DNA of 64,000 nucleotides from Jiangella sp. DSM 45060. GTDB taxonomy: Bacteria > Actinomycetota > Actinomycetes > Jiangellales > Jiangellaceae. The translations under genes were made by a program, and so were the position numbers. How positions within the stretch are numbered: the first letter of the stretch is position 1; every line of letters begins with the position of its first letter. Positions 1-64,000 of this stretch are shown here, piece by piece. The DNA is taken from assembly GCF_900105175.1 (NCBI RefSeq), contig NZ_LT629771.1, forward strand, positions 4,039,501-4,103,500, read 5' to 3'. A model generated the notes under the pieces. It did not search any database and was not told the DNA's origin. It saw only the letters and a list, made by a program, of their open reading frames with translations.

Positions 1-600
1 GATGTCGTGCGCGCCCTTCTGCAGCAGCAGCGAGTTCACCTTGGACCGCTCGGCGTGCCAGTCCTTGAAGAACCGGTCGCCGCCGTCGCCGACGAAGTAG
101 CGGCACCAGATCGCCTTGACCTCGCCGATCCGGCCGCCGGCGATCAGCTCGCGCAGCAGCATGATGACCGGCATGTGCCGCATGTTGTGGCCCACGTACA
201 GGCGGCTGCCGGTGCGTCGTGCGGTGGCGAGGATCTGGTCGGCCTGCTCGACGGTGATCGCCAGCGGCTTGTCGACGAACACCGCGACCCCGGCCTCGAG
301 CAGGGCGCACGCGTGCTCGGCGTGCAGGTGGTCCGGCGAGGTGACGAACGCGGCGTCGACGCCGACGTCGATCAGCTCGTCGACGGTCGCGGTGGCCGCG
401 ACGCCGGGCCCGAACCGCTCGGCGGCGCGGTCACGGGCCCGCGGCAAGGGGTCGCACGCGGCGACGACCTGCGCCGACGGGTCCAGGTCGGCGGCGGTCT
501 TCGCGATGATCCCGCGGTTGCCGTTGCCCACGACGCCGAGCCGCAGCGGGGCGTCCGGGCCGAGGGCGGGACGGTTCGAAGTGGTTGACGGAGCAGCCAT
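1..600 (-). CDS. Gfo/Idh/MocA-family NAD(P)-dependent oxidoreductase (3' end outside window)
   Basis: A 200-codon N-terminal part starts with ATG at 600 and stays open to the window edge. The glycine-rich dinucleotide motif GVVGNGNRG lies at residues 22-30. The DKP triplet at 110-112 occupies the place of the family EKP motif, whose lysine is catalytic. The fold is therefore a Rossmann domain followed by the start of the alpha/beta substrate domain. Members oxidise or reduce sugars and inositols; the substrate cannot be told. It is divergent from the LacI gene at 758 and the shared gap holds a LacI-like site at 621-632, so it is probably part of that sugar regulon. The C-terminus is missing only because the window ends. 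Confidence 0.88.
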   Translation of the reverse strand, partial: MAAPSTTSNRPALGPDAPLRLGVVGNGNRGIIAKTAADLDPSAQVVAACDPLPRARDRAAERFGPGVAATATVDELIDVGVDAAFVTSPDHLHAEHACALLEAGVAVFVDKPLAITVEQADQILATARRTGSRLYVGHNMRHMPVIMLLRELIAGGRIGEVKAIWCRYFVGDGGDRFFKDWHAERSKVNSLLLQKGAHDI

Positions 601-620
601 GCCCAGGGACGCTACGTGAC

Positions 621-632
621 GCAAACGGTTGC
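621..632. promoter_or_regulatory. Candidate LacI-type operator GCAAACGGTTGC
   Basis: A near-palindrome lies between the divergent oxidoreductase and LacI genes. Its reverse complement, GCAACCGTTTGC, matches 11 of 12 bases of the site at 5876-5887 and resembles the one at 6747-6758. The position suits autoregulation of the LacI gene and control of the oxidoreductase. Binding is inferred. Confidence 0.5.
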
Positions 633-757
633 CGCAAGGAACCATTGACGATCATGGCGACATGCAGTGTGAACGTGTCGCAAAATCGCTCGGGTGCGCT
701 ACGCTCGGCGTGTTTGCAGCACGATGCACCCCCGCGACCACGCAGGAGGAGACACCG

Positions 758-1747
758 ATGAGCGTCACGCTCGCCGACATCGCGCGGGCCACCGGCCTGT
801 CCGCCTCCACGGTCTCGCGCGCGCTGTCCGACCCCGACAAGGTGAACCCGCGCACCCGCGACCGCGTGCGCAAGATCGCCCAGGACATGGGCTACGTGCC
901 GAACCAGGTGGCGCGCTCGCTCACGTCCGGGCGCAACGACCTCATCGGGCTGATCGTGCCCGACATCGCGAACCCGTTCTTCCCGCCCATCATCAAGGCC
1001 GTGCAAGCGCGGGCCAGCGCCAAGGGCAAGACGGTGCTGATCGCCGACGTCGACGAGCACCCGTCCGACGAGATCCAGCGCGCCCGGGTCATGCGCAAGC
1101 GGGTCGACGGCCTGGTCGTCGTGTCGCCGCGCACCCCCGACGACCGCCTCGACCAGCTGGCCGAGCTGCGTCCCATCGTGTTCGTGAACCGCGAGGTCAA
1201 GGGCGCGGCGAGCGTCATCATCGAGGACACCGAGGGCATGCGCGAGGCGGTCGAGCACCTCACCGCGCTCGGGCACCGCCGGGTCGGCTACCTCAACGGC
1301 CCGCGCCGCTCGTGGTCGAACACCCAGCGGCAGAACGCCGTGCGCGAGGCGTGCGCGGCGCACGGCGTCGACCTCGTCGAGTTCGGCCCGTTCGAGCCGC
1401 AGATCCAGGCCGGCGTGCGTGCCGCCGACCTCGTGCACGCTTCCGACGTCACCGCCGTCATCGCCTACGACGACATGATCGCGCTCGGCCTGATGGCGCG
1501 GCTGAACGAGCGCGGCGTGCGAGTCGGCCCCGACATCAGCGTCATCGGCATCGACGACAGCCCGATGTCCGGCATGGCCTACCCGACGCTCACCTCCATC
1601 CACGTGCCCGGCTCCGAGGCCGGCGCCCGCGCCGTCGACATCGTCCTCGACCTCGCCGACACCGCGGGCGACGCCGAGCCGTCCGTCGTCCAGCTGGAGA
1701 CCCGGCTGATCGTGCGCAGCTCCACCAGCCCCGTCCGCGAGCGCTAA
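758..1747 (+). CDS. LacI-family transcriptional regulator
   Basis: This is a 329-residue protein. The N-terminal LacI helix-turn-helix (VTLADIARATGLSASTVSRAL, residues 3-23) and hinge helix (NQVARSL) are followed by a periplasmic-binding-protein-like effector domain. ATG at 758 is chosen because AGGAGGA lies just upstream at 744-750 and the HTH begins at the next residues; the longer upstream reading frame adds no conserved sequence. The stop overlaps the stop of the convergent reductase gene by 4 bases. It likely represses the neighbouring galacturonate/amino-sugar and pectate lyase genes through sites sharing CAACCGYTTG. The effector is unknown, perhaps a hexuronate or its phosphate. Confidence 0.92.
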   Translation: MSVTLADIARATGLSASTVSRALSDPDKVNPRTRDRVRKIAQDMGYVPNQVARSLTSGRNDLIGLIVPDIANPFFPPIIKAVQARASAKGKTVLIADVDEHPSDEIQRARVMRKRVDGLVVVSPRTPDDRLDQLAELRPIVFVNREVKGAASVIIEDTEGMREAVEHLTALGHRRVGYLNGPRRSWSNTQRQNAVREACAAHGVDLVEFGPFEPQIQAGVRAADLVHASDVTAVIAYDDMIALGLMARLNERGVRVGPDISVIGIDDSPMSGMAYPTLTSIHVPGSEAGARAVDIVLDLADTAGDAEPSVVQLETRLIVRSSTSPVRER

Positions 1748-3177
1748 CTCAGCTCCCCCGCCGTCGCGGCGGCGCCGTGGCGGGCCAGGTCGTCCAGGCA
1801 CCGGGCGACGTCGGCCACCCAGGCGTCGTCGGTGGCCAGGTCGTCCGGGACGACGGCGGCAATGCGCAGCACCCGCGCGACGTCCGACGGGAGGACGGCG
1901 CGCAGGGCGTCGCGGGCCGGGTCGGTGACGGTGAGTGGGCGGCCGTCGTCGGAGCGGCCGGCCAGGACGAAACGCAGCCAGGCCGCCACCACCAGCGTCG
2001 CGGCGGCCGACGGACGACCGGCGGCGCGGGCGGCGAGGAGCGTCGGCAGCACCCGGACCGGCAGCTTCTGCGATCCGTCCGCCGCCACCTGGTCGCAGCG
2101 ATGCCCGAGCGCCGGGTTGGCGAAGCGCCGCAGCACCGACGCCGCGTAGGCGGGCAGGTCCCAGCCGGGCGGCGCGTCGATGGTGGCCAGCACGTCGCGG
2201 TGCAGCGCCTCGACCGCGCCGCGGATCGCGGGGTCGGCGACGGCGGCGGCGATGGTCTCGTGCCCGGCCAGCGCGCCGAGGTAGGCGATCATCGAGTGCG
2301 CGGCGTTCAGCACCCGCAGCTTGGCCGTCTCGTGCGGTCCGACGTCGGCGACCAGCTCCGCGCCGGCCAGCTCCCACGGGGGCCGCTCGCCGGCGAAGTC
2401 GTCCTCGATCACCCACTGGCTGAACGGCTCGGCCGCGACCACCGCGTCGTCGGCGGCGCCGGTCAGCCGGAGCGCGTCGGCCCGGTCGGCCGGCGTGGTG
2501 GCCGGGACGATGCGGTCGACCATGGCGGACGGGAACCGGGCCGACGCCGCGATCCATCCGGCGAGGTCGCGCGCCAGCGGCGCCGGCAGCCGGGCCACGA
2601 ACTCTCCCACCAGCGCACCCAGCCGCCGGCCGTTGCCGACCAGGTTGTCGCACGACAGCACCGTCACCGGGCCCGCGCCGGCCGCCATGCGCCCGTGCAG
2701 CCCGGCGGCCAGCAGCCCGAGTCCGGTCCGCGGCCGCTCCCCCGCCGCGACCGCCGCGACGTCGGCGCGCACGGCGTCGTCGTCGAGCAGCGCGCCGGTG
2801 ACGGGGTCGGCGAGGTAGCCCTTCTCGGTGATCGTCAGCGTGACGACGCCGACCGCGGGGTCGGCGAACCGGGCGGCGACCGCGGCCCAGTCCGTCGGCG
2901 CGTGCCACGCCTCGGCGACGGACCCGACGACGTGCGCCGTCACCCGGTCACCGGAGCGGTCCAGCACCGTGAACAGCCCGTCCTGCCGGCGCAGCGCCGC
3001 GACGACGTCCGCCGAGCGCGGCGCCACCTCGACGATGCCCCAGCGCGGGTCGCCGGTCGCGGTTATCGCGCGGTCGGTGTAGACGGCCTGGTGCGCGCGG
3101 TGGAACGCGCCGACGCCGAGGTGGACGACGCCGGGCCGCGGCGCGGGCGTCGTCCGGGACAGCCGCGGCACCGTCAC
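1744..3177 (-). CDS. Mannitol dehydrogenase family: tagaturonate/fructuronate reductase
   Basis: This is a 477-residue NAD-dependent polyol/uronate dehydrogenase of the UxaB/UxuB/MtlD family, the usual length. The family signature SCDNLVGNG is at 175-183 and the catalytic lysine block KLRVLNAAHS at 286-295. It would interconvert tagaturonate and altronate, or fructuronate and mannonate. Altronate dehydratase lies directly upstream, which favours the tagaturonate (UxaB-type) role. The start is GTG at 3177, because this GTGA overlaps the TGA of the uxaA gene by 4 bases, implying translational coupling. Exact substrate preference is not visible. Confidence 0.85.
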   Translation of the reverse strand: MTVPRLSRTTPAPRPGVVHLGVGAFHRAHQAVYTDRAITATGDPRWGIVEVAPRSADVVAALRRQDGLFTVLDRSGDRVTAHVVGSVAEAWHAPTDWAAVAARFADPAVGVVTLTITEKGYLADPVTGALLDDDAVRADVAAVAAGERPRTGLGLLAAGLHGRMAAGAGPVTVLSCDNLVGNGRRLGALVGEFVARLPAPLARDLAGWIAASARFPSAMVDRIVPATTPADRADALRLTGAADDAVVAAEPFSQWVIEDDFAGERPPWELAGAELVADVGPHETAKLRVLNAAHSMIAYLGALAGHETIAAAVADPAIRGAVEALHRDVLATIDAPPGWDLPAYAASVLRRFANPALGHRCDQVAADGSQKLPVRVLPTLLAARAAGRPSAAATLVVAAWLRFVLAGRSDDGRPLTVTDPARDALRAVLPSDVARVLRIAAVVPDDLATDDAWVADVARCLDDLARHGAAATAGELS

Positions 3178-4682
3178 ATCACCGCGCCGAGCTGCCACGG
3201 TGCGAACTCCTCGTCGCCGAAGCCGAGCGCCTCGCTGGCGGTCTGCCGTCCGGACGCGGTGGCGACGACGGCGTCGAAGATCTGCCGGCCCAGCTCGTCC
3301 AGGCCCATCTCGCCGTCGGCCACGGCGCCGCAGTTGAGGTCCATGTCCTCGGTCATGCGCTGGTAGACGGCGGTGTTGGTGGCCAGCTTGAGGCTGGGCA
3401 CCGGCTTGCAGCCGTACACCGAGCCGCGTCCGGTGGTGAAGCAGACGATGTTCGCGCCGCCGGCCACCATGCCGGTGACGGAGACCGGGTCGTAGCCGGG
3501 GGTGTCCATGAACACCAGGCCGCGGCTGTCGACGCGCTCGGCGAACCGGCGCACCGCGCGCAGCGGCGTCGAGCCGGACTTCGCGACCGCGCCGAGCGAC
3601 TTCTCCAAGATCGTGGTGATGCCGCCCTCCTTGTTGCCCGGCGACGGGTTGTTGTCGAGGCTGCCGCCGTGCTTGGCGGTGTACTCGCGCCACCAGGCGA
3701 TGCGCTCCAGCAGCGCGTCGGCCACCTCGCGCGACTCCGCCCGGGCGGCCAGCAAGTGCTCGGCGCCGTAGATCTCCGGCGTCTCGCACAGCACCGCGGT
3801 GCCGCCCTGCGCGATCAGCAGGTCGGCGGCGACGCCCAGCGCCGGGTTCGCGGTGATGCCGGAGTAGCCGTCGGAGCCGCCGCACTTCAGCCCCAGCACC
3901 AGCTCAGACACCGGCACCGGCTGCCGCTGGACGTCCAGCCGGTCCAGCACGTCGGCGACGGCCTGGACCCCGGCCCGGACGGCGGCGGCGGTGCCGCCGG
4001 CCTCCTGGATGGTCATGCCGACGACGGGGGTGTGCTCGGGGAGGTCCAGCTCGGCGATCTGGTTGACCTCGCAGCCCAGCCCGAGCACGATCAGCGCGCC
4101 GAAGTTCGGGTGGTCGGCGTAGCCGGACAGCGTCCGCTTGAGCAGGTCCAGGCCCTCGCCGTCGGAGGCCAGGCCGCAGCCGCTGCCGTGCGTGATCGCG
4201 ACGATGCCGTCAACGCTCGGGTGCGCCGCGAGCCGTCCGGACATCCGCACCTGGTCGGCGATCAGCTTGGCGACGGTGGCCGAGCAGTTCACCGACGTGA
4301 TGATGCCGACGTAGTTGCGGGTGGCGACCCGGCCGTCGGCGCGGACGATGCCCTGGAAGGTCGCGGCCGGCACCGGCTCGGGCACGACGCCGCCGCCGAT
4401 CGCGACGTCCTGGTCGACGGTGTCGTGGTAGCCGAGGTTGTGCAGGTGCACGTGGTCGCCGGGCTCGATCGGCGTCGTCGCGTGCCCGATGACCTGGCCG
4501 TACTTGAGCACCGGGGCGCCGGCACCGACGGCGCTCAGGGCGACCTTGTGGCCGGCCGGGACGAGCTGGCGGCTGACCAGCCCGGTACCGGGCACCGGCG
4601 TGCCGGCGGGCAGCGGGTCGAGCGTCACCGCCACGGAGTCGTCGGCGCGCAGCCGCACCAGCCGGGTGGGTTCGGGTGTCAC
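3174..4682 (-). CDS. uxaA: Altronate dehydratase
   Basis: This is a 502-residue protein, near the length of E. coli UxaA. It has an N-terminal SAF-like domain (about residues 1-100) and a long C-terminal UxaA domain with the conserved NYVGIITSVNCSAT and HGSGCG segments and a C-terminal NTAVYQRMTEDMDLNCG block. It dehydrates D-altronate to 2-keto-3-deoxygluconate in galacturonate catabolism. GTG at 4682 overlaps the nagA stop as GTGA, and its own stop overlaps the next gene the same way. It sits in a coupled nagA-uxaA-reductase run, consistent with use of pectin-derived galacturonate released by the nearby pectate lyase. Confidence 0.92.
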   Translation of the reverse strand: MTPEPTRLVRLRADDSVAVTLDPLPAGTPVPGTGLVSRQLVPAGHKVALSAVGAGAPVLKYGQVIGHATTPIEPGDHVHLHNLGYHDTVDQDVAIGGGVVPEPVPAATFQGIVRADGRVATRNYVGIITSVNCSATVAKLIADQVRMSGRLAAHPSVDGIVAITHGSGCGLASDGEGLDLLKRTLSGYADHPNFGALIVLGLGCEVNQIAELDLPEHTPVVGMTIQEAGGTAAAVRAGVQAVADVLDRLDVQRQPVPVSELVLGLKCGGSDGYSGITANPALGVAADLLIAQGGTAVLCETPEIYGAEHLLAARAESREVADALLERIAWWREYTAKHGGSLDNNPSPGNKEGGITTILEKSLGAVAKSGSTPLRAVRRFAERVDSRGLVFMDTPGYDPVSVTGMVAGGANIVCFTTGRGSVYGCKPVPSLKLATNTAVYQRMTEDMDLNCGAVADGEMGLDELGRQIFDAVVATASGRQTASEALGFGDEEFAPWQLGAVM

Positions 4683-5860
4683 AGGGGTCCTCCAGATGGT
4701 GATGCCGGCAGCCAGCGGCCACGCAGCACGGTGGCCCAGGGCCGGAAGCCGGGGTCGAAGATCGCCAGGTCGGCGTCCATGCCGGCGGCGACGGCGCCGC
4801 GGCGCGCGGACAGCCCGGCGACGGCGGCGGGCCGGCTGGTGGCGGCGGCGACCACCTCGGCGAGCGGCCAGCCGAGGTCGTCGTGCAGGTGGGCGAGCAT
4901 GTCCGGGAGCGTGCTGGTGCTGCCGCCGAACGCCTCGGCGCCGGCCACCATGCCGACGCCGTCGCCGACGACGCACTCGACGGTGGCCAGCCGGTAGCGG
5001 TACCCGGCGGGCATGCCGGTGCCCGGGGTGCCGTCGGAGACCACGACGAGGCGGTCGCCGGCGCAGCGCCGGGCGATCTCCAGCAGCTCGGGCGGGAGGT
5101 GCCGGCCGTCGGCGATGACCTCCGCGGTGAGGTCGGCCGCGGCCAGCGCGCCCTCGAGCAGGCCGGGGACCCGCCAGGGCCCCTCGCGGCGGGTGGTGGA
5201 CTGCCCGCTCCACAGATGGGTGACGTGCGTCAGCCCGGCGCCGGCCGCCTCGGCGAGCTGCCGCGCCGTCGCGTCGCTGTGCCCGGCCGCGACGACGACG
5301 CCCGCGGCGGCCAGCCGGCGGGTGGCGTCGACGGCGCCGGGCAGCTCCGGCGCGAGCGTGATCATCCGCAGCGTCGCCGCGTGCTCCAGCAGCACGTCGA
5401 CGTCGCGTGAATTCGGCGGGGCCAGGACGGCGGGGTCGTGCGCGCCGCACTGGGCGGCCGCGAGGAACGGGCCCTCCAGGTGGACGCCGAGCACCCGGGC
5501 GGCGTCGGCGGGCGTTCCGGCGACGAGGCCGGACAGCGCCGCGACGCGCGCCGCCAGCACGTCGACCGGCGCCGACACCAGGCTCAGCTGGACGCTGGTG
5601 ACGCCGGCCGCCGCGAGGTGCCGCAGCACCGCCGTCACCCCGGCCTCGCCGGCGTCGTCGAAGGCGTGGCCGGCGGCGCCGTGCACGTGCAGGTCGATCA
5701 GCCCCGGCGTGACGATGCGGCCGCCGACGTCGACGATCCGGGCGTCCGGCGGCACGGGCCCGGCGCCGACGGCGACGATGCGGCCGCCGTCGGCCAGCAC
5801 CGTCCGGTCCGGCTCGACCCGGCCGTCACTCACCACCGTGGCGTGCGTCAGCGCCAGCAT
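4679..5860 (-). CDS. nagA: N-acetylglucosamine-6-phosphate deacetylase
   Basis: This is a 393-residue amidohydrolase-fold enzyme that converts GlcNAc-6-P to glucosamine-6-P and acetate. Visible motifs are DLHVHG (metal ligands), HLEGPF, AGHSDA, THLW and VSDGTPG, in the NagA order. ATG at 5860 is preferred over GTG at 5869, because AAAGG lies 8 bases upstream of the ATG. NagB is immediately upstream on the same strand with a 34-base gap that contains a LacI-like site at 5876-5887. Its stop overlaps the start of altronate dehydratase, an unusual pairing of amino-sugar and galacturonate enzymes. Confidence 0.93.
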   Translation of the reverse strand: MLALTHATVVSDGRVEPDRTVLADGGRIVAVGAGPVPPDARIVDVGGRIVTPGLIDLHVHGAAGHAFDDAGEAGVTAVLRHLAAAGVTSVQLSLVSAPVDVLAARVAALSGLVAGTPADAARVLGVHLEGPFLAAAQCGAHDPAVLAPPNSRDVDVLLEHAATLRMITLAPELPGAVDATRRLAAAGVVVAAGHSDATARQLAEAAGAGLTHVTHLWSGQSTTRREGPWRVPGLLEGALAAADLTAEVIADGRHLPPELLEIARRCAGDRLVVVSDGTPGTGMPAGYRYRLATVECVVGDGVGMVAGAEAFGGSTSTLPDMLAHLHDDLGWPLAEVVAAATSRPAAVAGLSARRGAVAAGMDADLAIFDPGFRPWATVLRGRWLPASPSGGPL

Positions 5861-5875
5861 CGCTGCCACCTTTCA

Positions 5876-5887
5876 GCAACCGTTTGG
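5876..5887. promoter_or_regulatory. Candidate LacI-type operator GCAACCGTTTGG
   Basis: The site lies in the 34-base gap between nagB and nagA. It matches the reverse complement of the site at 621-632 except for one base. This suggests that nagA-uxaA-reductase can be controlled separately from nagB. Inferred from sequence similarity only. Confidence 0.45.
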
Positions 5888-5894
5888 ATCGGGC

Positions 5895-6677
5895 TCAGCC
5901 GACCGGGACCTCCAGCTGACCGGCCGACTCGGGGTCGAGGAACAGTGTCGCGTGCCCTGCGGTCCGCAGGATGGTGGCGGGGCAGGCCGGGCTGATCTCG
6001 TCGCGCAGCGCGGCCGCGACCGCCGCCGCCTTGCGCTGGTCAGGCGTGCAGACCAGCACCTGCGTGCCGGACAGCAGCGCCGGCACGGTGAGCGAGATCG
6101 CGGTGGCCGGCACGGCGGCGTCGTCCGGGAAGTGACCCTCCCCGACCTGCTGCGCGCGCGACTCCGGCGTCAGCGTGATGACCCGGGCCAGCCGCTGGTC
6201 GGCGAAGTCGGCCTCGTTCGGCTCGTTGAACGCGATGTGGCCGTTCTCGCCGATGCCCATGCAGATGAGATCCAGCGGGCCCTCGCGCAGCAGGTCCTCG
6301 TAGCGCCGGCACTCGGCCTCGGCATCGGGCGCGTCGCCGTCGATGTAGTGCACCCGCTCGGGCTGGAACGGCTCCTCGATGCGCTCGCGGATCCAGCGCC
6401 GGAAGCTAGCCGGGTGGTCGGCGTCGATGCCGACGTATTCGTCCAGGTGGAACGCGGTCACGCGGTCCCACGGGACGTCCTGCGACCGCAGCGCCTGGAC
6501 GAACGCGAACTGCGAGTTGCCGGTGGCGAAGACGGCGCGGGCCCGGCCGGTCCGGGCGACGGCGTCGCGGATGACGGCGGCCGCGCGCTCCGCTGCCGCC
6601 TGGCCCATCTCGGCGGTGCCGGAGTGCACCTCGACCGCGAGCTCGCCGGCCTGGAACTGGGTGATCGGTTCGGACAC
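5895..6677 (-). CDS. nagB: Glucosamine-6-phosphate deaminase
   Basis: This is a 260-residue protein, the usual NagB length, that converts glucosamine-6-P to fructose-6-P and ammonia. FHLDEYVG carries the catalytic aspartate region, and GIGENGHIAFNEP is the family signature with catalytic histidine and glutamate residues. GTG at 6677 is chosen: AGGAGG lies at 6684-6689 with good spacing. It is divergent from the pectate lyase and precedes nagA. The intergenic region 6678-6800 holds the promoter and a putative operator. Confidence 0.94.
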   Translation of the reverse strand: MSEPITQFQAGELAVEVHSGTAEMGQAAAERAAAVIRDAVARTGRARAVFATGNSQFAFVQALRSQDVPWDRVTAFHLDEYVGIDADHPASFRRWIRERIEEPFQPERVHYIDGDAPDAEAECRRYEDLLREGPLDLICMGIGENGHIAFNEPNEADFADQRLARVITLTPESRAQQVGEGHFPDDAAVPATAISLTVPALLSGTQVLVCTPDQRKAAAVAAALRDEISPACPATILRTAGHATLFLDPESAGQLEVPVG

Positions 6678-6723
6678 AGAGACCCTCCTGTGGGCATCGC
6701 TGGACGACGTCGCTGCAACCCTA

Positions 6724-6762
6724 CTGCAAGTATTGACACAAATGCACAACCGCTTGCAGTAT
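6724..6762 (+). promoter_or_regulatory. Pectate lyase promoter with candidate operators
   Basis: TTGACA at 6733-6738 is followed after 18 bases by CAGTAT at 6757-6762, a reasonable sigma-70 promoter for the lyase at 6801. CTGCAAG at 6724-6730 and CTTGCAG at 6753-6759 form inverted arms around the -35 box. ACAACCGCTTGC at 6747-6758 resembles the sites at 621 and 5876. A repressor bound here would block the promoter. Confidence 0.5.
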
Positions 6763-6800
6763 CGTCCGCACCCACCTCGCTCCCAGGTCTTGGAGGATCG

Positions 6801-9077
6801 ATGAGCTCCCTTCCGGATGCCCGCCCCGACCGCACGGAGAACCACACCCTCACCCGCCGCGCCTTCACCGCGGCCGGCGCGCTCGCCGGCGTCGGCGCCT
6901 TCGTCGCCGGATCGCCCGCGTTCGCCGCCGTCCGCCGCGGCACCGCCGACGCCCTGGTCCCCGCGTTCCCCGGCGCGCTGGGCTGCGGCATGTACACCAC
7001 GGGCGGCCGCGGCGGCGACGTCTACGAGGTGACCAACCTCGACGACTCCGGGCCGGGGTCGCTGCGCGAAGGGGTGAAGGGCAGCAACCGCACCGTCGTC
7101 TTCCGCGTCTCCGGCACCATCTACCTCAGCTCGCGCCTGGACATCAGCGGCTCGAACCTCACCGTCGCCGGCCAGACCGCGCCCGGCGACGGCATCTGCA
7201 TCGCCGGCTACCCCACCCGCATCGCCGGGCAGAACGTCGTCGTCCGGTACCTGCGCTGCCGCATGGGCGACATCGCCGGCATCACCGAGGACGCGATGTG
7301 GTTCCGCCGCACCGCCGACGTCGTGCTGGACCACTGCTCGCTGACCTGGAGCACGGACGAGGCGCTGTCGCCGTACGAGAACACCCGGGTGTCGGTGCAA
7401 TGGTGCATCGTCGGCGAGAGCCTGACGATGTCGGTGAACCCGGAGGGCAGGCACGGCTACGGCGGCATCTGGGGCGGCGAGAACGTGTCGTTCCACCACA
7501 ACCTGATCATCCACAACTCCAGCCGCAACCCGCGGTTCGCGCCGGTCAACGCCACCGGACCGGACTACGCGCTGACCGTCGACCACCAGAACAACGTCAT
7601 CTACAACTGGGGCTTCAACTCCGCGTACGGCGGCGAGGACTCCGCCGGCATCAACCTGATCGGCAACTACTACCGGCCCGGGCCGGACACGCTGGCCGAG
7701 GTGCGCGACCGCATCGTCGAGCCGACGGTGAGCACGCTCGGCGGGCCGGGGACCTGGTACGTCGCGGACAACCACATGGACGGCTCGCCCGAGGTGACCG
7801 CCGACAACACGCTCGGCATCGACGGCGACGTGCCGATCACGCTGCGCACCACGCCGGTGCCGTTCCCGCAGCCGCTGCCGGCCGAGGCGGCGACCGTCGC
7901 GTTCGATCGGGTGCTCAACGAGGCCGGCGCCATCCTGCCGCGCCGCGACTCCGTCGACGCCCGGCTGGTCGAGGACGTGCGGCGGCGCACGGGCCGGCTG
8001 ATCAACTCGCAGACCGAGGTGGGCGGCTGGCCGTCGCTGGCCTCCGTCCCGGCTCCGGCCGACAGCGATCACGACGGCATCCCGGACGCGTGGGAGACGG
8101 CAAACGGGCTGAACCCGAACGACCCGGCCGACCGCAACACCGTCGGCGCCGACGGGTACACGAACCTCGAGCGCTACCTGAACTCGATCGGTGGCCCCGC
8201 GTCGTCGAACCCGTCCGTCACGCTGCTGCAGCCGGGAACGAACGCGCTGGTGGCGGCCGCACGCACGACCGGGCGGGTGGTGCTGAACGCGACCGCGACC
8301 GGCCACGGCGCCGCCATCGACCGGGTCGAGTTCTACGCCGGCGACGAGCTGATCGGCACCGCCACCAGCGCCCCCTACCGCGTCGAGTGGACCGGCGTCG
8401 CCGACGGCAGCTACTTCGTCACCGCCCGCGCCGTCGACACCGACGGCAACGCCACCTCGACCACCTCCACTCCGGTGCACGTCAACCGGATCACCCGCAC
8501 CGCGCCCTGGGTCGGCGCCGACGTCGGCTCGGTGCCGGTGCGCGGCGCCACCTCGGTGTCCGGCGACGCGGTGACGGTGAAGGGGTCGGGCGCGATCGGC
8601 GGGACGGCGGACAGCTTCCGGTTCGCGTTCCAGCGCCGTGACGGCGACTGCGAGATCGTCGCCCGGATCGACGCCATCAGCAAGGTGTACCCGGAGGTGG
8701 CCGCCGCGGTGATGGTCCGCGCCGACCTCGCGCCGTCGGCGCCGTTCGCGATGATGGAGCTGACCTACCTGGGCAGCGGCAAGGTGTCGCGGTTCTCGGT
8801 CCGCTCCGCGCACGGCGCCGAGGCCGTCGTCACCCAGTACCCGGCCGTCCCCGAGGAGGTGCCGATCGACACCCCCTACTGGGTCCGCCTCACCCGCCGC
8901 GGCGCCACCGTCACCGGCGCCGTCTCGCCCGACGGCGTGACGTGGCACGAGGTCGGCGCCGCGGACGTCGCCCTGCCGCCGTCGGCCTTCCTCGGTCTCG
9001 CCGTCGACGGCCACCAGGAGAACACGGCCAACGCCCGCTACACCACGGCCACGTTCGGCGCGGTCACCGTGCGCTGA
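6801..9077 (+). CDS. Secreted pectate lyase (PL1-like) with Ca-binding linker, Ig-like and C-terminal domains
   Basis: This is a 758-residue exported enzyme. A Tat signal (TRRAFTAAGALAG, residues 18-30) ends near SPAFA. A right-handed beta-helix lyase domain follows (about 55-400: GSLREGVKG, VAGQTAPGDGI, HCSLTWSTDE, HHNLIIHNSSRNPRF). Next come a thrombospondin-3/EF-like acidic linker (DSDHDGIPDAWE), a bacterial Ig-like domain (IDRVEFYAGDELIGTATSAP) and a C-terminal DUF1349/LamG-like sandwich. It should cleave polygalacturonate outside the cell, feeding uxaA and the reductase. GGAGG at 6792-6796 precedes the ATG. Exact pectin specificity is not determined. Confidence 0.9.
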   Translation: MSSLPDARPDRTENHTLTRRAFTAAGALAGVGAFVAGSPAFAAVRRGTADALVPAFPGALGCGMYTTGGRGGDVYEVTNLDDSGPGSLREGVKGSNRTVVFRVSGTIYLSSRLDISGSNLTVAGQTAPGDGICIAGYPTRIAGQNVVVRYLRCRMGDIAGITEDAMWFRRTADVVLDHCSLTWSTDEALSPYENTRVSVQWCIVGESLTMSVNPEGRHGYGGIWGGENVSFHHNLIIHNSSRNPRFAPVNATGPDYALTVDHQNNVIYNWGFNSAYGGEDSAGINLIGNYYRPGPDTLAEVRDRIVEPTVSTLGGPGTWYVADNHMDGSPEVTADNTLGIDGDVPITLRTTPVPFPQPLPAEAATVAFDRVLNEAGAILPRRDSVDARLVEDVRRRTGRLINSQTEVGGWPSLASVPAPADSDHDGIPDAWETANGLNPNDPADRNTVGADGYTNLERYLNSIGGPASSNPSVTLLQPGTNALVAAARTTGRVVLNATATGHGAAIDRVEFYAGDELIGTATSAPYRVEWTGVADGSYFVTARAVDTDGNATSTTSTPVHVNRITRTAPWVGADVGSVPVRGATSVSGDAVTVKGSGAIGGTADSFRFAFQRRDGDCEIVARIDAISKVYPEVAAAVMVRADLAPSAPFAMMELTYLGSGKVSRFSVRSAHGAEAVVTQYPAVPEEVPIDTPYWVRLTRRGATVTGAVSPDGVTWHEVGAADVALPPSAFLGLAVDGHQENTANARYTTATFGAVTVR

Positions 9078-9086
9078 CCAGCGCCG

Positions 9087-10583
9087 TCAGCTCGTCGTCG
9101 GGAAGGAGTAGCTGGCCGCGATCGAGTGATCGACTCGCGGCCAGCGCGACGTCACGACCTTGGCGCGGGTGTAGAAGGCGATCCCCTCGGGGCCGTGGAC
9201 GTGCGACTGGCCGAACAGCGAGTCCTTCCAGCCGCCGAACGAGTAGTAGGCCATGGGCACCGGGATCGGCACGTTGATCCCGATCATGCCGACCTTGACG
9301 CCGCGCTGGAACCGCCGCGCCGCCTCGCCGGAACCGGTGAAGATGGCGGTGCCGTTGCCGTAGGGGTTCGCGTTGATCAGCGCGATCGCCTCGTCGACGT
9401 CGTCGGCGCGGACGACCGACAGGACCGGGCCGAAGATCTCGTCTCGGTAGACGTCCATCGACGGGGTGACGCGGTCGAGGACGGTGGGCCCGACGAAGAA
9501 GCCGTCCTCGTGGCCGGGCACGACCAGCCCGCGCCCGTCGACGGTGACCTCGGCGCCCTGCCGCTCGCCGCCGTCGATGTAGCCGGTGATCCGGTCGCGC
9601 GCGGCGGCGGTGACGACGGGGCCCATCTCGCTGGCCTCGTCGCGGCCGGGCCCGACCCGGACGGCGGACGCCTTGGCCGCCACCGCCTCGACCAGCCGGT
9701 CCGCGCCGCTGCCCACCGCGACCGCCGCCGAGATGGCCATGCACCGTTCCCCCGCCGACCCCATGGCCGCCGCGATCAGGTGGTCCGAGGCGAAGTCGAG
9801 GTCGGCGTCGGGCAGCACGACGGCGTGGTTCTTGGCGCCGCCGAGGGCCTGCACGCGCTTGCCGTTGGCGCTGGCCCGCTGGTGGATGTACTTGGCGATG
9901 GGGGTGGAGCCGACGAACGAGACGGCGGCGACGTCGGGGTGGTCCAGCAGCGCGTCGACGGCGGACTTGTCGCCGTTGACGACGCTGAAGACGCCGTCCG
10001 GCAGCCCCGCCTCGGCCCACAGCCGGGCCACCAGCTGCGACGCCGACGGGTCCCGCTCGCTCGGCTTGAGCACGAACGCGTTGCCGCAGGCGATGGCGAC
10101 CGGGTGCATCCACATCGGCACCATGACCGGGAAGTTGAACGGGGTGATGCCGGCGACGACGCCCAGCGGCTCGCGGAACCCGTACACGTCGACGCCGGTG
10201 GACACCTGGTCGGAGTAGTCGCCCTTGAGCAGGTGCGGGATGCCGCAGGCGAACTCGATGACCTCGATGCCGCGCTGCACCTCGCCGAGCGCGTCGGAGA
10301 CGACCTTGCCGTGCTCGTCGGCGATGATCTCGGCCAGCTCCCGCGCGTGCCGGGTGACCAGCTCGCGGAACGCGAACAGCACCTTGGTGCGCTTGGTGAG
10401 CGACGTCTGCGACCAGCTCTCGAACGCCTTGGCGGCGGCGGAGACGGCGAGGTCGACGTCGGACGGCTCGGCGAGCAGCACCTCGGCCTGCTGCTGCCCG
10501 GTGGCCGGGTTCCACACCGGCGCCGTGCGGGTCGACCCGGCCCGCGTCGTGGCGCCGTCGATCCAGTGCTCGATGGTCCTCAT
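9087..10583 (-). CDS. iolA: CoA-acylating methylmalonate/malonate-semialdehyde dehydrogenase
   Basis: This is a 498-residue aldehyde dehydrogenase superfamily enzyme (iolA/mmsA type). Nucleotide-binding and catalytic features include [21 protein letters not shown] and the catalytic cysteine in GERCMAIS. The C-terminal [11 protein letters not shown] stretch is typical of MmsA/IolA. It converts malonate semialdehyde to acetyl-CoA, the last step of inositol breakdown. ATG at 10583 overlaps the iolD stop as ATGA. It is the last gene of the operon that starts at 16181. A role in valine catabolism is also possible from sequence, but the position argues for inositol. Confidence 0.93.
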
Positions 10584-12487
10584 GCGTGGTTCTCCTCCGT
10601 CTGCCGCCCCAGCAGCGGCCGCTGCGCCTTCTTGTGCTGCTCGTACTCCGCGCGTGCCGCGCGGGTGGTGTCGAGCGCCGCCGTCTCGCTGACGGGGACG
10701 TCCCACCAGGAGTCGCTGTCCGGCGCGCCGGCCAGCGGGTCGGTCTCGACGTGGATGAGGATCGGGCCGCCGTCGGCCGGCGCCGCCTTCGCGTCGCGCA
10801 GCGCCGCGCGCAGCTCGTCCACCGTCGCCACCCGGACGACGGTGACGCCCAGGCTGGCGGCGTTGGCGGCGAGGTCGACCGGGAGCACGTCGCCGTCGAG
10901 CCGGCCGGACCGGTCGCCGCGGTAGCGGTAGGCCGTGCCGAACCGCTGCGACCCGAGCGACTCGGACAGCGAGCCGATGGACGCGAACCCGTGGTTCTGC
11001 ACCAGCACGACGACGACCTTGACGCGCTCCTGGACGGCGGTCACCAGCTCCTGCGCCATCATCAGGTAGGAACCGTCGCCGACCATGACGAACACGTCGC
11101 GGTCGGGTGCGGCCATGCGGACGCCGACGCCGGCGGCGATCTCGTAGCCCATGGTCGAGTAGCCGTACTCGACGTGGTAGCCCTTCGGGTCGCGCGTGCG
11201 CCACAGCTTGTGCAGCTCGCCGGGCATCGACCCGGCCGCGTTGACGACGACGTCGCGCGGCCCGCTGACTTCGTTGACGGCGCCGATGACCTCGGTCTGC
11301 GCGGGCAGCGGCTGGCGGCCCGCGCCGTAGGCGGCGGTGACGACGGCGTCCCACTCGCGGTTCGCGGCGGCCGCGGCCTCGCGGTGGGCGTCCGGCGCCG
11401 ACCAGCCGGCCAGCTCGGAGGTCAGCGCCTCGAGCGCGGCCCGGGCGTCGGCCACCAGCGGCAGCCCGGCGTGCTTGACGCCGTCGAACCCGGTGACGTT
11501 GACGTTGACGAACCGCACGCCGGGGTCCTGGAACGCCGTCCGCGACGCCGTCGTGAAGTCGCTGTAGCGGGTGCCGATGCCGATGACGACGTCCGCCTCG
11601 CGGGCGAACCGGTTCGCGCCGGGCGTCCCCGTCGCGCCGACGGCGCCGAGCGCGAGCGGGTGGTCGTACGGCAGGCTGCCCTTGCCGGCCTGCGTCTCGG
11701 CCACGGGGATGCCGGTGGCCTCGGCGAACGCCCGCAGCGCGTCCGTCGCCTCGCTGTAGACGACCCCGCCGCCGGCGACGATCAGCGGCCGCCGGGCGGT
11801 GCGCAGCAGCGCCACCGCGCGGGCCAGCGCGGCCGGCTCGGGGACGGCTCGCGGCACGTGCCACACGCGTTTCGCGAACAGCTCGGCCGGCCAGTCGTAC
11901 GCCTCGGCCTGCACGTCCTGCGGCATCGCCACCGTGACGGCGCCGGTCTCGGCCGGGTCGGTGAGCACCCGCATCGCGCCGAGCAGCGCGGCCGGCAGCT
12001 GCTCGGGCCGCCAGACGCGGTCGAAGTACCGCGACACCGGCCGGAACGTGTCGTTGACGGTGACGTCCGGCCCGTGCGGCTGCTCGAGCTGCTGCAGGAC
12101 GGGGTCGGCGACCCGCGTCGCGAACACGTCGCCGGGCAGCAGCAGCACCGGCAGCCGGTTGATCGTCGCCAGGGCGGCGCCGGTGACCATGTTCGTCGCG
12201 CCCGGCCCGATCGACGACGTGCAGGCCAGCGTCGACAGCCGGTTGCGCATGCGGGCGTAGCCGACCGCCGCGTGCACCATGCCCTGCTCGTTGCGGGCCT
12301 GGTGGTACGGCAGCGCGTCGGGGTCGGCCAGCTCGGCCTCCAGCAGTGCCTGGCCCAAGCCGGCCACGTTGCCGTGCCCGAAGATGCCGAAGCAGCCCTC
12401 GATCAGCCGGTGCTCGACGCCGTCGCGCTCGGTGAACTGCGCGGCCAGGAACCGGACGGTGGCCTGCGCGACCGTCAGCCTCATCAT
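10580..12487 (-). CDS. iolD: 3D-(3,5/4)-trihydroxycyclohexane-1,2-dione acylhydrolase
   Basis: This is a 635-residue thiamine-diphosphate enzyme that opens the inositol-derived ring to 5-deoxyglucuronate. The N-terminal domain holds the [13 protein letters not shown] segment, and the C-terminal ThDP motif runs from [12 protein letters not shown] to [13 protein letters not shown] (GDG to N). ATG at 12487 overlaps the iolB stop (ATGA) and is preceded by GGAAGGAG. Its stop overlaps the iolA start the same way. Length and order match actinobacterial iolB-iolD-iolA clusters. Confidence 0.94.
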
Positions 12488-13356
12488 CGCTCCTTCCCCA
12501 TGGGCAGCCGTGGGTCGGGCGCCTGCGCCGCCCACTCGTCGCGGACCCAGGCGTGCGCCGGGTCGTCGCTGATCAGCCACTCGCGGGTGGCGCCCGGACC
12601 GGCCATGACGTTCAGGTAGTACAGGTGGTACCCGGGCGCGGCGACGGACGGGCCGTGCCAGCCGTGCGGCACCAGCACGACGTCGCCGGTGCGCACCTCG
12701 GCCAGCACGTCGATCGGCCGGTCGTCGGTGCCGTAGACGCGGTGGAAGCCGAACCCGGCCGGGTCGCTGACCTCGAAGTAGTAGATCTCCTCCAGCTCCG
12801 ACTCGACGCCGGGGAGGTCCTCGTCGTGCTTGTGCGGCGGGTACGACGACCAGTTGCCGGCCGGCGTGACGACCTCGACGGCGATCAGCCGGTCCGCGTC
12901 GAACGTGCCGGCCGAGCCGAAGTTGTGCACCTGGCGGGTGGAGCTGCCGGCGCCGCGGATCTCCACGGCGACGTCGCTCGCGGGCAGGTAGCGGGCGGCC
13001 AGCCGGTTCGTGCAGGGCGCGGCCGGCAGCGCGAACCGGGCGCCGTCAGCGTCATGACCGGCTGCGGTGACGGTGACGGACGAGTCGCGCGGCACGTAGA
13101 CGGTGTCGGACGGGCCGCTGAACACGTCGGGTCGGCCGGCCAGCTCGAACCGCTCGCCGTCGACGTCCACCGTGCCACCGCCGTTCAGCGGCAGCACGAA
13201 CAGCTCCTCGGCGCCGGTCTCGAACGTGTGCGACTTCCCGGGGCCCAACTCGAGCACCCGCAGCGACGTCCACCGCCAGCCCTCGACGGTCGACGGGGTC
13301 AGCTCGACGGCGTACGGGCCGCGCGCGGCGGTCCCGGCCGGGTGGTACCAGCTCAT
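12484..13356 (-). CDS. iolB: 5-deoxy-glucuronate isomerase
   Basis: This is a 290-residue bicupin that isomerises 5-deoxyglucuronate to 5-dehydro-2-deoxygluconate. The metal-binding cupin segment [23 protein letters not shown] and the later [16 protein letters not shown] block are clear IolB signatures. ATG at 13356 overlaps the upstream stop (ATGA). It lies between the Cgl0159-type gene and iolD in the coupled operon. Confidence 0.94.
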
Positions 13357-14243
13357 AGCAGGCTCACCGCCGTGTCGACCGCCGCCGCGACGTCGCCGTC
13401 CGGCGGGTACAGCAGCGTCCGCCCGACCACCAGGCCCAGCGCCGTCGGCAGCCGCAGCACCTTCTCCCACTGCCGGAACGCGGCGTCGGGGTCGTCCGGG
13501 ACCTCGCCTCCGAGCAGTACCGCCGGCAGCGTCGACGCCGCCAGCACCCGCTCCATGCCGGCCGGGTCGTCGTCGACGACGGGCAGCTTCAGCCAGGTGT
13601 AGGCGGACGTGTTGCCCAGCCCGGCCGCGACCGTCACCGACCGGATGACCGCCTCGGTCGACAGGTCGTTGCGCAGCCGGCCGTCGTCGTCGCGGTAGGA
13701 GATGAACGGCTCGATCAGCGCGATCCTCCGGCGCTCGGCGAGATCGTCGACGGCGTGCCCGCAGGCCTGCAGCGTCGGCGCCGTCGCCGGGTCGGCGGGG
13801 TCGATGCGCAGCAGCATCTTGCCCATCTCGAAGCCCATGGCGTCGATGCCGCCGGCGTCGTAGCCGGTGAAGCGGTCGTCGATCTCGAAGACCGTGCCGG
13901 CCAGGCCGCCGCGGTTCATCGAGCCGACCACGACCTTGTCGTCCAGGGCGCCGAGCAGCAGCAGGTCCTCGAGCACGTCGGCGGTCGCCAGCACGCCGTT
14001 GACGCCGGGCCGGCTCAGCGCGACGACCAGGCGGTCCAGCAGCTCGCCGCGGTCGGCCATCGCCAGCGGGTCGGGCCCGGCCCGCAGCGCGCCGCGGGCC
14101 GGGTGGTCGGCGGCGATGACCATGAGCTTGCCGGTCGGGCCGAGCAGCGACGCCGGGCGCTTGCGGGCGGCGGCGGCCGCGGCGATCGCCTCGGGCCGGT
14201 GGATGCGCGTCTCGACGATGGTGCGCACGTGGTCAGCGGACAT
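13353..14243 (-). CDS. Cgl0159-type (beta/alpha)8-barrel protein, putative aldolase of inositol catabolism
   Basis: This is a 296-residue protein resembling the Cgl0159 family found beside iolC in actinobacteria. It contains VIAADHPARGAL near residue 43, an acidic pattern around GFEMGKMLLRID, and IEPFISYRDDDG, all typical of class I aldolase-like barrels. No separate IolJ (5-dehydro-2-deoxyphosphogluconate aldolase) is seen, so this gene is a reasonable candidate for that step; this is inference from position. Its start lies 11 bases inside the iolC end and its stop overlaps iolB. Confidence 0.82.
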   Translation of the reverse strand: MSADHVRTIVETRIHRPEAIAAAAAARKRPASLLGPTGKLMVIAADHPARGALRAGPDPLAMADRGELLDRLVVALSRPGVNGVLATADVLEDLLLLGALDDKVVVGSMNRGGLAGTVFEIDDRFTGYDAGGIDAMGFEMGKMLLRIDPADPATAPTLQACGHAVDDLAERRRIALIEPFISYRDDDGRLRNDLSTEAVIRSVTVAAGLGNTSAYTWLKLPVVDDDPAGMERVLAASTLPAVLLGGEVPDDPDAAFRQWEKVLRLPTALGLVVGRTLLYPPDGDVAAAVDTAVSLL

Positions 14244-15186
14244 CGGCTGCCTCCAGGAACGCGGCTACCTCGGCCGTCGTCGGCATGGCGTCGGAGCAGG
14301 CCAGGCGGGTCGCGACGATCGCGCCGGCCGCGTTGGCGAACCGCACGGCCTCGCCGAGGGTGCGCCCGTCGAGCAGCTGATGGCACAGCGCGCCGCCGAA
14401 CGCGTCGCCGGCGCCGAGGCCGTTGAGCACGTCGACGAGGATCGGCGCGACCTCGTGCTCGCCGGTGTCGTCGACGGCGAGCACGCCCTTCGGGCCCTGC
14501 TTGACGACGGCGGCGGCGACGCCGTGCTCCTCGCGCAGCGCCTTCGCCGCCGCGTGCGGGTCGCGGATGCCGACGGCCGTCTCGGCCTCGTCGACGTTGC
14601 CGACGGCGTGCGTGACGTGCCGGAGCGCCTCCTGGACGATCGGCCGGGCGGCCTCGCGCGACTCCCAGAACATCGGCCGCCAGTCGAGGTCGAGGACGGT
14701 GATGCCGTTGCGGCCGCGCGCCTCCAGCGCGGCCAGCGTCGCCGACCGGCTCGGCTCCTGGCACAGCCCGGTGACCGTCGCCCAGAAGATGCCGGCGTCG
14801 CGGACGGCGTCGAGGTCCAGATCGTCGGTGTGGATCTGCAGGTCCGGCGCGGTCGGCGTGCGGCCGTAGAAGTAGATCGGGAAGTCGTCCGGCGGGAAGA
14901 TCTCGCACAGCGTCACGGGCGTCGCGAGGTCGTCGACGGCCGTCACGAAGCGGTCGTCGACGCCGTACCCCGTCAGCGCCCGGTGGACGAAGCGGCCGAG
15001 TGGGTCGGCGCCGGTGCGGGTGATGACGGCGGAGCGGCGGCCGTGCCGCGCGGCGGCGACGGCGACGTTGGTGGCCGAGCCGCCGAGGTACTTGGTGAAC
15101 GTCGTGACGTCCTCCAGGCCCACCCCGGCCTGATTGGGGTAGATGTCGACCCCGACGCGGCCGATGGTCAGGACATCGTCGCTCAT
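14233..15186 (-). CDS. iolC: 5-dehydro-2-deoxygluconokinase (PfkB family)
   Basis: This is a 317-residue ribokinase/PfkB kinase. It carries GGSATNVAVAAARHG near residue 35 and the anion-hole signature LNGLGAGDAFGGAL with its catalytic aspartate near residue 260. It phosphorylates 5-dehydro-2-deoxygluconate. ATG at 15186 overlaps the iolG stop by 4 bases. Placement between iolG and iolB supports IolC over other sugar kinases. Confidence 0.92.
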   Translation of the reverse strand: MSDDVLTIGRVGVDIYPNQAGVGLEDVTTFTKYLGGSATNVAVAAARHGRRSAVITRTGADPLGRFVHRALTGYGVDDRFVTAVDDLATPVTLCEIFPPDDFPIYFYGRTPTAPDLQIHTDDLDLDAVRDAGIFWATVTGLCQEPSRSATLAALEARGRNGITVLDLDWRPMFWESREAARPIVQEALRHVTHAVGNVDEAETAVGIRDPHAAAKALREEHGVAAAVVKQGPKGVLAVDDTGEHEVAPILVDVLNGLGAGDAFGGALCHQLLDGRTLGEAVRFANAAGAIVATRLACSDAMPTTAEVAAFLEAADVR

Positions 15187-16181
15187 GCCCTGACCTCCTC
15201 GATCGTCACGACCCGGTTCTGCCGGCGCGAGAGGGTGGCGGCCTCGGCGACGTAGAAGCTCTCCAGCGCGTCGGCGACGGTGCACGGGCTCTCCCGCTCG
15301 CCCCGCGCGACGTCGACGAAGGCGGCGATCTCGGCCTCATAGGCGGGCCGGAACCGCGACCAGAACTCACGGAACGGCGTGCCGCCGGGGAACGTGACGC
15401 CGGGCTCGGCGGAGGTCAGCGCGGCGTGCTCGTCGAGCCCGACGACGTGGGTGCCGGCGGTCCCCGCGACCTCCATGCGCACGTCGTAGCCGGCGCCGTT
15501 GTAGCGCGAGCCCTGCAGCGTCGCCAGCGTGCCGTCGTCCAGCGTCAGCACGGCCGCCGACTCGTCGACGTCGCCGCTGGCGGCGAAGACCTCGGCGCCG
15601 CGATTCGCGCCGGTGGCGTACACCGTCGTGACCTCGCGGCCGGTGACCCAGCGCAGGATGTCGAAGTCGTGGATGTGGCAGTCGCGGTAGATGCCGCCGG
15701 AGGTGGGGACGTACGACGGGTGCGGCGGCTCGGCGTCGGCGGTGACGAGGTGCAGCCGGCGGACCTCGCCGAGCGCTCCCGTCCGCACCGCGTCCCGGGC
15801 GGCGGCGTAGCCGGCGTCGAACCGGCGCTGGAACCCGATCTGCGTCGCGACCCCCGCGGCCTCGACCGCGGCCAGGACGGCGCGCGTCCCGGCGACGTCG
15901 GGGGCGACCGGCTTCTCGCAGAACACCGGCAGCCCGGCGTCGGCGGCGGCGATCATCAGCTCGGCGTGCGCCGACGTGGCGGCCGCGATGACGACCGCGT
16001 CGACGTCCGTGAACGCCTCGGCCGGCGTGGCGACGGCCTCGACGCCCAGCTCGGCGGCGACCTTGCCGGCCCGGACCGGGTCGGCGTCGGCCACCCGCAC
16101 CGCCGTCACCGCCGGATGGTCGCGCACCACCTGCGCGTGCGCCGCCCCGATGCGGCCGACCCCGACGAACCCCACACGCAT
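15183..16181 (-). CDS. iolG: Inositol 2-dehydrogenase (Gfo/Idh/MocA family)
   Basis: This is a 332-residue NAD-dependent dehydrogenase. GVGRIGAAHAQV lies at the N-terminus, EKP follows at about residues 96-98, and the substrate-domain motif GGIYRDCHIHDFDI has the D-x3-H catalytic pair. It oxidises myo-inositol to 2-keto-myo-inositol and opens the operon. ATG at 16181 follows GGAGGGAG; 12 upstream in-frame codons would run through the operator palindrome and are rejected. It is divergent from the LacI gene at 16308. Confidence 0.9.
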   Translation of the reverse strand: MRVGFVGVGRIGAAHAQVVRDHPAVTAVRVADADPVRAGKVAAELGVEAVATPAEAFTDVDAVVIAAATSAHAELMIAAADAGLPVFCEKPVAPDVAGTRAVLAAVEAAGVATQIGFQRRFDAGYAAARDAVRTGALGEVRRLHLVTADAEPPHPSYVPTSGGIYRDCHIHDFDILRWVTGREVTTVYATGANRGAEVFAASGDVDESAAVLTLDDGTLATLQGSRYNGAGYDVRMEVAGTAGTHVVGLDEHAALTSAEPGVTFPGGTPFREFWSRFRPAYEAEIAAFVDVARGERESPCTVADALESFYVAEAATLSRRQNRVVTIEEVRA

Positions 16182-16196
16182 GCCAGCTCCCTCCAC

Positions 16197-16210
16197 TTTG
16201 TCTAGACAAA
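16197..16210. promoter_or_regulatory. Perfect 14-bp palindrome TTTGTCTAGACAAA, operator of the inositol operon
   Basis: It lies 16 bases upstream of the iolG start codon in the divergent iolG/LacI gap, where a bound repressor would block transcription. The TTGTCTAGACAA core resembles GntR-family sites as much as LacI sites, so the cognate regulator may not be the adjacent LacI gene. Confidence 0.6.
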
Positions 16211-16307
16211 CTAACATACTGACGAACGCTCCTCGTGTCGTCCTGCGACCCGCGACAGGCCGCGAGGTCTATCGTGGAAGCGCATTCCTTCGGACGACGG
16301 GAGAGTC

Positions 16308-17348
16308 ATGGCCGAGCAACCGCGCGGTTCGGTCACGCTGATGGACGTCGCGGCCCGCGCCGGCGTCTCGCTGGCCACGGCGTCGCGCGCGTTGAACGGC
16401 AGCACCCGCAAGGTCGGCGACGACCTGCGCGAGCGCGTGCTCGCCGCCGCCCGCAGCCTCAACTATGCCGCGAACGCGCAGGCCCAGGCCATGGCGCGGG
16501 GGCGCACCAACGTCGTCGGCCTGGTGGTGCACGACATCGCCGACCCCTACTTCTCCTCCATCGCCGCCGGCGTCATGGAGGCCGCCGAGGGACACCACGT
16601 CCTCGTCACGCTCGGCAGCACGCTGCGCCGGCCCGAGCGCGAGGTCGACTACCTCGTCGCGCTGCGCGGGCAGCGCAGCCGCGCCGTCATCCTCGCCGGC
16701 AGCCGCATGGACGACAGCCCGGTCGCCGAGGCGCTGCGCCGCGAGATCGACATCTTCGAGAACGACGGCGGCAACGTCGTCGCCATCTCGCAGAAGCAGC
16801 TGCCGGTCGACACCGTCGTCATCGAGAACCGCCTCGGCGCCCGCGACCTCGCCACGTCGCTGGTCGGGCTCGGGTACCGCCGCTTCGGCGTGCTGGCCGG
16901 TCCCGACGCCATGCTGACGGCGCGCGACCGCGTCCACGGGTTCCGCGAGGGACTCGGCCGCTCCGGCATCGACCTCGACCCCGCGTTCGTCGTCCACGGC
17001 GCGTTCACCCGCGACGGCGGCTACCAGGCCATGAGCGCGCTGCTCGGACGCATCGGCGAGCTCGACTGCGTCTTCGCCGTCAACGACGTCATGGCCGTCG
17101 GCGCCATGGTGGCCGGGCGCGAGCACGGCCTCGAGGTCCCGCGCGACCTCGGCCTCGCCGGCTTCGACGACATCAGCACCCTGCGCGACGTCAACCCGGC
17201 CCTGACGACGGTCCGGCTCCCGCTCGAGAAGGTCGGCTCGTCGGCGTTCGAACTGGTGCTGAGCGCGGCCGACCGCACCAAGCCGCGGACCCGGCGCATC
17301 AAGGGCGAGGTCGTCCTCCGGCAGAGCACCCGCACCGTCGCGGACTGA
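16308..17348 (+). CDS. LacI-family transcriptional regulator, probable inositol operon regulator
   Basis: This is a 346-residue protein. The LacI HTH (VTLMDVAARAGVSLATASRAL, residues 9-29) and a hinge with AQAQAMARG precede a type-1 periplasmic binding fold (NVVGLVVHDIADPYF). The start at 16308 follows a GGGAGAG sequence. It is divergent from iolG, and two LacI-like sites (AAGCGCTT core) stand downstream in front of the second operon at 17861. It is a plausible regulator of either or both. No other regulator is encoded nearby. Confidence 0.9.
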   Translation: MAEQPRGSVTLMDVAARAGVSLATASRALNGSTRKVGDDLRERVLAAARSLNYAANAQAQAMARGRTNVVGLVVHDIADPYFSSIAAGVMEAAEGHHVLVTLGSTLRRPEREVDYLVALRGQRSRAVILAGSRMDDSPVAEALRREIDIFENDGGNVVAISQKQLPVDTVVIENRLGARDLATSLVGLGYRRFGVLAGPDAMLTARDRVHGFREGLGRSGIDLDPAFVVHGAFTRDGGYQAMSALLGRIGELDCVFAVNDVMAVGAMVAGREHGLEVPRDLGLAGFDDISTLRDVNPALTTVRLPLEKVGSSAFELVLSAADRTKPRTRRIKGEVVLRQSTRTVAD

Positions 17349-17706
17349 CCGGCAGCGCCACGCCCGGCCGTTCGCCGGTTTCCCGCCCACACCCCCACAC
17401 CCCACACCCCCACGCCAAGTTGATCTTGGAGCAAGCGGCGAGTTTCCGCCCGATTCGCCCGATTGGTTCCGCGGTTTCTCCAAGCTCAACTTGGCGTCGG
17501 GCGTGGATGGTGCGACGTGCGGAGTCGGCCGCGCCGCCACCGCACCGGCCGCACCACGGGACTCCGCGTCCTGGTCTGGCGTGACGTCCTGGTCTCCCGT
17601 CGCGAGCACGAGCCGATATCGATCGTTTCGCGTCACGGCAGACCAGCACGCGACGCCAGACCGACCGGAGCGCCACGCCCGGGCCGTCCCCGGATTTCCC
17701 GCCCAT
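17347..17706. repeat. Intergenic repeat unit: nested inverted repeats flanked by imperfect direct repeats
   Basis: No gene is seen between 17349 and 17860. Similar 44-base sequences at 17347-17390 and 17663-17706 (GACCGG..GCGCCACGCCCGG..TTTCCCGCCCA) flank the region. Inside, 17412-17431 and 17478-17497 are inverted 20-mers with 19 matches, and each arm is itself a small CCAAG/CTTGG hairpin. A further pair, GGTCTGGCGT at 17573-17582 and ACGCCAGACC at 17653-17662, is perfect. This looks like a REP- or MITE-like mobile repeat, or a structured terminator for the LacI gene. Confidence 0.6.
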
Positions 17707-17710
17707 CACC

Positions 17711-17848
17711 GGGTAAGCGCCTTCCCTATTTGGCCAGATGACACGACGAATTCGGCCCGAACCGCCTGCCACCTGGCGACATCCCCGTCGCACCAGAGGT
17801 TGCGCGCCCGCGCCGCCACGCCGTACGGTGTGTGGGCAAGCGCTTTCC
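17711..17848. promoter_or_regulatory. Two LacI-type operators before the second sugar operon
   Basis: GGGTAAGCGCCTTCCC at 17711-17726 and GGCAAGCGCTTTCC at 17835-17848 share the AAGCGC core with flanking G/C blocks, typical of LacI-family sites. The second lies 12 bases upstream of the start codon at 17861, overlapping the probable leader. Paired sites about 120 bases apart could allow looping. Confidence 0.55.
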
Positions 17849-17860
17849 ACAGGAGGTGGC

Positions 17861-19012
17861 ATGGCAGTCAAGTCGCTCGGTGTCGTGATGAACGGCGTCA
17901 CCGGCCGCATGGGTTACCGGCAGCATCTGGTCCGGTCGATCCTCGCGATCAACGAGCAGGGCGGGGTCGAGCTGTCCGACGGCTCCCGCGTCACGCTCGA
18001 CCCGCTCCTGGTGGGCCGCAGCGACGAGAAGCTGCGCGACATCGCGACGCGGCACGGTCTGGAACGGTGGACCACCGACCTCGACACCGCGCTCGGCGAC
18101 GCCGCCAACGTCGTCTACTTCGACGCCCAGTTGACCTCCGTGCGCGAGGAGGCGATCGTCAAGGCGATCGACGCCGGCAAGCACGTCTACACCGAGAAGC
18201 CGGTGTCCGAGACCGTCGAGGGCGCGCTGACGCTGGCGAAGCGGGCCAAGACGGCCGGCGTGAAGAACGGCGTCGTGCACGACAAGCTGTTCCTGCCCGG
18301 GCTGCTGAAGCTGCGCCGGCTGATCGACAGCGGGTTCTTCGGCCGCATCCTGTCGGTGCGGGGCGAGTTCGGCTACTGGGTGTTCGAGGGCGACTGGCAG
18401 CAGGCGCAGCGGCCCAGCTGGAACTACCGCAGCGAGGACGGCGGCGGCATCGTCGTCGACATGTTCTGCCACTGGGACTACGTGCTGACGAACCTGTTCG
18501 GCCGGGTCGAGGCGGTCACCGCGCGCGCCGTCACACACATCCCGGAACGGTGGGACGAGCACGGCCGGCGCTACGACGTCACCGCCGACGACGCCGCGTA
18601 CGCGATCTTCGAGCTGGCCGGCGGCGTCGTCGCGCAGTTCAACTCGTCGTGGGCGGTGCGCGTGCACCGCGACGAGCTGCTGGAGCTGCAGGTCGACGGC
18701 ACGCTCGGCAGCGCCGTCGCCGGGCTGCACCACTGTGTCATCCAGCCGCGCACCGCGACGCCGCGGCCGACGTGGAACCCCGACCTCGCCGACGAGCAGC
18801 GCTACCGCGAGCAGTGGCAGGACGTCCCCGACAACGCGCCGCCGCAGAACGGCTTCAAGGCGCAGTGGGAGCAGTTCGTCCGGCACGTCGTGGAGGACGG
18901 CCCGCACCCGTACGACTTCCTCGCCGGCGCCCGCGGGGTGCGGCTCGCGCAGGCCGGGCTGCAGTCGTCCGACGACGGCTGCCGGGTGGAGCTGCCGGAG
19001 CTGACGCTGTGA
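17861..19012 (+). CDS. Gfo/Idh/MocA-family oxidoreductase
   Basis: This 383-residue dehydrogenase opens a three-gene operon. The N-terminus is atypical for the Rossmann motif (GVVMNGVTGRMGYRQH), but EKP is present in YTEKPVSE near residue 112, and a histidine-rich substrate-domain segment (FCHWDYVLTNLFG) follows. AGGAGG at 17851-17856 sets the ATG. It overlaps the DUF993 gene by 4 bases. The neighbours suggest a sugar or inositol derivative as substrate; none can be named. Confidence 0.88.
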   Translation: MAVKSLGVVMNGVTGRMGYRQHLVRSILAINEQGGVELSDGSRVTLDPLLVGRSDEKLRDIATRHGLERWTTDLDTALGDAANVVYFDAQLTSVREEAIVKAIDAGKHVYTEKPVSETVEGALTLAKRAKTAGVKNGVVHDKLFLPGLLKLRRLIDSGFFGRILSVRGEFGYWVFEGDWQQAQRPSWNYRSEDGGGIVVDMFCHWDYVLTNLFGRVEAVTARAVTHIPERWDEHGRRYDVTADDAAYAIFELAGGVVAQFNSSWAVRVHRDELLELQVDGTLGSAVAGLHHCVIQPRTATPRPTWNPDLADEQRYREQWQDVPDNAPPQNGFKAQWEQFVRHVVEDGPHPYDFLAGARGVRLAQAGLQSSDDGCRVELPELTL

Positions 19013-20157
19013 CCGGCCTCGAGCTGCGGCTGCCCGGCGCGGACGGCAAGCTGCGGACGTACACGATGAACACGCCGGGCGCGTGGACGCGGCCGGCCGC
19101 GCCGTTCGCGTCGCGGGTCGCGTTCGCCGCCGCGCACGTCGTCGCCGACCCGCTGGGCGAGAACCGGCCCGGCGCGCCCGCCGTCGTCGACTGGGAGCAC
19201 ACGCTGGCGTTCCGGCGGCACCTGTGGTCGTACGGGCTGGGCGTCGCCGAGGCGATGGACACCGCGCAGCGCGGCATGGGCCTGGACTGGGCGGCCACGC
19301 AGGAGCTGATCCGGCGCAGCGCGGCCGATGCGCGGTCCGCGGGCGGGCGCATCGCGGCCGGCGCGGGCACCGACCAGCTCACCGGCACCGCGTCCCTCGA
19401 CGCCGTCGTGGCTGCCTACGAAGAGCAGCTCGGCGTCGTCGAGGACGCCGGCGCGCAGGTCATCGTCATGGCCAGCCGCCAGCTGGCCGCCGTCGCCACC
19501 GGCCCGGACGACTACCGCAAGGTCTACGACCGGCTGCTCGAGCAGGCGTCGGCGCCGGTGATCCTGCACTGGCTGGGGCCGATGTTCGACCCCGCGCTGG
19601 CCGGCTACTGGGGCGACGCCGACGCCTCGGCCGCCGCCGATCACGTCATCGCGCTGATCGAGGACCACGCGGCGAAGGTCGACGGCATCAAGGTGTCGCT
19701 GCTGGACGCCACGTTCGAGGAGGCGCTGCGGTCGCGGCTGCCCGCCGGCGTCCGGATGTACACCGGCGACGACTACCACTACCCGGAGCTGATCCGCGGC
19801 TCGTCCGACGCGCTGCTCGGGATCTTCGCGGCCATCGCCCCCGCGGCGTCGGCGGCGCTGCAGGCGCTGGACCGCGGCGACGTCGCCGCCTACGAGGCCG
19901 CCTTCGCGCCGACCGTCCCGCTGGCCCGTCAGGTGTTCGGCGAGCCCACCTATTACTACAAGGCCGGCATCGCGTTCCTCGCCTGGCTGTCCGGCCTGCA
20001 GCCGGGGTTCGTCATGGTCGGCGGGCTGCAGAGTGCGCGGTCGCTCCCCCACCTGGTGCGCACGTTCGAGCTGGCCGACGCGGCCGGCCTGTTCCCGGAC
20101 CCGGGGCTCGCGGCCGCCCGGTTCACGTCGCTGCTGTCGGCCTACGGGGTGGTGTGA
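19009..20157 (+). CDS. DUF993 family protein, putative DapA-like TIM-barrel aldolase
   Basis: This is a 382-residue protein of the DUF993 family, found with Gfo/Idh/MocA and TIM-barrel isomerase genes in actinobacterial sugar clusters. VDGIKVSLLD carries a lysine placed like the Schiff-base lysine of DapA-type aldolases, and YTGDDYHYPELI follows. An aldolase or dehydratase-like role is inferred from that resemblance, not shown. The GTG start at 19009 overlaps the preceding TGA; its own stop shares one base with the next ATG (TGATG). Confidence 0.82.
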   Translation: MTGLELRLPGADGKLRTYTMNTPGAWTRPAAPFASRVAFAAAHVVADPLGENRPGAPAVVDWEHTLAFRRHLWSYGLGVAEAMDTAQRGMGLDWAATQELIRRSAADARSAGGRIAAGAGTDQLTGTASLDAVVAAYEEQLGVVEDAGAQVIVMASRQLAAVATGPDDYRKVYDRLLEQASAPVILHWLGPMFDPALAGYWGDADASAAADHVIALIEDHAAKVDGIKVSLLDATFEEALRSRLPAGVRMYTGDDYHYPELIRGSSDALLGIFAAIAPAASAALQALDRGDVAAYEAAFAPTVPLARQVFGEPTYYYKAGIAFLAWLSGLQPGFVMVGGLQSARSLPHLVRTFELADAAGLFPDPGLAAARFTSLLSAYGVV

Positions 20158-20975
20158 TGGACCGGCTGTCGTTGAACCAGCGGACCACCGAGCGGTGGTC
20201 GGTCGCCGAGGCCGTCGACGGGTGCGTCCGGGCCGGCATCGGCTCGATCGGGCTGTGGCGCGAGCCGGTGCAGTCGTGCGGCGTCGCGGCGGCGGCCCGG
20301 ATGGTCGCCGACGCCGGGCTGCGGGTGTCGTCGCTGTGCCGGGGCGGGTTCATCACCGCGTTCCCCGGCCCCGAGCGCGACGCCGCCCTGGACGACAACC
20401 GGCGGGCCATCGAGGAGGCCGCGCTCCTGGGCGCGGACTGCCTCGTCATGGTGGTCGGCGGGCTGCCGGACGGGTCGCGGGACCTCGCCGGCGCACGGGC
20501 TAGGGTCGCCGACGGCATCGGCGCGCTGGTCCCCGACGCCGAGGCCGCGGGCGTCCAACTGGCGCTGGAGCCCATGCACCCGCTCTACTGCGCCGACCGC
20601 GGCGTGCTGTCGACGCTCGACCAGGCCCTGGACCTGGCGGCCCCCTTCGCCCCGTCCTCCGTCGGCGTCGTCGTCGACACCTTCCACGTCTGGTGGGACC
20701 CGGTCGTCGAGGCCGCCATCGCCCGCTCGGCGGGGCGCATCTCGAGCTTCCAGGTCTGCGACTGGATCACCCCCTTCCCCGCCGACGCCCTGCTGTCGCG
20801 CGGCATGATGGGCGACGGCCACATCGACTTCCGGTACTTCCGCCGGCTGGTCGAGGCGGCCGGCTACGACGGCCCCATCGAGGTCGAGATCTTCAACGCC
20901 GACCTCTGGGCCGCCGACCCCGACGAGGTGGTCGCCCTCATGCGCAAGCGCTACGAGGAACACGTCCTCGGCTGA
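20157..20975 (+). CDS. Sugar phosphate isomerase/epimerase (AP endonuclease 2 TIM barrel)
   Basis: This is a 272-residue barrel. Acidic and histidine residues of a metal site are visible in LALEPMHPLY, VVVDTFHVWWD, GDGHIDF and IEVEIFN. The family includes inosose dehydratase (IolE), xylose isomerase-like and tagatose epimerase-like enzymes. Because no IolE is in the iol operon, this gene is a candidate for that activity, but its residues do not settle it. It is the last gene of the operon, translationally coupled to DUF993. Confidence 0.85.
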   Translation: MDRLSLNQRTTERWSVAEAVDGCVRAGIGSIGLWREPVQSCGVAAAARMVADAGLRVSSLCRGGFITAFPGPERDAALDDNRRAIEEAALLGADCLVMVVGGLPDGSRDLAGARARVADGIGALVPDAEAAGVQLALEPMHPLYCADRGVLSTLDQALDLAAPFAPSSVGVVVDTFHVWWDPVVEAAIARSAGRISSFQVCDWITPFPADALLSRGMMGDGHIDFRYFRRLVEAAGYDGPIEVEIFNADLWAADPDEVVALMRKRYEEHVLG

Positions 20976-21047
20976 CCCGAACCGATTGGGAACCGGACCC
21001 CCTCGCCTGCTAAAGTTCAGCGTCGGCCGGAACGTTCGGTTCGCCGA

Positions 21048-21123
21048 TCCCGCATAGCTCAATTGGCAGAGCATCTGACTGTTAATCAGAGGGTTCCTGG
21101 TTCGAGTCCAGGTGCGGGAGCCA
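21048..21123 (+). tRNA. tRNA-Asn(GTT), including encoded CCA
   Basis: The acceptor stem pairs TCCCGCA with TGCGGGA, the anticodon loop CTGTTAA carries GTT, the T arm holds GGTTCGAGTCC, and discriminator G is followed by CCA at 21121-21123. The 3' part from 21075 is duplicated at 39747-39797, so it is the integration site of the mobile element. The tRNA is intact after integration. Confidence 0.97.
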
Positions 21124-21125
21124 AG
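21075..21125. repeat. attL, 51-bp direct repeat in tRNA-Asn 3' half
   Basis: It begins CTGACTGTTAATCAGAGG and ends GCGGGAGCCAAG, identical to 39747-39797. It covers the anticodon arm, T arm, acceptor 3' strand, CCA and two further bases. Sequence diverges on both sides, which defines the repeat limits. Confidence 0.96.
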
Positions 21126-21132
21126 TACAACT

Positions 21133-21171
21133 GACCAGCGCAAATGCCCGAAGAGGGCAGGAGCGCTGGTC
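21133..21171 (+). terminator. Nested hairpin after tRNA-Asn
   Basis: The outer arms GACCAGCGC (21133-21141) and GCGCTGGTC (21163-21171) are perfect; the inner arms are TGCCC and GGGCA (21145-21159). It probably terminates the tRNA transcript. It lies inside the element, so it came with integration; the related chromosomal sequence after attR (39805-39830) keeps only the inner hairpin. Confidence 0.6.
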
Positions 21172-21207
21172 TTGCATGCCGTCGTCACAGCATCTAACTT
21201 AGCGTCT

Positions 21208-22119
21208 ATGACGGACGCCAACAAGGCACTCCTGCGGTCGTTCACCCGCTCGCTGCGCATCGCCAGGCGCTCTGATCGGACCATCCAGTCCTACGCTGAG
21301 TCCGCCGACCTGCTGGCAGCCCTCTACCCCGGCGTCGACTTCGAGTCCATGACTCGCGAGCACGTCGAGACGTTCATCGAGGACCAGCTCTCCCGGCACA
21401 AGGTGACCACTGCCAGTGTGCGCTACCGGAACCTGCGGCGGTTCTTCAACTGGATGGTCCACGAGGACTACATCGAGCGCTCTCCCATGGCCAAGATGAC
21501 CGAACCCTCGGTCCCCGAAGCCCCCGTGCCGATCCTCACTGAGGCCGAGCTGCGAGCCCTGTTGAAGGCCACCGGAGGCAAGGACTTCGAGAGCCGGCGC
21601 GACCACGCCATGATCCGGCTCTTCCTCGACACCGGGATACGCCGCGCCGAGATGGCGCGACTGTCGCTGGACGATGTGGACCTGGACGTGCACGACGTGA
21701 TCCACGTGGTGGGGAAGGGCAACCGGGGTCGTGCGGTCCCCTTCGGGGCCAGGACTGGTCAGGCGCTCGACCGCTACTTGAGGGAGCGGTCGAAGCATCC
21801 CAAAGCTCGTCTCGTGGTCGAGCGCGACGGAGAGATGGTCACTCCGTTCTGGCTCGGGCAGAAGGGAGCCATGACCGACAGCGGCATCCAGCAGATGCTC
21901 AAGCGCCGAGGAGCCCAGGCCGGTGTACCCGACCTCCACGCACACCGGTTCCGGCACACGTTCAGTCACCAGTGGAAGGCGGCCGGCGGCGACAGCAACG
22001 ACCTGATGCGCCTGACTGGCTGGCGCTCCCCCGCGATGGTGGCGCGCTACGGTGCCAGCGCCGCTGACGAACGGGCGCACACGGCTCATCGCAGGCTCTC
22101 CCCCGGCGACCGGCTCTAG
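21208..22119 (+). CDS. int: Tyrosine recombinase/integrase
   Basis: This is a 303-residue phage-type integrase with an N-terminal SAM-like core-binding domain (about 8-95) and a C-terminal catalytic domain. The visible catalytic residues are R145 in DTGIRRAE, K170 in VVGKGNRG, H246 and R249 in [10 protein letters not shown]272 in GWRS, and the nucleophile Y281. All are present, so it should be active. It lies 82 bases inside attL, the normal place for an integrase, and would recombine the 51-bp site. Its stop overlaps the stop of the convergent gene at 22116 as CTAG. Confidence 0.96.
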
Positions 22120-22373
22120 GCCGCTCGGGCGCGGCTGGACTTGTACGCCAGGCTCGTCATGTGCTTGCGTCTGGCGCTCTCTGCGAGCTTGCGGCGGGTG
22201 CCCTCGGGCAACAGGCCGTCGGGGTCCACCTCGCGCTCGAACCGGGCCAGCAGGCCATCCTGACCCCGCCTGGCGTTCGCCGTGCGGTTGGCCTCCCTGC
22301 TCCACCTAGCGTGGGCGGCCAAACGTGCCCTCATGGTGCGCTGCTCCGGGGTCAGGGTCTTGGGTGCGGCCAT
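22116..22373 (-). CDS. Small basic protein, actinophage-type hypothetical
   Basis: This is an 85-residue Arg/Lys/Ala-rich protein ([20 protein letters not shown] to the C-terminal [19 protein letters not shown]). It is predicted all-helical. Similar short proteins with the pattern [30 protein letters not shown] are common in actinobacterial phages and integrated elements. No enzymatic motif is seen; nucleic-acid binding is possible from charge. It is convergent with the integrase and may be transcribed with the minus-strand genes upstream. Confidence 0.75.
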
Positions 22374-22462
22374 GCTGGCGCGCCTCCCTCTCGGGTAGGC
22401 GCACCGGCCTCATGCGCAGGATGCTGGGCGCGACTCCAGCCTTGATCCGCTAAGCCTCGTGG

Positions 22463-22660
22463 TCAGTGATGCGTGTGCCGCTGGCGACGCAACGGTGCGT
22501 CGTGCTCACAGCGACGAGAGCCTTCAATGGACCCGCAGTCCCACACGCGGCCGGCGAACCGGCCGCACGCAGAGCAACGCAGAACCGCCACGGGGCGGCC
22601 TGGCTTGGTCCACGTTGTGCTCACACACAAAGCGTGACAGAGGTTGCATAGCGCTCGCAA
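22463..22660 (-). CDS. Candidate small zinc-ribbon protein
   Basis: This is up to 65 residues, with CNLC near the N-terminus and CSAC 24 residues later, a zinc-ribbon spacing. The best start is a TTG at 22660, which is weak. The C-terminus is rich in Arg and His. It could be a DNA-binding accessory protein of the element, or a spurious frame. Confidence 0.4.
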   Translation of the reverse strand: MRALCNLCHALCVSTTWTKPGRPVAVLRCSACGRFAGRVWDCGSIEGSRRCEHDAPLRRQRHTHH

Positions 22661-22700
22661 CCGACATCGACGGCGCAGGCCAAGGGGCGAACGCCTGGCG

Positions 22701-22938
22701 TCAAACGCCGTACATGCGGCGCTCCTCGGGAGTCATGATGGCCACCAACTCTTGCCACGTGATGACGCGCTTGTGGTCGCACGGCTCGCAACCACAGCCC
22801 TCCTTGACCACGTACCCTGGCGAGCATGTGATGCATGAGGGTGGGCAGGTCCATGCCCTCACTGGCCGCCTTCTCGCGGGCCATGGACACCAGGTCATCG
22901 TTGAGCAGGCCCGCCCGCCGTAGGCCGCAGAACGTCAA
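22701..22938 (-). pseudogene. Small element gene apparently split by a frameshift
   Basis: The 5' part in one frame (22938 to about 22815) reads LNDDLVSMAREKAASEGMDLPTLMHHMLA, resembling a ribbon-helix-helix or helical domain. After about 22812 plausible protein sequence continues in another frame: CGCEPCDHKR then VITWQELVAIMTPEERRMYG. The latter resembles VLSWTECLAMLPADERAAHG of the gene at 23337. Either a +1/-1 shift broke one gene, or two genes overlap, the second starting at GTG 22811 (36 residues). Confidence 0.45.
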
Positions 22939-23037
22939 GCACGGAGTTCTCCCCTGTCGTTGATGGATGCCCCCCGAGGCTGGGAGATCGTGGCACCCAC
23001 CGGCAGGAGTCAGGCAACGGGTTCGGGGAAACGCGGG

Positions 23038-23259
23038 CTACAGCCAGTCCTGTTTGCCCAACCATGTGCGTAACGTGTTGCGGTTGACGCCCGCGAGGGC
23101 GGCAGCCTGAGATTCTGAGATCTCACCCGCTTGGACCAGTCGCACGGTGGCAGCTCGAAGCTGCTCCGTGACCTCAGCCCGCTTGCGTGTCAGTGCCTCG
23201 CGCTCGGTGGCCAGGCGTCGAACCTCGCGCATGAGCTGGTCGTCTGGCACGTCGGTCAT
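23038..23259 (-). CDS. Small helix-turn-helix protein
   Basis: This is a 73-residue protein. A charged coiled-coil-like N-terminus (REVRRLATEREALTRKRAEV) is followed by an HTH: ISESQAAALAGVNRNTLRTWLGK. This is the layout of small phage DNA-binding proteins that may act as repressor, excision or replication factors. It lies in the minus-strand early-like group. Function is not assigned. Confidence 0.72.
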   Translation of the reverse strand: MTDVPDDQLMREVRRLATEREALTRKRAEVTEQLRAATVRLVQAGEISESQAAALAGVNRNTLRTWLGKQDWL

Positions 23260-23336
23260 TGTGTCACCCCCGCTCAGCTATCGTCACAAGCAAGGGACCG
23301 GGCAGCTAGCCTCTGCCCGGTCCCGATCCCTTGCGC

Positions 23337-23588
23337 TCAGACGGCAGCCCGGCTGCGCTCGATTGCGGCGATCTCGGCGTTCATGCTGTCCAGCTCGGCC
23401 TCCATCTCGCGGATCGATGCCATGATCTGAGCCAGCTCGCCGTCGTCCTCGGACCCGTGCGCGGCCCGCTCGTCGGCGGGCAGCATGGCCAGGCACTCGG
23501 TCCAGGAGAGGACAGGCTTGCCGCCCCAGCAGCTCTCGTAGTAGGCGTCAGCGTCGAAGGTGTCTGCGGTGTTGATGTGCTTGGCCAT
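23337..23588 (-). CDS. Small acidic element protein of unknown function
   Basis: This is an 83-residue protein. The middle VLSWTECLAMLPADERAAHG resembles the product at 22701. The C-terminus is a likely coiled coil (ELAQIMASIREMEAELDSMNAEIAAIE). AGGAGG just before the ATG at 23588 gives a strong ribosome site. Two palindromic operators at 23616-23664 lie 28 bases upstream, so it is probably the first gene of a repressed leftward transcript. Confidence 0.72.
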   Translation of the reverse strand: MAKHINTADTFDADAYYESCWGGKPVLSWTECLAMLPADERAAHGSEDDGELAQIMASIREMEAELDSMNAEIAAIERSRAAV

Positions 23589-23615
23589 GATGTCCTCCTG
23601 CGGTGGTGTGTTGCT

Positions 23616-23664
23616 GTCTAGGACTAGACAAGCACACCATGCGCCGACCTGTCTAGTACTAGAC
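23616..23664. promoter_or_regulatory. Paired 14-bp operator palindromes
   Basis: GTCTAGGACTAGAC at 23616-23629 and GTCTAGTACTAGAC at 23651-23664 share the same arms; their centres are 35 bases apart, a little over three helical turns. They stand between the leftward gene group and the non-coding centre of the element, the expected place for the lysogeny switch. The repressor is not identified. Confidence 0.65.
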
Positions 23665-25081
23665 GCCTACGAGTTCATGGCAGCAGGTCAGCGGTGCTAG
23701 AAGGGCTGAATGTACGGGCGCGTAGCCTCTTACGCGTACAAATAATGGTGGGCGCGTTGCGCCATGCACCCAGGAATATTGATAACCAGTCTCAATACCC
23801 CTGCATCGGGTGTCATGAGCGTAGGCTTTGACGCTACTGTCATGCCACTTGCCGGCACATAGAGGGCCTAGGCCCGTGACCAGGGGTGTAAGTGAACCTG
23901 TGGGTCCAGCGTCGCCCTGGCCTGGCGTTCTGGCTCCGTTCTCGGCGTGTCGCGCGGCGTGTCGCCCGCTGACCAGGGGTTTTCTGCCACTTTTGGCAGG
24001 ATCTTGACCCCCCGATGCTTAATCCCGGCCCGCGCTCTACATACTGAGGGCACTTCCAAATGTGCGTCAAACTTTGGGTTTCTGGCCCCGTGGTCCACAC
24101 GTTAAACAGCCCCGCAATATGCCCTGCAAACTGGGTGGTAGGGGGTGCAAATACCGGGTACCAAAGAGGGTACAAACTAGGGGGTAGTAATCCTTGGCCC
24201 TGAACCCCCGCATCTAGGCCCCCAACAGACCCCGCATCGGGGCTCCTGGCTCTAGGGACGGCCGGGCTTGCGCCCGTCCTAGAACCTGGTGGGCACTCCA
24301 TGGGAGATCTTCCGAACGTTCGGAAGATCTGTAAGCAATCGCCACGCGGCGGTAATCCAGGAGCGTTCGGTACTCAACGCCGATCTCGTCGGCGTAGTTT
24401 TCAGCGGCGACGGATGAAGAGAATGGGCCATGGTCACCGAGGCTCTGAGGTCGTCGCGCCAGCGGCGGCCGAAGAGCCGAGGGTACCGAGCAAGGAGCCT
24501 GGCCCTAGGGGACTGCCTGGCGGCAGCCCTTGCCGAGGTGCTAGGTCAAGGGCCTGGTCCAAGCGCTAAGTCTGGGGAGGGCGGTTACGCCCGACCCCTT
24601 GGCCCGGACCTTCTCCTTTCTCTGGTCGCTGCAAGCGGACCCCGACGGAGTCGGGTCCGCGCCTAGGACTCCTGGTGGCGCCGTCCAGCGCCCGGCGTAC
24701 GCCGGTCAGCGCGCGGCGGGTCCTGGCAGACGGAGGCTAGACCTTGGCCATGGCTCTGGGGTCGCCTACGGGCGCAAGCGCCCTCGGCTCCCAGCATTAA
24801 GGCTTAGGTGACCATGCGGCGGCGGGCAGCGGCCTCGGCGTACGCCGGCCCCGCGATGCGCCGGGGCATGGCTCTAGGTGCGAGCGCGGCGAGCCGTAGG
24901 CGAGCTAGCGAGCCTTGGGACAAGGACAGGTTCTCTATAGGCGGTGTCCCATGTCCCAGCACCATTCCCGCAGGTCGAATCCAGAGTGCATGTTCTTAGT
25001 TCCTGGTCCGGAGTCGTTAGCTTGCAAGCGCTAATCACCGCATGGGACAATTCTATTGAGAGCAAATCGGGGGAGGTTGTC
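23665..25081. other. 1.4-kb non-coding region of the element, candidate replication/control region
   Basis: No convincing gene is seen; the short reading frames lack ribosome sites and family features. It contains repeated GGGTACCAAAG/GGGTACAAAC words near 24155-24180, a hairpin at 24250-24283 (TCTAGGGACGG/CCCGTCCTAGA), the 26-bp palindrome at 24305, CCGGCGTACGCCGG at 24692-24705, its 12-base core again at 24836-24847, and many CTAGG-like words between 24500 and 24880. Direct repeats plus palindromes next to a RepA-like ATPase gene fit a replication origin, which is inference. Small RNAs cannot be excluded. Confidence 0.45.
24305..24330. repeat. Perfect 26-bp palindrome
   Basis: The left half is AGATCTTCCGAAC and the right half its exact reverse complement, with no spacer. 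It is too long to be chance in a window of this size. Candidates are a binding site for an element-encoded dimer, a resolution site for the serine recombinase, or part of an origin. Confidence 0.8.
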
Positions 25082-25225
25082 ATGGGCAAGCAGAGCTATG
25101 AGCGCGGCCCTTTGCGAGCCGTTCTGGCTCGCAGTGTGAACATGTCGTCTTGCCGGGTTCCGGGGTGTAACCACGAGCATCGGCGCTCTGTTGTGCTGAA
25201 CGGGATTCTGCACATCCCGGCCTGA
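25082..25225 (+). CDS. Small Cys/His protein of 47 residues
   Basis: ATG at 25082 follows GGGGGAGG at close to ideal spacing. The sequence contains CRVPGCNHEH, a compact metal-ligand pattern (C-x4-C-x-H-x-H). It is the first rightward gene before the ATPase, separated by two hairpins (CTGATCA/TGATCAG about 25224-25261, then a GCGCGC stem). Function unknown; a small zinc-binding regulator is possible. Confidence 0.55.
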   Translation: MGKQSYERGPLRAVLARSVNMSSCRVPGCNHEHRRSVVLNGILHIPA

Positions 25226-25326
25226 TCACTCCCGGTTATCAGCTCTTCGTCATTGATCAGAGGCGCGCCGTCGAGCGCGCCCATTGTGAAACGGGGAACA
25301 CATTGTTGGGACCGCTGGAGGCTGTC

Positions 25327-26328
25327 ATGGTGAGAGACATCGAGATCCCTGACGAGCCGCCTTTCATCATCGGTGAACTGGTGCACGAATCGGCCACGCT
25401 CTTGTACGGGCGACCCGAGGCGGGGAAGTCGTACTACGCCATCTCCATCGCCGCCGCTGTCACCACTGGATCGCCGTGGCTTGGTAAGCCGACGCAACAG
25501 CGTCGGGTGTTGTTCCTTGGGTTAGACCCTGGGCAGAACCGACAGACGCGCCGCCGTGTGGAACTCCTGCCCGCTGACGCCAACTTCCTGGTCTCCACGG
25601 TGCGGCCGGGGAAGGACGATGCCTGGTGGTCCGCCTTCGCGGACTGGGCTCAGGGCGAGGGCATCGGCCTGGTGATCGTCGACAACCTCAAGCGGCTGCT
25701 CTCTCGGGGCTCGGTCAATGACGATGCCGCCGTGGGCGAGGTGCTTGACCACCTGGACATGCTCGTGGACCGGGGCATTGCCGTGCTCCTGATCCACCAC
25801 CAGGGCAAGGCCGGCGAGTCCGGACAGCCCAAGACGACGCCGATGGGCGCCAGCTGCATCGAGGGCTGGGCGCGGCACCTGATCCGCGTTGAGCGCCAGT
25901 CCGGCACACGCAAGTGTGACCTCATCGTGGAGGGCAACGACGTCGACCCGTTCAGCGTGACAACGATCCACGTTCCCGAGGGAGACGGCGAGCACGGCGC
26001 CTTCTTCACCGTTGCCGGTTCGGCGTCGTCGAGCAAGGTCAGCAGGATCGAGCAGGAGGTCACTCGTCCGGACTCGATGGTGCGGATTGCTCGCGCTGTC
26101 CTGGACGCGGGGCAGACGTTCATGAGCGTCAATGCCGCTGCGCGCCACCTCGCGGAGGTTGGCGTTGAGGGCGAGGAACCTCGCAACACAGAGGCATGGA
26201 AGAAGGCACTCCAGCGCGGCGTGTTCAAGGACCTGTACCTATTGGGCGGCAACGGCCAGCCCGTGCAGGCCGGTCCGACGCTTCAAAGCGTCGCGACGTG
26301 GAGGAAGCCCTCCGAAGCTGCCGCCTGA
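25327..26328 (+). CDS. RepA/RecA-like AAA ATPase, probable replicative helicase-type protein
   Basis: This is a 333-residue P-loop ATPase of the AAA_25/RepA type. Walker A GRPEAGKS is at 28-35, Walker B LVIVDN at 115-120, and LLIHHQGK at 154-161 sits at the motif-3 position. The C-terminal 100 residues may form a winged helix (SMVRIARAVLDAGQTFMSVNAAARHLAEVG). Such proteins load at or unwind plasmid and phage origins. GGAGG before ATG 25327 is chosen over TTG 25303. It follows the non-coding region that may be the origin and precedes the sigma-like gene. A packaging role is less likely. Confidence 0.82.
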   Translation: MVRDIEIPDEPPFIIGELVHESATLLYGRPEAGKSYYAISIAAAVTTGSPWLGKPTQQRRVLFLGLDPGQNRQTRRRVELLPADANFLVSTVRPGKDDAWWSAFADWAQGEGIGLVIVDNLKRLLSRGSVNDDAAVGEVLDHLDMLVDRGIAVLLIHHQGKAGESGQPKTTPMGASCIEGWARHLIRVERQSGTRKCDLIVEGNDVDPFSVTTIHVPEGDGEHGAFFTVAGSASSSKVSRIEQEVTRPDSMVRIARAVLDAGQTFMSVNAAARHLAEVGVEGEEPRNTEAWKKALQRGVFKDLYLLGGNGQPVQAGPTLQSVATWRKPSEAAA

Positions 26329-26410
26329 TCCTCCAGCACCACCCCTGTGAATGCAGCCGGTAGCCACCCCGGCCGATACGTAGCCAGACCTGAAGCCAAT
26401 GGAGAACTGA

Positions 26411-27322
26411 ATGAGTGAGCCCTTGGGCGAGGACAAGGTCACGTTGTGGCCAGCTGTCGAGCGATGGCTGCGAACCGTGCTCCCGGAAGCCTCCGACACG
26501 TTCCGTCGCCGTCTGGTCCGCGCGATCATCGCCGCGGCTCGCAAGGTCGAGGACGTCGACCCCGGCGACGCCGCACAGCAGGGCCTCATGTGGATCGAGC
26601 GCAGCCCGGAGAAGTTCGCCCGATGGGCCGACGAGGGCAAGCCCGCCCGCTTCCTGCGGCGGGCGCTCAAGCGCAAGATGCGGGAAGCCTGTCAGGCGGA
26701 GCACCCGCGAATGGGCAACCTGCGGGTACGCATCCCTGACGAGGGAGCCTGGGATGATGCAGGCGCCTTGTCGGACGTCGAGATCGGCTGGGCCTACGCC
26801 ACGGGCGAGGCGGACACGATCGAGGACGGACGCGAGCCAGACCCCCTCTACCGCCGCCACGTCATCCACCACGCGACAAACACAGCCGCCATCAACGCGA
26901 TCCTCACCGATGCCGGCGAGGTCATCCCGGCAGGCACCCGGCGGGACTTCGACGTGATCCGCGTCGGCGGTCGTTGGGTCGAATCCCCGGTGTGGATCAC
27001 GTCCATCACGGGTGACCGGTACCTGATCGGCCGGCTTCACCCGGCCGACAAGCACGCCAAGCCGTACTGGACCCGGATTACCGCTGAGCGGTACGAGACG
27101 CAGCGCGAGCGTGATGTGCTCGCCGCTGCGCTGGCGACGTTGACCACACACGAACGCCGGTTGCTGGCGGACCGATACGCCTCGGGAAAGAAGAAGCCAT
27201 TCAGGGACATTGCTGAATGGAATGGGATTGACAAGGACACTGCGAGATCCCACATTCGGACAGCTGAGACCAAGGTCACAAAGTTTGTTGCCGAGAATGA
27301 CTTGCCTTTCGGTGAAACGTAG
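26411..27322 (+). CDS. Sigma-70-like transcription factor of the element
   Basis: This is a 303-residue protein. The N-terminal part (about 45-100: EDVDPGDAAQQGLMWIE then KPARFLRRALKRKMREAC) resembles sigma region 2 of ECF-like factors. The C-terminal LTTHERRLLADRYASG followed by FRDIAEWNGIDKDTARSHIR is a region-4 HTH. A 120-residue insertion between them is unlike ordinary ECF factors. It lies just upstream of the structural-type genes with a strong terminator at 27354, so it may switch on late transcription. The role is inferred. Confidence 0.72.
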   Translation: MSEPLGEDKVTLWPAVERWLRTVLPEASDTFRRRLVRAIIAAARKVEDVDPGDAAQQGLMWIERSPEKFARWADEGKPARFLRRALKRKMREACQAEHPRMGNLRVRIPDEGAWDDAGALSDVEIGWAYATGEADTIEDGREPDPLYRRHVIHHATNTAAINAILTDAGEVIPAGTRRDFDVIRVGGRWVESPVWITSITGDRYLIGRLHPADKHAKPYWTRITAERYETQRERDVLAAALATLTTHERRLLADRYASGKKKPFRDIAEWNGIDKDTARSHIRTAETKVTKFVAENDLPFGET

Positions 27323-27353
27323 GGCAATTCGTCACCCAGTAGAGTGAAGGGGA

Positions 27354-27384
27354 AAGCCCGGCTTCGGCCGGGCTTCTTCATTTC
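27354..27384 (+). terminator. Intrinsic terminator after the sigma-like gene
   Basis: AAGCCCGGC and GCCGGGCTT form a GC-rich hairpin around a short TTCG loop (27354-27375), followed by a pyrimidine/T-rich run. It separates the ATPase-sigma group from the next genes. Confidence 0.8.
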
Positions 27385-27493
27385 CACAGGCTCCACTGCG
27401 GATTGGCCGGCCCTGCGGTGAGTATCAAGTTACCGGCATGAGCGGGTGCGCATTCCTCCGTGCGTTACTCAGGCAACCAATGAGGAGAAGCCA

Positions 27494-27874
27494 ATGACCG
27501 ACGTGACGACGATGACCGAAGGCGAATTGAATGCTGGCGATTCACCCAGGGATTCCGACCACGGGACGCCATTGGATGTCCGAGATCTCGCGGACGACGC
27601 CAGCAAGCGCAAATTCAGGCAGGAGATCGGTCGCCTCACTGAGAGAGTCGGGAGATTGAAGGCGGCACTGCGTGAGTGCATGACGCATCGCGACGAGCAC
27701 AAGAAGCAACGTGACGAAATGCTCGAAGCATGCGACCTCATGAGGGCCAGTTACCGGGCTCTTGAATCGCGTCTTGAAGAGGCGCTTGTGGAGAACTACC
27801 AGCTCCGCGCAGAACGACAGTCCAGGGAAGAGGCGGCCCCCGCATCCAGCGGGGACACCGCCGCCCAGGACTGA
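27494..27874 (+). CDS. Coiled-coil protein of unknown function
   Basis: This is a 126-residue acidic/charged protein. Residues 38-115 form a long predicted coiled coil (RQEIGRLTERVGRLKAALRE ... ALESRLEEALVENYQLRAER). AGGAGA lies 6 bases before ATG 27494. It is the first gene after the terminator, so it may start the late-type transcript. The size and helical nature would suit a scaffold or adaptor, but nothing in the sequence proves that. Confidence 0.65.
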   Translation: MTDVTTMTEGELNAGDSPRDSDHGTPLDVRDLADDASKRKFRQEIGRLTERVGRLKAALRECMTHRDEHKKQRDEMLEACDLMRASYRALESRLEEALVENYQLRAERQSREEAAPASSGDTAAQD

Positions 27875-27887
27875 ACCCCAAGAACTT

Positions 27888-27937
27888 GCCGGGCGCCCGT
27901 GGTGTGGGGTCCAGGCGCCCGGCAACCAGACCCCACA
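27888..27937 (+). ncRNA. Interleaved perfect inverted repeats: possible pseudoknot leader
   Basis: Arm A GCCGGGCGCC (27888-27897) pairs perfectly with GGCGCCCGGC (27914-27923). Arm B TGTGGGGTC (27903-27911) pairs perfectly with GACCCCACA (27929-27937). The order A-B-A'-B' is that of an H-type pseudoknot or of two mutually exclusive hairpins. It ends 8 bases before the AAGGAG ribosome site of the gene at 27958, so it may control its translation or transcript readthrough. Confidence 0.6.
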
Positions 27938-27957
27938 TGGACCCCAAGGAGAACGAA

Positions 27958-28347
27958 GTGACCGAGTACCAGATTCCGGACATCCCGTCTGATTGGGAAG
28001 CCCAGACCGACGACGAGGCATGGCTGGCCGACAAGCTCAAAGCGTCGAACGCTGAGCTTGAGCGACTCCGCACCCAGGCTCAGGCGCCTGAGACAGCGGC
28101 CGTCGAACAGCAGGTCGCCACGCCGGCCGTGGATGAGTCCGCGCTACGGCAGCAGGTTGCCGAGGCCAAGTCGTACGAGGACTTGAACGCGGTCCTGGCT
28201 GGTGCCGCAGCGCCCTCGCGGCTAACGACGGAGCAGGTCGTTGCCCAGCGTCAGGCTGGCATGACCGAAGCCCTCCAGGCGGACTCGAAGGAGTCCTTCT
28301 ATGCCGCGCTTGAGCGGTCGGGCAACGCTGGGAGCCAGCTCCGGTGA
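27958..28347 (+). CDS. Acidic helical protein, scaffold-like
   Basis: This is a 129-residue protein starting at GTG 27958 after AAGGAG. It is rich in Ala, Glu and Gln (LKASNAELERLRTQAQAP; ALRQQVAEAKSYEDLNAVLAG) with disordered linkers. Small helical proteins of this kind precede capsid genes in many actinophages, yet no capsid gene follows here. The next start overlaps its stop (GTGA), beginning a four-gene coupled run. Confidence 0.62.
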   Translation: MTEYQIPDIPSDWEAQTDDEAWLADKLKASNAELERLRTQAQAPETAAVEQQVATPAVDESALRQQVAEAKSYEDLNAVLAGAAAPSRLTTEQVVAQRQAGMTEALQADSKESFYAALERSGNAGSQLR

Positions 28348-28553
28348 CCACGGTGACGATCGACCTTGGTGCGACCCCCGAGCCGTTCGACGAGGCGGCG
28401 TGGCGTCGGCGCCTGACTGGCGTAGAGCGGGATCGCTACTACGAGCTGATGTCCGAGATGCAGGCCGCCCGCGAGGCGGCCCGGCTGTGGGATCAGGTCG
28501 AAGCCGGCATCGAGGCCTACGAGATCCTGACCTGCAAGGCGGTGACCGCATGA
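28344..28553 (+). CDS. 69-residue helical protein
   Basis: Its GTG start overlaps the previous stop and its own stop overlaps the next ATG, so it is part of a coupled run. It is mainly helical (WRRRLTGVERDRYYELMSEM). No family is recognised; translation coupling is the main evidence that it is real. Confidence 0.6.
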   Translation: MTTVTIDLGATPEPFDEAAWRRRLTGVERDRYYELMSEMQAAREAARLWDQVEAGIEAYEILTCKAVTA

Positions 28554-28990
28554 CGTTCGCAGTGATCGTTGCGCCGCCGCACGGCAACCGTGGTGACAAG
28601 ATCGAGACCGAAGCGGTCGGCGGGTTCGCCTCCGCCGAAGAGGCCAGGGCCTACGCCGCCCACGCCCACGCGAACCTTGATCACTGGCTGCGGTCCGGTT
28701 CCGACCTCCGGAGCTACCAGCCGATGGTGATCGAGGTCGCCGACCACGGCGACACCTCATGGCCGAAACGCTGGGCCGATCTGGTGAAGCAGCGTGAGGC
28801 GGTTCGGCGCGAGGAAGAGGAGCGCCAGGCAGTCGAAGCGGAAGAGCGCGCAAAGGCCGCCAAGGAACGCGAGATTGTCGAGCGGGCCGTTGCGCTCCAG
28901 CAGGAGGCTGCCGCCCAGGAGAAGGCGCACTTCCTCGATCTCGCCCGCGCTGAGATTGAAGGCGTCAAGGCGAAGGCCGCTAAGAAGTGA
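28550..28990 (+). CDS. 146-residue protein with C-terminal coiled coil
   Basis: The N-terminal 75 residues look like a small alpha/beta domain (TFAVIVAPPHG, a conserved-looking FASAEEARAYAAHAHA, then SYQPMVIEVADHG). Residues 80-146 form a highly charged helix (EEEERQAVEAEERAKAAKER). ATG 28550 overlaps the preceding stop; the next gene overlaps its end as GTGA. Function unknown. Confidence 0.62.
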   Translation: MTFAVIVAPPHGNRGDKIETEAVGGFASAEEARAYAAHAHANLDHWLRSGSDLRSYQPMVIEVADHGDTSWPKRWADLVKQREAVRREEEERQAVEAEERAKAAKEREIVERAVALQQEAAAQEKAHFLDLARAEIEGVKAKAAKK

Positions 28991-29187
28991 CCTACTCGTT
29001 CGAGGTCGAGTACGCGAAGATGCAGGAGCGGAAGCGACTGCGTGAGATCGCCAAAGGCGACCAACGCGAGGCATTCGAGCAAGACGCTTGGCGACAGGCA
29101 CGCTTTCTCGAAGCGCTCGGCTACGAGCCGCCACAGGCGACGGTTGAGGAAATCCTCGAAGAGCTGACAGGCGAACACAACTACTAA
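28987..29187 (+). CDS. 66-residue charged helical protein
   Basis: This is the last member of the coupled run 27958-29187, with GTG at 28987. The sequence is charged (YAKMQERKRLREIAKGDQRE) and ends in an acidic tail. No domain is recognised. It is followed by two strong hairpins before the giant gene. Confidence 0.55.
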   Translation: MTYSFEVEYAKMQERKRLREIAKGDQREAFEQDAWRQARFLEALGYEPPQATVEEILEELTGEHNY

Positions 29188-29193
29188 TGGCTT

Positions 29194-29262
29194 GACCCCA
29201 CATCGACGGGTGTGGGGTTCCGAGGCCCAGGGTTCTTGGCGATTGTGCCGACCCTGGGCCTC
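29194..29262 (+). terminator. Tandem hairpins between the small-gene run and the giant gene
   Basis: GACCCCACA/TGTGGGGT (29194-29202 and 29211-29218) and GAGGCCCAGGGT/ACCCTGGGCCTC (29222-29233 and 29251-29262) are both perfect. The first uses the same arm sequences as stem B of the 27903-27937 structure. Without a clear U-tract they may be processing or attenuation structures rather than full terminators. Confidence 0.6.
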
Positions 29263-29280
29263 GGCCATTCCGGAATGGAC

Positions 29281-32200
29281 ATGATGAACAGATCTAGCAC
29301 CTGGTGGGCGAATAGGGTCGGCGAAGCCGCCGCTGCCACCGTTTCCCCCGTCCAGCGTCAGCCGCTTTTCGGCGTCGCGCACGATATCGGCACGATGACC
29401 AGCCTCACGCCGTCGCAGCGTCAGGCTGCGCTAAACGCCATGCAAACCGTCTCTGAGGACGAGGCGCTGCGCCAGCAGCAGCTTCAGGGCATGCTCGGCT
29501 GGTTCGATGACCTGACCTCGCGCGTCCGTGGCCCCAAGAAGCGGACCATCTTCGACCGCATCCGTGACACGACGGCTTCGGCCTTCGGCGCTGTCGGTGA
29601 TGCCCTCGGTGCGGTCAAGGGTGGCCTGGAGTCGGCCAACGAATGGCAGGCCGACCTCCTTGGCTACGGCGATGCCCAGGACCGCGCGCGGGAGATCTCC
29701 GGCGAGGGCCTGGAGAAGTACGACAAGTACGTCGCCACCCCGGTTGAGCGGGGTCTCTCCACCCCGCTCCAGCTCGGGAACATCCTGGACGAGGCCCAGC
29801 GCAACGAGTCGTGGTCGGACAGCTTCGAAGCCCTCCTGGATGGCACCACGTACGAAGAGGCGTGGCACCGCACGGAGGACGCCACCTTTGGTCAGTCCGT
29901 GGCGGACATGTTCACCGACCCCGAGATGCGCGAGCAGGCGTACGAGGCCGGTTTCGGTGAGGATGGCCTGCCGCTGGACGCGAACTACCGGGAACTGCGC
30001 CAGAGCAACACCGCCTACAACTTCGTCAGCGGAACCGCGGACTTCATGCAGGAATGGTTCCTCGACCCGCTGACCGTGGCCACCGCTGGTGCCGGTCGCA
30101 TGCGCGCCACCATCGTGGGTGACCTGGACCGGATGCCGCGCGGGAGCGCGGCCACCATGCGCCGCATTGTCAGCGCCCCTGATGACGCCCTGGAGTCCCT
30201 GCGAGGCCGCGCCTGGAATCCGGTGGCCCAGCGTTCCCTCCAGCTCCGTGAGCGGATCGGCCAGCTCCGTGACCAAGTCCGGGCCGGCGAGATGGACCAG
30301 ACGGACTTGATCGAGAACGTCCGTGCCTTCCGCACGGACCCCACAGCCGCGGCTCTGTTCTACGACTTGTCTCGGGCGCGCAAGTGGGACGCTGACAACC
30401 TGGCTTACGTGGACGAGTTCGACGACGACGTGTTCTATCACGGCGTCGGAGCGATCCTCGGCAGCCCAACGTCGATGGACAAGCTGCGGGTCGCGTTCGG
30501 TGACCCCGGCCGGCAGATCGCAGACCAGATCGACGTCTTGCAGAACAAGAGCCTCCCCGCCCTGGACGATGAGGTCAGGCTTGCTCAGACTCGCTTCGAG
30601 GATGCCCTGACCGACCCGAACATCTCGGGCTTCCAGGCGTACGACCGTGCGTTCAACGCCCAGAAGGACATCGCGACCCTTCGCCGCGAGGGCGAAGGTC
30701 TCCATGCGCAACTGGAGGAGTACGAGTCCTACGGCCGGTTCATCAACAGCCTGGACGACCGCATCGCGGGGGCCTCGACCAACGTCGTTCCCACGGCTAC
30801 CGGCTCCATCGTCGACACCGCCTCGCACACGTACCGCTCGGGTCCGCATGGTCGGGTGGCGACCGTACTCAAGTACCCGTTGGCGGCTCTGCGGAGCCGG
30901 CCTGGGGTCATGGACCTCAGCCGCAACATCTACCAGGAGTCGGCGGCCTACCTGACCGAGGCCGGCGCCATCGCCGGCAACAAGGGTTTGGAACGGGTCA
31001 TCGCCGCGAACGGCGGGAACCTCGACCTGGACGGCTGGCACCGGAAGCTCACCAACCACGCGGCAAGCGCCTCCAACGACGTCCAGCGCCGGGCGGTGGC
31101 CGCTCAGGTGGAGATGTCTGGCATTGACCTCGTGGCGGCCAAGCACGGCCTGACCGGTGACGAGGCCCGCGCTATCGCCTCCATGTACAACCGGCGTCGA
31201 CACGAGCTGTTCCGCGACATCGAGCGCCAGGGCGCTGAGAACCGCGCCTACAGCGCGGCTGCTGAGGGCGAGACCATCAAGTACCGCTACTCGAACAACG
31301 GCGCCGAAGAGACCATCGAACTCCCGCTGACGCTGACGCAGCTCCAGAACACCTTCATGCCTATGGACTTGAAGGCCCTCGACAACATCCTCACGCAGCA
31401 CGCGGGAGGGCTTCGGGGTCAGCTCGCCCGCAAGGGTGAGCAGGCCGACTGGGTGTACAACCTGTTCGCTCAGTACTGGAAGCCGATGGTCTTGTTCCGT
31501 GGCGGCTACGTGGTGCGCAACGTGGCTGACGAGAGCTTGCGCGCCGTCGCTGCTGCTAACTCGCTCCTGGCGCTGCCAGACATGGCCAAGGCCGGTCTCA
31601 TCGGCATGGCCAACCTCGCGCCTCGCACGCTGAACCGGGTGTCGCGGACGTGGAACCGGGCAGAGCGGCGACGCTACCGGCGTCGCCAGCAGCAGAACCC
31701 GCTCATGGTCCGCGAGGGTACTGAGTGGGTCTACGAGGTCAACCCCGACCGGCTCAAGTCGGTGGAGAAGAACCTCACCCCGGTCGAGAAGTACAACAGG
31801 TTGCGCCTGGCTGCCGGCGCCAGTGGCAAGCGCCCGCCTCGCGCTCCTGCCGTGGTGTCCAAGCTTCAGACTGCGGCCGACGGCGGGCAGCCGTTCGCGT
31901 TCGATGTGGCCAGCAACAAATCTCGAGATTTGAGTACGGTCACCCGGCTTGAACTGGATGACGCCGTGGTCCCGGACGTCGCGGGCATCGCCCGCTACGC
32001 CGAAGAGCACTCGGACCTGCTGTCGCACGCTGACGGCGTGCTGACCGTGACCCCGGTCAAGGGTGGGTTTCAGGTCGGCATCGGCCGCCGTGGCGCCCGC
32101 TACGCCAACCTGTTCAGCACGATCGACCAGATCGGCTCCCGTGCTGGGACGGTCAAGGGCGTCAAGGGCGCGAAGCTCCAGCACACCGGAGCCTTCGAGC

Positions 32201-34503
32201 GGGGCTACGGCGACAACTTCCGTTCGGTCGCGTCGAGCGCCCCGTTCCACCGCGTGATGACCTCGACCTACGAGTCGGAGCTTCGGCGCCTGCGAACTGA
32301 GGCCGGCCGTGGAGTGTCTTCCACCATCGGTGAGCAGGACCACGCCGCGACGTGGTTGCGGATCATCAACGACCAGCTCCGCCAGGACCCCGCCGTCCGG
32401 GCCAGGCTCGAAGGCAAGTCCCTCGACACGTGGGTCAAGGGTGAGGGCAGGGAGCACGCCAGCCGCATCCCGTGGCGTAGTGCCCAGCCCTACGTCTGGG
32501 AAACGGAGCTGGACAACCACCTGAATGCCCTGCTGCCGACTGAGGCTCTGCGGGCCAGGGTGATCTCCGGCGAGGAGATCACGGAGCTGGATCTTCAGCG
32601 CATCATCGACTCGCGTCCGATGGATGCCCCGAAGGCGCTGGACTCCAACGCCGTCGACATGTCGGTGGGTGGTCGCCTGTCCCAGATGCTCAGCGGCGCC
32701 AGGGACAAGACGTACAACTTCCTGGCCACCCTGCCGACGGATGCGCTCGTGCGGCATCCGTTCTTCAACCGCATGTACAAGAACCGGCTCAAGGCGGCGG
32801 CGGACACCCTGGGTGCCGATGAGTTCGTGGAGAAGGCGACGCTCCAGACGATGGAGCGCCAGGCCCGCGAGTATGCGCTGAGGCAGACCCGGCGCTACAT
32901 GTTCGCAGGCGACGAGATGACCGGCCTCACGCACAACCTTCGACACCTCACGGTGTTCATGGGCGCGTGGCAGGAGTCGCTGATCCGCTGGGCACGCATC
33001 CTCTCCGAGCGGCCCGAGCAGTTCGTCAGGCTCTACGCGAACGGGTGGCAGCAGATCGACGACACCGGCTTCGTCGAGTTCGTTGACGCGAACGGCCTCG
33101 GCAAGGACGACCCCGACCATGGGTCGCTGGACTACATCCGCGTGCCGTGGGCGGATGACTCGCTGAGGTTCTTCGACAAGCTGATGCCTGGTGACCAGAG
33201 CGCCGCGGCTGAGGTCTTCTCAGACTTCAAGATCAACAAGAACGGTTTGAACACCGTCATCCAGGGCAACCCCTGGTGGCTGCCGGGAACGCATCCCTTC
33301 GTTCAGGTGGCCGCCTCGTGGTACCTCAAGGACCATCCGGATCTTGCCGATGAGAACTCCTTCAGCTCGTTCCTGACGAAGTACCTCACGCCCCTGGGGC
33401 CGGTCGGGCTCAAGGAGACGTTCCTCCCTGCTGCCTGGCAGCAGCAGACGCTCCGCTACCTCCAGGGTGCGGACGATCCGGTGTTCAACCGGCAGATGCT
33501 CACCAGAGTCCACCAGCAGCGCCTAGCCGACTGGGAGGCCTCCGGCCGGCAGGGTCCGAAGCCGGAAGCGCAAGAGTCCCTGGACATCGCCAAGGGCGCT
33601 CAGGCTGCCTGGATCGTGGCCCGGTTCATGTCCCCGGCGTCGTTCACGCCCGAGGTCAAGGGTCAGTTCTACATCGACCAGGCGAACAAGATCCAAGCCG
33701 AGCTTGGGTACGACGACAAGGCGTTCCTGACGTACCTCAACGAGTTCGGCGATGACCAGTACATGTGGTGGCAGAGCACCACGCAGAACCACACTGGCGT
33801 CCCGGCCACTTCGTCAGGGTTCAAGCAGTCCGAGAAGTACAAGGCCCTCATCGAGCGCAACCCCGAACTGGGGTTGCTCCTGGTGGGCCTGGGCACCGAG
33901 ACGGACGAGTTCAACTATCAGGTCTACCGGCATCAGTCCGAGACGCCGATCTCTGGCCTCGACTCCACCACACAGCGGTCACCGCTCGGTCCCGAAGCGG
34001 CCGCAGCCGCTGCTGAGGAGCGCAAGGGCTGGTCGGAGTGGCAGTACTGGAACAACAAGATCGACGCCGAGCTGTCGGCCAGGGGCCTTCGCTCCGTCGA
34101 ACAGCGTGGAGCTGGGGACCTGAAGCAGCTAAAGGCGATCCTCCGCGATGACATCGCCACACGCTACGACGGCTGGCGCGAGGCCATGACCGCCTTCGAC
34201 ACCGACAAGTCCTACGGAATCGTCAACTCGGTCCGCCGCCTGATCGACTCCGGGGACGCTCCGGACCGGCCGGATTGGCGTGGGCTTGAAGAGTTCGTGG
34301 ATTGGCACGACCGGATAGGTGCCGAGCTTGACGCCCGGTCCATGCTCGGTGGCTCCCGCAACATCGAGGCTGAGTCCAACCTCGACCTGCTGTACGCCTA
34401 CCACGTCAAGGTCGGTGAGCTGAAGCAGGAGAACTTGATGTTCGCCGAGGTCTACGACCGCTTCCTCGACAACCACTCCATGACCCTCGGTTCAGGTCTA
34501 TAA
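29281..34503 (+). CDS. Giant protein (about 1740 residues), virion/ejection- or polyvalent-protein-like
   Basis: It makes up over a quarter of the element. No catalytic motif is obvious. The N-terminal 300 residues are helical (DFMQEWFLDPLTVATAG), a central stretch reads YWKPMVLFRGGYVVRNVADE near residues 735-755, and the C-terminal 500 residues are helical with repeated Trp-rich segments (LRHLTVFMGAWQESLIRWAR, QYMWWQSTTQ, WSEWQYWNNKID). Segments of the 'receive/RGGYVVRN' type occur in very large phage proteins of actinobacteria, including ejected internal virion or polyvalent proteins; this is family impression, not a search result. ATG 29281 is chosen; in-frame ATG 29275, ATG 29284 and GTG/ATG-like 29212 are alternatives, none with a strong ribosome site. 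It follows two hairpins and precedes appendage genes. Confidence 0.72.
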   Translation: MMNRSSTWWANRVGEAAAATVSPVQRQPLFGVAHDIGTMTSLTPSQRQAALNAMQTVSEDEALRQQQLQGMLGWFDDLTSRVRGPKKRTIFDRIRDTTASAFGAVGDALGAVKGGLESANEWQADLLGYGDAQDRAREISGEGLEKYDKYVATPVERGLSTPLQLGNILDEAQRNESWSDSFEALLDGTTYEEAWHRTEDATFGQSVADMFTDPEMREQAYEAGFGEDGLPLDANYRELRQSNTAYNFVSGTADFMQEWFLDPLTVATAGAGRMRATIVGDLDRMPRGSAATMRRIVSAPDDALESLRGRAWNPVAQRSLQLRERIGQLRDQVRAGEMDQTDLIENVRAFRTDPTAAALFYDLSRARKWDADNLAYVDEFDDDVFYHGVGAILGSPTSMDKLRVAFGDPGRQIADQIDVLQNKSLPALDDEVRLAQTRFEDALTDPNISGFQAYDRAFNAQKDIATLRREGEGLHAQLEEYESYGRFINSLDDRIAGASTNVVPTATGSIVDTASHTYRSGPHGRVATVLKYPLAALRSRPGVMDLSRNIYQESAAYLTEAGAIAGNKGLERVIAANGGNLDLDGWHRKLTNHAASASNDVQRRAVAAQVEMSGIDLVAAKHGLTGDEARAIASMYNRRRHELFRDIERQGAENRAYSAAAEGETIKYRYSNNGAEETIELPLTLTQLQNTFMPMDLKALDNILTQHAGGLRGQLARKGEQADWVYNLFAQYWKPMVLFRGGYVVRNVADESLRAVAAANSLLALPDMAKAGLIGMANLAPRTLNRVSRTWNRAERRRYRRRQQQNPLMVREGTEWVYEVNPDRLKSVEKNLTPVEKYNRLRLAAGASGKRPPRAPAVVSKLQTAADGGQPFAFDVASNKSRDLSTVTRLELDDAVVPDVAGIARYAEEHSDLLSHADGVLTVTPVKGGFQVGIGRRGARYANLFSTIDQIGSRAGTVKGVKGAKLQHTGAFERGYGDNFRSVASSAPFHRVMTSTYESELRRLRTEAGRGVSSTIGEQDHAATWLRIINDQLRQDPAVRARLEGKSLDTWVKGEGREHASRIPWRSAQPYVWETELDNHLNALLPTEALRARVISGEEITELDLQRIIDSRPMDAPKALDSNAVDMSVGGRLSQMLSGARDKTYNFLATLPTDALVRHPFFNRMYKNRLKAAADTLGADEFVEKATLQTMERQAREYALRQTRRYMFAGDEMTGLTHNLRHLTVFMGAWQESLIRWARILSERPEQFVRLYANGWQQIDDTGFVEFVDANGLGKDDPDHGSLDYIRVPWADDSLRFFDKLMPGDQSAAAEVFSDFKINKNGLNTVIQGNPWWLPGTHPFVQVAASWYLKDHPDLADENSFSSFLTKYLTPLGPVGLKETFLPAAWQQQTLRYLQGADDPVFNRQMLTRVHQQRLADWEASGRQGPKPEAQESLDIAKGAQAAWIVARFMSPASFTPEVKGQFYIDQANKIQAELGYDDKAFLTYLNEFGDDQYMWWQSTTQNHTGVPATSSGFKQSEKYKALIERNPELGLLLVGLGTETDEFNYQVYRHQSETPISGLDSTTQRSPLGPEAAAAAAEERKGWSEWQYWNNKIDAELSARGLRSVEQRGAGDLKQLKAILRDDIATRYDGWREAMTAFDTDKSYGIVNSVRRLIDSGDAPDRPDWRGLEEFVDWHDRIGAELDARSMLGGSRNIEAESNLDLLYAYHVKVGELKQENLMFAEVYDRFLDNHSMTLGSGL

Positions 34504-34521
34504 CCACAAACCCCCAACCGC

Positions 34522-34554
34522 AAGGCCCGGAACGCTTCGTGCGTCCGGGCCTTT
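34522..34554 (+). terminator. Intrinsic terminator after the giant gene
   Basis: AAGGCCCGG (34522-34530) pairs with CCGGGCCTT (34545-34553) and ACGC pairs with GCGT around a TTCGT loop, followed by TTT. It sits 19 bases after the giant gene stop and 25 bases before the next start. Confidence 0.78.
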
Positions 34555-34578
34555 CCCATGCCCTCATTAAGGAACTCA

Positions 34579-35652
34579 ATGGGTACCAGCGTTCGCTACG
34601 ACGGTGCATGGCGCCGTATTTCGGGCGGCGATCCGCCTAGGGGCGGAGCACCGATCGATCCTGACGGCCCTCTGGACATTCCGTTCTCGGGTGGCCCTCT
34701 GTCGGATTACGTGCGGAACCCGACAGCCTTCATTGACCCTTTAGCGATGTCGCCCGGCTGCCGCATCCCGACCGAGGCCCTGGAGGTTCTAACTCCGGCC
34801 CAGGCCCGCACCAGGGCGATGAATACCGGTCGCCTGGACGGCGTACTGATCAATTCTCGCCTACAGATGAACGAGCCCTTCTGGGGTGATGTCGTGGGTG
34901 AGGACATCGTCATTTATGGCGATGCCGCTATCGGGGCCACCGATGGCTCCACGGTAGGCACGGGCTACGGCATCGAGGCGTGGTGGTCCAGCTCCTCCGT
35001 GTTGCCGCCCGCCGGCAAGCGTCCGCACTTCAAGCACATCACCATCCTGGGCAAGGCGGCCCAGCCTGGCTACGTCTTCAACGCCAGCGCCAACCCATAC
35101 ACGCAGCGCGGGATCATCGGCGGTCCCATTCGGCTGTCTGGCGTGCTCGTCCGAGGTTGCGGAGCATCCGCCCTGCTCCACACGCGGGACGTGCTGATCG
35201 AGCGGTTCAGGTTCATGGACTACACGCGAGGCAGCGGAACCTCACACGTCGGCGGCATGCAGGTCACTCACGCCAACGGAACCGCGATCTTCCGTGATGG
35301 ACATATCAGCGGCTATTTCGGGCCGAACGCCGGCTTCAATGCCGAGGTCGGCCAGCATATCGGCTCTGCCTGCATCCAGAACGGCTCGACCCTGCAAACA
35401 CAGATCAACCGGATGCTATTCGAGAATGTCGCCTTGTCCGGTGGCAGTTACGGAATCATCGGCCCGAGTGGCTGGAGAGGTGGCGTCACGCCACCCTCTG
35501 ACGGCTTGGTATCTGATTCAGGCTGGGCCGCTCTACGGCACTGTAAATCCCTTCGCGATCACCGAGAGAGCGGCGTAGCCGCGGCCGGGAATCTCGGTGA
35601 ATTCGACATGGATGAAACCAACGTCTACGCCGACAACGGCGCCCCCTGGTAA
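34579..35652 (+). CDS. Putative appendage/receptor-binding protein (beta-helix-like)
   Basis: This is a 357-residue Gly-, Ser- and Ile-rich protein with regularly spaced short hydrophobic strands (DIVIYGDAAIGATDG, HITILGKAAQPGYVFNAS, GVLVRGCGASALLHTRDVLI, GTAIFRDGHISGYFG). This is the texture of right-handed parallel beta-helices in phage spikes and of pectate-lyase-like folds. No catalytic residues are evident. AAGGAAC precedes ATG 34579. It follows the giant gene and precedes the PKD protein, an order that fits an adhesion module. An extracellular polysaccharide-binding role is inference. Confidence 0.6.
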   Translation: MGTSVRYDGAWRRISGGDPPRGGAPIDPDGPLDIPFSGGPLSDYVRNPTAFIDPLAMSPGCRIPTEALEVLTPAQARTRAMNTGRLDGVLINSRLQMNEPFWGDVVGEDIVIYGDAAIGATDGSTVGTGYGIEAWWSSSSVLPPAGKRPHFKHITILGKAAQPGYVFNASANPYTQRGIIGGPIRLSGVLVRGCGASALLHTRDVLIERFRFMDYTRGSGTSHVGGMQVTHANGTAIFRDGHISGYFGPNAGFNAEVGQHIGSACIQNGSTLQTQINRMLFENVALSGGSYGIIGPSGWRGGVTPPSDGLVSDSGWAALRHCKSLRDHRESGVAAAGNLGEFDMDETNVYADNGAPW

Positions 35653-35664
35653 GGACATAATTCA

Positions 35665-37011
35665 ATGGCTTTCATTGCAGCAGAAACCAACATCGGCGGC
35701 TCCGATGTTCCAGGCATCACCGTCCTGGTGCCGGCAGCCGCCTCGGCGGGTGACCTGCTCATCGTCACGGTCACCCTCCAGGCGGATGAGGTCACGAGCG
35801 TCACCTCTGGTTTGACCCTGGTTACCGAGTCATCTGGCACTACTCAATCCGCCGGTCGCATCGAGGTCTACAAGGGCACGGTCACATCCGGCGGCGCGCT
35901 GGACCCCGGTGACACTATCCTGCTCACCATTCCGTCTAGCTCCCCGTGGGCCGTTTCCTGCGAGGCGTACGACGACGATGACGTGCTGGATTTCGCGGTC
36001 AGCTACCCCGCGTCAGGCAGCGTCTCGACGGTGACCTCGCCGGGTGCAACGGCAACTCAGCCGTGCATCGCCAAGCACATGTACGGCGTCATCTCCGCTG
36101 CCTCTGTCACCGGTTCGCCGATCACCTGGACGGCGCACGCCAGCACGACCAAACGCGTAGACGTGTGCTGCACTAACGCTGTGGCCGGGGGTACCCGCCA
36201 GGGCCTCCACATGACCGCAGACGAGACAGTCTCCGGTGCGGGTGCTGTATCCGGTCGGCTCGCCACGCCGTCGTCCAACGTTCAGGGTCAGTCCATCACC
36301 CTTCTCATCGGCACAGCCGTGGCCCAGCCCACGGCCAACGCCGGCCCGGATCAGTCCGTCGCCGCGAGCGCTGTCGTCAACCTTGACGGCTCCGCCTCAG
36401 GCGGAGCGGGCGCACCGTTCACCTACCAGTGGACGCAGACCTCGGGCACCGCTGTCACGCTGAACGACGACACGGCCGAAAACCCGACCTTCACCGCTCC
36501 GGCCGCCAGCTCCGTGCTGGTCTTCAGTCTGGTGGTCGAGGACGTCAGCAGCGTTCCGTCCCCGGCGGACACGGTCACCATCACGGTGACCGGCGCTGAG
36601 GACATCGCGGTTCCCGTTGCTGACGTGGATGTCGCTGGCTGGACCTTTGTCGGCGCCGCCACTGCGTGGCAGGCGCTGTCCGATGGGACGGACGCCACCT
36701 ACATCGTCAGCCCCGAGAACCCGACCGACGAGGACTGCCGTGTTGACCTGTCCGAGCTGACCGACCCCGATTCCGGGGATACCGTCCTGATCCGCGTGCG
36801 TGCCAGGCGGCAGGATGCCGCCAGCGCGACCGTGGGCGTTCAGATCGTTGAAGGTGCCAGCACGGTTCGAGCGACACTCACGGCTCAGGCCATCGCTTCC
36901 GGGGACACCTTCACGGAGTTCACGTATCAGTTCAGCCCTGCTGAGATCACGGGCGTTGTTGACTGGGCCGACTGTGCCGCCGTCCCGATCGTTACGGCGG
37001 TGGCGGCATGA
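35665..37011 (+). CDS. PKD/Ig-domain phage structural-type protein
   Basis: This is a 448-residue protein. Residues about 1-200 form a beta-rich domain (VPGITVLVPAAASAGDLLIV) of the kind seen in actinophage minor tail or decoration proteins. A PKD/REJ-like domain follows at about 218-312 (TANAGPDQSVAASAVVNLDG, FTYQWTQTSG, PTFTAPAASS), then a beta-sandwich C-terminus. There is no signal peptide, so export as a host protein is unlikely. It starts 13 bases after the previous gene (AAGGA site) and overlaps the 37-residue ORF. Confidence 0.72.
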   Translation: MAFIAAETNIGGSDVPGITVLVPAAASAGDLLIVTVTLQADEVTSVTSGLTLVTESSGTTQSAGRIEVYKGTVTSGGALDPGDTILLTIPSSSPWAVSCEAYDDDDVLDFAVSYPASGSVSTVTSPGATATQPCIAKHMYGVISAASVTGSPITWTAHASTTKRVDVCCTNAVAGGTRQGLHMTADETVSGAGAVSGRLATPSSNVQGQSITLLIGTAVAQPTANAGPDQSVAASAVVNLDGSASGGAGAPFTYQWTQTSGTAVTLNDDTAENPTFTAPAASSVLVFSLVVEDVSSVPSPADTVTITVTGAEDIAVPVADVDVAGWTFVGAATAWQALSDGTDATYIVSPENPTDEDCRVDLSELTDPDSGDTVLIRVRARRQDAASATVGVQIVEGASTVRATLTAQAIASGDTFTEFTYQFSPAEITGVVDWADCAAVPIVTAVAA

Positions 37012-37121
37012 GCGCGCCGCAGGTCGACATCTCGCAGATCACGGTGGAGCGTGCCGCGCCATACGTGGACATCTCTCAGGTCATCGTGGAGCGCGTCCCG
37101 GCCGATGAGGACGAGTCGTGA
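37008..37121 (+). CDS. 37-residue peptide with internal duplication
   Basis: ATG overlaps the previous stop (ATGA) and its stop overlaps the next GTG (GTGA). It contains two copies of the pattern VDISQxxVERxxx (residues 6-18 and 20-32). It is too short for a fold by itself; a structural joint or tail-tip peptide is possible. Coupling on both sides supports translation. Confidence 0.55.
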   Translation: MSAPQVDISQITVERAAPYVDISQVIVERVPADEDES

Positions 37122-37342
37122 ACCTCATCCAGTACTGCGAGACGCATCGTTCCCCGCACTGCAAGCCGGCCAAGTGCCCCGACGTCCGGCTCTACCACTG
37201 GCACCCGGCCACTCAGCACGAGGTGACGTGTCAGGGACCGCACTGCGGGAAGACCTTCACTGCCTCCCGCTCGACAGCCAAGTACCACGCCGATAGCTGC
37301 CGTCAGGCAGCCAACCGAGCCAAGCCGCGGTTGTCACGCTAA
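37118..37342 (+). CDS. 74-residue Cys/His zinc-finger-like protein
   Basis: The GTG start is coupled to the preceding peptide. Cysteines and histidines are spaced YCETHRSPHCKPAKC, then CQGPHCGKTF, then KYHADSCRQAAN; the second half looks like a C2H2/C2HC-type finger. Basic C-terminus. A DNA-binding or packaging accessory role is possible. A hairpin follows at 37355. Confidence 0.62.
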   Translation: MNLIQYCETHRSPHCKPAKCPDVRLYHWHPATQHEVTCQGPHCGKTFTASRSTAKYHADSCRQAANRAKPRLSR

Positions 37343-37354
37343 GCCCCCTGAAAT

Positions 37355-37387
37355 AGGGCGCCGGGTACTCGCGTACCCGGCTGCCCT
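37355..37387 (+). terminator. Strong hairpin after the appendage gene group
   Basis: GCCGGGTAC (37360-37368) and GTACCCGGC (37373-37381) are perfect with a 4-base loop, extended by AGGGC/GCCCT. No U-run follows, so termination may be inefficient. Confidence 0.6.
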
Positions 37388-37475
37388 GCCAGGCGTTTCT
37401 GGCCCCACGGAGCGCCGGAAACAGGGGGTCTGCCCCCGCCTTAGCGTGACGCCTGGACCTCCAGGGGGACCACTC

Positions 37476-37766
37476 ATGAACCGCCAACTCGTGATGCCGC
37501 CGAGAGCCATCGCGGCGTACGCCCACTACCTCAACGTCCCCGTCCGGGACGACGGGGTTGTCGTGGTCTGCGCCGAGCTGTGCCGGCCGATCTCATGCCG
37601 GCACGACCGGCTCACTGTCACACCGAAAGCCCAGGAGGAGAACCGTGCCCGAGTACCGATGGAGCCCACTGACACTGGGACGCCTGACCGAGTGCCCAGT
37701 GTGCGGACCCCCGGACGATGGAGACGAGCGCTCGACTGGCTGGCGGTGGCGCTGGGGCTCGGCTGA
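37476..37766 (+). CDS. 96-residue protein overlapping the next gene
   Basis: ATG 37476 follows CCAGGGGGA. The first 60 residues (MNRQLVMPPRAIAAYAHYLN, VVVVCAELCRPISCRHDR) look like genuine coding sequence with four clustered Cys/His. The last 40 codons share DNA with the gene at 37645 in a different frame. Function unknown. Confidence 0.5.
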   Translation: MNRQLVMPPRAIAAYAHYLNVPVRDDGVVVVCAELCRPISCRHDRLTVTPKAQEENRARVPMEPTDTGTPDRVPSVRTPGRWRRALDWLAVALGLG

Positions 37767-38034
37767 CCCGAGTACTGCTGAGCGGGTCTGTGCATGGCAC
37801 CTCGACCTGAGCGATTGGGCCGGCCAGTTGGGCCGGCTCCGCTGGCCCACACGGCTCGTGGTGCAGGGGCGTCGCAGGGTCGAGGGCAGTCGCAACTTCG
37901 TGTCGTTCACGTGGCACCCGGACGACTGGGAGGGCTCCAGCGGGAGCCCCACCCATGACGAAGCGGTCAGGGTCGAGGAAGTCAGCACCCTGGTCTACCC
38001 CATCGATGAAGAGGCCGACCTAGTCGCGGCGTAG
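37645..38034 (+). CDS. 129-residue Cys/Trp-containing protein
   Basis: GTG 37645 follows AGGAGAACC. It contains CPVCG near residue 16 and a Trp-rich middle (HLDLSDWAGQLGRLRWPTRL), ending in an acidic tail. It overlaps 122 bases of the preceding gene in another frame. No family is recognised. Confidence 0.58.
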   Translation: MPEYRWSPLTLGRLTECPVCGPPDDGDERSTGWRWRWGSADPSTAERVCAWHLDLSDWAGQLGRLRWPTRLVVQGRRRVEGSRNFVSFTWHPDDWEGSSGSPTHDEAVRVEEVSTLVYPIDEEADLVAA

Positions 38035-38277
38035 CTCGCGGCGCACGTCCTCGGCACGAACCCACGCCAACACCTCCTGTCGAGGCCAGGACGGCGACGT
38101 GCCGGGGACCTCGAAGCTGACCATGACGTGGGTAGTCGTCCATCGTCTCGCGGTGGCGGCCTTGAACAACTCCCCGATCTCGGCGTCGACCAGCCGCACG
38201 AAGCACGGGATCGCGTCCTGGTTCCGCGCCGGGATACCCTGCGGTGGGTGCTCTTCGTTCGCGTACCGCCCTGCCAT
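38020..38277 (-). CDS. 85-residue small protein with a truncated paralog outside attR
   Basis: The core FVRLVDAEIGELF then TTTHVMVSFEVPG then EVLAWVRAEDVRREL is matched by the fragment at 40289-40490 (FVRLVDSELGERY, TRTHVMVSF, MLAWVRA). The ATG at 38277 lies 21 bases from the palindrome GTTCGACT..AGTCGAAC (38299-38316), a likely operator. It is convergent with the gene ending at 38034 (15-base overlap). Function unknown; conservation across two elements suggests a maintenance or control role. Confidence 0.68.
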   Translation of the reverse strand: MAGRYANEEHPPQGIPARNQDAIPCFVRLVDAEIGELFKAATARRWTTTHVMVSFEVPGTSPSWPRQEVLAWVRAEDVRRELRRD

Positions 38278-38298
38278 AAAAGCCAGAATAGAACTAGT

Positions 38299-38316
38299 GT
38301 TCGACTCTAGTCGAAC
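38299..38316. promoter_or_regulatory. Candidate operator palindrome GTTCGACTCTAGTCGAAC
   Basis: Eight-base arms surround a CT centre. It lies just upstream of the minus-strand gene at 38277 and inside the last codons of the lipoprotein gene, so it could control the downstream gene alone. Confidence 0.5.
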
Positions 38317-38645
38317 GCTCCGACACTCTCGTCCGGGCACATGGCACTACCGGCCGCCGTGACGATGGATGCGTCCGCCTGGGCGCCCTGGCGGGCCGTC
38401 TCGGACATGAACCCATCCGCCGACCCGCCCTTGCTGAACCACGTGCATACCTCGATGCCTGCATCGATGAGCATCGCCTCGACGTCCGCATGTTCGCCCT
38501 GCAGTGCCATCGACCAGATGGGGTCCAGGAGCGAAAGTGCGTTCAGGTAATCGGCCTGCTGGTCAACTGTCGGCCGGTACTCGTCGGATGAGCATCCCGA
38601 CAGTGCCAAGGCGACGCCAACCCCCATGATCCACAGTGCCCTCAT
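38307..38645 (-). CDS. DUF732-like lipoprotein
   Basis: This is 112 residues with a lipoprotein signal: a short hydrophobic helix, then LALSGC with the lipidated cysteine at 18. The mature part (YLNALSLLDPIWSMAL, GIEVCTWFSKG, AAGSAMCPDE) has the two-cysteine helical layout of DUF732 proteins common in actinobacteria. Surface lipoproteins carried by prophages often block infection by related phages; here that is only a possibility. Confidence 0.72.
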   Translation of the reverse strand: MRALWIMGVGVALALSGCSSDEYRPTVDQQADYLNALSLLDPIWSMALQGEHADVEAMLIDAGIEVCTWFSKGGSADGFMSETARQGAQADASIVTAAGSAMCPDESVGAFD

Positions 38646-38709
38646 GATGCCCCCCAGCTCATGACGATGACCTGCACGCTACTCCGCAGGTCGGACACAT
38701 CAGAGACGC

Positions 38710-38752
38710 AGAACGCCCCTTCCCGGTTGACGCTGGGAAGGGGCGTTCTTTG
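38710..38752. terminator. Perfect 15-bp-stem terminator
   Basis: AGAACGCCCCTTCCC (38710-38724) pairs with GGGAAGGGGCGTTCT (38735-38749), loop of 10, then TTT on the plus strand. It lies just past the serine recombinase stop and can end that leftward transcript. Confidence 0.82.
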
Positions 38753-38760
38753 CGTGTGGG

Positions 38761-39453
38761 CTAGGCAGTTGCGCGCTCGTAGATGGTGCGCACGGTCATG
38801 GCCGACCACCGCTTGGCCCGCCGGGGCTTGCGCCCCTCCTGGTCCAGAGTGGCTGCGATGGTGCGGTACGAGGTGCCGGCCTGGCGTAGCTCGACGATCC
38901 GGGCCTTGGTCACCTGCTCGACCGGGTCGGGCACCTCGTCTCGATCCCGGCCCTTGCCGTGGCCCTTGTACCCGAACGCGTAGCTGCCGGTCGCCTTCTT
39001 GCCAGCGGCGGCCTTCGCCGCCCGGCCGTCCTTGAGCCGCTTGACCACCATCAAGCGGTCAAGCTCGGCGAACACCCCGACCATCAGGCGCATGGCCGTG
39101 CGCATCGGGTCGGACGGGTCGTCCTGCATGACCTCGCCCTGGTCAGCCGTGAACACCCGGTAGCCCCGGCACCACACGGCGGCCAGGATCGCCTCCTGAG
39201 TGGTCACGGCACGGGCCAGGCGGCCCAGGTTGGCCACGATGAGGCCGTCAGCGCGTTCGAGGTCTTGGAGGGCGGCGGACAGTCCAGGGCGGTCCACGGC
39301 ATCGGTGGCCCCAGAGATGGCGTCCTGGTGCCAGGAGATCACCTTGTGGCCGTTGGCCTTGGCCCAGCCCTTGATGTCCGCACGCTGAGCGTCCGGGCCG
39401 TAGGCGTCAAGCTGCCCGTTGCTACTCACCCGGAGGCAGGCCACGAGCTTCAT
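38761..39453 (-). CDS. Serine recombinase (resolvase/invertase family)
   Basis: This is 230 residues. The N-terminal catalytic domain starts MKLVACLRVSSNGQ with nucleophile S10. GLIVANLGRLARAVTTQEA supplies the arginine motif, and the long E helix FAELDRLMVVKRLKDGR follows. The C-terminal HTH (IVELRQAGTSYRTIAATLDQ then RWSAMTVRTIYERA) is of the Hin/resolvase type. ATG 39453 is coupled to the zinc-ribbon gene by a 4-base overlap. Small size argues for a resolvase or invertase rather than a large integrase; its site is not identified. Confidence 0.92.
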   Translation of the reverse strand: MKLVACLRVSSNGQLDAYGPDAQRADIKGWAKANGHKVISWHQDAISGATDAVDRPGLSAALQDLERADGLIVANLGRLARAVTTQEAILAAVWCRGYRVFTADQGEVMQDDPSDPMRTAMRLMVGVFAELDRLMVVKRLKDGRAAKAAAGKKATGSYAFGYKGHGKGRDRDEVPDPVEQVTKARIVELRQAGTSYRTIAATLDQEGRKPRRAKRWSAMTVRTIYERATA

Positions 39454-39641
39454 CGCTGAACGTCCTTCGGGTGTGGGCTCATGTACCGGACCCGGCCACC
39501 GCACTTAGGGCAAGTGTCCGTGTGGCTGCCGCGAGAAACCGAGCCGCCGGGGCATGTGCAGATGTGCTCTGCGTAGCTAGGACGGTCGTAACCGTCCCAG
39601 ATAGGGTCATCGTCAAGCCACCGGAACAGTCTTCTGAGCAT
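39450..39641 (-). CDS. Zinc-ribbon protein of 63 residues
   Basis: GGGAGG precedes ATG 39641. Cysteines occur in HICTCPGG and DTCPKCGGRVRYM, a zinc-ribbon arrangement, after an amphipathic N-terminus (MLRRLFRWLDDDPIW). It is translationally coupled to the serine recombinase, so it may be a recombination accessory factor. It is the last gene before attR. Confidence 0.68.
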   Translation of the reverse strand: MLRRLFRWLDDDPIWDGYDRPSYAEHICTCPGGSVSRGSHTDTCPKCGGRVRYMSPHPKDVQR

Positions 39642-39746
39642 GTCGCCTCCCTCAGATCCGAAGATCGACGACACAGCTCCTAACTGTTGTTCTCTCGCTC
39701 CCCCGATTCCTGCGTTTCCGCAGGTAAGCATGCCATTCGGGCAATG

Positions 39747-39797
39747 CTGACTGTTAATCAGAGGGTTCCTGGTTCGAGTCCAGGTGCGGGAGCCAAG
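39747..39797. repeat. attR, 51-bp direct repeat
   Basis: It is identical to 21075-21125. It carries the 3' half of tRNA-Asn without a 5' half, so it is not a working tRNA gene. Similar, not identical, sequence follows both copies (CTGACCAG.GCAAA.GCCCGAA). Confidence 0.95.
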
Positions 39798-39918
39798 GAC
39801 ATCTGACCAGTGCAAACGCCCGAAAGGGCGGAGGGCTCCTGACGCACGAAGGGGACCGGCTCTCGCCAGTCCCCGTTCGCTCCCTGGCGGCCCGGTGGTG
39901 AGCCGGCCCGGCCCAAGG

Positions 39919-40053
39919 TCACATCCGAATCAAGAACGCCACCGCGAACAACGGCCAGAGATCCCGAAGGATCTGACCCATGATCTTGGTGTGACGGCGG
40001 AACCTCTCCAAGCGCTCCAGCGTCGTACGTCCTCGCCTGCTGTAGTGGCTCAC
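39919..40053 (-). CDS. Short membrane-type ORF of 44 residues outside attR
   Basis: GTG 40053 follows AGGAGGAATCC, a strong ribosome site. The N-terminal half is very basic (SRRGRTTLERLERFRRH) and the C-terminal half hydrophobic (ILRDLWPLFAVAFLIRM). It may be a leftover of an earlier element. Otherwise 39798-40288 shows no gene. Confidence 0.5.
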   Translation of the reverse strand: MSHYSRRGRTTLERLERFRRHTKIMGQILRDLWPLFAVAFLIRM

Positions 40054-40246
40054 TAAGGATTCCTCCTGAGTGCTGAGGGCACCGAGTGGACCGCGTCAAC
40101 AGTCCGCCCGGTAGCCCATCTCTGGACTACTTCGGGCGGATTCCCGATGTAGTTAGCTGATCAGCATGACACTGAGCCATGTTCCCCGTCAACGGGTAGG
40201 CTTGGTCATGGCTGGGTTAGGTGCGTCAACACCAGTGATCCCAGCT

Positions 40247-40286
40247 AAGCCCTGGTGCGTGCTGTAGTGGCTCCGCGCCAGGGCTT
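40247..40286. terminator. Hairpin AAGCCCTGG/CCAGGGCTT
   Basis: The nine-base arms are perfect with a 22-base loop that contains a further GCG/CGC pairing, followed by CTTC. It lies immediately downstream of the truncated paralog (minus strand) and may be its terminator. Confidence 0.55.
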
Positions 40287-40288
40287 CT

Positions 40289-40490
40289 TCATGACCGCCT
40301 ACCTTCCAGGTCGCGGGGCGACTCGCCAGACGTCCTAGCTCGGACCCACGCGAGCATGACTGAGTTGGGGAACGCCTGGTCAGCATGATCGACGAAGGAC
40401 ACCATCACGTGAGTGCGCGTCCAACTCCAAGCCTCACCCGGCAGGTATCGCTCCCCAAGTTCGGAGTCCACCAAGCGCACGAAGATCGGC
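40289..40490 (-). pseudogene. 5'-truncated paralog of the element gene at 38020
   Basis: In the minus frame it reads IFVRLVDSELGERYLPGEAW, TRTHVMVSF, NSVMLAWVRA, clearly homologous to the protein at 38020-38277. Its 5' end stops where the perfect terminator hairpin of the neighbouring chromosomal gene begins (40491), so the N-terminal codons are lost. This marks a remnant of an older element at the same tRNA site. Confidence 0.7.
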
Positions 40491-40524
40491 CGTGACCGCC
40501 ATCGCCGCAGCGATGGCGGTCACG
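40491..40524 (-). terminator. Perfect 15-bp hairpin, terminator of the glycosidase gene
   Basis: CGTGACCGCCATCGC (40491-40505) and GCGATGGCGGTCACG (40510-40524) with a 4-base loop, 15 bases beyond the stop of the minus-strand gene at 40539. Confidence 0.82.
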
Positions 40525-40538
40525 TGGGTTGACCTGAG

Positions 40539-42509
40539 TCAGCGAAGCCAGAACGAGTAGAGGTCGGCGCCGGTGATCTCGAACCGGATCCGCACCTCCT
40601 GACCTTGCAGGGCCGACAGGTCGCGCTTGCCCGACCACGCCAGCACGCCGTCCAGGGTGTCCTTGCGCACGCGCACCGAGTCGGCCAGCGAGTAGCCCGG
40701 GATGACCGCGGCGTTCTCGTCCAGCAGTTCGGCCCGCACGCCGCCCTGACGGGCCGACGGCGCCACGTTCACGTGCAGCGACGACCCGTCGACCGTCACC
40801 GGCATGGTCGTCAGGAGCCCCGGCCGGTCGCCGGCGTTGCTCATGGAGACGAACCCGTCACGGCGCCAGGTGGCGATCGACGTGGTGGTGCGGCGGTCGA
40901 AGGTGCCGTGGGTGCCGTCCCAGCCGGTGTAGAAGACCCGGACCGTGGAGTCGTCGATGACGGCCTGCGACGAGGCCATGACCATGCCGTCGTCCCGATC
41001 GCCCGCGGCAGTACGCGGGATGAGCGGGTCGCGCGACGGACGGTTCCAGCCGGAGTCGAGGTCACGGCTCGCGGCCACCTGCACCTCGATCGTGCCGTCG
41101 CCTCCGCTGCCCGGGACGCCGGTGCCGGTGACCTCGTACATGGCCGGAAGACCGATGAAGATCCCCTCGTAGGCGAACGACGGCAGGCTGTACACCTGCA
41201 TGTCCGAGGCGCCGCTCGCCGTGGCCTGAGCCTTGTCGCGGACGTCGGCCTCGAGCGACACCACCGGGTCGGTGAACGTCACGAAGTCGTCGGAGAACGA
41301 GATGAACTGCACCCGGTTCTCGGCGCCCTGCTGGTTGGGCGGCATCGGCTGCTTGGTGATCGCGTAGTAGCGCTGCTCGTAGGGGTCGTAGCCCAGGTTC
41401 TGCACGTCGCCGTTCGGGATCACCGGGTTGGCGGCGTTCGGCGTCCAGTGGATGCCGTCGGGCGAGGTGTAGGCGTGGTAGCCGCGCGGGTTCGGCTTGA
41501 ACGCCAGCATCTTGTACCGGCGGTCGGGATCCGGGTCGGCGGGATCGTAGAGCACGGTGCCCGGCGCGTCCGTGGAGTAGATGTTGTTCGCCGTCGAGCC
41601 CTGGTACTCGTGCAGGCCCAGTTCGGGCTTGGTCCAGCGCACGCCGTCGACGCTCTCGGCGTAGAGCCCGTAGTTGTGGAAGTCGACCAGGCTGAAGGTG
41701 CCGTACCAGGCCTGGAACTTCCGCAGGTCGGGGTTGTAGAGAACGGTGTTGCTGTAGACGTAGTTGTTCGCCTCCCACGGCTTGTCCGCGGTCAGCGTGG
41801 GCGCGCTGCGCCGCGGCGGGTGCACGACGCGCTCCACGTCGGGCGACCTCGTGGCGATCCGGTAGTCGTCGACGAACAGTTCATGAGCGCCCGAGAGCGT
41901 GGGGTCGTAGTCGTCACGAGGGCCGGTGAGGGTGACGTCATCGATCAGGCTCACGCCGGCCGTCGTGGAGCCGCCGTAGAGCATCACCCGCATGCGGGTG
42001 GCGCCCATCGGCGCCTTCGCCGTCACGACCTGCTCGGTCCACTCCGTGAGCGTCCCGGGCCGTGTGTCGGCGGTGCCGACGAGCGCCCCGGCGTCGTCGT
42101 GGAAACGGATCGTCAGCCAGGCGGTCGTGCCGGACAGCGTCCGCATCCAGGCCGAGGCGCGCACGTCCTGCCCGCCGAGAACGTCGACGAACGAGCTCTG
42201 CAGGCAGACGATGCCCCCGGCGGTCGGGTCGGTGAGCTTCGCGCTGCGCTCACCCGAATGCGCGTCCTCGGTGGTCGGCTCCACGGTGGTGCCGCAGGCC
42301 GGTGACGTCAGCGGGAACCACCCGGCGATGGCGCCGTCCGCGGTGACGTCCTCGAAGCCGGGGTTGTCGATGCCGGCTTCGATCGCTGCGACGTGTGCCT
42401 CATCGGCCGGGCCTGCCGCGTCGGTACCGGATGCGGGCTGCACCATGCCTGCCGCGAGCGCGGTCGAAACCGCGATGATCCCCGTTCTTACGGCGAATCG
42501 TCTCATCAT
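40539..42509 (-). CDS. Secreted glycosyl hydrolase-like protein with N-terminal sugar-binding domain
   Basis: This is 656 residues from ATG 42509, with a Sec signal peptide (MMRRFAVRTGIIAVSTALAA, cleavage about residue 30). A CBM-like beta-sandwich follows (GIDNPGFEDV, ERSAKLTDPTAGG, SLIDDVTLTG). Next is a five-bladed-propeller-like domain beginning HELFVDDYRIA and containing RKFQAWYGTFS, SPDGIHWTP and DDGMVMASSQ, as in GH32/43-like proteins whose members start LFVDDYLI. The C-terminus is a beta-sandwich. Substrate is unknown, probably a plant or microbial glycan outside the cell. No strong ribosome site is visible; ATG 42506 is the alternative start. Confidence 0.78.
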   Translation of the reverse strand: MMRRFAVRTGIIAVSTALAAGMVQPASGTDAAGPADEAHVAAIEAGIDNPGFEDVTADGAIAGWFPLTSPACGTTVEPTTEDAHSGERSAKLTDPTAGGIVCLQSSFVDVLGGQDVRASAWMRTLSGTTAWLTIRFHDDAGALVGTADTRPGTLTEWTEQVVTAKAPMGATRMRVMLYGGSTTAGVSLIDDVTLTGPRDDYDPTLSGAHELFVDDYRIATRSPDVERVVHPPRRSAPTLTADKPWEANNYVYSNTVLYNPDLRKFQAWYGTFSLVDFHNYGLYAESVDGVRWTKPELGLHEYQGSTANNIYSTDAPGTVLYDPADPDPDRRYKMLAFKPNPRGYHAYTSPDGIHWTPNAANPVIPNGDVQNLGYDPYEQRYYAITKQPMPPNQQGAENRVQFISFSDDFVTFTDPVVSLEADVRDKAQATASGASDMQVYSLPSFAYEGIFIGLPAMYEVTGTGVPGSGGDGTIEVQVAASRDLDSGWNRPSRDPLIPRTAAGDRDDGMVMASSQAVIDDSTVRVFYTGWDGTHGTFDRRTTTSIATWRRDGFVSMSNAGDRPGLLTTMPVTVDGSSLHVNVAPSARQGGVRAELLDENAAVIPGYSLADSVRVRKDTLDGVLAWSGKRDLSALQGQEVRIRFEITGADLYSFWLR

Positions 42510-42570
42510 GCCGCGCAGTCTGGCAGACCACGGCACCCTTTGAAATCGATGGTTCCAGCTGCTGAAACCC

Positions 42571-43158
42571 CTAGCGGCGCACCGGGTAGCGCAGGTGCAG
42601 GGCCCGGCGGCCCTGCACGACCGCCGGGTCCTCGAGCAGCTGGTGGCCGCCGCCGAGGGTCGAGAAGTACGGGATGCCTTCGCCGAACAGCACCGGCACC
42701 AGGCTCACGCACACCTCGTCGAGCAGGCCGAGAGCCAGGGCCTGCTGCGTGACGTTGGCGCTGGCGATCGTGACGTCCTTGTCGCCGGCGATCTGCTGGG
42801 CCCGCTCGACCGCCGCCGCGACACCGTCGACGAAGGTGGTGGTGGGCCAGCGTTCGGCGGCGTCGGCCGGCGGCTGGTGCGTCACCACGACGACGGGCGA
42901 GCCGGCCGGGTGCTTGTCGCCCCAGCCGTCGGCGATGTCGAACAGCCGTCGGCCGGCGATCAGCGCGCCGACGTTCTCGGTGAGGTCGCGCAGCACCGTC
43001 GCACTCGCGTCGTCGACGGCGAAGCGGACGGTCTCGTTGGGGTTGTCGACGGCGACGTCGCCGGCTTCGTACCACTCGAACAGCTCGCCGATGCCGTCGT
43101 CGGGCTGGGCGATGAAGCCGTCGAGGGACATCGTCATGTGGCTCAGGACCTTGCCCAT
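42571..43158 (-). CDS. Dihydrofolate reductase-fold protein (RibD C-terminal type)
   Basis: This is 195 residues, MGKVLSHMTMSLDGFIAQPD at the start, ENVGALIAGRRLFD in the middle, GDKDVTIASANVTQQALALG and VPVLFGEGIPYF near the end: the RibD_C/YyaP pattern. These proteins bind NADPH; most have no assigned substrate. GAGGAGG before ATG 43158. A second, distant member lies at 45583. It shares strand with the esterase upstream. Confidence 0.88.
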   Translation of the reverse strand: MGKVLSHMTMSLDGFIAQPDDGIGELFEWYEAGDVAVDNPNETVRFAVDDASATVLRDLTENVGALIAGRRLFDIADGWGDKHPAGSPVVVVTHQPPADAAERWPTTTFVDGVAAAVERAQQIAGDKDVTIASANVTQQALALGLLDEVCVSLVPVLFGEGIPYFSTLGGGHQLLEDPAVVQGRRALHLRYPVRR

Positions 43159-43208
43159 GGGGACCTCCTCGGTTTCCAGTCTGTACCGACCGCGTGCGGC
43201 CGGAGAAC

Positions 43209-44981
<1,773 letters not shown>

Positions 44982-45087
44982 GGCGGTCAGTCTTCGTGGC
45001 CGGGGCCGGCGGCGCGTCCGTCCAGCGGACCCATTTCCAGTACGTCGAGCCGCGTACTCCGTACGGCGATCCGCGTACGCTGACGCC

Positions 45088-45483
45088 GTGACCAGGTACG
45101 TGATCGGCGCCGACGTCGCGTTCCGGCTGGCCGCCGAGCGGAGCACCGTCGCGGCCGAGCACCAGCTCGTCGCGCCGACGCTGCTCCGGTCGCAGCTGCT
45201 GGCCGACCTGTACCAGGCGGTGCTGCGGGGTGAGCTGTCCCGCAAGGAGGCCGACGCCCGCCTCGACTACGTGCGCGGGCTGCGCATCCGTCTCCTCGGC
45301 GACCGCGTGCTGCAGGCCGTCGCGTGGACGATCGCGGCCGACCTCGGCTGGCCCGACACCTACGCCGCCGAGTACGTCGCATTGACCCGCCTGCAGGCCG
45401 ACGCCTTCGTCACCCTCGACGCCGCCCTCGCCGAGGCGGTGCGCGACGTCGTCACCGTGGCCCCCTTCGAGTCGTTGCTCTGA
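45088..45483 (+). CDS. PIN-domain protein, possible orphan toxin
   Basis: This is 131 residues from GTG 45088. The PIN-like acidic residues are in MTRYVIGADVAFRLA near the start, LLRSQLLADLYQ, WPDTYAAEYVALTRLQADAFVTLD and the C-terminal region. PIN domains are Mg-dependent ribonucleases, usually VapC-type toxins. No antitoxin frame is present in the 106-base gap to the divergent esterase, nor downstream, so it is solitary. An inactive or non-toxin role is possible. Confidence 0.78.
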   Translation: MTRYVIGADVAFRLAAERSTVAAEHQLVAPTLLRSQLLADLYQAVLRGELSRKEADARLDYVRGLRIRLLGDRVLQAVAWTIAADLGWPDTYAAEYVALTRLQADAFVTLDAALAEAVRDVVTVAPFESLL

Positions 45484-45491
45484 ATCGCGCC

Positions 45492-45520
45492 TTGCGAAAA
45501 CAGTGTCCGCAGGACACTAT
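45492..45520 (+). promoter_or_regulatory. Promoter with AGTGTCCGCAGGACACT operator
   Basis: TTGCGA (45492-45497), 17 bases, CACTAT (45515-45520) form a promoter for the gene at 45583. The 7-base arms AGTGTCC/GGACACT (45502-45518) lie between the boxes, ideal for TetR-type repression; AGGACA is partly repeated at 45550. No TetR gene is adjacent. Confidence 0.55.
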
Positions 45521-45582
45521 TGTTCTCCATTGAAATAGTAGACCGGCGGACACAGTGACGCCGCCGTGAGGAGGAGGACGCC

Positions 45583-46203
45583 ATGACAACCGGCAGCGGC
45601 AGGGTGACCTGCGATCTCTCGATTACCGCCGACGGCTACTCGGCCGGGCCGGGCCAGACCGAGGAGCGCCCGTTCGGCGCCGACGGTGGTGACGGCTGGG
45701 GCAGCAGGCTGCACGCATGGATGTTCGACGACCCCGAGCAGAGCCGGGCCGAGATCGACCAGATCAACGCCGCCCAGGCGTTCGTCATGGGCCGCAACAT
45801 GTTCGGTCCCGTGCGCGGCGAGTGGGATCGCGAGTGGAACGGCTGGTGGGGCGACAACCCGCCGTTCCACGCCCCGGTCTTCGTGCTCACCCACCACCCG
45901 CGCGACCCACAGCCGATGGACGGCGGCACGACGTACCACTTCGTCACCGACGGCATCGAGCGGGCGCTCGAGCAGGCCCGCGCCGCGGCCGGCGACGGCG
46001 ACGTGTCGATCATCGGCGGCGCGGCCACGATCAACCAGTACCTCACCGCCGGCCTCATCGACGAGCTGCGCCTGCACGTCGTGCCGATGACCCTCGGCGC
46101 CGGCACCCGCCTGTTCGACGGTGTGCCATCGCTGCGGCTGGAGCAGGTGGGGTCGCGCGCCGCGGCCGGCGTGACGCACCTGACCTATCGCGTGCTGCAC
46201 TGA
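45583..46203 (+). CDS. Dihydrofolate reductase-fold protein (RibD C-terminal type)
   Basis: This is 206 residues: VTCDLSITADGYSAGPGQ, AFVMGRNMFGPVRG, PVFVLTHHPR, GDGDVSIIGGAATINQYLTA and VVPMTLGAGTRLFDG follow the RibD_C order. A reductase function on an unknown substrate is likely. GAGGAGG precedes ATG 45583. The upstream palindromic operator suggests inducible expression. It is related only distantly to the gene at 42571. Confidence 0.9.
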   Translation: MTTGSGRVTCDLSITADGYSAGPGQTEERPFGADGGDGWGSRLHAWMFDDPEQSRAEIDQINAAQAFVMGRNMFGPVRGEWDREWNGWWGDNPPFHAPVFVLTHHPRDPQPMDGGTTYHFVTDGIERALEQARAAAGDGDVSIIGGAATINQYLTAGLIDELRLHVVPMTLGAGTRLFDGVPSLRLEQVGSRAAAGVTHLTYRVLH

Positions 46204-46703
46204 GCCATCCGCGCCCAGCTCGCTGCGCTGAGCTCGGGTCGGAGCGGCCAGGTCAGGGAACTCCCGTGACCAGACCGGACGCCGACCAGCGCGACGCGCG
46301 GCAGCCCAACGCCAGGCAGACCAAGGCACGGCCCGCCGGCCGACGCCGATCAGCGCTCCGCGCCCGGTCGCCGTGCGCCCTGTCGACGTGCGCCCAACCG
46401 GCGCGGGCGAGCCGGCGCAAGTCTGGCCTCCGCAGGGCGGGCCGGCGCGAGTCGGGCCGGCGCAGTGCCGGCCGGCTCGCCAGCCCGACCGACACCAGCG
46501 CGGCGCACACCAGGCGCGCGGCAGGCCGAGCCGGGGCGGGCGGCCAACACGGCGCGCGGACGGCCGCCCCGACCGAACACGGCGCGCGGCAGACTGGCAG
46601 GCGCCCATCAGGGCGGGGCGGAGCGGGCCAGCGCGATGCGCCGTCGTCCGTCCCGACCCAACACGGCGCGCGATGAGGCGGCGCCGATCAGGGCGGGGCG
46701 GGC
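46204..46703. repeat. Gene-free, very GC-rich region with degenerate repeats
   Basis: No gene is seen; several frames are open only because of composition. An 84-base-spaced imperfect duplication (46567-46623 and 46651-46705) shares ACACGGCGCGCG and ATCAGGGCGGGGCGG; ACACGGCGCGCGG also occurs at 46547. A further GCCGGCGCGAGTCGG-type repeat lies at 46400-46470. Confidence 0.6.
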
Positions 46704-47282
46704 TCAGGGCGGCTCCGCGAAGGTGTCGGCGGCCGCCTGGATGCGGGCGAGGTAGCCGCGCCACGCCTCGTCGTCGCCGAAGTCGTCGTGGTCGGGACCG
46801 CCGCGGCCGTCGATGAGCTCGCGGACGATGTCGGCGTGGCCGGCGTGCTGGGCGGTCTCGGACAGCATGCGGATGAGCAGCACACCGAGCGTGGTGTCGG
46901 CCCGCTCGGCCGGCCAGTGCGGCACCCGTCCGGGCGCGTCGAGGTCGAGCTCGGCCAGCGTGGCGTCGCCGTGGGCGCAGGCGCGGTGGTACAGCCCGAG
47001 GATGTACTCGCTGGACTGATCGGGCGTGACCCACATGTCGGCGCCGTCCCAGATCGAGCCGTCTTCCTCCCACGGCAGCGTCTCGGGTGGTGGCCGGCCG
47101 AAGGACGTGCCGAGGTAGACGTACTCGCCGCCGGCGACGTGTTTGACCAGCCCGAGCAGGTTGGTGCCACTGGGCGTCAGCGGCCGGCGCAGGTCGTACT
47201 CGCTCAGCCCGTCGAGCCGCGAGAGCAGCCCGGCACGCGCTTGCCGCAGTTTGTGGTGCAGCTCCGACTTGAGATCCGCCAT
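46704..47282 (-). CDS. DinB family protein (DUF664 type)
   Basis: This is 192 residues forming a four-helix bundle. The first helix carries LHHKLRQARAGLLSRLDGLS; the family segment SGTNLLGLVKHVAGGEYVYL and the metal-type histidines in MLSETAQHAGHADIVRELIDG are clear. The ATG 47282 start is set by family alignment. Related to the protein at 52867. DinB-superfamily proteins include mycothiol-dependent enzymes, but the reaction here is unknown. Confidence 0.9.
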   Translation of the reverse strand: MADLKSELHHKLRQARAGLLSRLDGLSEYDLRRPLTPSGTNLLGLVKHVAGGEYVYLGTSFGRPPPETLPWEEDGSIWDGADMWVTPDQSSEYILGLYHRACAHGDATLAELDLDAPGRVPHWPAERADTTLGVLLIRMLSETAQHAGHADIVRELIDGRGGPDHDDFGDDEAWRGYLARIQAAADTFAEPP

Positions 47283-47331
47283 GGACCCACCCAACCACCC
47301 GGCACCGACAAGGTCGGCGAGAATCGGACGG

Positions 47332-48078
47332 GTGAACGCCTGGGACCAGGACGGCTTCGGCGTCCGCGTCGACTGGGGGCCGGCCGGCGCGCGGCGGCTC
47401 GCTCTCCACGTCGCCTGCCTGGTCGTCGTCGACGTGCTGTCGTTCACGACGGCGGTGTCGGTGGCGGCCGACGCGGGCACGACGGTGTATCCGTACGCCT
47501 GGCGCGACGAGTCGGCGGCGACCTACGCGGACACCGTCGGCGCCCGTCTGGCGGTGGGCCGGCGGGCGACCACCGCGGCGCATCCGTGGTCGCTCTCGCC
47601 GGCGGCGCTGCGGGCGGCCCCGGCCCCGTCGCGGCTGGTGCTCCCGTCGCCGAACGGGTCGGCCATCGCGGCGGCGGCGCGGGACGACGGCGCGGTCGTG
47701 GTGGCGGGCTGTCTGCGCAACGCGGCCGCGGTCGGGCGGTGGCTGACGGCGTCGGGCTACGGCGCGGCGGACCGGCCGGTCGCCGTCGTCCCGGCGGGCG
47801 AGCGCTGGCCGGACGGCAGTCTGCGCCCGGCGCTCGAAGATCTGCTCGGCGCCGGCGCCATCGTCGGCGCCATCGGCGGCGGGCACCTCTCCCCCGAGGC
47901 GATCGCCGCCCGCGCGGCTGCCGACGCCGTCGAGGATCTGGGCGCGACGTTGCGGGAGTGCGCTTCGGGCCGCGAGCTGATCGCGTACGGCTTCCCCGCC
48001 GACGTCGCGATCGCTGCTGAGCGCGACGCCAGCGACCTGGTGCCGGTGCTGACGGACGGCGGGTTCAGCGCGGCGTGA
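47332..48078 (+). CDS. 2-phosphosulfolactate phosphatase family protein (ComB-like)
   Basis: This is 248 residues from GTG 47332 (VNAWDQDGFGVRVDWGPAGA). CLVVVDVLSFTTAVSVAADA, LVLPSPNGSAIA and GCLRNAAAVGRWL are ComB family segments. ComB hydrolyses 2-phosphosulfolactate in archaeal coenzyme M synthesis; the role in actinobacteria is not established. A longer frame could start at ATG 47281. Its last 45 bases are duplicated at 48758-48802 after a repeat array. Confidence 0.86.
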   Translation: MNAWDQDGFGVRVDWGPAGARRLALHVACLVVVDVLSFTTAVSVAADAGTTVYPYAWRDESAATYADTVGARLAVGRRATTAAHPWSLSPAALRAAPAPSRLVLPSPNGSAIAAAARDDGAVVVAGCLRNAAAVGRWLTASGYGAADRPVAVVPAGERWPDGSLRPALEDLLGAGAIVGAIGGGHLSPEAIAARAAADAVEDLGATLRECASGRELIAYGFPADVAIAAERDASDLVPVLTDGGFSAA

Positions 48079-48127
48079 TCGACGCGGCTCGTACCGGCGT
48101 CGTGCGGAGGACGATGCGACCGGCGAT

Positions 48128-48196
48128 GAGGTAGGTATGACCCGCCCCTCGAGGGAGGGTGCCCACCCTACGGGCGGGCACCGACAACGTCGCCGC
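48128..48196. repeat. Leader repeat copy 1 (similar to 54751-54818)
   Basis: It begins GAGGTAGGTATGACCCGCCC, contains CCACCCTACGGGCGGGCACC and ends CGTCGCCGC; about 80 percent of bases match the second copy. Both stand directly before GC-rich tandem arrays. It can fold through GGTGCCC/GGGCACC. Confidence 0.7.
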
Positions 48197-48282
48197 GCTT
48201 GGGCGGCGCCGCCCGACCGGCTCACCATCGCGGCCGCGCCGCCCGAACGGCCGGGCCGCCGTGCGGCCGTGCGGCCGTGCGG

Positions 48283-48724
48283 CCGAGCCGCCGGACGCAC
48301 GAGCCGAACCGCCCGCGTCGCCGTGCCGCCGAGCCGCCGGACGCACGAGCCGAACCGCCCGTGCCGCCGAGCCGCCGAGCCACCCGAACCGCCGGACGCA
48401 CGAGCCGAACCGCCCGTGTCGCCGTGCCGCCGAGCCGCCGGACGCACGAGCCGAACCGCCCGTGTCGCCGAGCCGCCGAGCCACCCGAACCGCCGGACGC
48501 ACGAGCCGACCCACCCGTGCCGCCGCGCGGCCGAGCCACCCGAACCGCCGGACGCACGAGCCGAACCGCCCGTGTCGCCGTGCCGCCGAGCCGCCGGACG
48601 CACGAGCCGAACCGCCCGTGTCGCCGTGCCGCCGAGCCGCCGGACGCACGAGCCGAACCGCCCGTGTCGCCGTGCGGCCGAGCCACCCGAACCGCCGGAC
48701 GCACGAGCCGACCCACCCGCGCCA
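48283..48724. repeat. Nine-copy GC-rich tandem array
   Basis: GCCGGACGCACGAGCCGA occurs nine times, at 48290, 48336, 48391, 48437, 48492, 48547, 48593, 48639 and 48694. The spacings are only 46 or 55 bases, differing by a 9-base GCCACCCGA-type insert. All frames are open, giving spurious Pro/Arg- or Gly/Ser-rich reading frames. It is not CRISPR: the spacers are not unique. Confidence 0.85.
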
Positions 48725-48757
48725 CCGACGGCCGAGGCGCCGAGGCGCGGCACCGGC

Positions 48758-48802
48758 GACCTGGTGCCAGCGCTGACGGACGGCGGGTTCAGCCGGGCGT
48801 GA
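48758..48802 (+). repeat. Duplicate of the 3' end of the ComB-like gene
   Basis: Of 45 bases, 41 match 48034-48078, including the stop codon; in the plus frame it encodes DLVPALTDGGFSRA versus DLVPVLTDGGFSAA. The opposite strand supplies the stop codon of the MocR gene (48789). Confidence 0.85.
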
Positions 48803-49034
48803 CCTCTCGGAACGCCGCCGCGATCCGGTCCAGTCCGGCCGGCACGTCCGCCGCGTCGATCGCCCCGTACCCGAGCACCAGCCCCCCGCGCCCGCCCGCC
48901 TCTGCCCGATACCGGCCGAGCGGCTCGACGAGCACCCCGCCGGCCCGCGCCCGCCCGGCCACCGCGTCCGCCACCGCGTCCGCCGTCGCGGCGTCGCCGG
49001 AACGCAGCAGCGCGCACACGTGCAGCCCGGCCGC

Positions 49035-50456
49035 GGTGGCGTCCCGTGGAGTGGTGGAGTTCGTGGCCCGCTTGAGCGTCGTCGTGTCGACGGTGGTGTT
49101 GGGCGGCCATCGTGCGACGGTCAGTGAGACCTAGCGATGGAACTCACGGAAGGACACGACGCACGATGGCCTTGGACCATGCTGCCCTACTTGAGGTGCT
49201 CGAGGTGATGCGGGCCGCTGATGTGGATGATCGGGTCCGTACCGCGGCGCAGGGGATGTATCAGGCGTTGATCGATGCCGAGGCGACGGCGGTGATCGGT
49301 GCTGGCCCGTGGGAGCGCAGCGCGGAGCGGACCGCGCAGCGCAACGGCTCGCGACCCAGGGTCCTGACCACGACCGCGGGGGATCTGGAGTTGCGGATCC
49401 CGAAGCTGCGCACGGGGTCGTTCTTCCCGTCGCTGTTGGAGCGGCGCCGGCGGGTGGACCAGGCCCTGTTCGCGGTGATCATGGAGGCGTATCTGCATGG
49501 GGTGTCGACCCGCAAGGTCGATGACCTGGTCAAGGCGCTGGGCGCGGACAGCGGGATCTCCAAGTCGGAGGTGTCGCGGATCTGCGCCGATCTCGACGAA
49601 GAAGTGGGTGCGTTCCGGGACCGGTCGCTGGGCGAGACGACCTATCCGTACGTGTTCCTCGACGCGACCTACTGCAAGGCCCGGGTGAACCGCCGCGTGG
49701 TGTCCCAGGCGGTGGTCATCGCTACCGGCGTCACCGCCGACGGGCGGCGCGAGGTGCTCGGGTTCGACGTCGGCGACAGCGAGGACGGCGCGTTCTGGAC
49801 CGCGTTCCTGCGCTCGTTGAAGGCCCGCGGGCTGGGCGGTGTCCAGCTGGTCATCTCCGACGCCCACACCGGCCTCAAGCACGCCATCGCCTCGGTGCTG
49901 ATCGGCGCGGCCTGGCAGCGCTGCCGGGTGCACTTCCTACGCAACGTGCTCGCCCAGGTCCCCAAGGGCAACGCCGAGATGGTGGCCGCGGCGATCCGCA
50001 CGATCTTCGCCCAGCCCGACGCCGAGCACGTGCACGAGCAGTTCGACGTCATCGCCACCATGCTCGGCCGGCAACTACCCAAGGTCGAACAGATGCTGCG
50101 CGACGCCAAGGACGATCTCCTCGCGTTCACCACGTTCCCGATCAGCCACTGGAAGAAGATCTGGTCCACCAACCCGCTGGAACGGCTGAACAAGGAGGTC
50201 AAACGCCGCACCGACGTCGTCGGAGTGTTCCCCAACCCCGCCGCCCTGCTCCGCCTGGCCGGATCGGTCCTCGTGGAGGCCCACGACGAATGGCAAGTCA
50301 CCGCCGAACGCCGCTACCTCTCCGAAACCTCCATGGCCCTGCTCAACGCGCCGGCAACCAACAAGGAGGTGGCCAAACCCGAACTCATGACGGCATGATC
50401 AGCACACTGACCCCGCACAGTGGTCGAAGAACTCCACCACCCAGCGGGACGTCACC
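49035..50456 (+). mobile_element. IS256-family insertion sequence, 1422 bp, intact
   Basis: Terminal inverted repeats of about 30 bases match at 25 positions (left GGTGGCGTCCCG.., right GGTGACGTCCCG.. read inward). The 8-bp target duplication CCGGCCGC flanks it at 49027-49034 and 50457-50464. One transposase gene fills it. The complete ends and duplication indicate a simple transposition event. Confidence 0.92.
49166..50398 (+). CDS. IS256-family transposase (mutator type)
   Basis: This is 410 residues, normal for the family. The DDE catalytic core includes the first aspartate in YPYVFLDATYCKARVN, the second in LVISDAHTGLKHAI with the following C/H motif WQRCRVHFLRN, and the glutamate in STNPLERLNKEVKRR. 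An N-terminal HTH-like region is present. ATG 49166 follows a GGAAGGA site. No frameshift, so probably active. Confidence 0.96.
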   Translation: MALDHAALLEVLEVMRAADVDDRVRTAAQGMYQALIDAEATAVIGAGPWERSAERTAQRNGSRPRVLTTTAGDLELRIPKLRTGSFFPSLLERRRRVDQALFAVIMEAYLHGVSTRKVDDLVKALGADSGISKSEVSRICADLDEEVGAFRDRSLGETTYPYVFLDATYCKARVNRRVVSQAVVIATGVTADGRREVLGFDVGDSEDGAFWTAFLRSLKARGLGGVQLVISDAHTGLKHAIASVLIGAAWQRCRVHFLRNVLAQVPKGNAEMVAAAIRTIFAQPDAEHVHEQFDVIATMLGRQLPKVEQMLRDAKDDLLAFTTFPISHWKKIWSTNPLERLNKEVKRRTDVVGVFPNPAALLRLAGSVLVEAHDEWQVTAERRYLSETSMALLNAPATNKEVAKPELMTA

Positions 50457-51701
50457 CCGGCCGCCGACGGCACCGGCTCGAGGTACGGCGCCAGCGCACC
50501 GTCCAGCCCGGCCAGCAGCGCCGACCGCCGCTCGCCGTAGACCTTCGCCGTCCGGCGGATGTGCCGCGCCAGCAGTCCCTCGTCCATGAACCGGGCCAGC
50601 GCGGCCTCCGTCGCGACCGGACCGTGGCCGTCGGCCAGGCTGCGGGCCGTGCGCACGGCCCGGTGCAGCCCCGGCGGCACGACGACGAAGCCGAGCCGCA
50701 GCCCCGGGAGCAGCGTCTTCGAGAACGTCCCGACGTAGACGACGCGCCCGCCGGCGTCGAGTCCGTGCAGCGGCTCGAGCGGCCGGTCGGCGAAGCGGTA
50801 CTCGCTGTCGTAATCGTCCTCGACGATGCCCGCGTCGTGCGCGCCGGCCCAGGCCAGCAGCTCGAGCCGGCGCGGCAGCGACATCGCGACACCGAGCGGG
50901 AACTGGTGCGACGGAGTGACGTACACCAGACGCGCCTCGGCCGGCAGCCGCGACACCACCAGCCCGTCGCCGTCGACGGGCACGCCGACGACCCGCGCGC
51001 CGTACGCCGCGAACGCCTCCCGCGCGGGCGGATACCCCGGCTCCTCGACGGCGACGACGTCACCCGGCGCGAGCAGCACGCGCGCGACGAGGTCGAGGGC
51101 CTGCTGGGCGCCGCCGGTCACGACGACGTCGTCGGCGCCGGCCCGCACCGACCGCGCGTAGCCGACGTACCGGGCGACGGCGTCGCGCAGGCCGGGATGG
51201 CCGGCCGGGTCGGCGTAGCCGGCGGGCTCGCGTCCGTGCCGCCACTCGGCCGCGATCAGCCGCCGCCAGGTGTCGTACGGGAACAGCCGGGCGTCCGGCA
51301 CGCCGACGGTGAAGTCGTACCGTGCGGCCGCCCGCGGCCCGGGCGACCACGGCGCCGCCACCCAGCCCGGCCGCGGCCGCAGTCCCCCGTCGCGCGGGGC
51401 CGGCGACGCAGCCCCGCCCGCCTGCCCCACCGCGCCCGCGCCCACATCCACGCCCGCGCCCGCGCCCGCCGCGACGAACGTCCCGGCGCCGACCCGGCCC
51501 TCGAGGAAGCCCTCGGCGGTCAGTCGCTCGTACGCCGTCGCCACCGTGCCGCGCGACACGTCCAGCGTGCGGGCCAGCTCGCGCGACGGCGGGAGCCGGT
51601 CGCCGGGCCGCAGCCGCCCGTCGCGCACGCCGTCGCGCAGGGACCGGTAGATCCGCGCGACGAGGTCGCCGCGGCCGTCGAGGCTGACGTGGAACTCCAT
51701 T

Positions 51702-51745
51702 GGACCAATCAACTGGGCGTGAATTGTCACTGTGGCGAGACCAAT
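51702..51745. promoter_or_regulatory. Direct repeats for MocR binding
   Basis: GGACCAAT (51702-51709) and AGACCAAT (51738-51745) lie in the divergent MocR/AhpD gap, 36 bases apart. MocR-type regulators bind such direct repeats. The first also forms ATTGGACCAAT. Confidence 0.5.
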
Positions 51746-51766
51746 GTAGCGCCGTACGGTGACGCC

Positions 51767-52216
51767 ATGACACGCATGGACATCGCCGCGCTCGCCCCCG
51801 CGGCGTACAAGGCACTGATCGCCCTCGACAGCCGCTCCCTCCAGGGCGACCTCCCGCCCGGCCTGCTCGACCTCGTGAAGCTGCGGGTCAGCCAGATCAA
51901 CGGCTGCGCCTACTGCGTCGACTCGCACAGCCACGACGCCGTGAAGGGCGGCGAATCCCCGGCCCGCGTCTACGCCGTCGCCGCCTGGGACGAGGGCCCG
52001 GCCTTCACCGAGGCCGAGCGGGCGGCGCTCGCGCTGGCGGAGTCGATGACGCGGCTCAGCGAGGGCGCACCGCGCGTGCCGGACGACGTCTGGGAGCGGG
52101 CCCGCGCCCACTACGACGACGCGCAGCTCGCCCAGCTGATCATGGTCATCACGACGATCAACGCGTGGAACCGGGTCAGCGTCGCCGTCCGCATGACCCC
52201 GGAGTCGTTCGCCTGA
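51767..52216 (+). CDS. Carboxymuconolactone decarboxylase/AhpD-like protein
   Basis: This is 149 residues, all-helical. The redox motif CAYCVDSHSH (CxxC-x3-H) is characteristic of AhpD-type alkylhydroperoxidase accessory proteins. It likely detoxifies peroxides or acts as a thiol-disulfide relay. Divergent from the disrupted MocR gene, so its control may be altered in this strain. Confidence 0.92.
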   Translation: MTRMDIAALAPAAYKALIALDSRSLQGDLPPGLLDLVKLRVSQINGCAYCVDSHSHDAVKGGESPARVYAVAAWDEGPAFTEAERAALALAESMTRLSEGAPRVPDDVWERARAHYDDAQLAQLIMVITTINAWNRVSVAVRMTPESFA

Positions 52217-52229
52217 GTACCTTGCAGGT

Positions 52230-52805
52230 ATGGGTGACGAGGACGCCGCGGTCGTGCGGGCCGTGGGTGCGCGGCTGCGTGGGCTGCGGCACCGGTCCGG
52301 GCTGACGCTGGCCGAGCTGTCCGGACGCACCGGCATCACACCGAGCACGCTGTCGCGGCTCGAGACCGGCCGGGTGCAGCCGACGCTGGGTCAGCTGCTG
52401 CCGCTGTCGCGGGCGTACGGGGTGCCGATCGGCGAGCTGGTCGACGCGCCCAGGGTCGGTGATCCGCGCGTGCACCTGCGGCCGGTGCGGCGGTTCGGCC
52501 TGACGTTCGTGCCGCTCACCCGGCAGGCGGGCGGCGTGCAGGCGTACAAGGTGCTGTACCCGCCGGCGGCGACGCTGCCGCCGCCGGAGCTGCGCACGCA
52601 CGACGGTCACGAGTGGTTCTACGTCCTCTCGGGCGCCGTCCGCCTCGTCCTCGGCGGTGACGAGCACCTGCTGCGGGCCGGCGAGGCGGCCGAGTTCGAC
52701 ACCCGGACGCCGCACTGGATCGGCAACCCGGCCGACGGCGGTCTGGCGGAGGTCATCGCGATCTTCGGCACCCAGGGCGAGCGCGTCCACCTGCACGACA
52801 CCTGA
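52230..52805 (+). CDS. XRE-family regulator with C-terminal cupin domain
   Basis: This is 191 residues. HTH_3 domain at about 8-62 (LRGLRHRSGLTLAELSGRTG, TPSTLSRLETGRVQPTLGQL) and a cupin at about 115-185 (HDGHEWFYVLSGAVRLVLGG, LRAGEAAEFDTRTPHWIGNP). Such regulators sense small ligands through the cupin. It starts 13 bases after AhpD and may be cotranscribed with it. Confidence 0.92.
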   Translation: MGDEDAAVVRAVGARLRGLRHRSGLTLAELSGRTGITPSTLSRLETGRVQPTLGQLLPLSRAYGVPIGELVDAPRVGDPRVHLRPVRRFGLTFVPLTRQAGGVQAYKVLYPPAATLPPPELRTHDGHEWFYVLSGAVRLVLGGDEHLLRAGEAAEFDTRTPHWIGNPADGGLAEVIAIFGTQGERVHLHDT

Positions 52806-52866
52806 CCCCGTTGCAGATCTGCACGACGGCGGGCGTCCGGGCCCGCGGGGCGCGGACACTGGCGTC

Positions 52867-53370
52867 ATGGCACCCGAACGACGACGCGACCAGCCCCCGC
52901 CCCGGACCGGCTCCGACTCCGGCTCCGGCTCCGGCTCCGGCGAGAAGGACGTCCTCACCGGCTTCCTGACGTACCTGCGCGAGAGCGTCCTGGCCAAGGT
53001 GGACGGGGTCCCGGAACCGGAGGTCCGCACGCCGGGCGTCCCGTCCGGCACGAACCTGCTCGGGCTGGTCAAGCACCTCGCCCACGTTGAGCGCGCCGTC
53101 TTCCTCGGCGAGCACGTGCGCAGCTGGCCGGCGACCTTCCACGCCGGTCCGGACGAGACCGTGGCGAGCGTCGTCCAGGACTACCGCGACGCCATCGCCG
53201 CCGCCGACCGCGCCGTCGCCGCGTGCCCCGGCCTCGAGCACCCCTCGCACACCGGCCGCCGCGCGCCGTCGATGCGATGGGCGCTGACCCACCTGATCGA
53301 GGAGACCGGCCGCCACGCCGGGCATCTCGACATCCTCCGCGAGCTGATCGACGGCCGGACCGGACGGTAA
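52867..53370 (+). CDS. DinB family protein (DUF664 type)
   Basis: This is 167 residues. A Ser/Gly/Asp-rich N-terminal tail (GSDSGSGSGSGE) precedes the four-helix bundle with SGTNLLGLVKHLAHVERAVF and LIEETGRHAGHLDILRELID. It shares these segments with the protein at 46704. Function is unknown. It lies 61 bases after the XRE-cupin gene. Confidence 0.88.
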   Translation: MAPERRRDQPPPRTGSDSGSGSGSGEKDVLTGFLTYLRESVLAKVDGVPEPEVRTPGVPSGTNLLGLVKHLAHVERAVFLGEHVRSWPATFHAGPDETVASVVQDYRDAIAAADRAVAACPGLEHPSHTGRRAPSMRWALTHLIEETGRHAGHLDILRELIDGRTGR

Positions 53371-53411
53371 ATCGCTCGCCCGGACCGCGGCCCACACGCG
53401 ACCATGCCGGC

Positions 53412-54200
53412 ATGTCCAACGTCGAGTACGGCGACCCCGAAGTGGCGCTGCCCAACGAGATCCTTCGCTCGGTGGTCGGTTCCGGCGTGCACGGCATCGT
53501 GATCGCCGGCACCGACGATCACGACGAGATGGGCGTCTACATCGAGCCGCCCGACCGCGCCGTCGGGCTGCTGCAGCGGCAGCCGCACTACATCTGGCGC
53601 ACACAGCCCGAGGGCGTGCGTTCCGGCCACGGCGACACCGACCTCGTCCTCTACTCGCTGCGCAAGTACCTCAAGCTGGCGCTCAAGGGGAATCCGACCG
53701 TGCTGCTGCCGCTGTACGCGCCGGACGCCGACCTCGTCGTGCGCACTCCCCTGGGTGACGAGCTGCGGGCGCTGGCCGGCGAGTTCTTGTCGCGGCAGGC
53801 GGTCGAGCGGTTCCTCGGCTACATGCACGCCCAGCACGAGCGCATGCTCGGCACCGGCAAGCGCAACCGGGTGTCGAACCGGCCCGAGCTGATCGAACGG
53901 CACGGCTGGGACGTCAAGTACGGCAGCCACGCGCTGCGGCTGGCCTACCAGGGCCGCGAGATCGCGCTGGACGGGCGGCTGAGCCTCCCGCTGCGCCCGG
54001 ACGAGCGTGCGCGGGTGCTCGCGGTGAAGCGCGGCGAGGTGGCCCGCGACGAGGTGTCGGCGGAGATCAGCGCGGTCGAGGCGGAGGTGCGGACGGCCCT
54101 TGCCGGCGGCCGATCGCCGCTGCCGGAACGGGCCGACCACGACCGCATCTCCGCGTGGGCCGTCGAAGCGCAGCGGCGGCACTGGGGCTGGACGGCCTGA
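53412..54200 (+). CDS. Predicted nucleotidyltransferase (COG3541/RlaP-like)
   Basis: This is 262 residues. GSGVHGIVIAGTDDHDEMGV carries the G-S and D-x-D type metal residues of polymerase-beta-like nucleotidyltransferases. ALKGNPTVLLPLYAP and DVKYGSHALRLAYQGREIAL are typical of the COG3541 group, often associated with RNA repair ligases, none of which is nearby. The substrate is unknown. Confidence 0.82.
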   Translation: MSNVEYGDPEVALPNEILRSVVGSGVHGIVIAGTDDHDEMGVYIEPPDRAVGLLQRQPHYIWRTQPEGVRSGHGDTDLVLYSLRKYLKLALKGNPTVLLPLYAPDADLVVRTPLGDELRALAGEFLSRQAVERFLGYMHAQHERMLGTGKRNRVSNRPELIERHGWDVKYGSHALRLAYQGREIALDGRLSLPLRPDERARVLAVKRGEVARDEVSAEISAVEAEVRTALAGGRSPLPERADHDRISAWAVEAQRRHWGWTA

Positions 54201-54608
54201 TTCGCCGGCGTCGGCGCCGGCGTCGGGTTCGAGGGGGGCCGGGTTCGGGACGTCAGACGACCGGGAGGCCGGGGCGCCGCCGGGCCAGCCCAGCCGGCGG
54301 CGTCCCCAGCCCGGCCACCCAGCCGGGCCACCCGCCCGGTCGGCGCTGGTGACCGGCCTGGTCATCGGGGCGAAAGCGGGTATTGACGACCGTTTCGCGG
54401 TGAGTCATCCTGGGGTCGTCAGGCCCAATTCGTGTGAACGGCCCCCGATCCGCGCGGCACTTTCTCGCCGCCAGAACCGCCGGCCGCTGGGTGGCCGGCA
54501 ATTCGCGTCGGCGCCACATAGGAAATCCCGGTCTGGGTCGACGTGCGCCCGGCATCGACGCTCCGTTCTCGGCGGCGGAGTGGGCCGGTCGCGGACTGGA
54601 GGGGTGCC
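54201..54608. other. Gene-free GC-rich spacer with a weak promoter
   Basis: No gene is seen. TATTGACG at about 54380-54387 followed by CATCCT could be a promoter for the small gene at 54609; GCGAAA/TTTCGC arms (about 54371-54399) flank it. The first 150 bases are simple GCCGG-rich sequence. Confidence 0.35.
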
Positions 54609-54752
54609 GTGACTCCCGCGTTCACCGGACTGCGCTCGCTCGCGCGACTGCGCCGCTGGCTGCTCGGACCGGAGCAGCCGAACCTGAGCCTGCGGCTGTC
54701 CGCCGGCGTGGTGGCGGTGCTGGCGCTGCTCGTGATGGCGAGCGTTCGCTGA
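54609..54752 (+). CDS. Small single-pass membrane protein
   Basis: This is 47 residues from GTG 54609, preceded by GGAGGGG. A basic N-terminus (SLARLRRWLLG) is followed by one hydrophobic helix (LSAGVVAVLALLVMAS). Too short for family assignment; the ribosome site and membrane segment are the evidence. Confidence 0.5.
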   Translation: MTPAFTGLRSLARLRRWLLGPEQPNLSLRLSAGVVAVLALLVMASVR

Positions 54753-54818
54753 GGTAGGTAGACCCCGCCCGGCCCGGGTGGGGCCCACCCTACGGGCGGG
54801 CACCGACAGACTCGCCGC
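54751..54818. repeat. Leader repeat copy 2 (similar to 48128-48196)
   Basis: It starts GAGGTAGGTAGACCCCGCCC at the stop codon of the small membrane gene, contains the shared CCACCCTACGGGCGGGCACC, and ends ACTCGCCGC. Followed directly by a GC-rich tandem array, as is copy 1. Confidence 0.7.
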
Positions 54819-54975
54819 ACGACGTGGTCGACGCGTGCCGCACGACGTGGTGGACGCGTGCCGGTCGACGGGGGCTGCGCGGGCTGCACGACGTGCTGGA
54901 CGCGTGCCGGTCGACGGGGGCTGCGCGGGCCGCACGATGCGGTGGACGGGTGCCCGACGACGTGGGGTGCGCGGG
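54815..54975. repeat. GC-rich direct repeat array
   Basis: Units of about 51 bases contain GGACGCGTGCCGGTCGACGG and GGCTGCGCGGGC, with two close copies and partial ones on either side. From 54976 to 55785 no gene is seen apart from composition-driven open frames, a GTTACCTCACGGTAAC palindrome near 55421, and the promoter at 55629. Confidence 0.65.
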
Positions 54976-55628
54976 CCGGTCGGAGCTGCCGTCGCAGCGC
55001 CGGCCGACTGCGGTACGGCCGGCGACGCGATCCGCGGGTGGCGCGGATCAGGGCGCCTACCGGCGACGATGCCGCCGTCACACCAGCGCGGCGCCGGACC
55101 GCCGGCCACTGGAACCTCAGCCGCCGGAGCCCCGGCCTGACGAGCGCCCGGCGCGCCCGGCCCAGCCGGCCCGACGAGCGCCCGGCCCATCCCGAACCGG
55201 TGGCGGACGGGTGACCGGAGCAGGACCGGTGGACGTGAACCGGTGTCCCTCGCGGCGCATGTGACCACCTCACCTCGGACGAGCGTCATCGCCCGGCGGC
55301 CATGCGGACCGCCGGTTGCGCTCGTCCGTGGTGGCGCGCCACAGGCTCCGGCCCTGCCCTGCGGTGACCCACACCACTGACGACTGGGACCGTACCGACG
55401 GCCGGTCACTGACACAACCGTTACCTCACGGTAACTTGCAAAAGTCCTTCGCCGCTCGACCTAAGTCCTCGACCGGACGGCCGCCCACCATGGCGCCGGC
55501 GGGAAACCGTCCCTACCGAACGCCAACACAGGCGACACCTGCGTCTTTTCGGCCGAATCGGATCTGGAACGCAGACGGCGCGAAGCGTTACCGGCCGGAG
55601 CATTTGTCGACGAACGTGAAACTTTCCG

Positions 55629-55657
55629 TTGACGTGCATGCAAAAGCCCCTTTACTG
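55629..55657 (+). promoter_or_regulatory. Promoter of the multicopper oxidase gene
   Basis: TTGACG (55629-55634), 17 bases, TTACTG (55652-55657). The transcript would have a leader of about 120 bases with GC-rich hairpins before ATG 55786. This is the best promoter-like sequence in the 1-kb spacer. Confidence 0.45.
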
Positions 55658-55785
55658 TGCGGAGCCATGTACGGGTCGGAGTGGATCAGCGACCGTCGGG
55701 GGTCGTCCATGCCCTGCGGTGGTGATGCCGGCCCCACCCCCGGTCTCCGGTGCTGGCGCCCCGGGACTCACGGAATGGAGACCCC

Positions 55786-56814
55786 ATGGCTGACAACCCC
55801 GTCCGACGTGGCTGGCTAGGGCACCTGACCCGCCGGTCGGTGCTGGCCGGCGCGGTCGCGAGTGCGGCCTTCCCCGCCGTCGCCGCGGCCTCGAGCGCGG
55901 CGACCGCGAGCCCCGCGCCGGGAACGCGCACGGCCCGGGCGAGCGGCACGACCCACCGCGTGACGATGTACGCCGAGGCGCTGCCCGGCGGGCTGATCGG
56001 CTATGGCCTGGCGCCCGGCGAGGCGACCATCCCCGGCCCGCTGCTGGACATCGTCGAGGGCGACACCTTGGAGATCACGCTGGTCAACACGACCGACCAG
56101 CGGCTGTCCATCCACCCGCACGGCGTCGACTACGACGTCTTCTCCGACGGCTCCGCGTTCAACGCGTCCTACAACCTGCCGGGCGAGACCCGCACGTACG
56201 TGTGGCGCACCCGCGAGCGCACGACGACGGGCGGACGGGCCTGGCTGCCGGGCAGCGCGGGCTACTGGCACTACCACGACCACGCCTACGGCGACCACGG
56301 CACCCAGGGCCTGCAGAAGGGCCTGTACGGCGGCCTGATCGTCCGCCGCAAGGGCGACCTGCTGCCGGACAAGACGTTCGTCGTCGTGTTCAACGACATG
56401 ACGATCAACAACAAGATGGCGCCCGAGACGCCGATGTTCGACGCCGTGCTGGGTGAGCGGGTGGAGTGGCTGGCGATCGGCCACGGGAGCATGGAGCACA
56501 CCTTCCACGTGCACGCCCACCGGTGGGCCGACAACCGCACCGGCTACCTCGACGGCCCCAACGACCCCACCCCGGCCGTCGACAACAAGGACCTCAACCC
56601 CGGCAGCTCGTTCGGGTTCCAGGTGATCGCCGGCGAGGGCGTCGGCCCCGGCGCGTGGATGTACCACTGCCACGTGCAGTTCCACTCCGACGGCGGCATG
56701 TCCGGCGTCTTCCTGGTCCGCAACGAGGACGGCAGCATCCCCGACCACGCACAGGAGGCGATCGACCGCTACCACGCAGGACACGGAGGAGGACACGGGG
56801 GCCACGCCGGCTAG
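55786..56814 (+). CDS. Secreted two-domain multicopper oxidase (small laccase type)
   Basis: This is 342 residues with a Tat signal (HLTRRSVLAGAVASAAF). Copper ligands are visible in HPHGVDYD, WHYHDHAYG, HTFHVHAHRW and the final MYHCHVQFHSDGGM with the type-1 Cys and Met. Two cupredoxin domains, as in Streptomyces small laccases that act as trimers. It oxidises phenols or metals with oxygen. A His/Gly-rich tail (HGGGHGGHAG) may bind copper. ATG 55786 follows GGAGA. Confidence 0.93.
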   Translation: MADNPVRRGWLGHLTRRSVLAGAVASAAFPAVAAASSAATASPAPGTRTARASGTTHRVTMYAEALPGGLIGYGLAPGEATIPGPLLDIVEGDTLEITLVNTTDQRLSIHPHGVDYDVFSDGSAFNASYNLPGETRTYVWRTRERTTTGGRAWLPGSAGYWHYHDHAYGDHGTQGLQKGLYGGLIVRRKGDLLPDKTFVVVFNDMTINNKMAPETPMFDAVLGERVEWLAIGHGSMEHTFHVHAHRWADNRTGYLDGPNDPTPAVDNKDLNPGSSFGFQVIAGEGVGPGAWMYHCHVQFHSDGGMSGVFLVRNEDGSIPDHAQEAIDRYHAGHGGGHGGHAG

Positions 56815-56896
56815 GCGGGACCGCCCGCACCACCACTGACATCCAGCAGGGCCGAGAACGCACAGGCACGAGCGCACCTCGATCGAAGGAGCAACG

Positions 56897-59800
56897 ATGA
56901 GACGCACCAGCCTCGTCCGTCCGGGAGGAGGGCCACCGGCGAGATCCGCACGGTGGCGCCGGACGATCGTCCTGGCGAGCACGGCCGTCCTGGCGCTGAG
57001 CGTGACCGCGCTGCCCGCGCAGGGGCAGCCGGAGCCGGAGCCGGCCGAGCCCTCGCCGAGCGCCTCCAGTGCGCCGGCCGTCAAGGCCTCCAACACCGCC
57101 GACGACGCCAGCCCCGCCGCACGCCAGGCGCTGGCCGCCGCGAAGGCCAACGCCGCGGACGGTGCCGCCAAGGTGCTGGTCTTCCACGGCGCCGCCGCCG
57201 AGCAGGACGACCCCGTCGCGGCCGCAGTCGCGGCGGTGCAGGAACTGGGCGCGGCCAGCGGCATCGGCGTCGACGTGTCGTCGGACCCCGCCAGCTTCTC
57301 CGCGGACACGCTGGCCGGCTACCGCGGCGTCGTGTTCCTGTCCGCGATCGGCACCGAGCTGTCGCCGTCCCAGGAGGACGCGCTCGAGGCCTACATCGAG
57401 GACGGCGGCGGCTTCCTCGGCATCGGCGACGCCTCGCGCGCGCAGGAGCGGTCGGAGTGGTTCACCGGGCTGATCGGCAGCCGGCCGGTCGGCGCGCTGC
57501 CCGACTCGCTCGACGTCGCCTCCGTCAGCGCCACCGCCAACAACCCGCCGAACGAGGACGCGCCCAAGGTGGTCGACGGCAACGTCAACACCAAGTGGCT
57601 GGGCTTCGTGCGGACGGCGCAGATCACCGTCCGGCTGACCGAGCCGGCCGCGGTGAACCAGTACGCGCTGTCGTCGGCCAACGACTCCGCCGGCCGCGAC
57701 CCGCAGGACTGGACCCTGCAGGGCTCGAACGACGGGACGACCTGGACCGACATCGACCGGCGGACCAACGAGGACTTCCCGGAGCGGTTCCAGACCAAGG
57801 CCTACGAGATCTCGAACACGACGGCCTACGAGTACCTCCGGCTGGACATCACCCGCAACTCCGGCGACACCATCACGCAGCTGGCCGAGCTGCAGTTCTT
57901 CGCCGGCGACATCATCGAGCCGCCGCCGGTGCCGGCGCTGGAGGCCACCGTCAGCATCGTCGACCGGCAGCACCCGGCCAACGACGGGCTGCCGCTGGAG
58001 CTGACGCTCACGGACCGCTGGACCAACTGGGCGCCGAACCCGGTCGGCACGGTGCACACCGTCGCGCAGGTCCAGGAGAACACCTATGACCCGGGCGAGG
58101 GCGCGAACGGCGCGTTCCACCCGGTCTCGTGGTGCCGTGACTACGACGGCGGCCGCTCGTTCTACACGAGCATGGGCGGCGCGGAGCAGAGCTGGAGCAA
58201 CGCCGAGGTCCGCAGCCACATCACCGGCGCGCTGCAGTGGACCACCGGTCTCGTGCGCGGCGACTGCCAGGCCACCATCGGCGCGAACTACGAGATCGAG
58301 CGTCTGACGGCGCAGAACCAGCCGGGCCAGCTCGACCAGATCGGCGAGCCGCACGGCCTGGACGTCGCCGCCGACGGCACCGTCTTCTACATCGGCAAGG
58401 CGGCCTGCGCCACCGGCCCGATCGCGTCGTGGGACGACCCGAACGTCGGGCGCGGCTGCGGCACGATCCACCAGTGGGACCCGGAGTCCGGCGACGTCAC
58501 GCAGCTGGCCTCGCTCGACGTGTTCGGCAACCGCGGCAGCGGGAGCGAGCTGGTGAAGGCCGAGGACGGCCTGGTCGGCATCGCGCTGGACCCGGCGTTC
58601 ATGGACAACGGCTGGATCTACACCTACTGGATGCCGTACGAGTCGCTCGACCGTGAGCGCCGCGTCGGTGACCGGACCATCTCGCGGTTCACCTACGACC
58701 ACGAGACGCAGGAGCTCGACCTCGACAGCCGCAAGGACCTGCTGTCCTGGGAGACCCAGATCCACAGCTGCTGCCACGCCGGCGGCGGCATGGACTTCGA
58801 CTCCGACGGCAACCTGTACGTCGGCGTCGGGGACAGCAACTCCTCCGGCGGCTCCAGCGGCTACTCCGGCAACAACTGGACGCAGGAGTTCGGCGGGTAC
58901 TCGTTCCAGGACGCGCGCCGCACGTCGGGCAACACGAACGACCTGAACGGCAAGATCCTGCGCATCCACCCGGAGGCCGACGGGACGTACACCATCCCCG
59001 AGGGCAACCTGTTCACCGGTGAGGAAGAGGGCGGCGGCAAGACCCGCCCGGAGATCTACGTCATGGGCGTGCGCAACATCTCGACCCTGTACGTCGACCC
59101 GGTGACGGACTACCTGCACGCCGCCTGGGTCGGCCCCGACGCCGGCGGCCCGAACGCCGACCTCGGCCCGGCCAAGTACGAGACGGCGACGATCATCACC
59201 TCGGCGGGCAACCAGGGCTGGCCGTACTGCATGGGCAACCGGCAGCCGTACCGCGACCGCAGCAACACCGACGCGTCGGTGCTGACCGACTGGTACGACT
59301 GCAAGGGCAACCTGATGAACACCTCGCCGCGCAACACCGGCCTGGTCGACATCCCGGACGCCCGCGACAACATGATCTGGTACTCCCCGCAGGGCGGTAA
59401 CCCGGACTTCCCGGACCGCGGCGACGGCATCCCGACGTACGACAACGACGACGCCACCTACGGGTTCCCGTACATGCGCAGCGGCGGCTGCCAGGCCGTC
59501 ATGACCGGCCCGACGTTCCGGGAGTCGCTGGTCGACACCGACAGCGGCATCTCGTGGCCGTCGTACTGGGAGGGCAAGTGGATCCTCGGTGACAACTGCG
59601 GCTCGAGCAGCCGGATCGCCGTCACCGTCGACCCTGAGGGCATCGAGGAGCAGGCGCCGCCGCTGTTCGCGGAGGACCTGCGCCCGATCATCCCGCACGG
59701 CGCCGGCAGCAACCAGCTGAACAGCTGGATGATGACGTCGCGGTTCGGCCCGGACGGCGCCCTCTACATGTCCGACTACAGCGGCGGGTTCTTCAGCCTC

Positions 59801-60988
59801 ACTCCGAACCAGAAGCTGCTCCGCGTGGTCTACAACGGCGGCCCGGCCACCCCGGTGGCGACGGCGTCGGCGACGGCCGTGCAGAACAAGCCGCTGACCA
59901 TCGCCTTCACCGGCGCCCGCTCCGGCGGCGTGTCCTACGCGTGGGACTTCGGCGACGGCGCGACGTCGGACGAGGCGAACCCGCGGCACACCTACGCCGC
60001 GGTGGGCAGCTACACCGCGACGCTGACGGTGACGTACGCCGACGGCGAGACCATGACCACCGAGGTCGAGGTCACCGTCGGGTGCGCGGTGCCGGACGAC
60101 CGCTCCACGGTCTTCCTGCGCGACACCGACACCGGCGTGACGAACGACGTCGTCGGCGAGGGCTGCACGATCAACGACCTCATCGACGACGAGAGCAGCT
60201 GGCCGAACCACGGCCAGTTCGTCCGGCACGTCACCGACACCGCGAACGGCCTGGCCGCCGACGGCGTCATCACGGCGCGGGAGAAGGCCACGCTGTCGCG
60301 GCTCGCGGCGCAGTCCGAGATCGGCACGCCCGGCGACACCGGCTGGGACGCCATCTTCGACGGGACCGCTCAGTCCCTCGAGGGCTGGACCCAGGCGCCC
60401 GGCGGCTTCTTCGAGCTGCAGGACGACGGGACGATCATCAGCCGCGGCGGGCTGGGCATGCTCTGGTACGCCGAGAAGGAGTTCGCGGACTACTCGATCC
60501 GGCTGCAGTTCCGTGACGTGTCACCCGGCACGACGCGGGCCAACAGCGGTGTGTTCATCCGGTTCCCGAACCCGAACCAGCCGCTGGCGGAGCGTCCGGA
60601 GTGCGGTCGCGTCGGTTCCGCGGCGAACTCGCCGGCCTGGGTCGCGATCTACTGCGGCCACGAGATCCAGATCTACGACGGCGAGACCGGCGAGCCGCAG
60701 AAGACCGGGTCGGTCTACAACTTCGATTCGATCCAGCTGCCCGGTTCCGGCGCCACTCCGAAGGGCGAGTGGAACGACTACGAGATCCGGGTCGAGGGCC
60801 AGCACTACACGATCATCCGCAACGGAGTGGTGATCAACGAGTTCGACAACGTGCCTGGCATCGAGTCGTCTCGCGCGGGTGACCCGCCGACCGACCTGCG
60901 CCAGTTCCTCAGCGGATACGTCGGGTTGCAGAACCACGGCAACAACGACCAGATCGAATTCCGCAACATCCGAGTCCGGGAGCTGTAG
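56897..60988 (+). CDS. Secreted multidomain ThuA-discoidin-sorbosone dehydrogenase-PKD-DUF1080 protein
   Basis: This is 1363 residues. Signal peptide to about residue 45. ThuA/GATase-like domain about 90-215 (YRGVVFLSAIGTELS, GGGFLGIGD); F5/8-type discoidin domain about 215-345 (NPPNEDAPKVVDGNVNTKWL). A second ThuA-like part follows, then a glucose/sorbosone dehydrogenase-like propeller about 470-985 (LVGIALDPAFMDNGWIYTYW, CCHAGGGMDFDSDGNLYVGV). PKD about 990-1060, a Cys module about 1060-1145, and a DUF1080 (3-keto-glycoside hydrolase-type) domain to the end. It probably oxidises and cleaves extracellular sugars. AAGGAG precedes ATG 56897, 82 bases after the oxidase. Confidence 0.9.
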   Translation: MRRTSLVRPGGGPPARSARWRRTIVLASTAVLALSVTALPAQGQPEPEPAEPSPSASSAPAVKASNTADDASPAARQALAAAKANAADGAAKVLVFHGAAAEQDDPVAAAVAAVQELGAASGIGVDVSSDPASFSADTLAGYRGVVFLSAIGTELSPSQEDALEAYIEDGGGFLGIGDASRAQERSEWFTGLIGSRPVGALPDSLDVASVSATANNPPNEDAPKVVDGNVNTKWLGFVRTAQITVRLTEPAAVNQYALSSANDSAGRDPQDWTLQGSNDGTTWTDIDRRTNEDFPERFQTKAYEISNTTAYEYLRLDITRNSGDTITQLAELQFFAGDIIEPPPVPALEATVSIVDRQHPANDGLPLELTLTDRWTNWAPNPVGTVHTVAQVQENTYDPGEGANGAFHPVSWCRDYDGGRSFYTSMGGAEQSWSNAEVRSHITGALQWTTGLVRGDCQATIGANYEIERLTAQNQPGQLDQIGEPHGLDVAADGTVFYIGKAACATGPIASWDDPNVGRGCGTIHQWDPESGDVTQLASLDVFGNRGSGSELVKAEDGLVGIALDPAFMDNGWIYTYWMPYESLDRERRVGDRTISRFTYDHETQELDLDSRKDLLSWETQIHSCCHAGGGMDFDSDGNLYVGVGDSNSSGGSSGYSGNNWTQEFGGYSFQDARRTSGNTNDLNGKILRIHPEADGTYTIPEGNLFTGEEEGGGKTRPEIYVMGVRNISTLYVDPVTDYLHAAWVGPDAGGPNADLGPAKYETATIITSAGNQGWPYCMGNRQPYRDRSNTDASVLTDWYDCKGNLMNTSPRNTGLVDIPDARDNMIWYSPQGGNPDFPDRGDGIPTYDNDDATYGFPYMRSGGCQAVMTGPTFRESLVDTDSGISWPSYWEGKWILGDNCGSSSRIAVTVDPEGIEEQAPPLFAEDLRPIIPHGAGSNQLNSWMMTSRFGPDGALYMSDYSGGFFSLTPNQKLLRVVYNGGPATPVATASATAVQNKPLTIAFTGARSGGVSYAWDFGDGATSDEANPRHTYAAVGSYTATLTVTYADGETMTTEVEVTVGCAVPDDRSTVFLRDTDTGVTNDVVGEGCTINDLIDDESSWPNHGQFVRHVTDTANGLAADGVITAREKATLSRLAAQSEIGTPGDTGWDAIFDGTAQSLEGWTQAPGGFFELQDDGTIISRGGLGMLWYAEKEFADYSIRLQFRDVSPGTTRANSGVFIRFPNPNQPLAERPECGRVGSAANSPAWVAIYCGHEIQIYDGETGEPQKTGSVYNFDSIQLPGSGATPKGEWNDYEIRVEGQHYTIIRNGVVINEFDNVPGIESSRAGDPPTDLRQFLSGYVGLQNHGNNDQIEFRNIRVREL

Positions 60989-61107
60989 GACCCCGGCGGC
61001 CGGCTGGACGGGCGCGACCTCACCCCCCGGGTCGCGCCCGTTCCGGCGGGCCTCGGCCGCCGGGACGCTCGGCGTCTCGCGGATTCACGAAAGAGGTGCG
61101 GCACTTC

Positions 61108-64000
61108 ATGCTTCAACGACTCTGGGCGGACCTCACCGGCCGCCATCCTTCGACGGGCCGGTCCGGCCGCCGGCGGGTGACGCCCCAGGGCGTCGTCGTC
61201 GCGGTGCTGACCACGGCCCTCATGGCGGCCGGCCTGGCGCCGGCGGCGGCCGCGCTGCGCGGCGCACCGGCGCCCGCGTCGTCGTCCGTCTCCGGCAGCA
61301 GCGAGACGGCGGCCGCGCAGACCCTGACCTGGACCGCGAACAACAGCGTGACGGCGTACGCGTCGGCCCCGACCACGGCGGTCGCCGGGCCGACGACGAT
61401 CGTCTTCGAGAACAGCGTGGCCACCGGCAACACCAGCGGCATGCCGCACACGCTGACGTTCGAGACCGGCGACCCGCAGTACAACCAGGACGTCGACCTC
61501 AACCTCACGGCGAACCCGTTCGACCCGAACGGCGGCCGGTACGAGGCCGAGGTCACCCTGACCCCGGGCGTGTACAAGTTCTACTGCGCATTCCCCGGCC
61601 ACGGTTCGATGACCGGCCTGCTGGTCGTCACCGGCGGTACCGAGGACACCACCCCGCCTGAGGTGACGGCGACGGTGACCGGCGACCAGAACGCCGACGG
61701 CGACTACGTCGGCTCGGCCACGGTGACGGTGAACGCCACCGATGCCGGATCGGGCGTCGACACCATCGAGTACGAGATCGACGACACCGGGTTCAAGCCG
61801 TACACGGGCCCCGTCACCGTCTCCGAGATCGGCGACCACTCGGTGCAGTACCGGGCGACGGACAACGCCGGCAACACCTCACCGGACGGATCGGTGCAGT
61901 TCAGCGTCGTCGAGCCCGAGCCCGACGACACCACGCCACCGGACATCTCGGCGGCGGTCGCCGGCGAACAGGACGACCAGGGCAACTACATCGGGTCGGC
62001 GACGGTCACGGTGACGGCGACGGACGCGGAGTCCGGCGTCGCGTCGGTCGAGTACAACCTCGACAACGGCGGCTGGCAGGCGTACACCGCACCCGTGCAG
62101 GTGACGGCGATCGGCGCGCACACGCTGCAGTACCGGGCCACGGACAACGCCGGCAACGTCGCGCCGGTCGAGTCGGTGCCGTTCACCGTCGTCGAGCCGG
62201 AGCCCGACGACACCACCCCGCCGGACATCTCGGCGACGGTCACCGGCGACCAGAACGCCGACGGCGACTACGTCGGGTCCGCGACGGTCACCGTCACGGC
62301 GACGGACGCGCAGTCCGGCGTCGCGTCGGTGGAGTACAGCCTGAACGGCGCCGCGTTCGCCCCGTACACCGCGCCCGTCGTGGTGTCGTCGATCGGCGAC
62401 CACACGGTGCAGTACCGGGCGACGGACAACGCGGGCAACGTCGCGCCCGTCGAGGCCGTCCAGTTCACCGTCGTCGAGCCGGAGCCCGACGACACCACCC
62501 CGCCGGAGGTCGCGGCGGCCGTCGCCGGCGAGCAGAACGACCAGGGCGACTACGTGGCGTCGGCGACGGTGACGATCACGGCGACCGACGCCGAGTCGGG
62601 CGTCGAGTCGATCGCGTACGCCCTGGACGGCGGCTCGTTCCAGCCGTACACGGCGCCGGTCGTGGTCTCGGCCGTCGGCGACCACGTCGTGCAGTACCGG
62701 GCCACGGACAACGCCGGCAACACCTCGCCGGTCGAGTCGGTGGCGTTCACCGTCGTCGAGCCGGAGCCCGACGACACCACCCCGCCGCAGACGTCGGCCA
62801 CTGTCACCGGTGACCAGAACGCCGACGGCGATTTCGTGGGGTCGGCCACGGTGACGATCACCGCGTCGGACGCGCAGTCCGGCGTCGCGTCGATCGAGTA
62901 CAACCTGGACGGCGCGGGCTTCACCGCCTACACGACGCCGCTGGTCGTCAGCGCGCTCGGCGACCACACCGTGCAGTACCGGGCCACGGACAACGCGGGC
63001 AACCTCGCGCCCGTGCAGTCGGTGGCCTTCACCGTCGTCGAGCCGGAGCCCGACGACACCACCGCGCCGGACGTGTCCGCGGCCGTGGCCGGCGACCAGA
63101 ACCCCGACGGCGAGTACGTCGGGTCGGCGACCGTGACGATCACGGCGACCGACGCCGAGTCGGGCGTCGAGTCGATCGCGTACGCCCTGGACGGCGGCTC
63201 GTTCCAGCCGTACACGGCGCCGGTCGTGGTCTCGGCCGTCGGCGACCACGTCGTGCAGTACCGGGCGACCGACAACGCCGGCAACACCTCGCCGGTCGAG
63301 TCGGTGGCGTTCACCGTCGTCGAGCCGGAGCCGGACGACACCACCGCGCCGGAGACGTCTGCGGCCGTGACGGGCTCGCAGAACCCGGACGGCGACTACA
63401 TCGCGTCCGCGACGGTGACGATCACGGCGTCGGACGCGCAGTCCGGCGTCGCGTCGATCGAGTACGACCTCGACGGCGCCGGCTTCACCGCCTACACGGC
63501 GCCGGTCGTGGTCTCGGCCGTCGGCGACCACGTCGTGCGGTACCGGGCCACGGACAACGCCGGCAACGTCGCGCCGGTCGAGTCGGTCTCGTTCACCGTC
63601 GTCGAGGTGGAGCCGGACGACACGACGCCGCCGGCGGTCTCCGGCGTGGTCTCGGGCGAGCAGAACGCGGACGGCGCCTACGTCGACTCCGCGACCGTGA
63701 CCGTCACCGCGACGGACGCGGAGTCCGGCGTCGCGTCGGTCGTCTACTCGCTCGACGACGGGGCGTTCGTCCCGTACACCGCGCCGGTCGTCGTCGGCAC
63801 CGTCGGCGAGCACACCGTCCGGTACCGGGCGACGGACAACGCCGGCAACGAGTCGGAAGTGGGGTCGGTGACGTTCACCGTCGTCGAGCGCGACGGCGAC
63901 GCCTGCCCCGACTCCGACACCCGCCCGACGGTGGTCATCGGCGGCCTCGACTCGCTCGTGGCCAACGTCGACCGCGGTGACGGCTGCACCGTCAACGACC
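61108..64000 (+). CDS. Secreted cupredoxin protein with eight OmpL47/Ig-like repeats (3' end outside window)
   Basis: At least 964 residues are open to the window end. A signal peptide (VVVAVLTTALMAAGLAPAAA) precedes a plastocyanin-like domain with copper ligands in MPHTLTF and YKFYCAFPGHGSMTG. Eight repeats of about 94 residues follow, each starting DDTTPP/DDTTAP and containing VQYRATDNAGN. From about residue 932 a module resembling that of the upstream protein starts (CPDSDTRPTVV ... GCTVND). AAAGAGG precedes ATG 61108. It may shuttle electrons for, or anchor, the neighbouring oxidoreductases. Confidence 0.88.
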   Translation, partial: MLQRLWADLTGRHPSTGRSGRRRVTPQGVVVAVLTTALMAAGLAPAAAALRGAPAPASSSVSGSSETAAAQTLTWTANNSVTAYASAPTTAVAGPTTIVFENSVATGNTSGMPHTLTFETGDPQYNQDVDLNLTANPFDPNGGRYEAEVTLTPGVYKFYCAFPGHGSMTGLLVVTGGTEDTTPPEVTATVTGDQNADGDYVGSATVTVNATDAGSGVDTIEYEIDDTGFKPYTGPVTVSEIGDHSVQYRATDNAGNTSPDGSVQFSVVEPEPDDTTPPDISAAVAGEQDDQGNYIGSATVTVTATDAESGVASVEYNLDNGGWQAYTAPVQVTAIGAHTLQYRATDNAGNVAPVESVPFTVVEPEPDDTTPPDISATVTGDQNADGDYVGSATVTVTATDAQSGVASVEYSLNGAAFAPYTAPVVVSSIGDHTVQYRATDNAGNVAPVEAVQFTVVEPEPDDTTPPEVAAAVAGEQNDQGDYVASATVTITATDAESGVESIAYALDGGSFQPYTAPVVVSAVGDHVVQYRATDNAGNTSPVESVAFTVVEPEPDDTTPPQTSATVTGDQNADGDFVGSATVTITASDAQSGVASIEYNLDGAGFTAYTTPLVVSALGDHTVQYRATDNAGNLAPVQSVAFTVVEPEPDDTTAPDVSAAVAGDQNPDGEYVGSATVTITATDAESGVESIAYALDGGSFQPYTAPVVVSAVGDHVVQYRATDNAGNTSPVESVAFTVVEPEPDDTTAPETSAAVTGSQNPDGDYIASATVTITASDAQSGVASIEYDLDGAGFTAYTAPVVVSAVGDHVVRYRATDNAGNVAPVESVSFTVVEVEPDDTTPPAVSGVVSGEQNADGAYVDSATVTVTATDAESGVASVVYSLDDGAFVPYTAPVVVGTVGEHTVRYRATDNAGNESEVGSVTFTVVERDGDACPDSDTRPTVVIGGLDSLVANVDRGDGCTVND

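What the first reader, a model, noticed from the sequence alone, without database searches (positions are those of the whole stretch)
21075..39797. tRNA-Asn-integrated 18.7-kb element that fits no standard class
Exact 51-bp att repeats, a complete tyrosine integrase and lower GC define the element. Its cargo combines a RepA-like ATPase, a sigma-like factor, small helical proteins, a giant protein and appendage-like proteins, but no conjugation, terminase, portal, capsid or tail-tube gene is recognised. That combination suggests a helper-dependent satellite or a new mobile-element family.
Basis: partly seen in the sequence, partly recalled or inferred. Interest (0 to 1): 0.85.

Follow-up and report, generated by a model that had tools for sequence, protein, structure and literature searches.

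The report
Podophage satellite carrying helper's giant protein
An 18.7-kb piece of DNA in a soil bacterium looks like a parasite of a short-tailed virus: it lacks its own shell and packaging motor, carries what looks like the virus's packaging-end signal and keeps its own copy of one of the virus's largest genes, a combination that recurs in other bacteria.

Summary
In detail: exact 51-bp att repeats, tRNA-Asn, complete integrase, lower GC, and an empty site in a close Jiangella relative. The 1742-aa giant is a homologue of gp9 of Streptomyces podophages (Beephvirinae), which lies there in a TerL-portal-gp9-gp10-NlpC/P60-SLT cassette. No terminase, portal, capsid or conjugation gene was found. 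Of 13 giant-bearing genomes examined, 5 hold full prophages and 8 hold 16-20-kb elements with own att repeats and no TerL, portal or capsid homologue: a recurrent class, not one decayed prophage. The element also holds a ~94-bp non-coding site 85% identical to one ~0.6 kb upstream of TerL in a Jiangella podophage; the related motif starts 42 nt inside the right end of the terminal repeats in 4 of 4 isolate genomes checked. The site core occurs once in each of 5 Jiangellaceae genomes with element or phage and in none of 8 Jiangella genomes without. Best reading: a phage satellite packaged by a Beephvirinae-like helper at a terminal-repeat-end site, bringing its own giant. The giant tree needs at least 6 satellite/phage switches, suggesting repeated capture. 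Mobilisation, helper and the giant's function are inferred, not shown.

The parts
21048..21123 (+). tRNA-Asn(gtt), integration target; attL 21075-21125 covers its 3' part
   Evidence: ARAGORN; repeat; Rfam tRNA
21208..22119 (+). tyrosine integrase (303 aa from 21208; the frame can also start at 21112)
   Evidence: Pfam, NCBIfam, gene
22116..22373 (-). small protein, 85 aa, unknown
   Evidence: gene; weak PHROG hits of unknown function
23038..23259 (-). 73-aa HTH protein, 69% identical over 67 aa in the G008 element
23337..23588 (-). small protein, 83 aa, unknown
   Evidence: gene
23980..24073 (+). packaging-end-like site shared with a Jiangella podophage (core at 24004-24023)
   Evidence: 85% over 94 bp to the G005 phage, E 2.6e-23; phage-derived PWMs; single match in the genome
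24692..24877 (.). non-coding stretch with CGGCGTACGCCG palindromes (24692-24705, 24836-24847), partly conserved in G003 (80% over 118 bp); possible replication origin (inference)
25327..26328 (+). AAA_25 (RepA/RecA-like) ATPase, putative satellite replication protein
   Evidence: Pfam; homologue in G003, 29% identity, E 4e-9
26411..27322 (+). sigma-like protein (sub-cutoff sigma-70 similarity)
27494..27874 (+). small helical-looking protein; positional counterpart of a G003/G008 pair
27937..28347 (+). small protein, weakly similar to a G008 counterpart (E 0.0016)
28344..28553 (+). small protein, 69 aa
   Evidence: gene
28550..28990 (+). small helical-looking protein, similar to a G008 counterpart (E 3.8e-6, frame from 28301)
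28987..29187 (+). small protein, 66 aa, homologue in G003 (E 7.9e-13)
29275..34503 (+). giant protein (1742 aa), homologue of Beephvirinae gp9 (phrog_10618)
   Evidence: all-helical low-confidence AF2 models
34579..35652 (+). appendage-like protein at the gp10 position; no convincing family match, no gp10 similarity found
35665..37011 (+). fibre-like protein with PKD domain; 52% identical over 281 aa to a protein of the G005 prophage
38020..38340 (-). small conserved gene (81% DNA identity to G008 over 275 nt; third-position bias)
38307..38627 (-). DUF732 lipoprotein-like protein
   Evidence: frame from 38645
38761..39453 (-). serine recombinase (230 aa), 73% identical in G008 at the same right-end position
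39747..39797 (+). attR

Best explanation
The element is an integrated phage satellite of a Beephvirinae-like podophage. SHOWN from sequence: it is a tRNA-Asn integrative element with its own integrase; no large terminase, portal or capsid homologue is found in it; it has an AAA_25 ATPase; it encodes a homologue of the phage's giant cassette protein gp9 and a fibre-like protein sharing its C-terminal part with a phage protein; and it carries a site matching one upstream of TerL in a Jiangella podophage, whose core resembles a motif at the terminal-repeat end of isolate genomes. INFERRED: when a helper podophage enters, the element is excised and replicated with its AAA_25 protein; the helper terminase cuts and packages it at the shared site into helper-made heads; the satellite's giant, probably an internal or DNA-ejection protein, is built into those particles in place of or beside the helper's version, here possibly with satellite fibres; the particle delivers the satellite to a new cell, where it integrates at tRNA-Asn.
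For: Giant homologous to gp9 of 29 Streptomyces phage records, in the TerL-portal-gp9-gp10-NlpC/P60-SLT order. All 90 IMG/VR loci held with the giant (83 distinct contigs; one scan kept the best 80 of 97) have a TerL, portal or capsid homologue, against 0 of 8 small elements. The small elements have own flanking repeats 15.9-20.4 kb apart. Window site 85% over 94 bp to the Jiangella podophage, upstream of TerL. The site core, written as a pattern after seeing these sites, matches once in each of 5 Jiangellaceae genomes with element or phage and in none of the 8 Jiangella genomes without. In IMG/VR the 20-mer (one free base) occurs in 2 contigs, both such phages. Motif start 42 nt before the terminal-repeat end in 4 of 4 isolate records checked, of 29. 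A PWM trained without Jiangellaceae or small elements has the same site as top hit in 7 of 8 elements. Giant under purifying selection, dN 0.28 / dS 1.04 against G003. TerL and capsid of the helper type absent from the host genome.
Against: No excision, packaging or transfer shown; no helper for this strain is known. The generic PWM alone is weak for the window (11 of 400 null draws score as high), G003 (20 of 400) and G008 (45 of 400), and finds nothing in G796; for the Jiangella elements the case rests on the direct alignment and the pattern's uniqueness. In G254, G596 and G646 the motif lies near the other end of the element and on the strand opposite to the giant. In the G679 phage the stricter PWM prefers another place. 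The ejection role of the giant rests on gene order and low-confidence all-helical models, with no informative structural match. No capsid-size factor or packaging redirector was identified. gp10 is found in only 3 of 8 elements.
Confidence: 0.77

Rival explanations
1. A decayed remnant of a Beephvirinae-like prophage that lost its head and packaging genes.
For: Giant and fibre C-terminus are phage-like. The giant tree interleaves elements with phages, which repeated deletion would also give. No Jiangella genome searched holds both forms. In G646 the giant is in two frames.
Against: Eight elements in four families share a size class, an integrase or recombinase gene, own flanking repeats and the giant; the small genes upstream of the giant in the Jiangella elements do not match those of the phages; AAA_25 of the window and of G003 has no counterpart in the phage loci held, which cover only parts of the phage genomes; purifying selection on the giant.
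Confidence: 0.08
2. An autonomous integrative element, plasmid-like or AICE-like, that captured phage genes and moves without a helper phage.
For: RepA-like AAA_25 ATPase, integrase and palindromic non-coding region.
Against: No conjugation gene among the tested ORFs; a site found upstream of TerL in a podophage is conserved better than most of the giant gene; recurrence of the giant.
Confidence: 0.08
3. A satellite, but the giant is an interference factor: a decoy virion protein that poisons helper assembly and protects the host, not a working part of satellite particles.
For: Shorter or split giants in G109, G646 and G796 would be tolerable for a decoy; SNF2/DEAD helicases, a class also used in defence, lie in 4 elements.
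Against: Full-length giants in the other five elements and purifying selection in the pair tested; a fibre-like protein is also carried here; no PADLOC hit for the giant.
Confidence: 0.25

Closest known systems
Beephvirinae podophages (Immanuel3, FlowerPower; giant = gp9)
   Same: Homologous giant (23-26% identity, up to 76% covered); related terminal-repeat-end motif; fibre C-terminus shared with a Jiangella relative of these phages
   Different: No TerL, portal, lysin or capsid hit in the element; about 0.4 of the genome size; has its own integrase, AAA_25 and small-gene set
MiniFlayer/MulchRoom satellites of Streptomyces (PMC10690885; abstract, sections 12 and 17 and found passages seen)
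   Same: Small actinobacterial satellites with terminal-repeat genomes; one has a tyrosine integrase
   Different: Those encode TerS, TerL, portal and capsid, and their helpers are BE-cluster phages, a siphoviral cluster; no such gene is found here, which instead shares a giant and an end-like site with podophages
cos-type SaPIs and P4 (as described in PMC10690885, found passages)
   Same: A packaging site used with the helper terminase, without own capsid
   Different: No Sid or CpmAB search was made; carries a homologue of a large helper cassette protein; the inferred helper is podoviral
PICIs and capsid-forming PICIs
   Same: Integrative and helper-dependent in the model
   Different: No capsid genes; no convincing TerS; no PICI marker set was searched as such

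Membership tests
Phage satellite (general) | Integrated element with own integrase and att sites | tested here: met
Phage satellite (general) | Lacks a complete virion/packaging gene set | tested here: met
   TerL and capsid of the helper type absent from host genome
Phage satellite (general) | Carries a packaging site shared with the helper | tested here: met
   in silico only; weak in the generic PWM for this element
Phage satellite (general) | Transfer depends on a helper phage | not testable with these tools
   needs infection and transduction assays
Beephvirinae prophage | TerL, portal and major capsid protein present | tested here: not met
Capsid-encoding satellite (cfPICI, MiniFlayer/MulchRoom) | Own capsid, portal and terminase genes | tested here: not met
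   no such PHROG hit
TerS-type PICI/SaPI | Own small terminase subunit | tested here: inconclusive
   only weak TerS-like hits for the HTH protein 23038-23259, E 0.0047 and 0.025
AICE (actinomycete integrative conjugative element) | FtsK-like Tra and spread genes | tested here: not met
   no such hit among the ORFs tested in Pfam, PHROGs and NCBIfam
P4-like satellite | P4 marker genes (Psu, Sid, alpha primase) | not tested
   no dedicated search

The most novel reading that the evidence does not exclude
A recurrent actinobacterial satellite class hallmarked by repeated capture of the helper podophage's giant virion-cassette gene: the satellite borrows the helper's heads and terminase through a terminal-repeat-end site, but supplies its own giant ejection or internal protein (and, here, fibres), so that it re-equips the particle for its own entry. 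Ejection-machine piracy of this kind did not appear in the listings of the ten literature searches made.
Probability: 0.4. Interest if true: 0.88.

Novelty: new variant of a known kind. Interest (0 to 1): 0.78.

Why it matters
Known satellites redirect capsid size or packaging, or bring their own capsids; one that keeps a copy of a giant helper cassette protein points to a different control point, DNA ejection or an internal core, and makes the role of the uncharacterised gp9 family testable. It also gives a sequence signature (giant without TerL, plus a terminal-repeat-end-like motif) for finding such elements, which searches built on known satellite markers may miss.

Tried and rejected

Defence-island idea: PADLOC gave no hit for the window's sigma-like, giant, fibre-like, recombinase or two small proteins, and a marginal mad8 hit for the AAA protein (E 0.0011). 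The helicases of G254 and G109 hit dozens of PADLOC helicase models; Pfam calls them SNF2/DEAD, read as generic.

The block 38030-38304 was first taken for a non-coding site; its substitutions show third-position bias (35 of 67) and an open minus-strand frame, so it is read as a gene.

The other tRNA-Asn insertions of relatives were checked as possible kin; none shares a protein with this element beyond the tRNA/att overlap (20 window proteins, E 1e-4). The G679 genome has a one-mismatch pattern hit away from its phage, taken as chance. G812, a weak giant match in a 214-aa frame, was not followed. A primase reading of the 484-aa protein beside the G596 giant was not supported by Pfam. A promoter/terminator scan found nothing above shuffles. 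Blastn of the site region in the phage collection gave one 24-nt chance-like hit.

Literature: 10 searches. None of the listings showed a satellite of this type; subscription papers and preprints are not covered.

Full report
OBSERVATION. The tRNA-Asn gene is at 21048-21123, the exact 51-bp repeats at 21075-21125 and 39747-39797, and the tyrosine integrase has both domains. All 12 Jiangella genomes searched hold the left flank. In G004 (96% identical) right-flank DNA, from window 40538 on, resumes 93 nt after the tRNA match: an empty site. In G002, G005, G007 and G009 right-flank DNA, from about 42.57 kb on, resumes 0.4-4.4 kb after the tRNA without a second att copy. G001, G003, G006, G008 and G010 have a second att copy 8-23 kb downstream, and G011 has one on another contig.

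WHAT THE GIANT IS. The 1742-aa protein matches phrog_10618 (E 2.4e-53, unknown function) and gp9 of 29 Streptomyces phage records. In Immanuel3 and FlowerPower (Beephvirinae) gp9 follows TerL, lysin, portal and small genes and precedes gp10 and two wall-enzyme genes, in Immanuel3 an NlpC/P60 and an SLT protein. A member of the subfamily, Abafar, has a podoviral particle (PMC11536984, passages seen). In IMG/VR, 90 loci from 83 contigs hold a giant homologue (which kept the best 80 of 97); 90 of 90 also hold a TerL, portal or capsid homologue; the 14 without TerL or portal start at most 1.3 kb upstream of the giant and all have a capsid hit. IMG/VR holds contigs called viral, so it would under-represent satellites. 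In phages the giant is thus a regular member of the head/entry cassette; that it is an internal or ejection protein is inference from this order and from all-helical low-confidence models.

A RECURRENT CLASS. Searches with the giant gave 5 of 99 genomes (relatives, own included), 7 of 393 class genomes, 1 of 5 and 4 of 341 genomes in two families and 5 of 396 phylum genomes; these overlap and come to 14 genomes, of which the weak match G812 was not followed. Of the 13 examined, 5 are full phages (G005, G012, G679, G806, G948; in G806 the phage panel shows TerL and portal, in G948 portal, the contig starting there) and 8 are small elements in four families: G000 (window), G003, G008, G109, G254, G596, G646, G796. 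Direct tblastn with TerL, portal and capsid of Immanuel3 and G005 at E 1e-3 finds none in these 8 regions (for G796 the panel may be too distant). gp10 is found in G003, G109 and G254. Flanking repeats: tRNA-Arg 43 bp (G109, G596), tRNA-Lys 47 bp (G254) and 66 bp (G646), tRNA-Ala 47 bp (G796; a shorter alternative exists), and only 16-18 bp for G003 and G008, whose ends are therefore less sure; spacings run from 15.85 to 20.35 kb. AAA_25 ATPases occur in the window, G003 and G254 and, by a fragment, in G796. SNF2/DEAD helicases occur in G254 and G109 by Pfam and in G596 and G646 by tblastn. Several small genes upstream of the giant are shared among the window, G003 and G008, and none matched the phages' small genes convincingly (its output was cut in the middle).

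THE PACKAGING-END SITE. DNA comparison of the window element with the Jiangella podophage in G005 found, apart from giant and fibre, one strong match: window 23980-24073 to G005 region 4794-4886, 85% over 94 bp, E 2.6e-23, about 0.6 kb upstream of the called TerL; the same site is in G003 and G008. A 20-nt motif was refined on 41 non-redundant phage regions upstream of TerL, leaving out G005 and all small elements: 35 of 41 exceed the 99% level of shuffled regions, 12.1 (the shuffles were not refitted, and the seeds came from hits of a model built on three small elements and G005). With that motif, of 677,060 positions scanned in and around the 8 elements and the G005 phage, 8 score 12 or more: one in each of 7 elements and one in the G005 phage. 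To reduce circularity, the motif was rebuilt from one isolate phage end, without Jiangellaceae, G679 or small elements (36 of 39 regions used); the same site stayed the top hit in 7 of 8 elements, in G005 and in G012, but not in G679. Against 400 simulated elements each, draws scoring as high were: window 11, G003 20, G008 45, G109 1, G254 0, G596 0, G646 2, G796 306. So the generic motif is strong in four elements, weak in the three Jiangella ones and absent in G796; the Jiangella ones rest on the direct alignment. In G254, G596 and G646 it lies near the far end, on the strand opposite to the giant.

UNIQUENESS. The pattern TTGACCCCCSGNTGYTWAAT, composed after seeing the sites, with up to one mismatch occurs exactly once in each of G000, G003, G005, G008 and G012 and in none of the other 8 of 13 genomes; control matches were zero. 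A second such pattern occurs once, in the element, in G109, G254 and G596, in none of 10 relatives without a giant match, not in G646 or G796, and once off-phage with a mismatch in G679; one control match occurred, in G394. In IMG/VR the 20-mer with one free base is in two contigs only: the contig of the G005-type phage and L195, which has TerL 58% and portal 72% identical to those of G005 and a giant. In Immanuel3, FlowerPower, Zeigle and Dennebes (4 checked of 29 records) the genome has direct terminal repeats of 253-275 nt and the motif starts 42 nt before the repeat's right end. The motif thus lies where the terminase makes an end, if the record ends are the physical ends, and 7 of 8 elements carry it.

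HISTORY. In a tree of 42 giants (quick method) the satellite label needs 7 changes, at least 6 forced by starred branches; shuffled labels need 7.5 on average and 195 of 500 shuffles are as low, so the label is not clustered. Window and G003 pair with the Jiangella phages G005 and L195; G596 pairs with the phage G679 of the same family; G796 with G948. This fits repeated capture from, or exchange with, local phages; long branches (G254, G646, G796, G806) make some placements unsure, and repeated reduction of phages would also fit the tree alone. The giant is under purifying selection (window/G003 dN 0.28, dS 1.04). The helper-type TerL and capsid are each in 2 of 22 family genomes, G005 and G012, so none of the three Jiangella elements lives with a resident helper of this kind.

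MECHANISM AND LIMITS. The best-supported model is a satellite that uses the helper's terminase through a terminal-repeat-end site, replicates with its own AAA_25 protein and supplies its own giant. Shown: anatomy, site, homologies, recurrence. Inferred: excision, replication, packaging, transfer, and the function of the giant. By BLAST the smallest shared part of the giant in G646 corresponds to about residues 1083-1738 of the window protein.

COMPARISON. MiniFlayer and MulchRoom, the Streptomyces satellites, encode terminase, portal and capsid, and their helpers belong to a siphoviral cluster (PMC10690885, section 12); the same paper recounts that P4 and some SaPIs use the helper terminase at cos sites (passages). 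The present class resembles that packaging strategy, without capsid genes and with a helper cassette giant. The actinobacterial prophage survey PMC10023795 (passages) supposes that many small elements may be satellites; the word Jiangella does not occur in its main text as held.

Noticed in passing
tRNA-Asn loci L046-L051 (G001, G003, G006, G008, G010): The same tRNA-Asn has a second att copy 8-23 kb downstream in five relatives, with no protein shared with this element: an integration hot spot.
   Followed up: partly
window 39798-42570: About 2.7 kb right of attR, lower in GC, with a 635-aa gene (40539-42446, minus), has no match in four relatives, and its first 0.74 kb none in G004: probably another accessory insertion.
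   Followed up: no
L195 (IMGVR_UViG_3300021976_000202): A metagenomic contig of a Jiangella-type podophage with the end-like site, TerL, portal and giant: a candidate wild helper type.
   Followed up: partly
oriented G646 region (L171/L172) 16196-18618: The giant is in two overlapping frames of 155 and 663 aa that lack the middle part: a mini-giant or a broken gene.
   Followed up: partly
window 37128-37306: A stretch right of the fibre gene conserved in G008 (74%) and, within a longer match, in G003, with no clear gene call.
   Followed up: no
window 38761-39453 and G008: A serine recombinase at the right end is 73% identical between two elements that seem to integrate by different means; it may be an invertase or resolvase and not the integrase.
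   Followed up: no
oriented G796 region (L184/L185), about 1046-20814: An element outside the class with an integrase homologue, AAA_25 (fragment matched), a 1488-aa giant and, by eye, a WhiB-like gene; the end motif was not found.
   Followed up: partly
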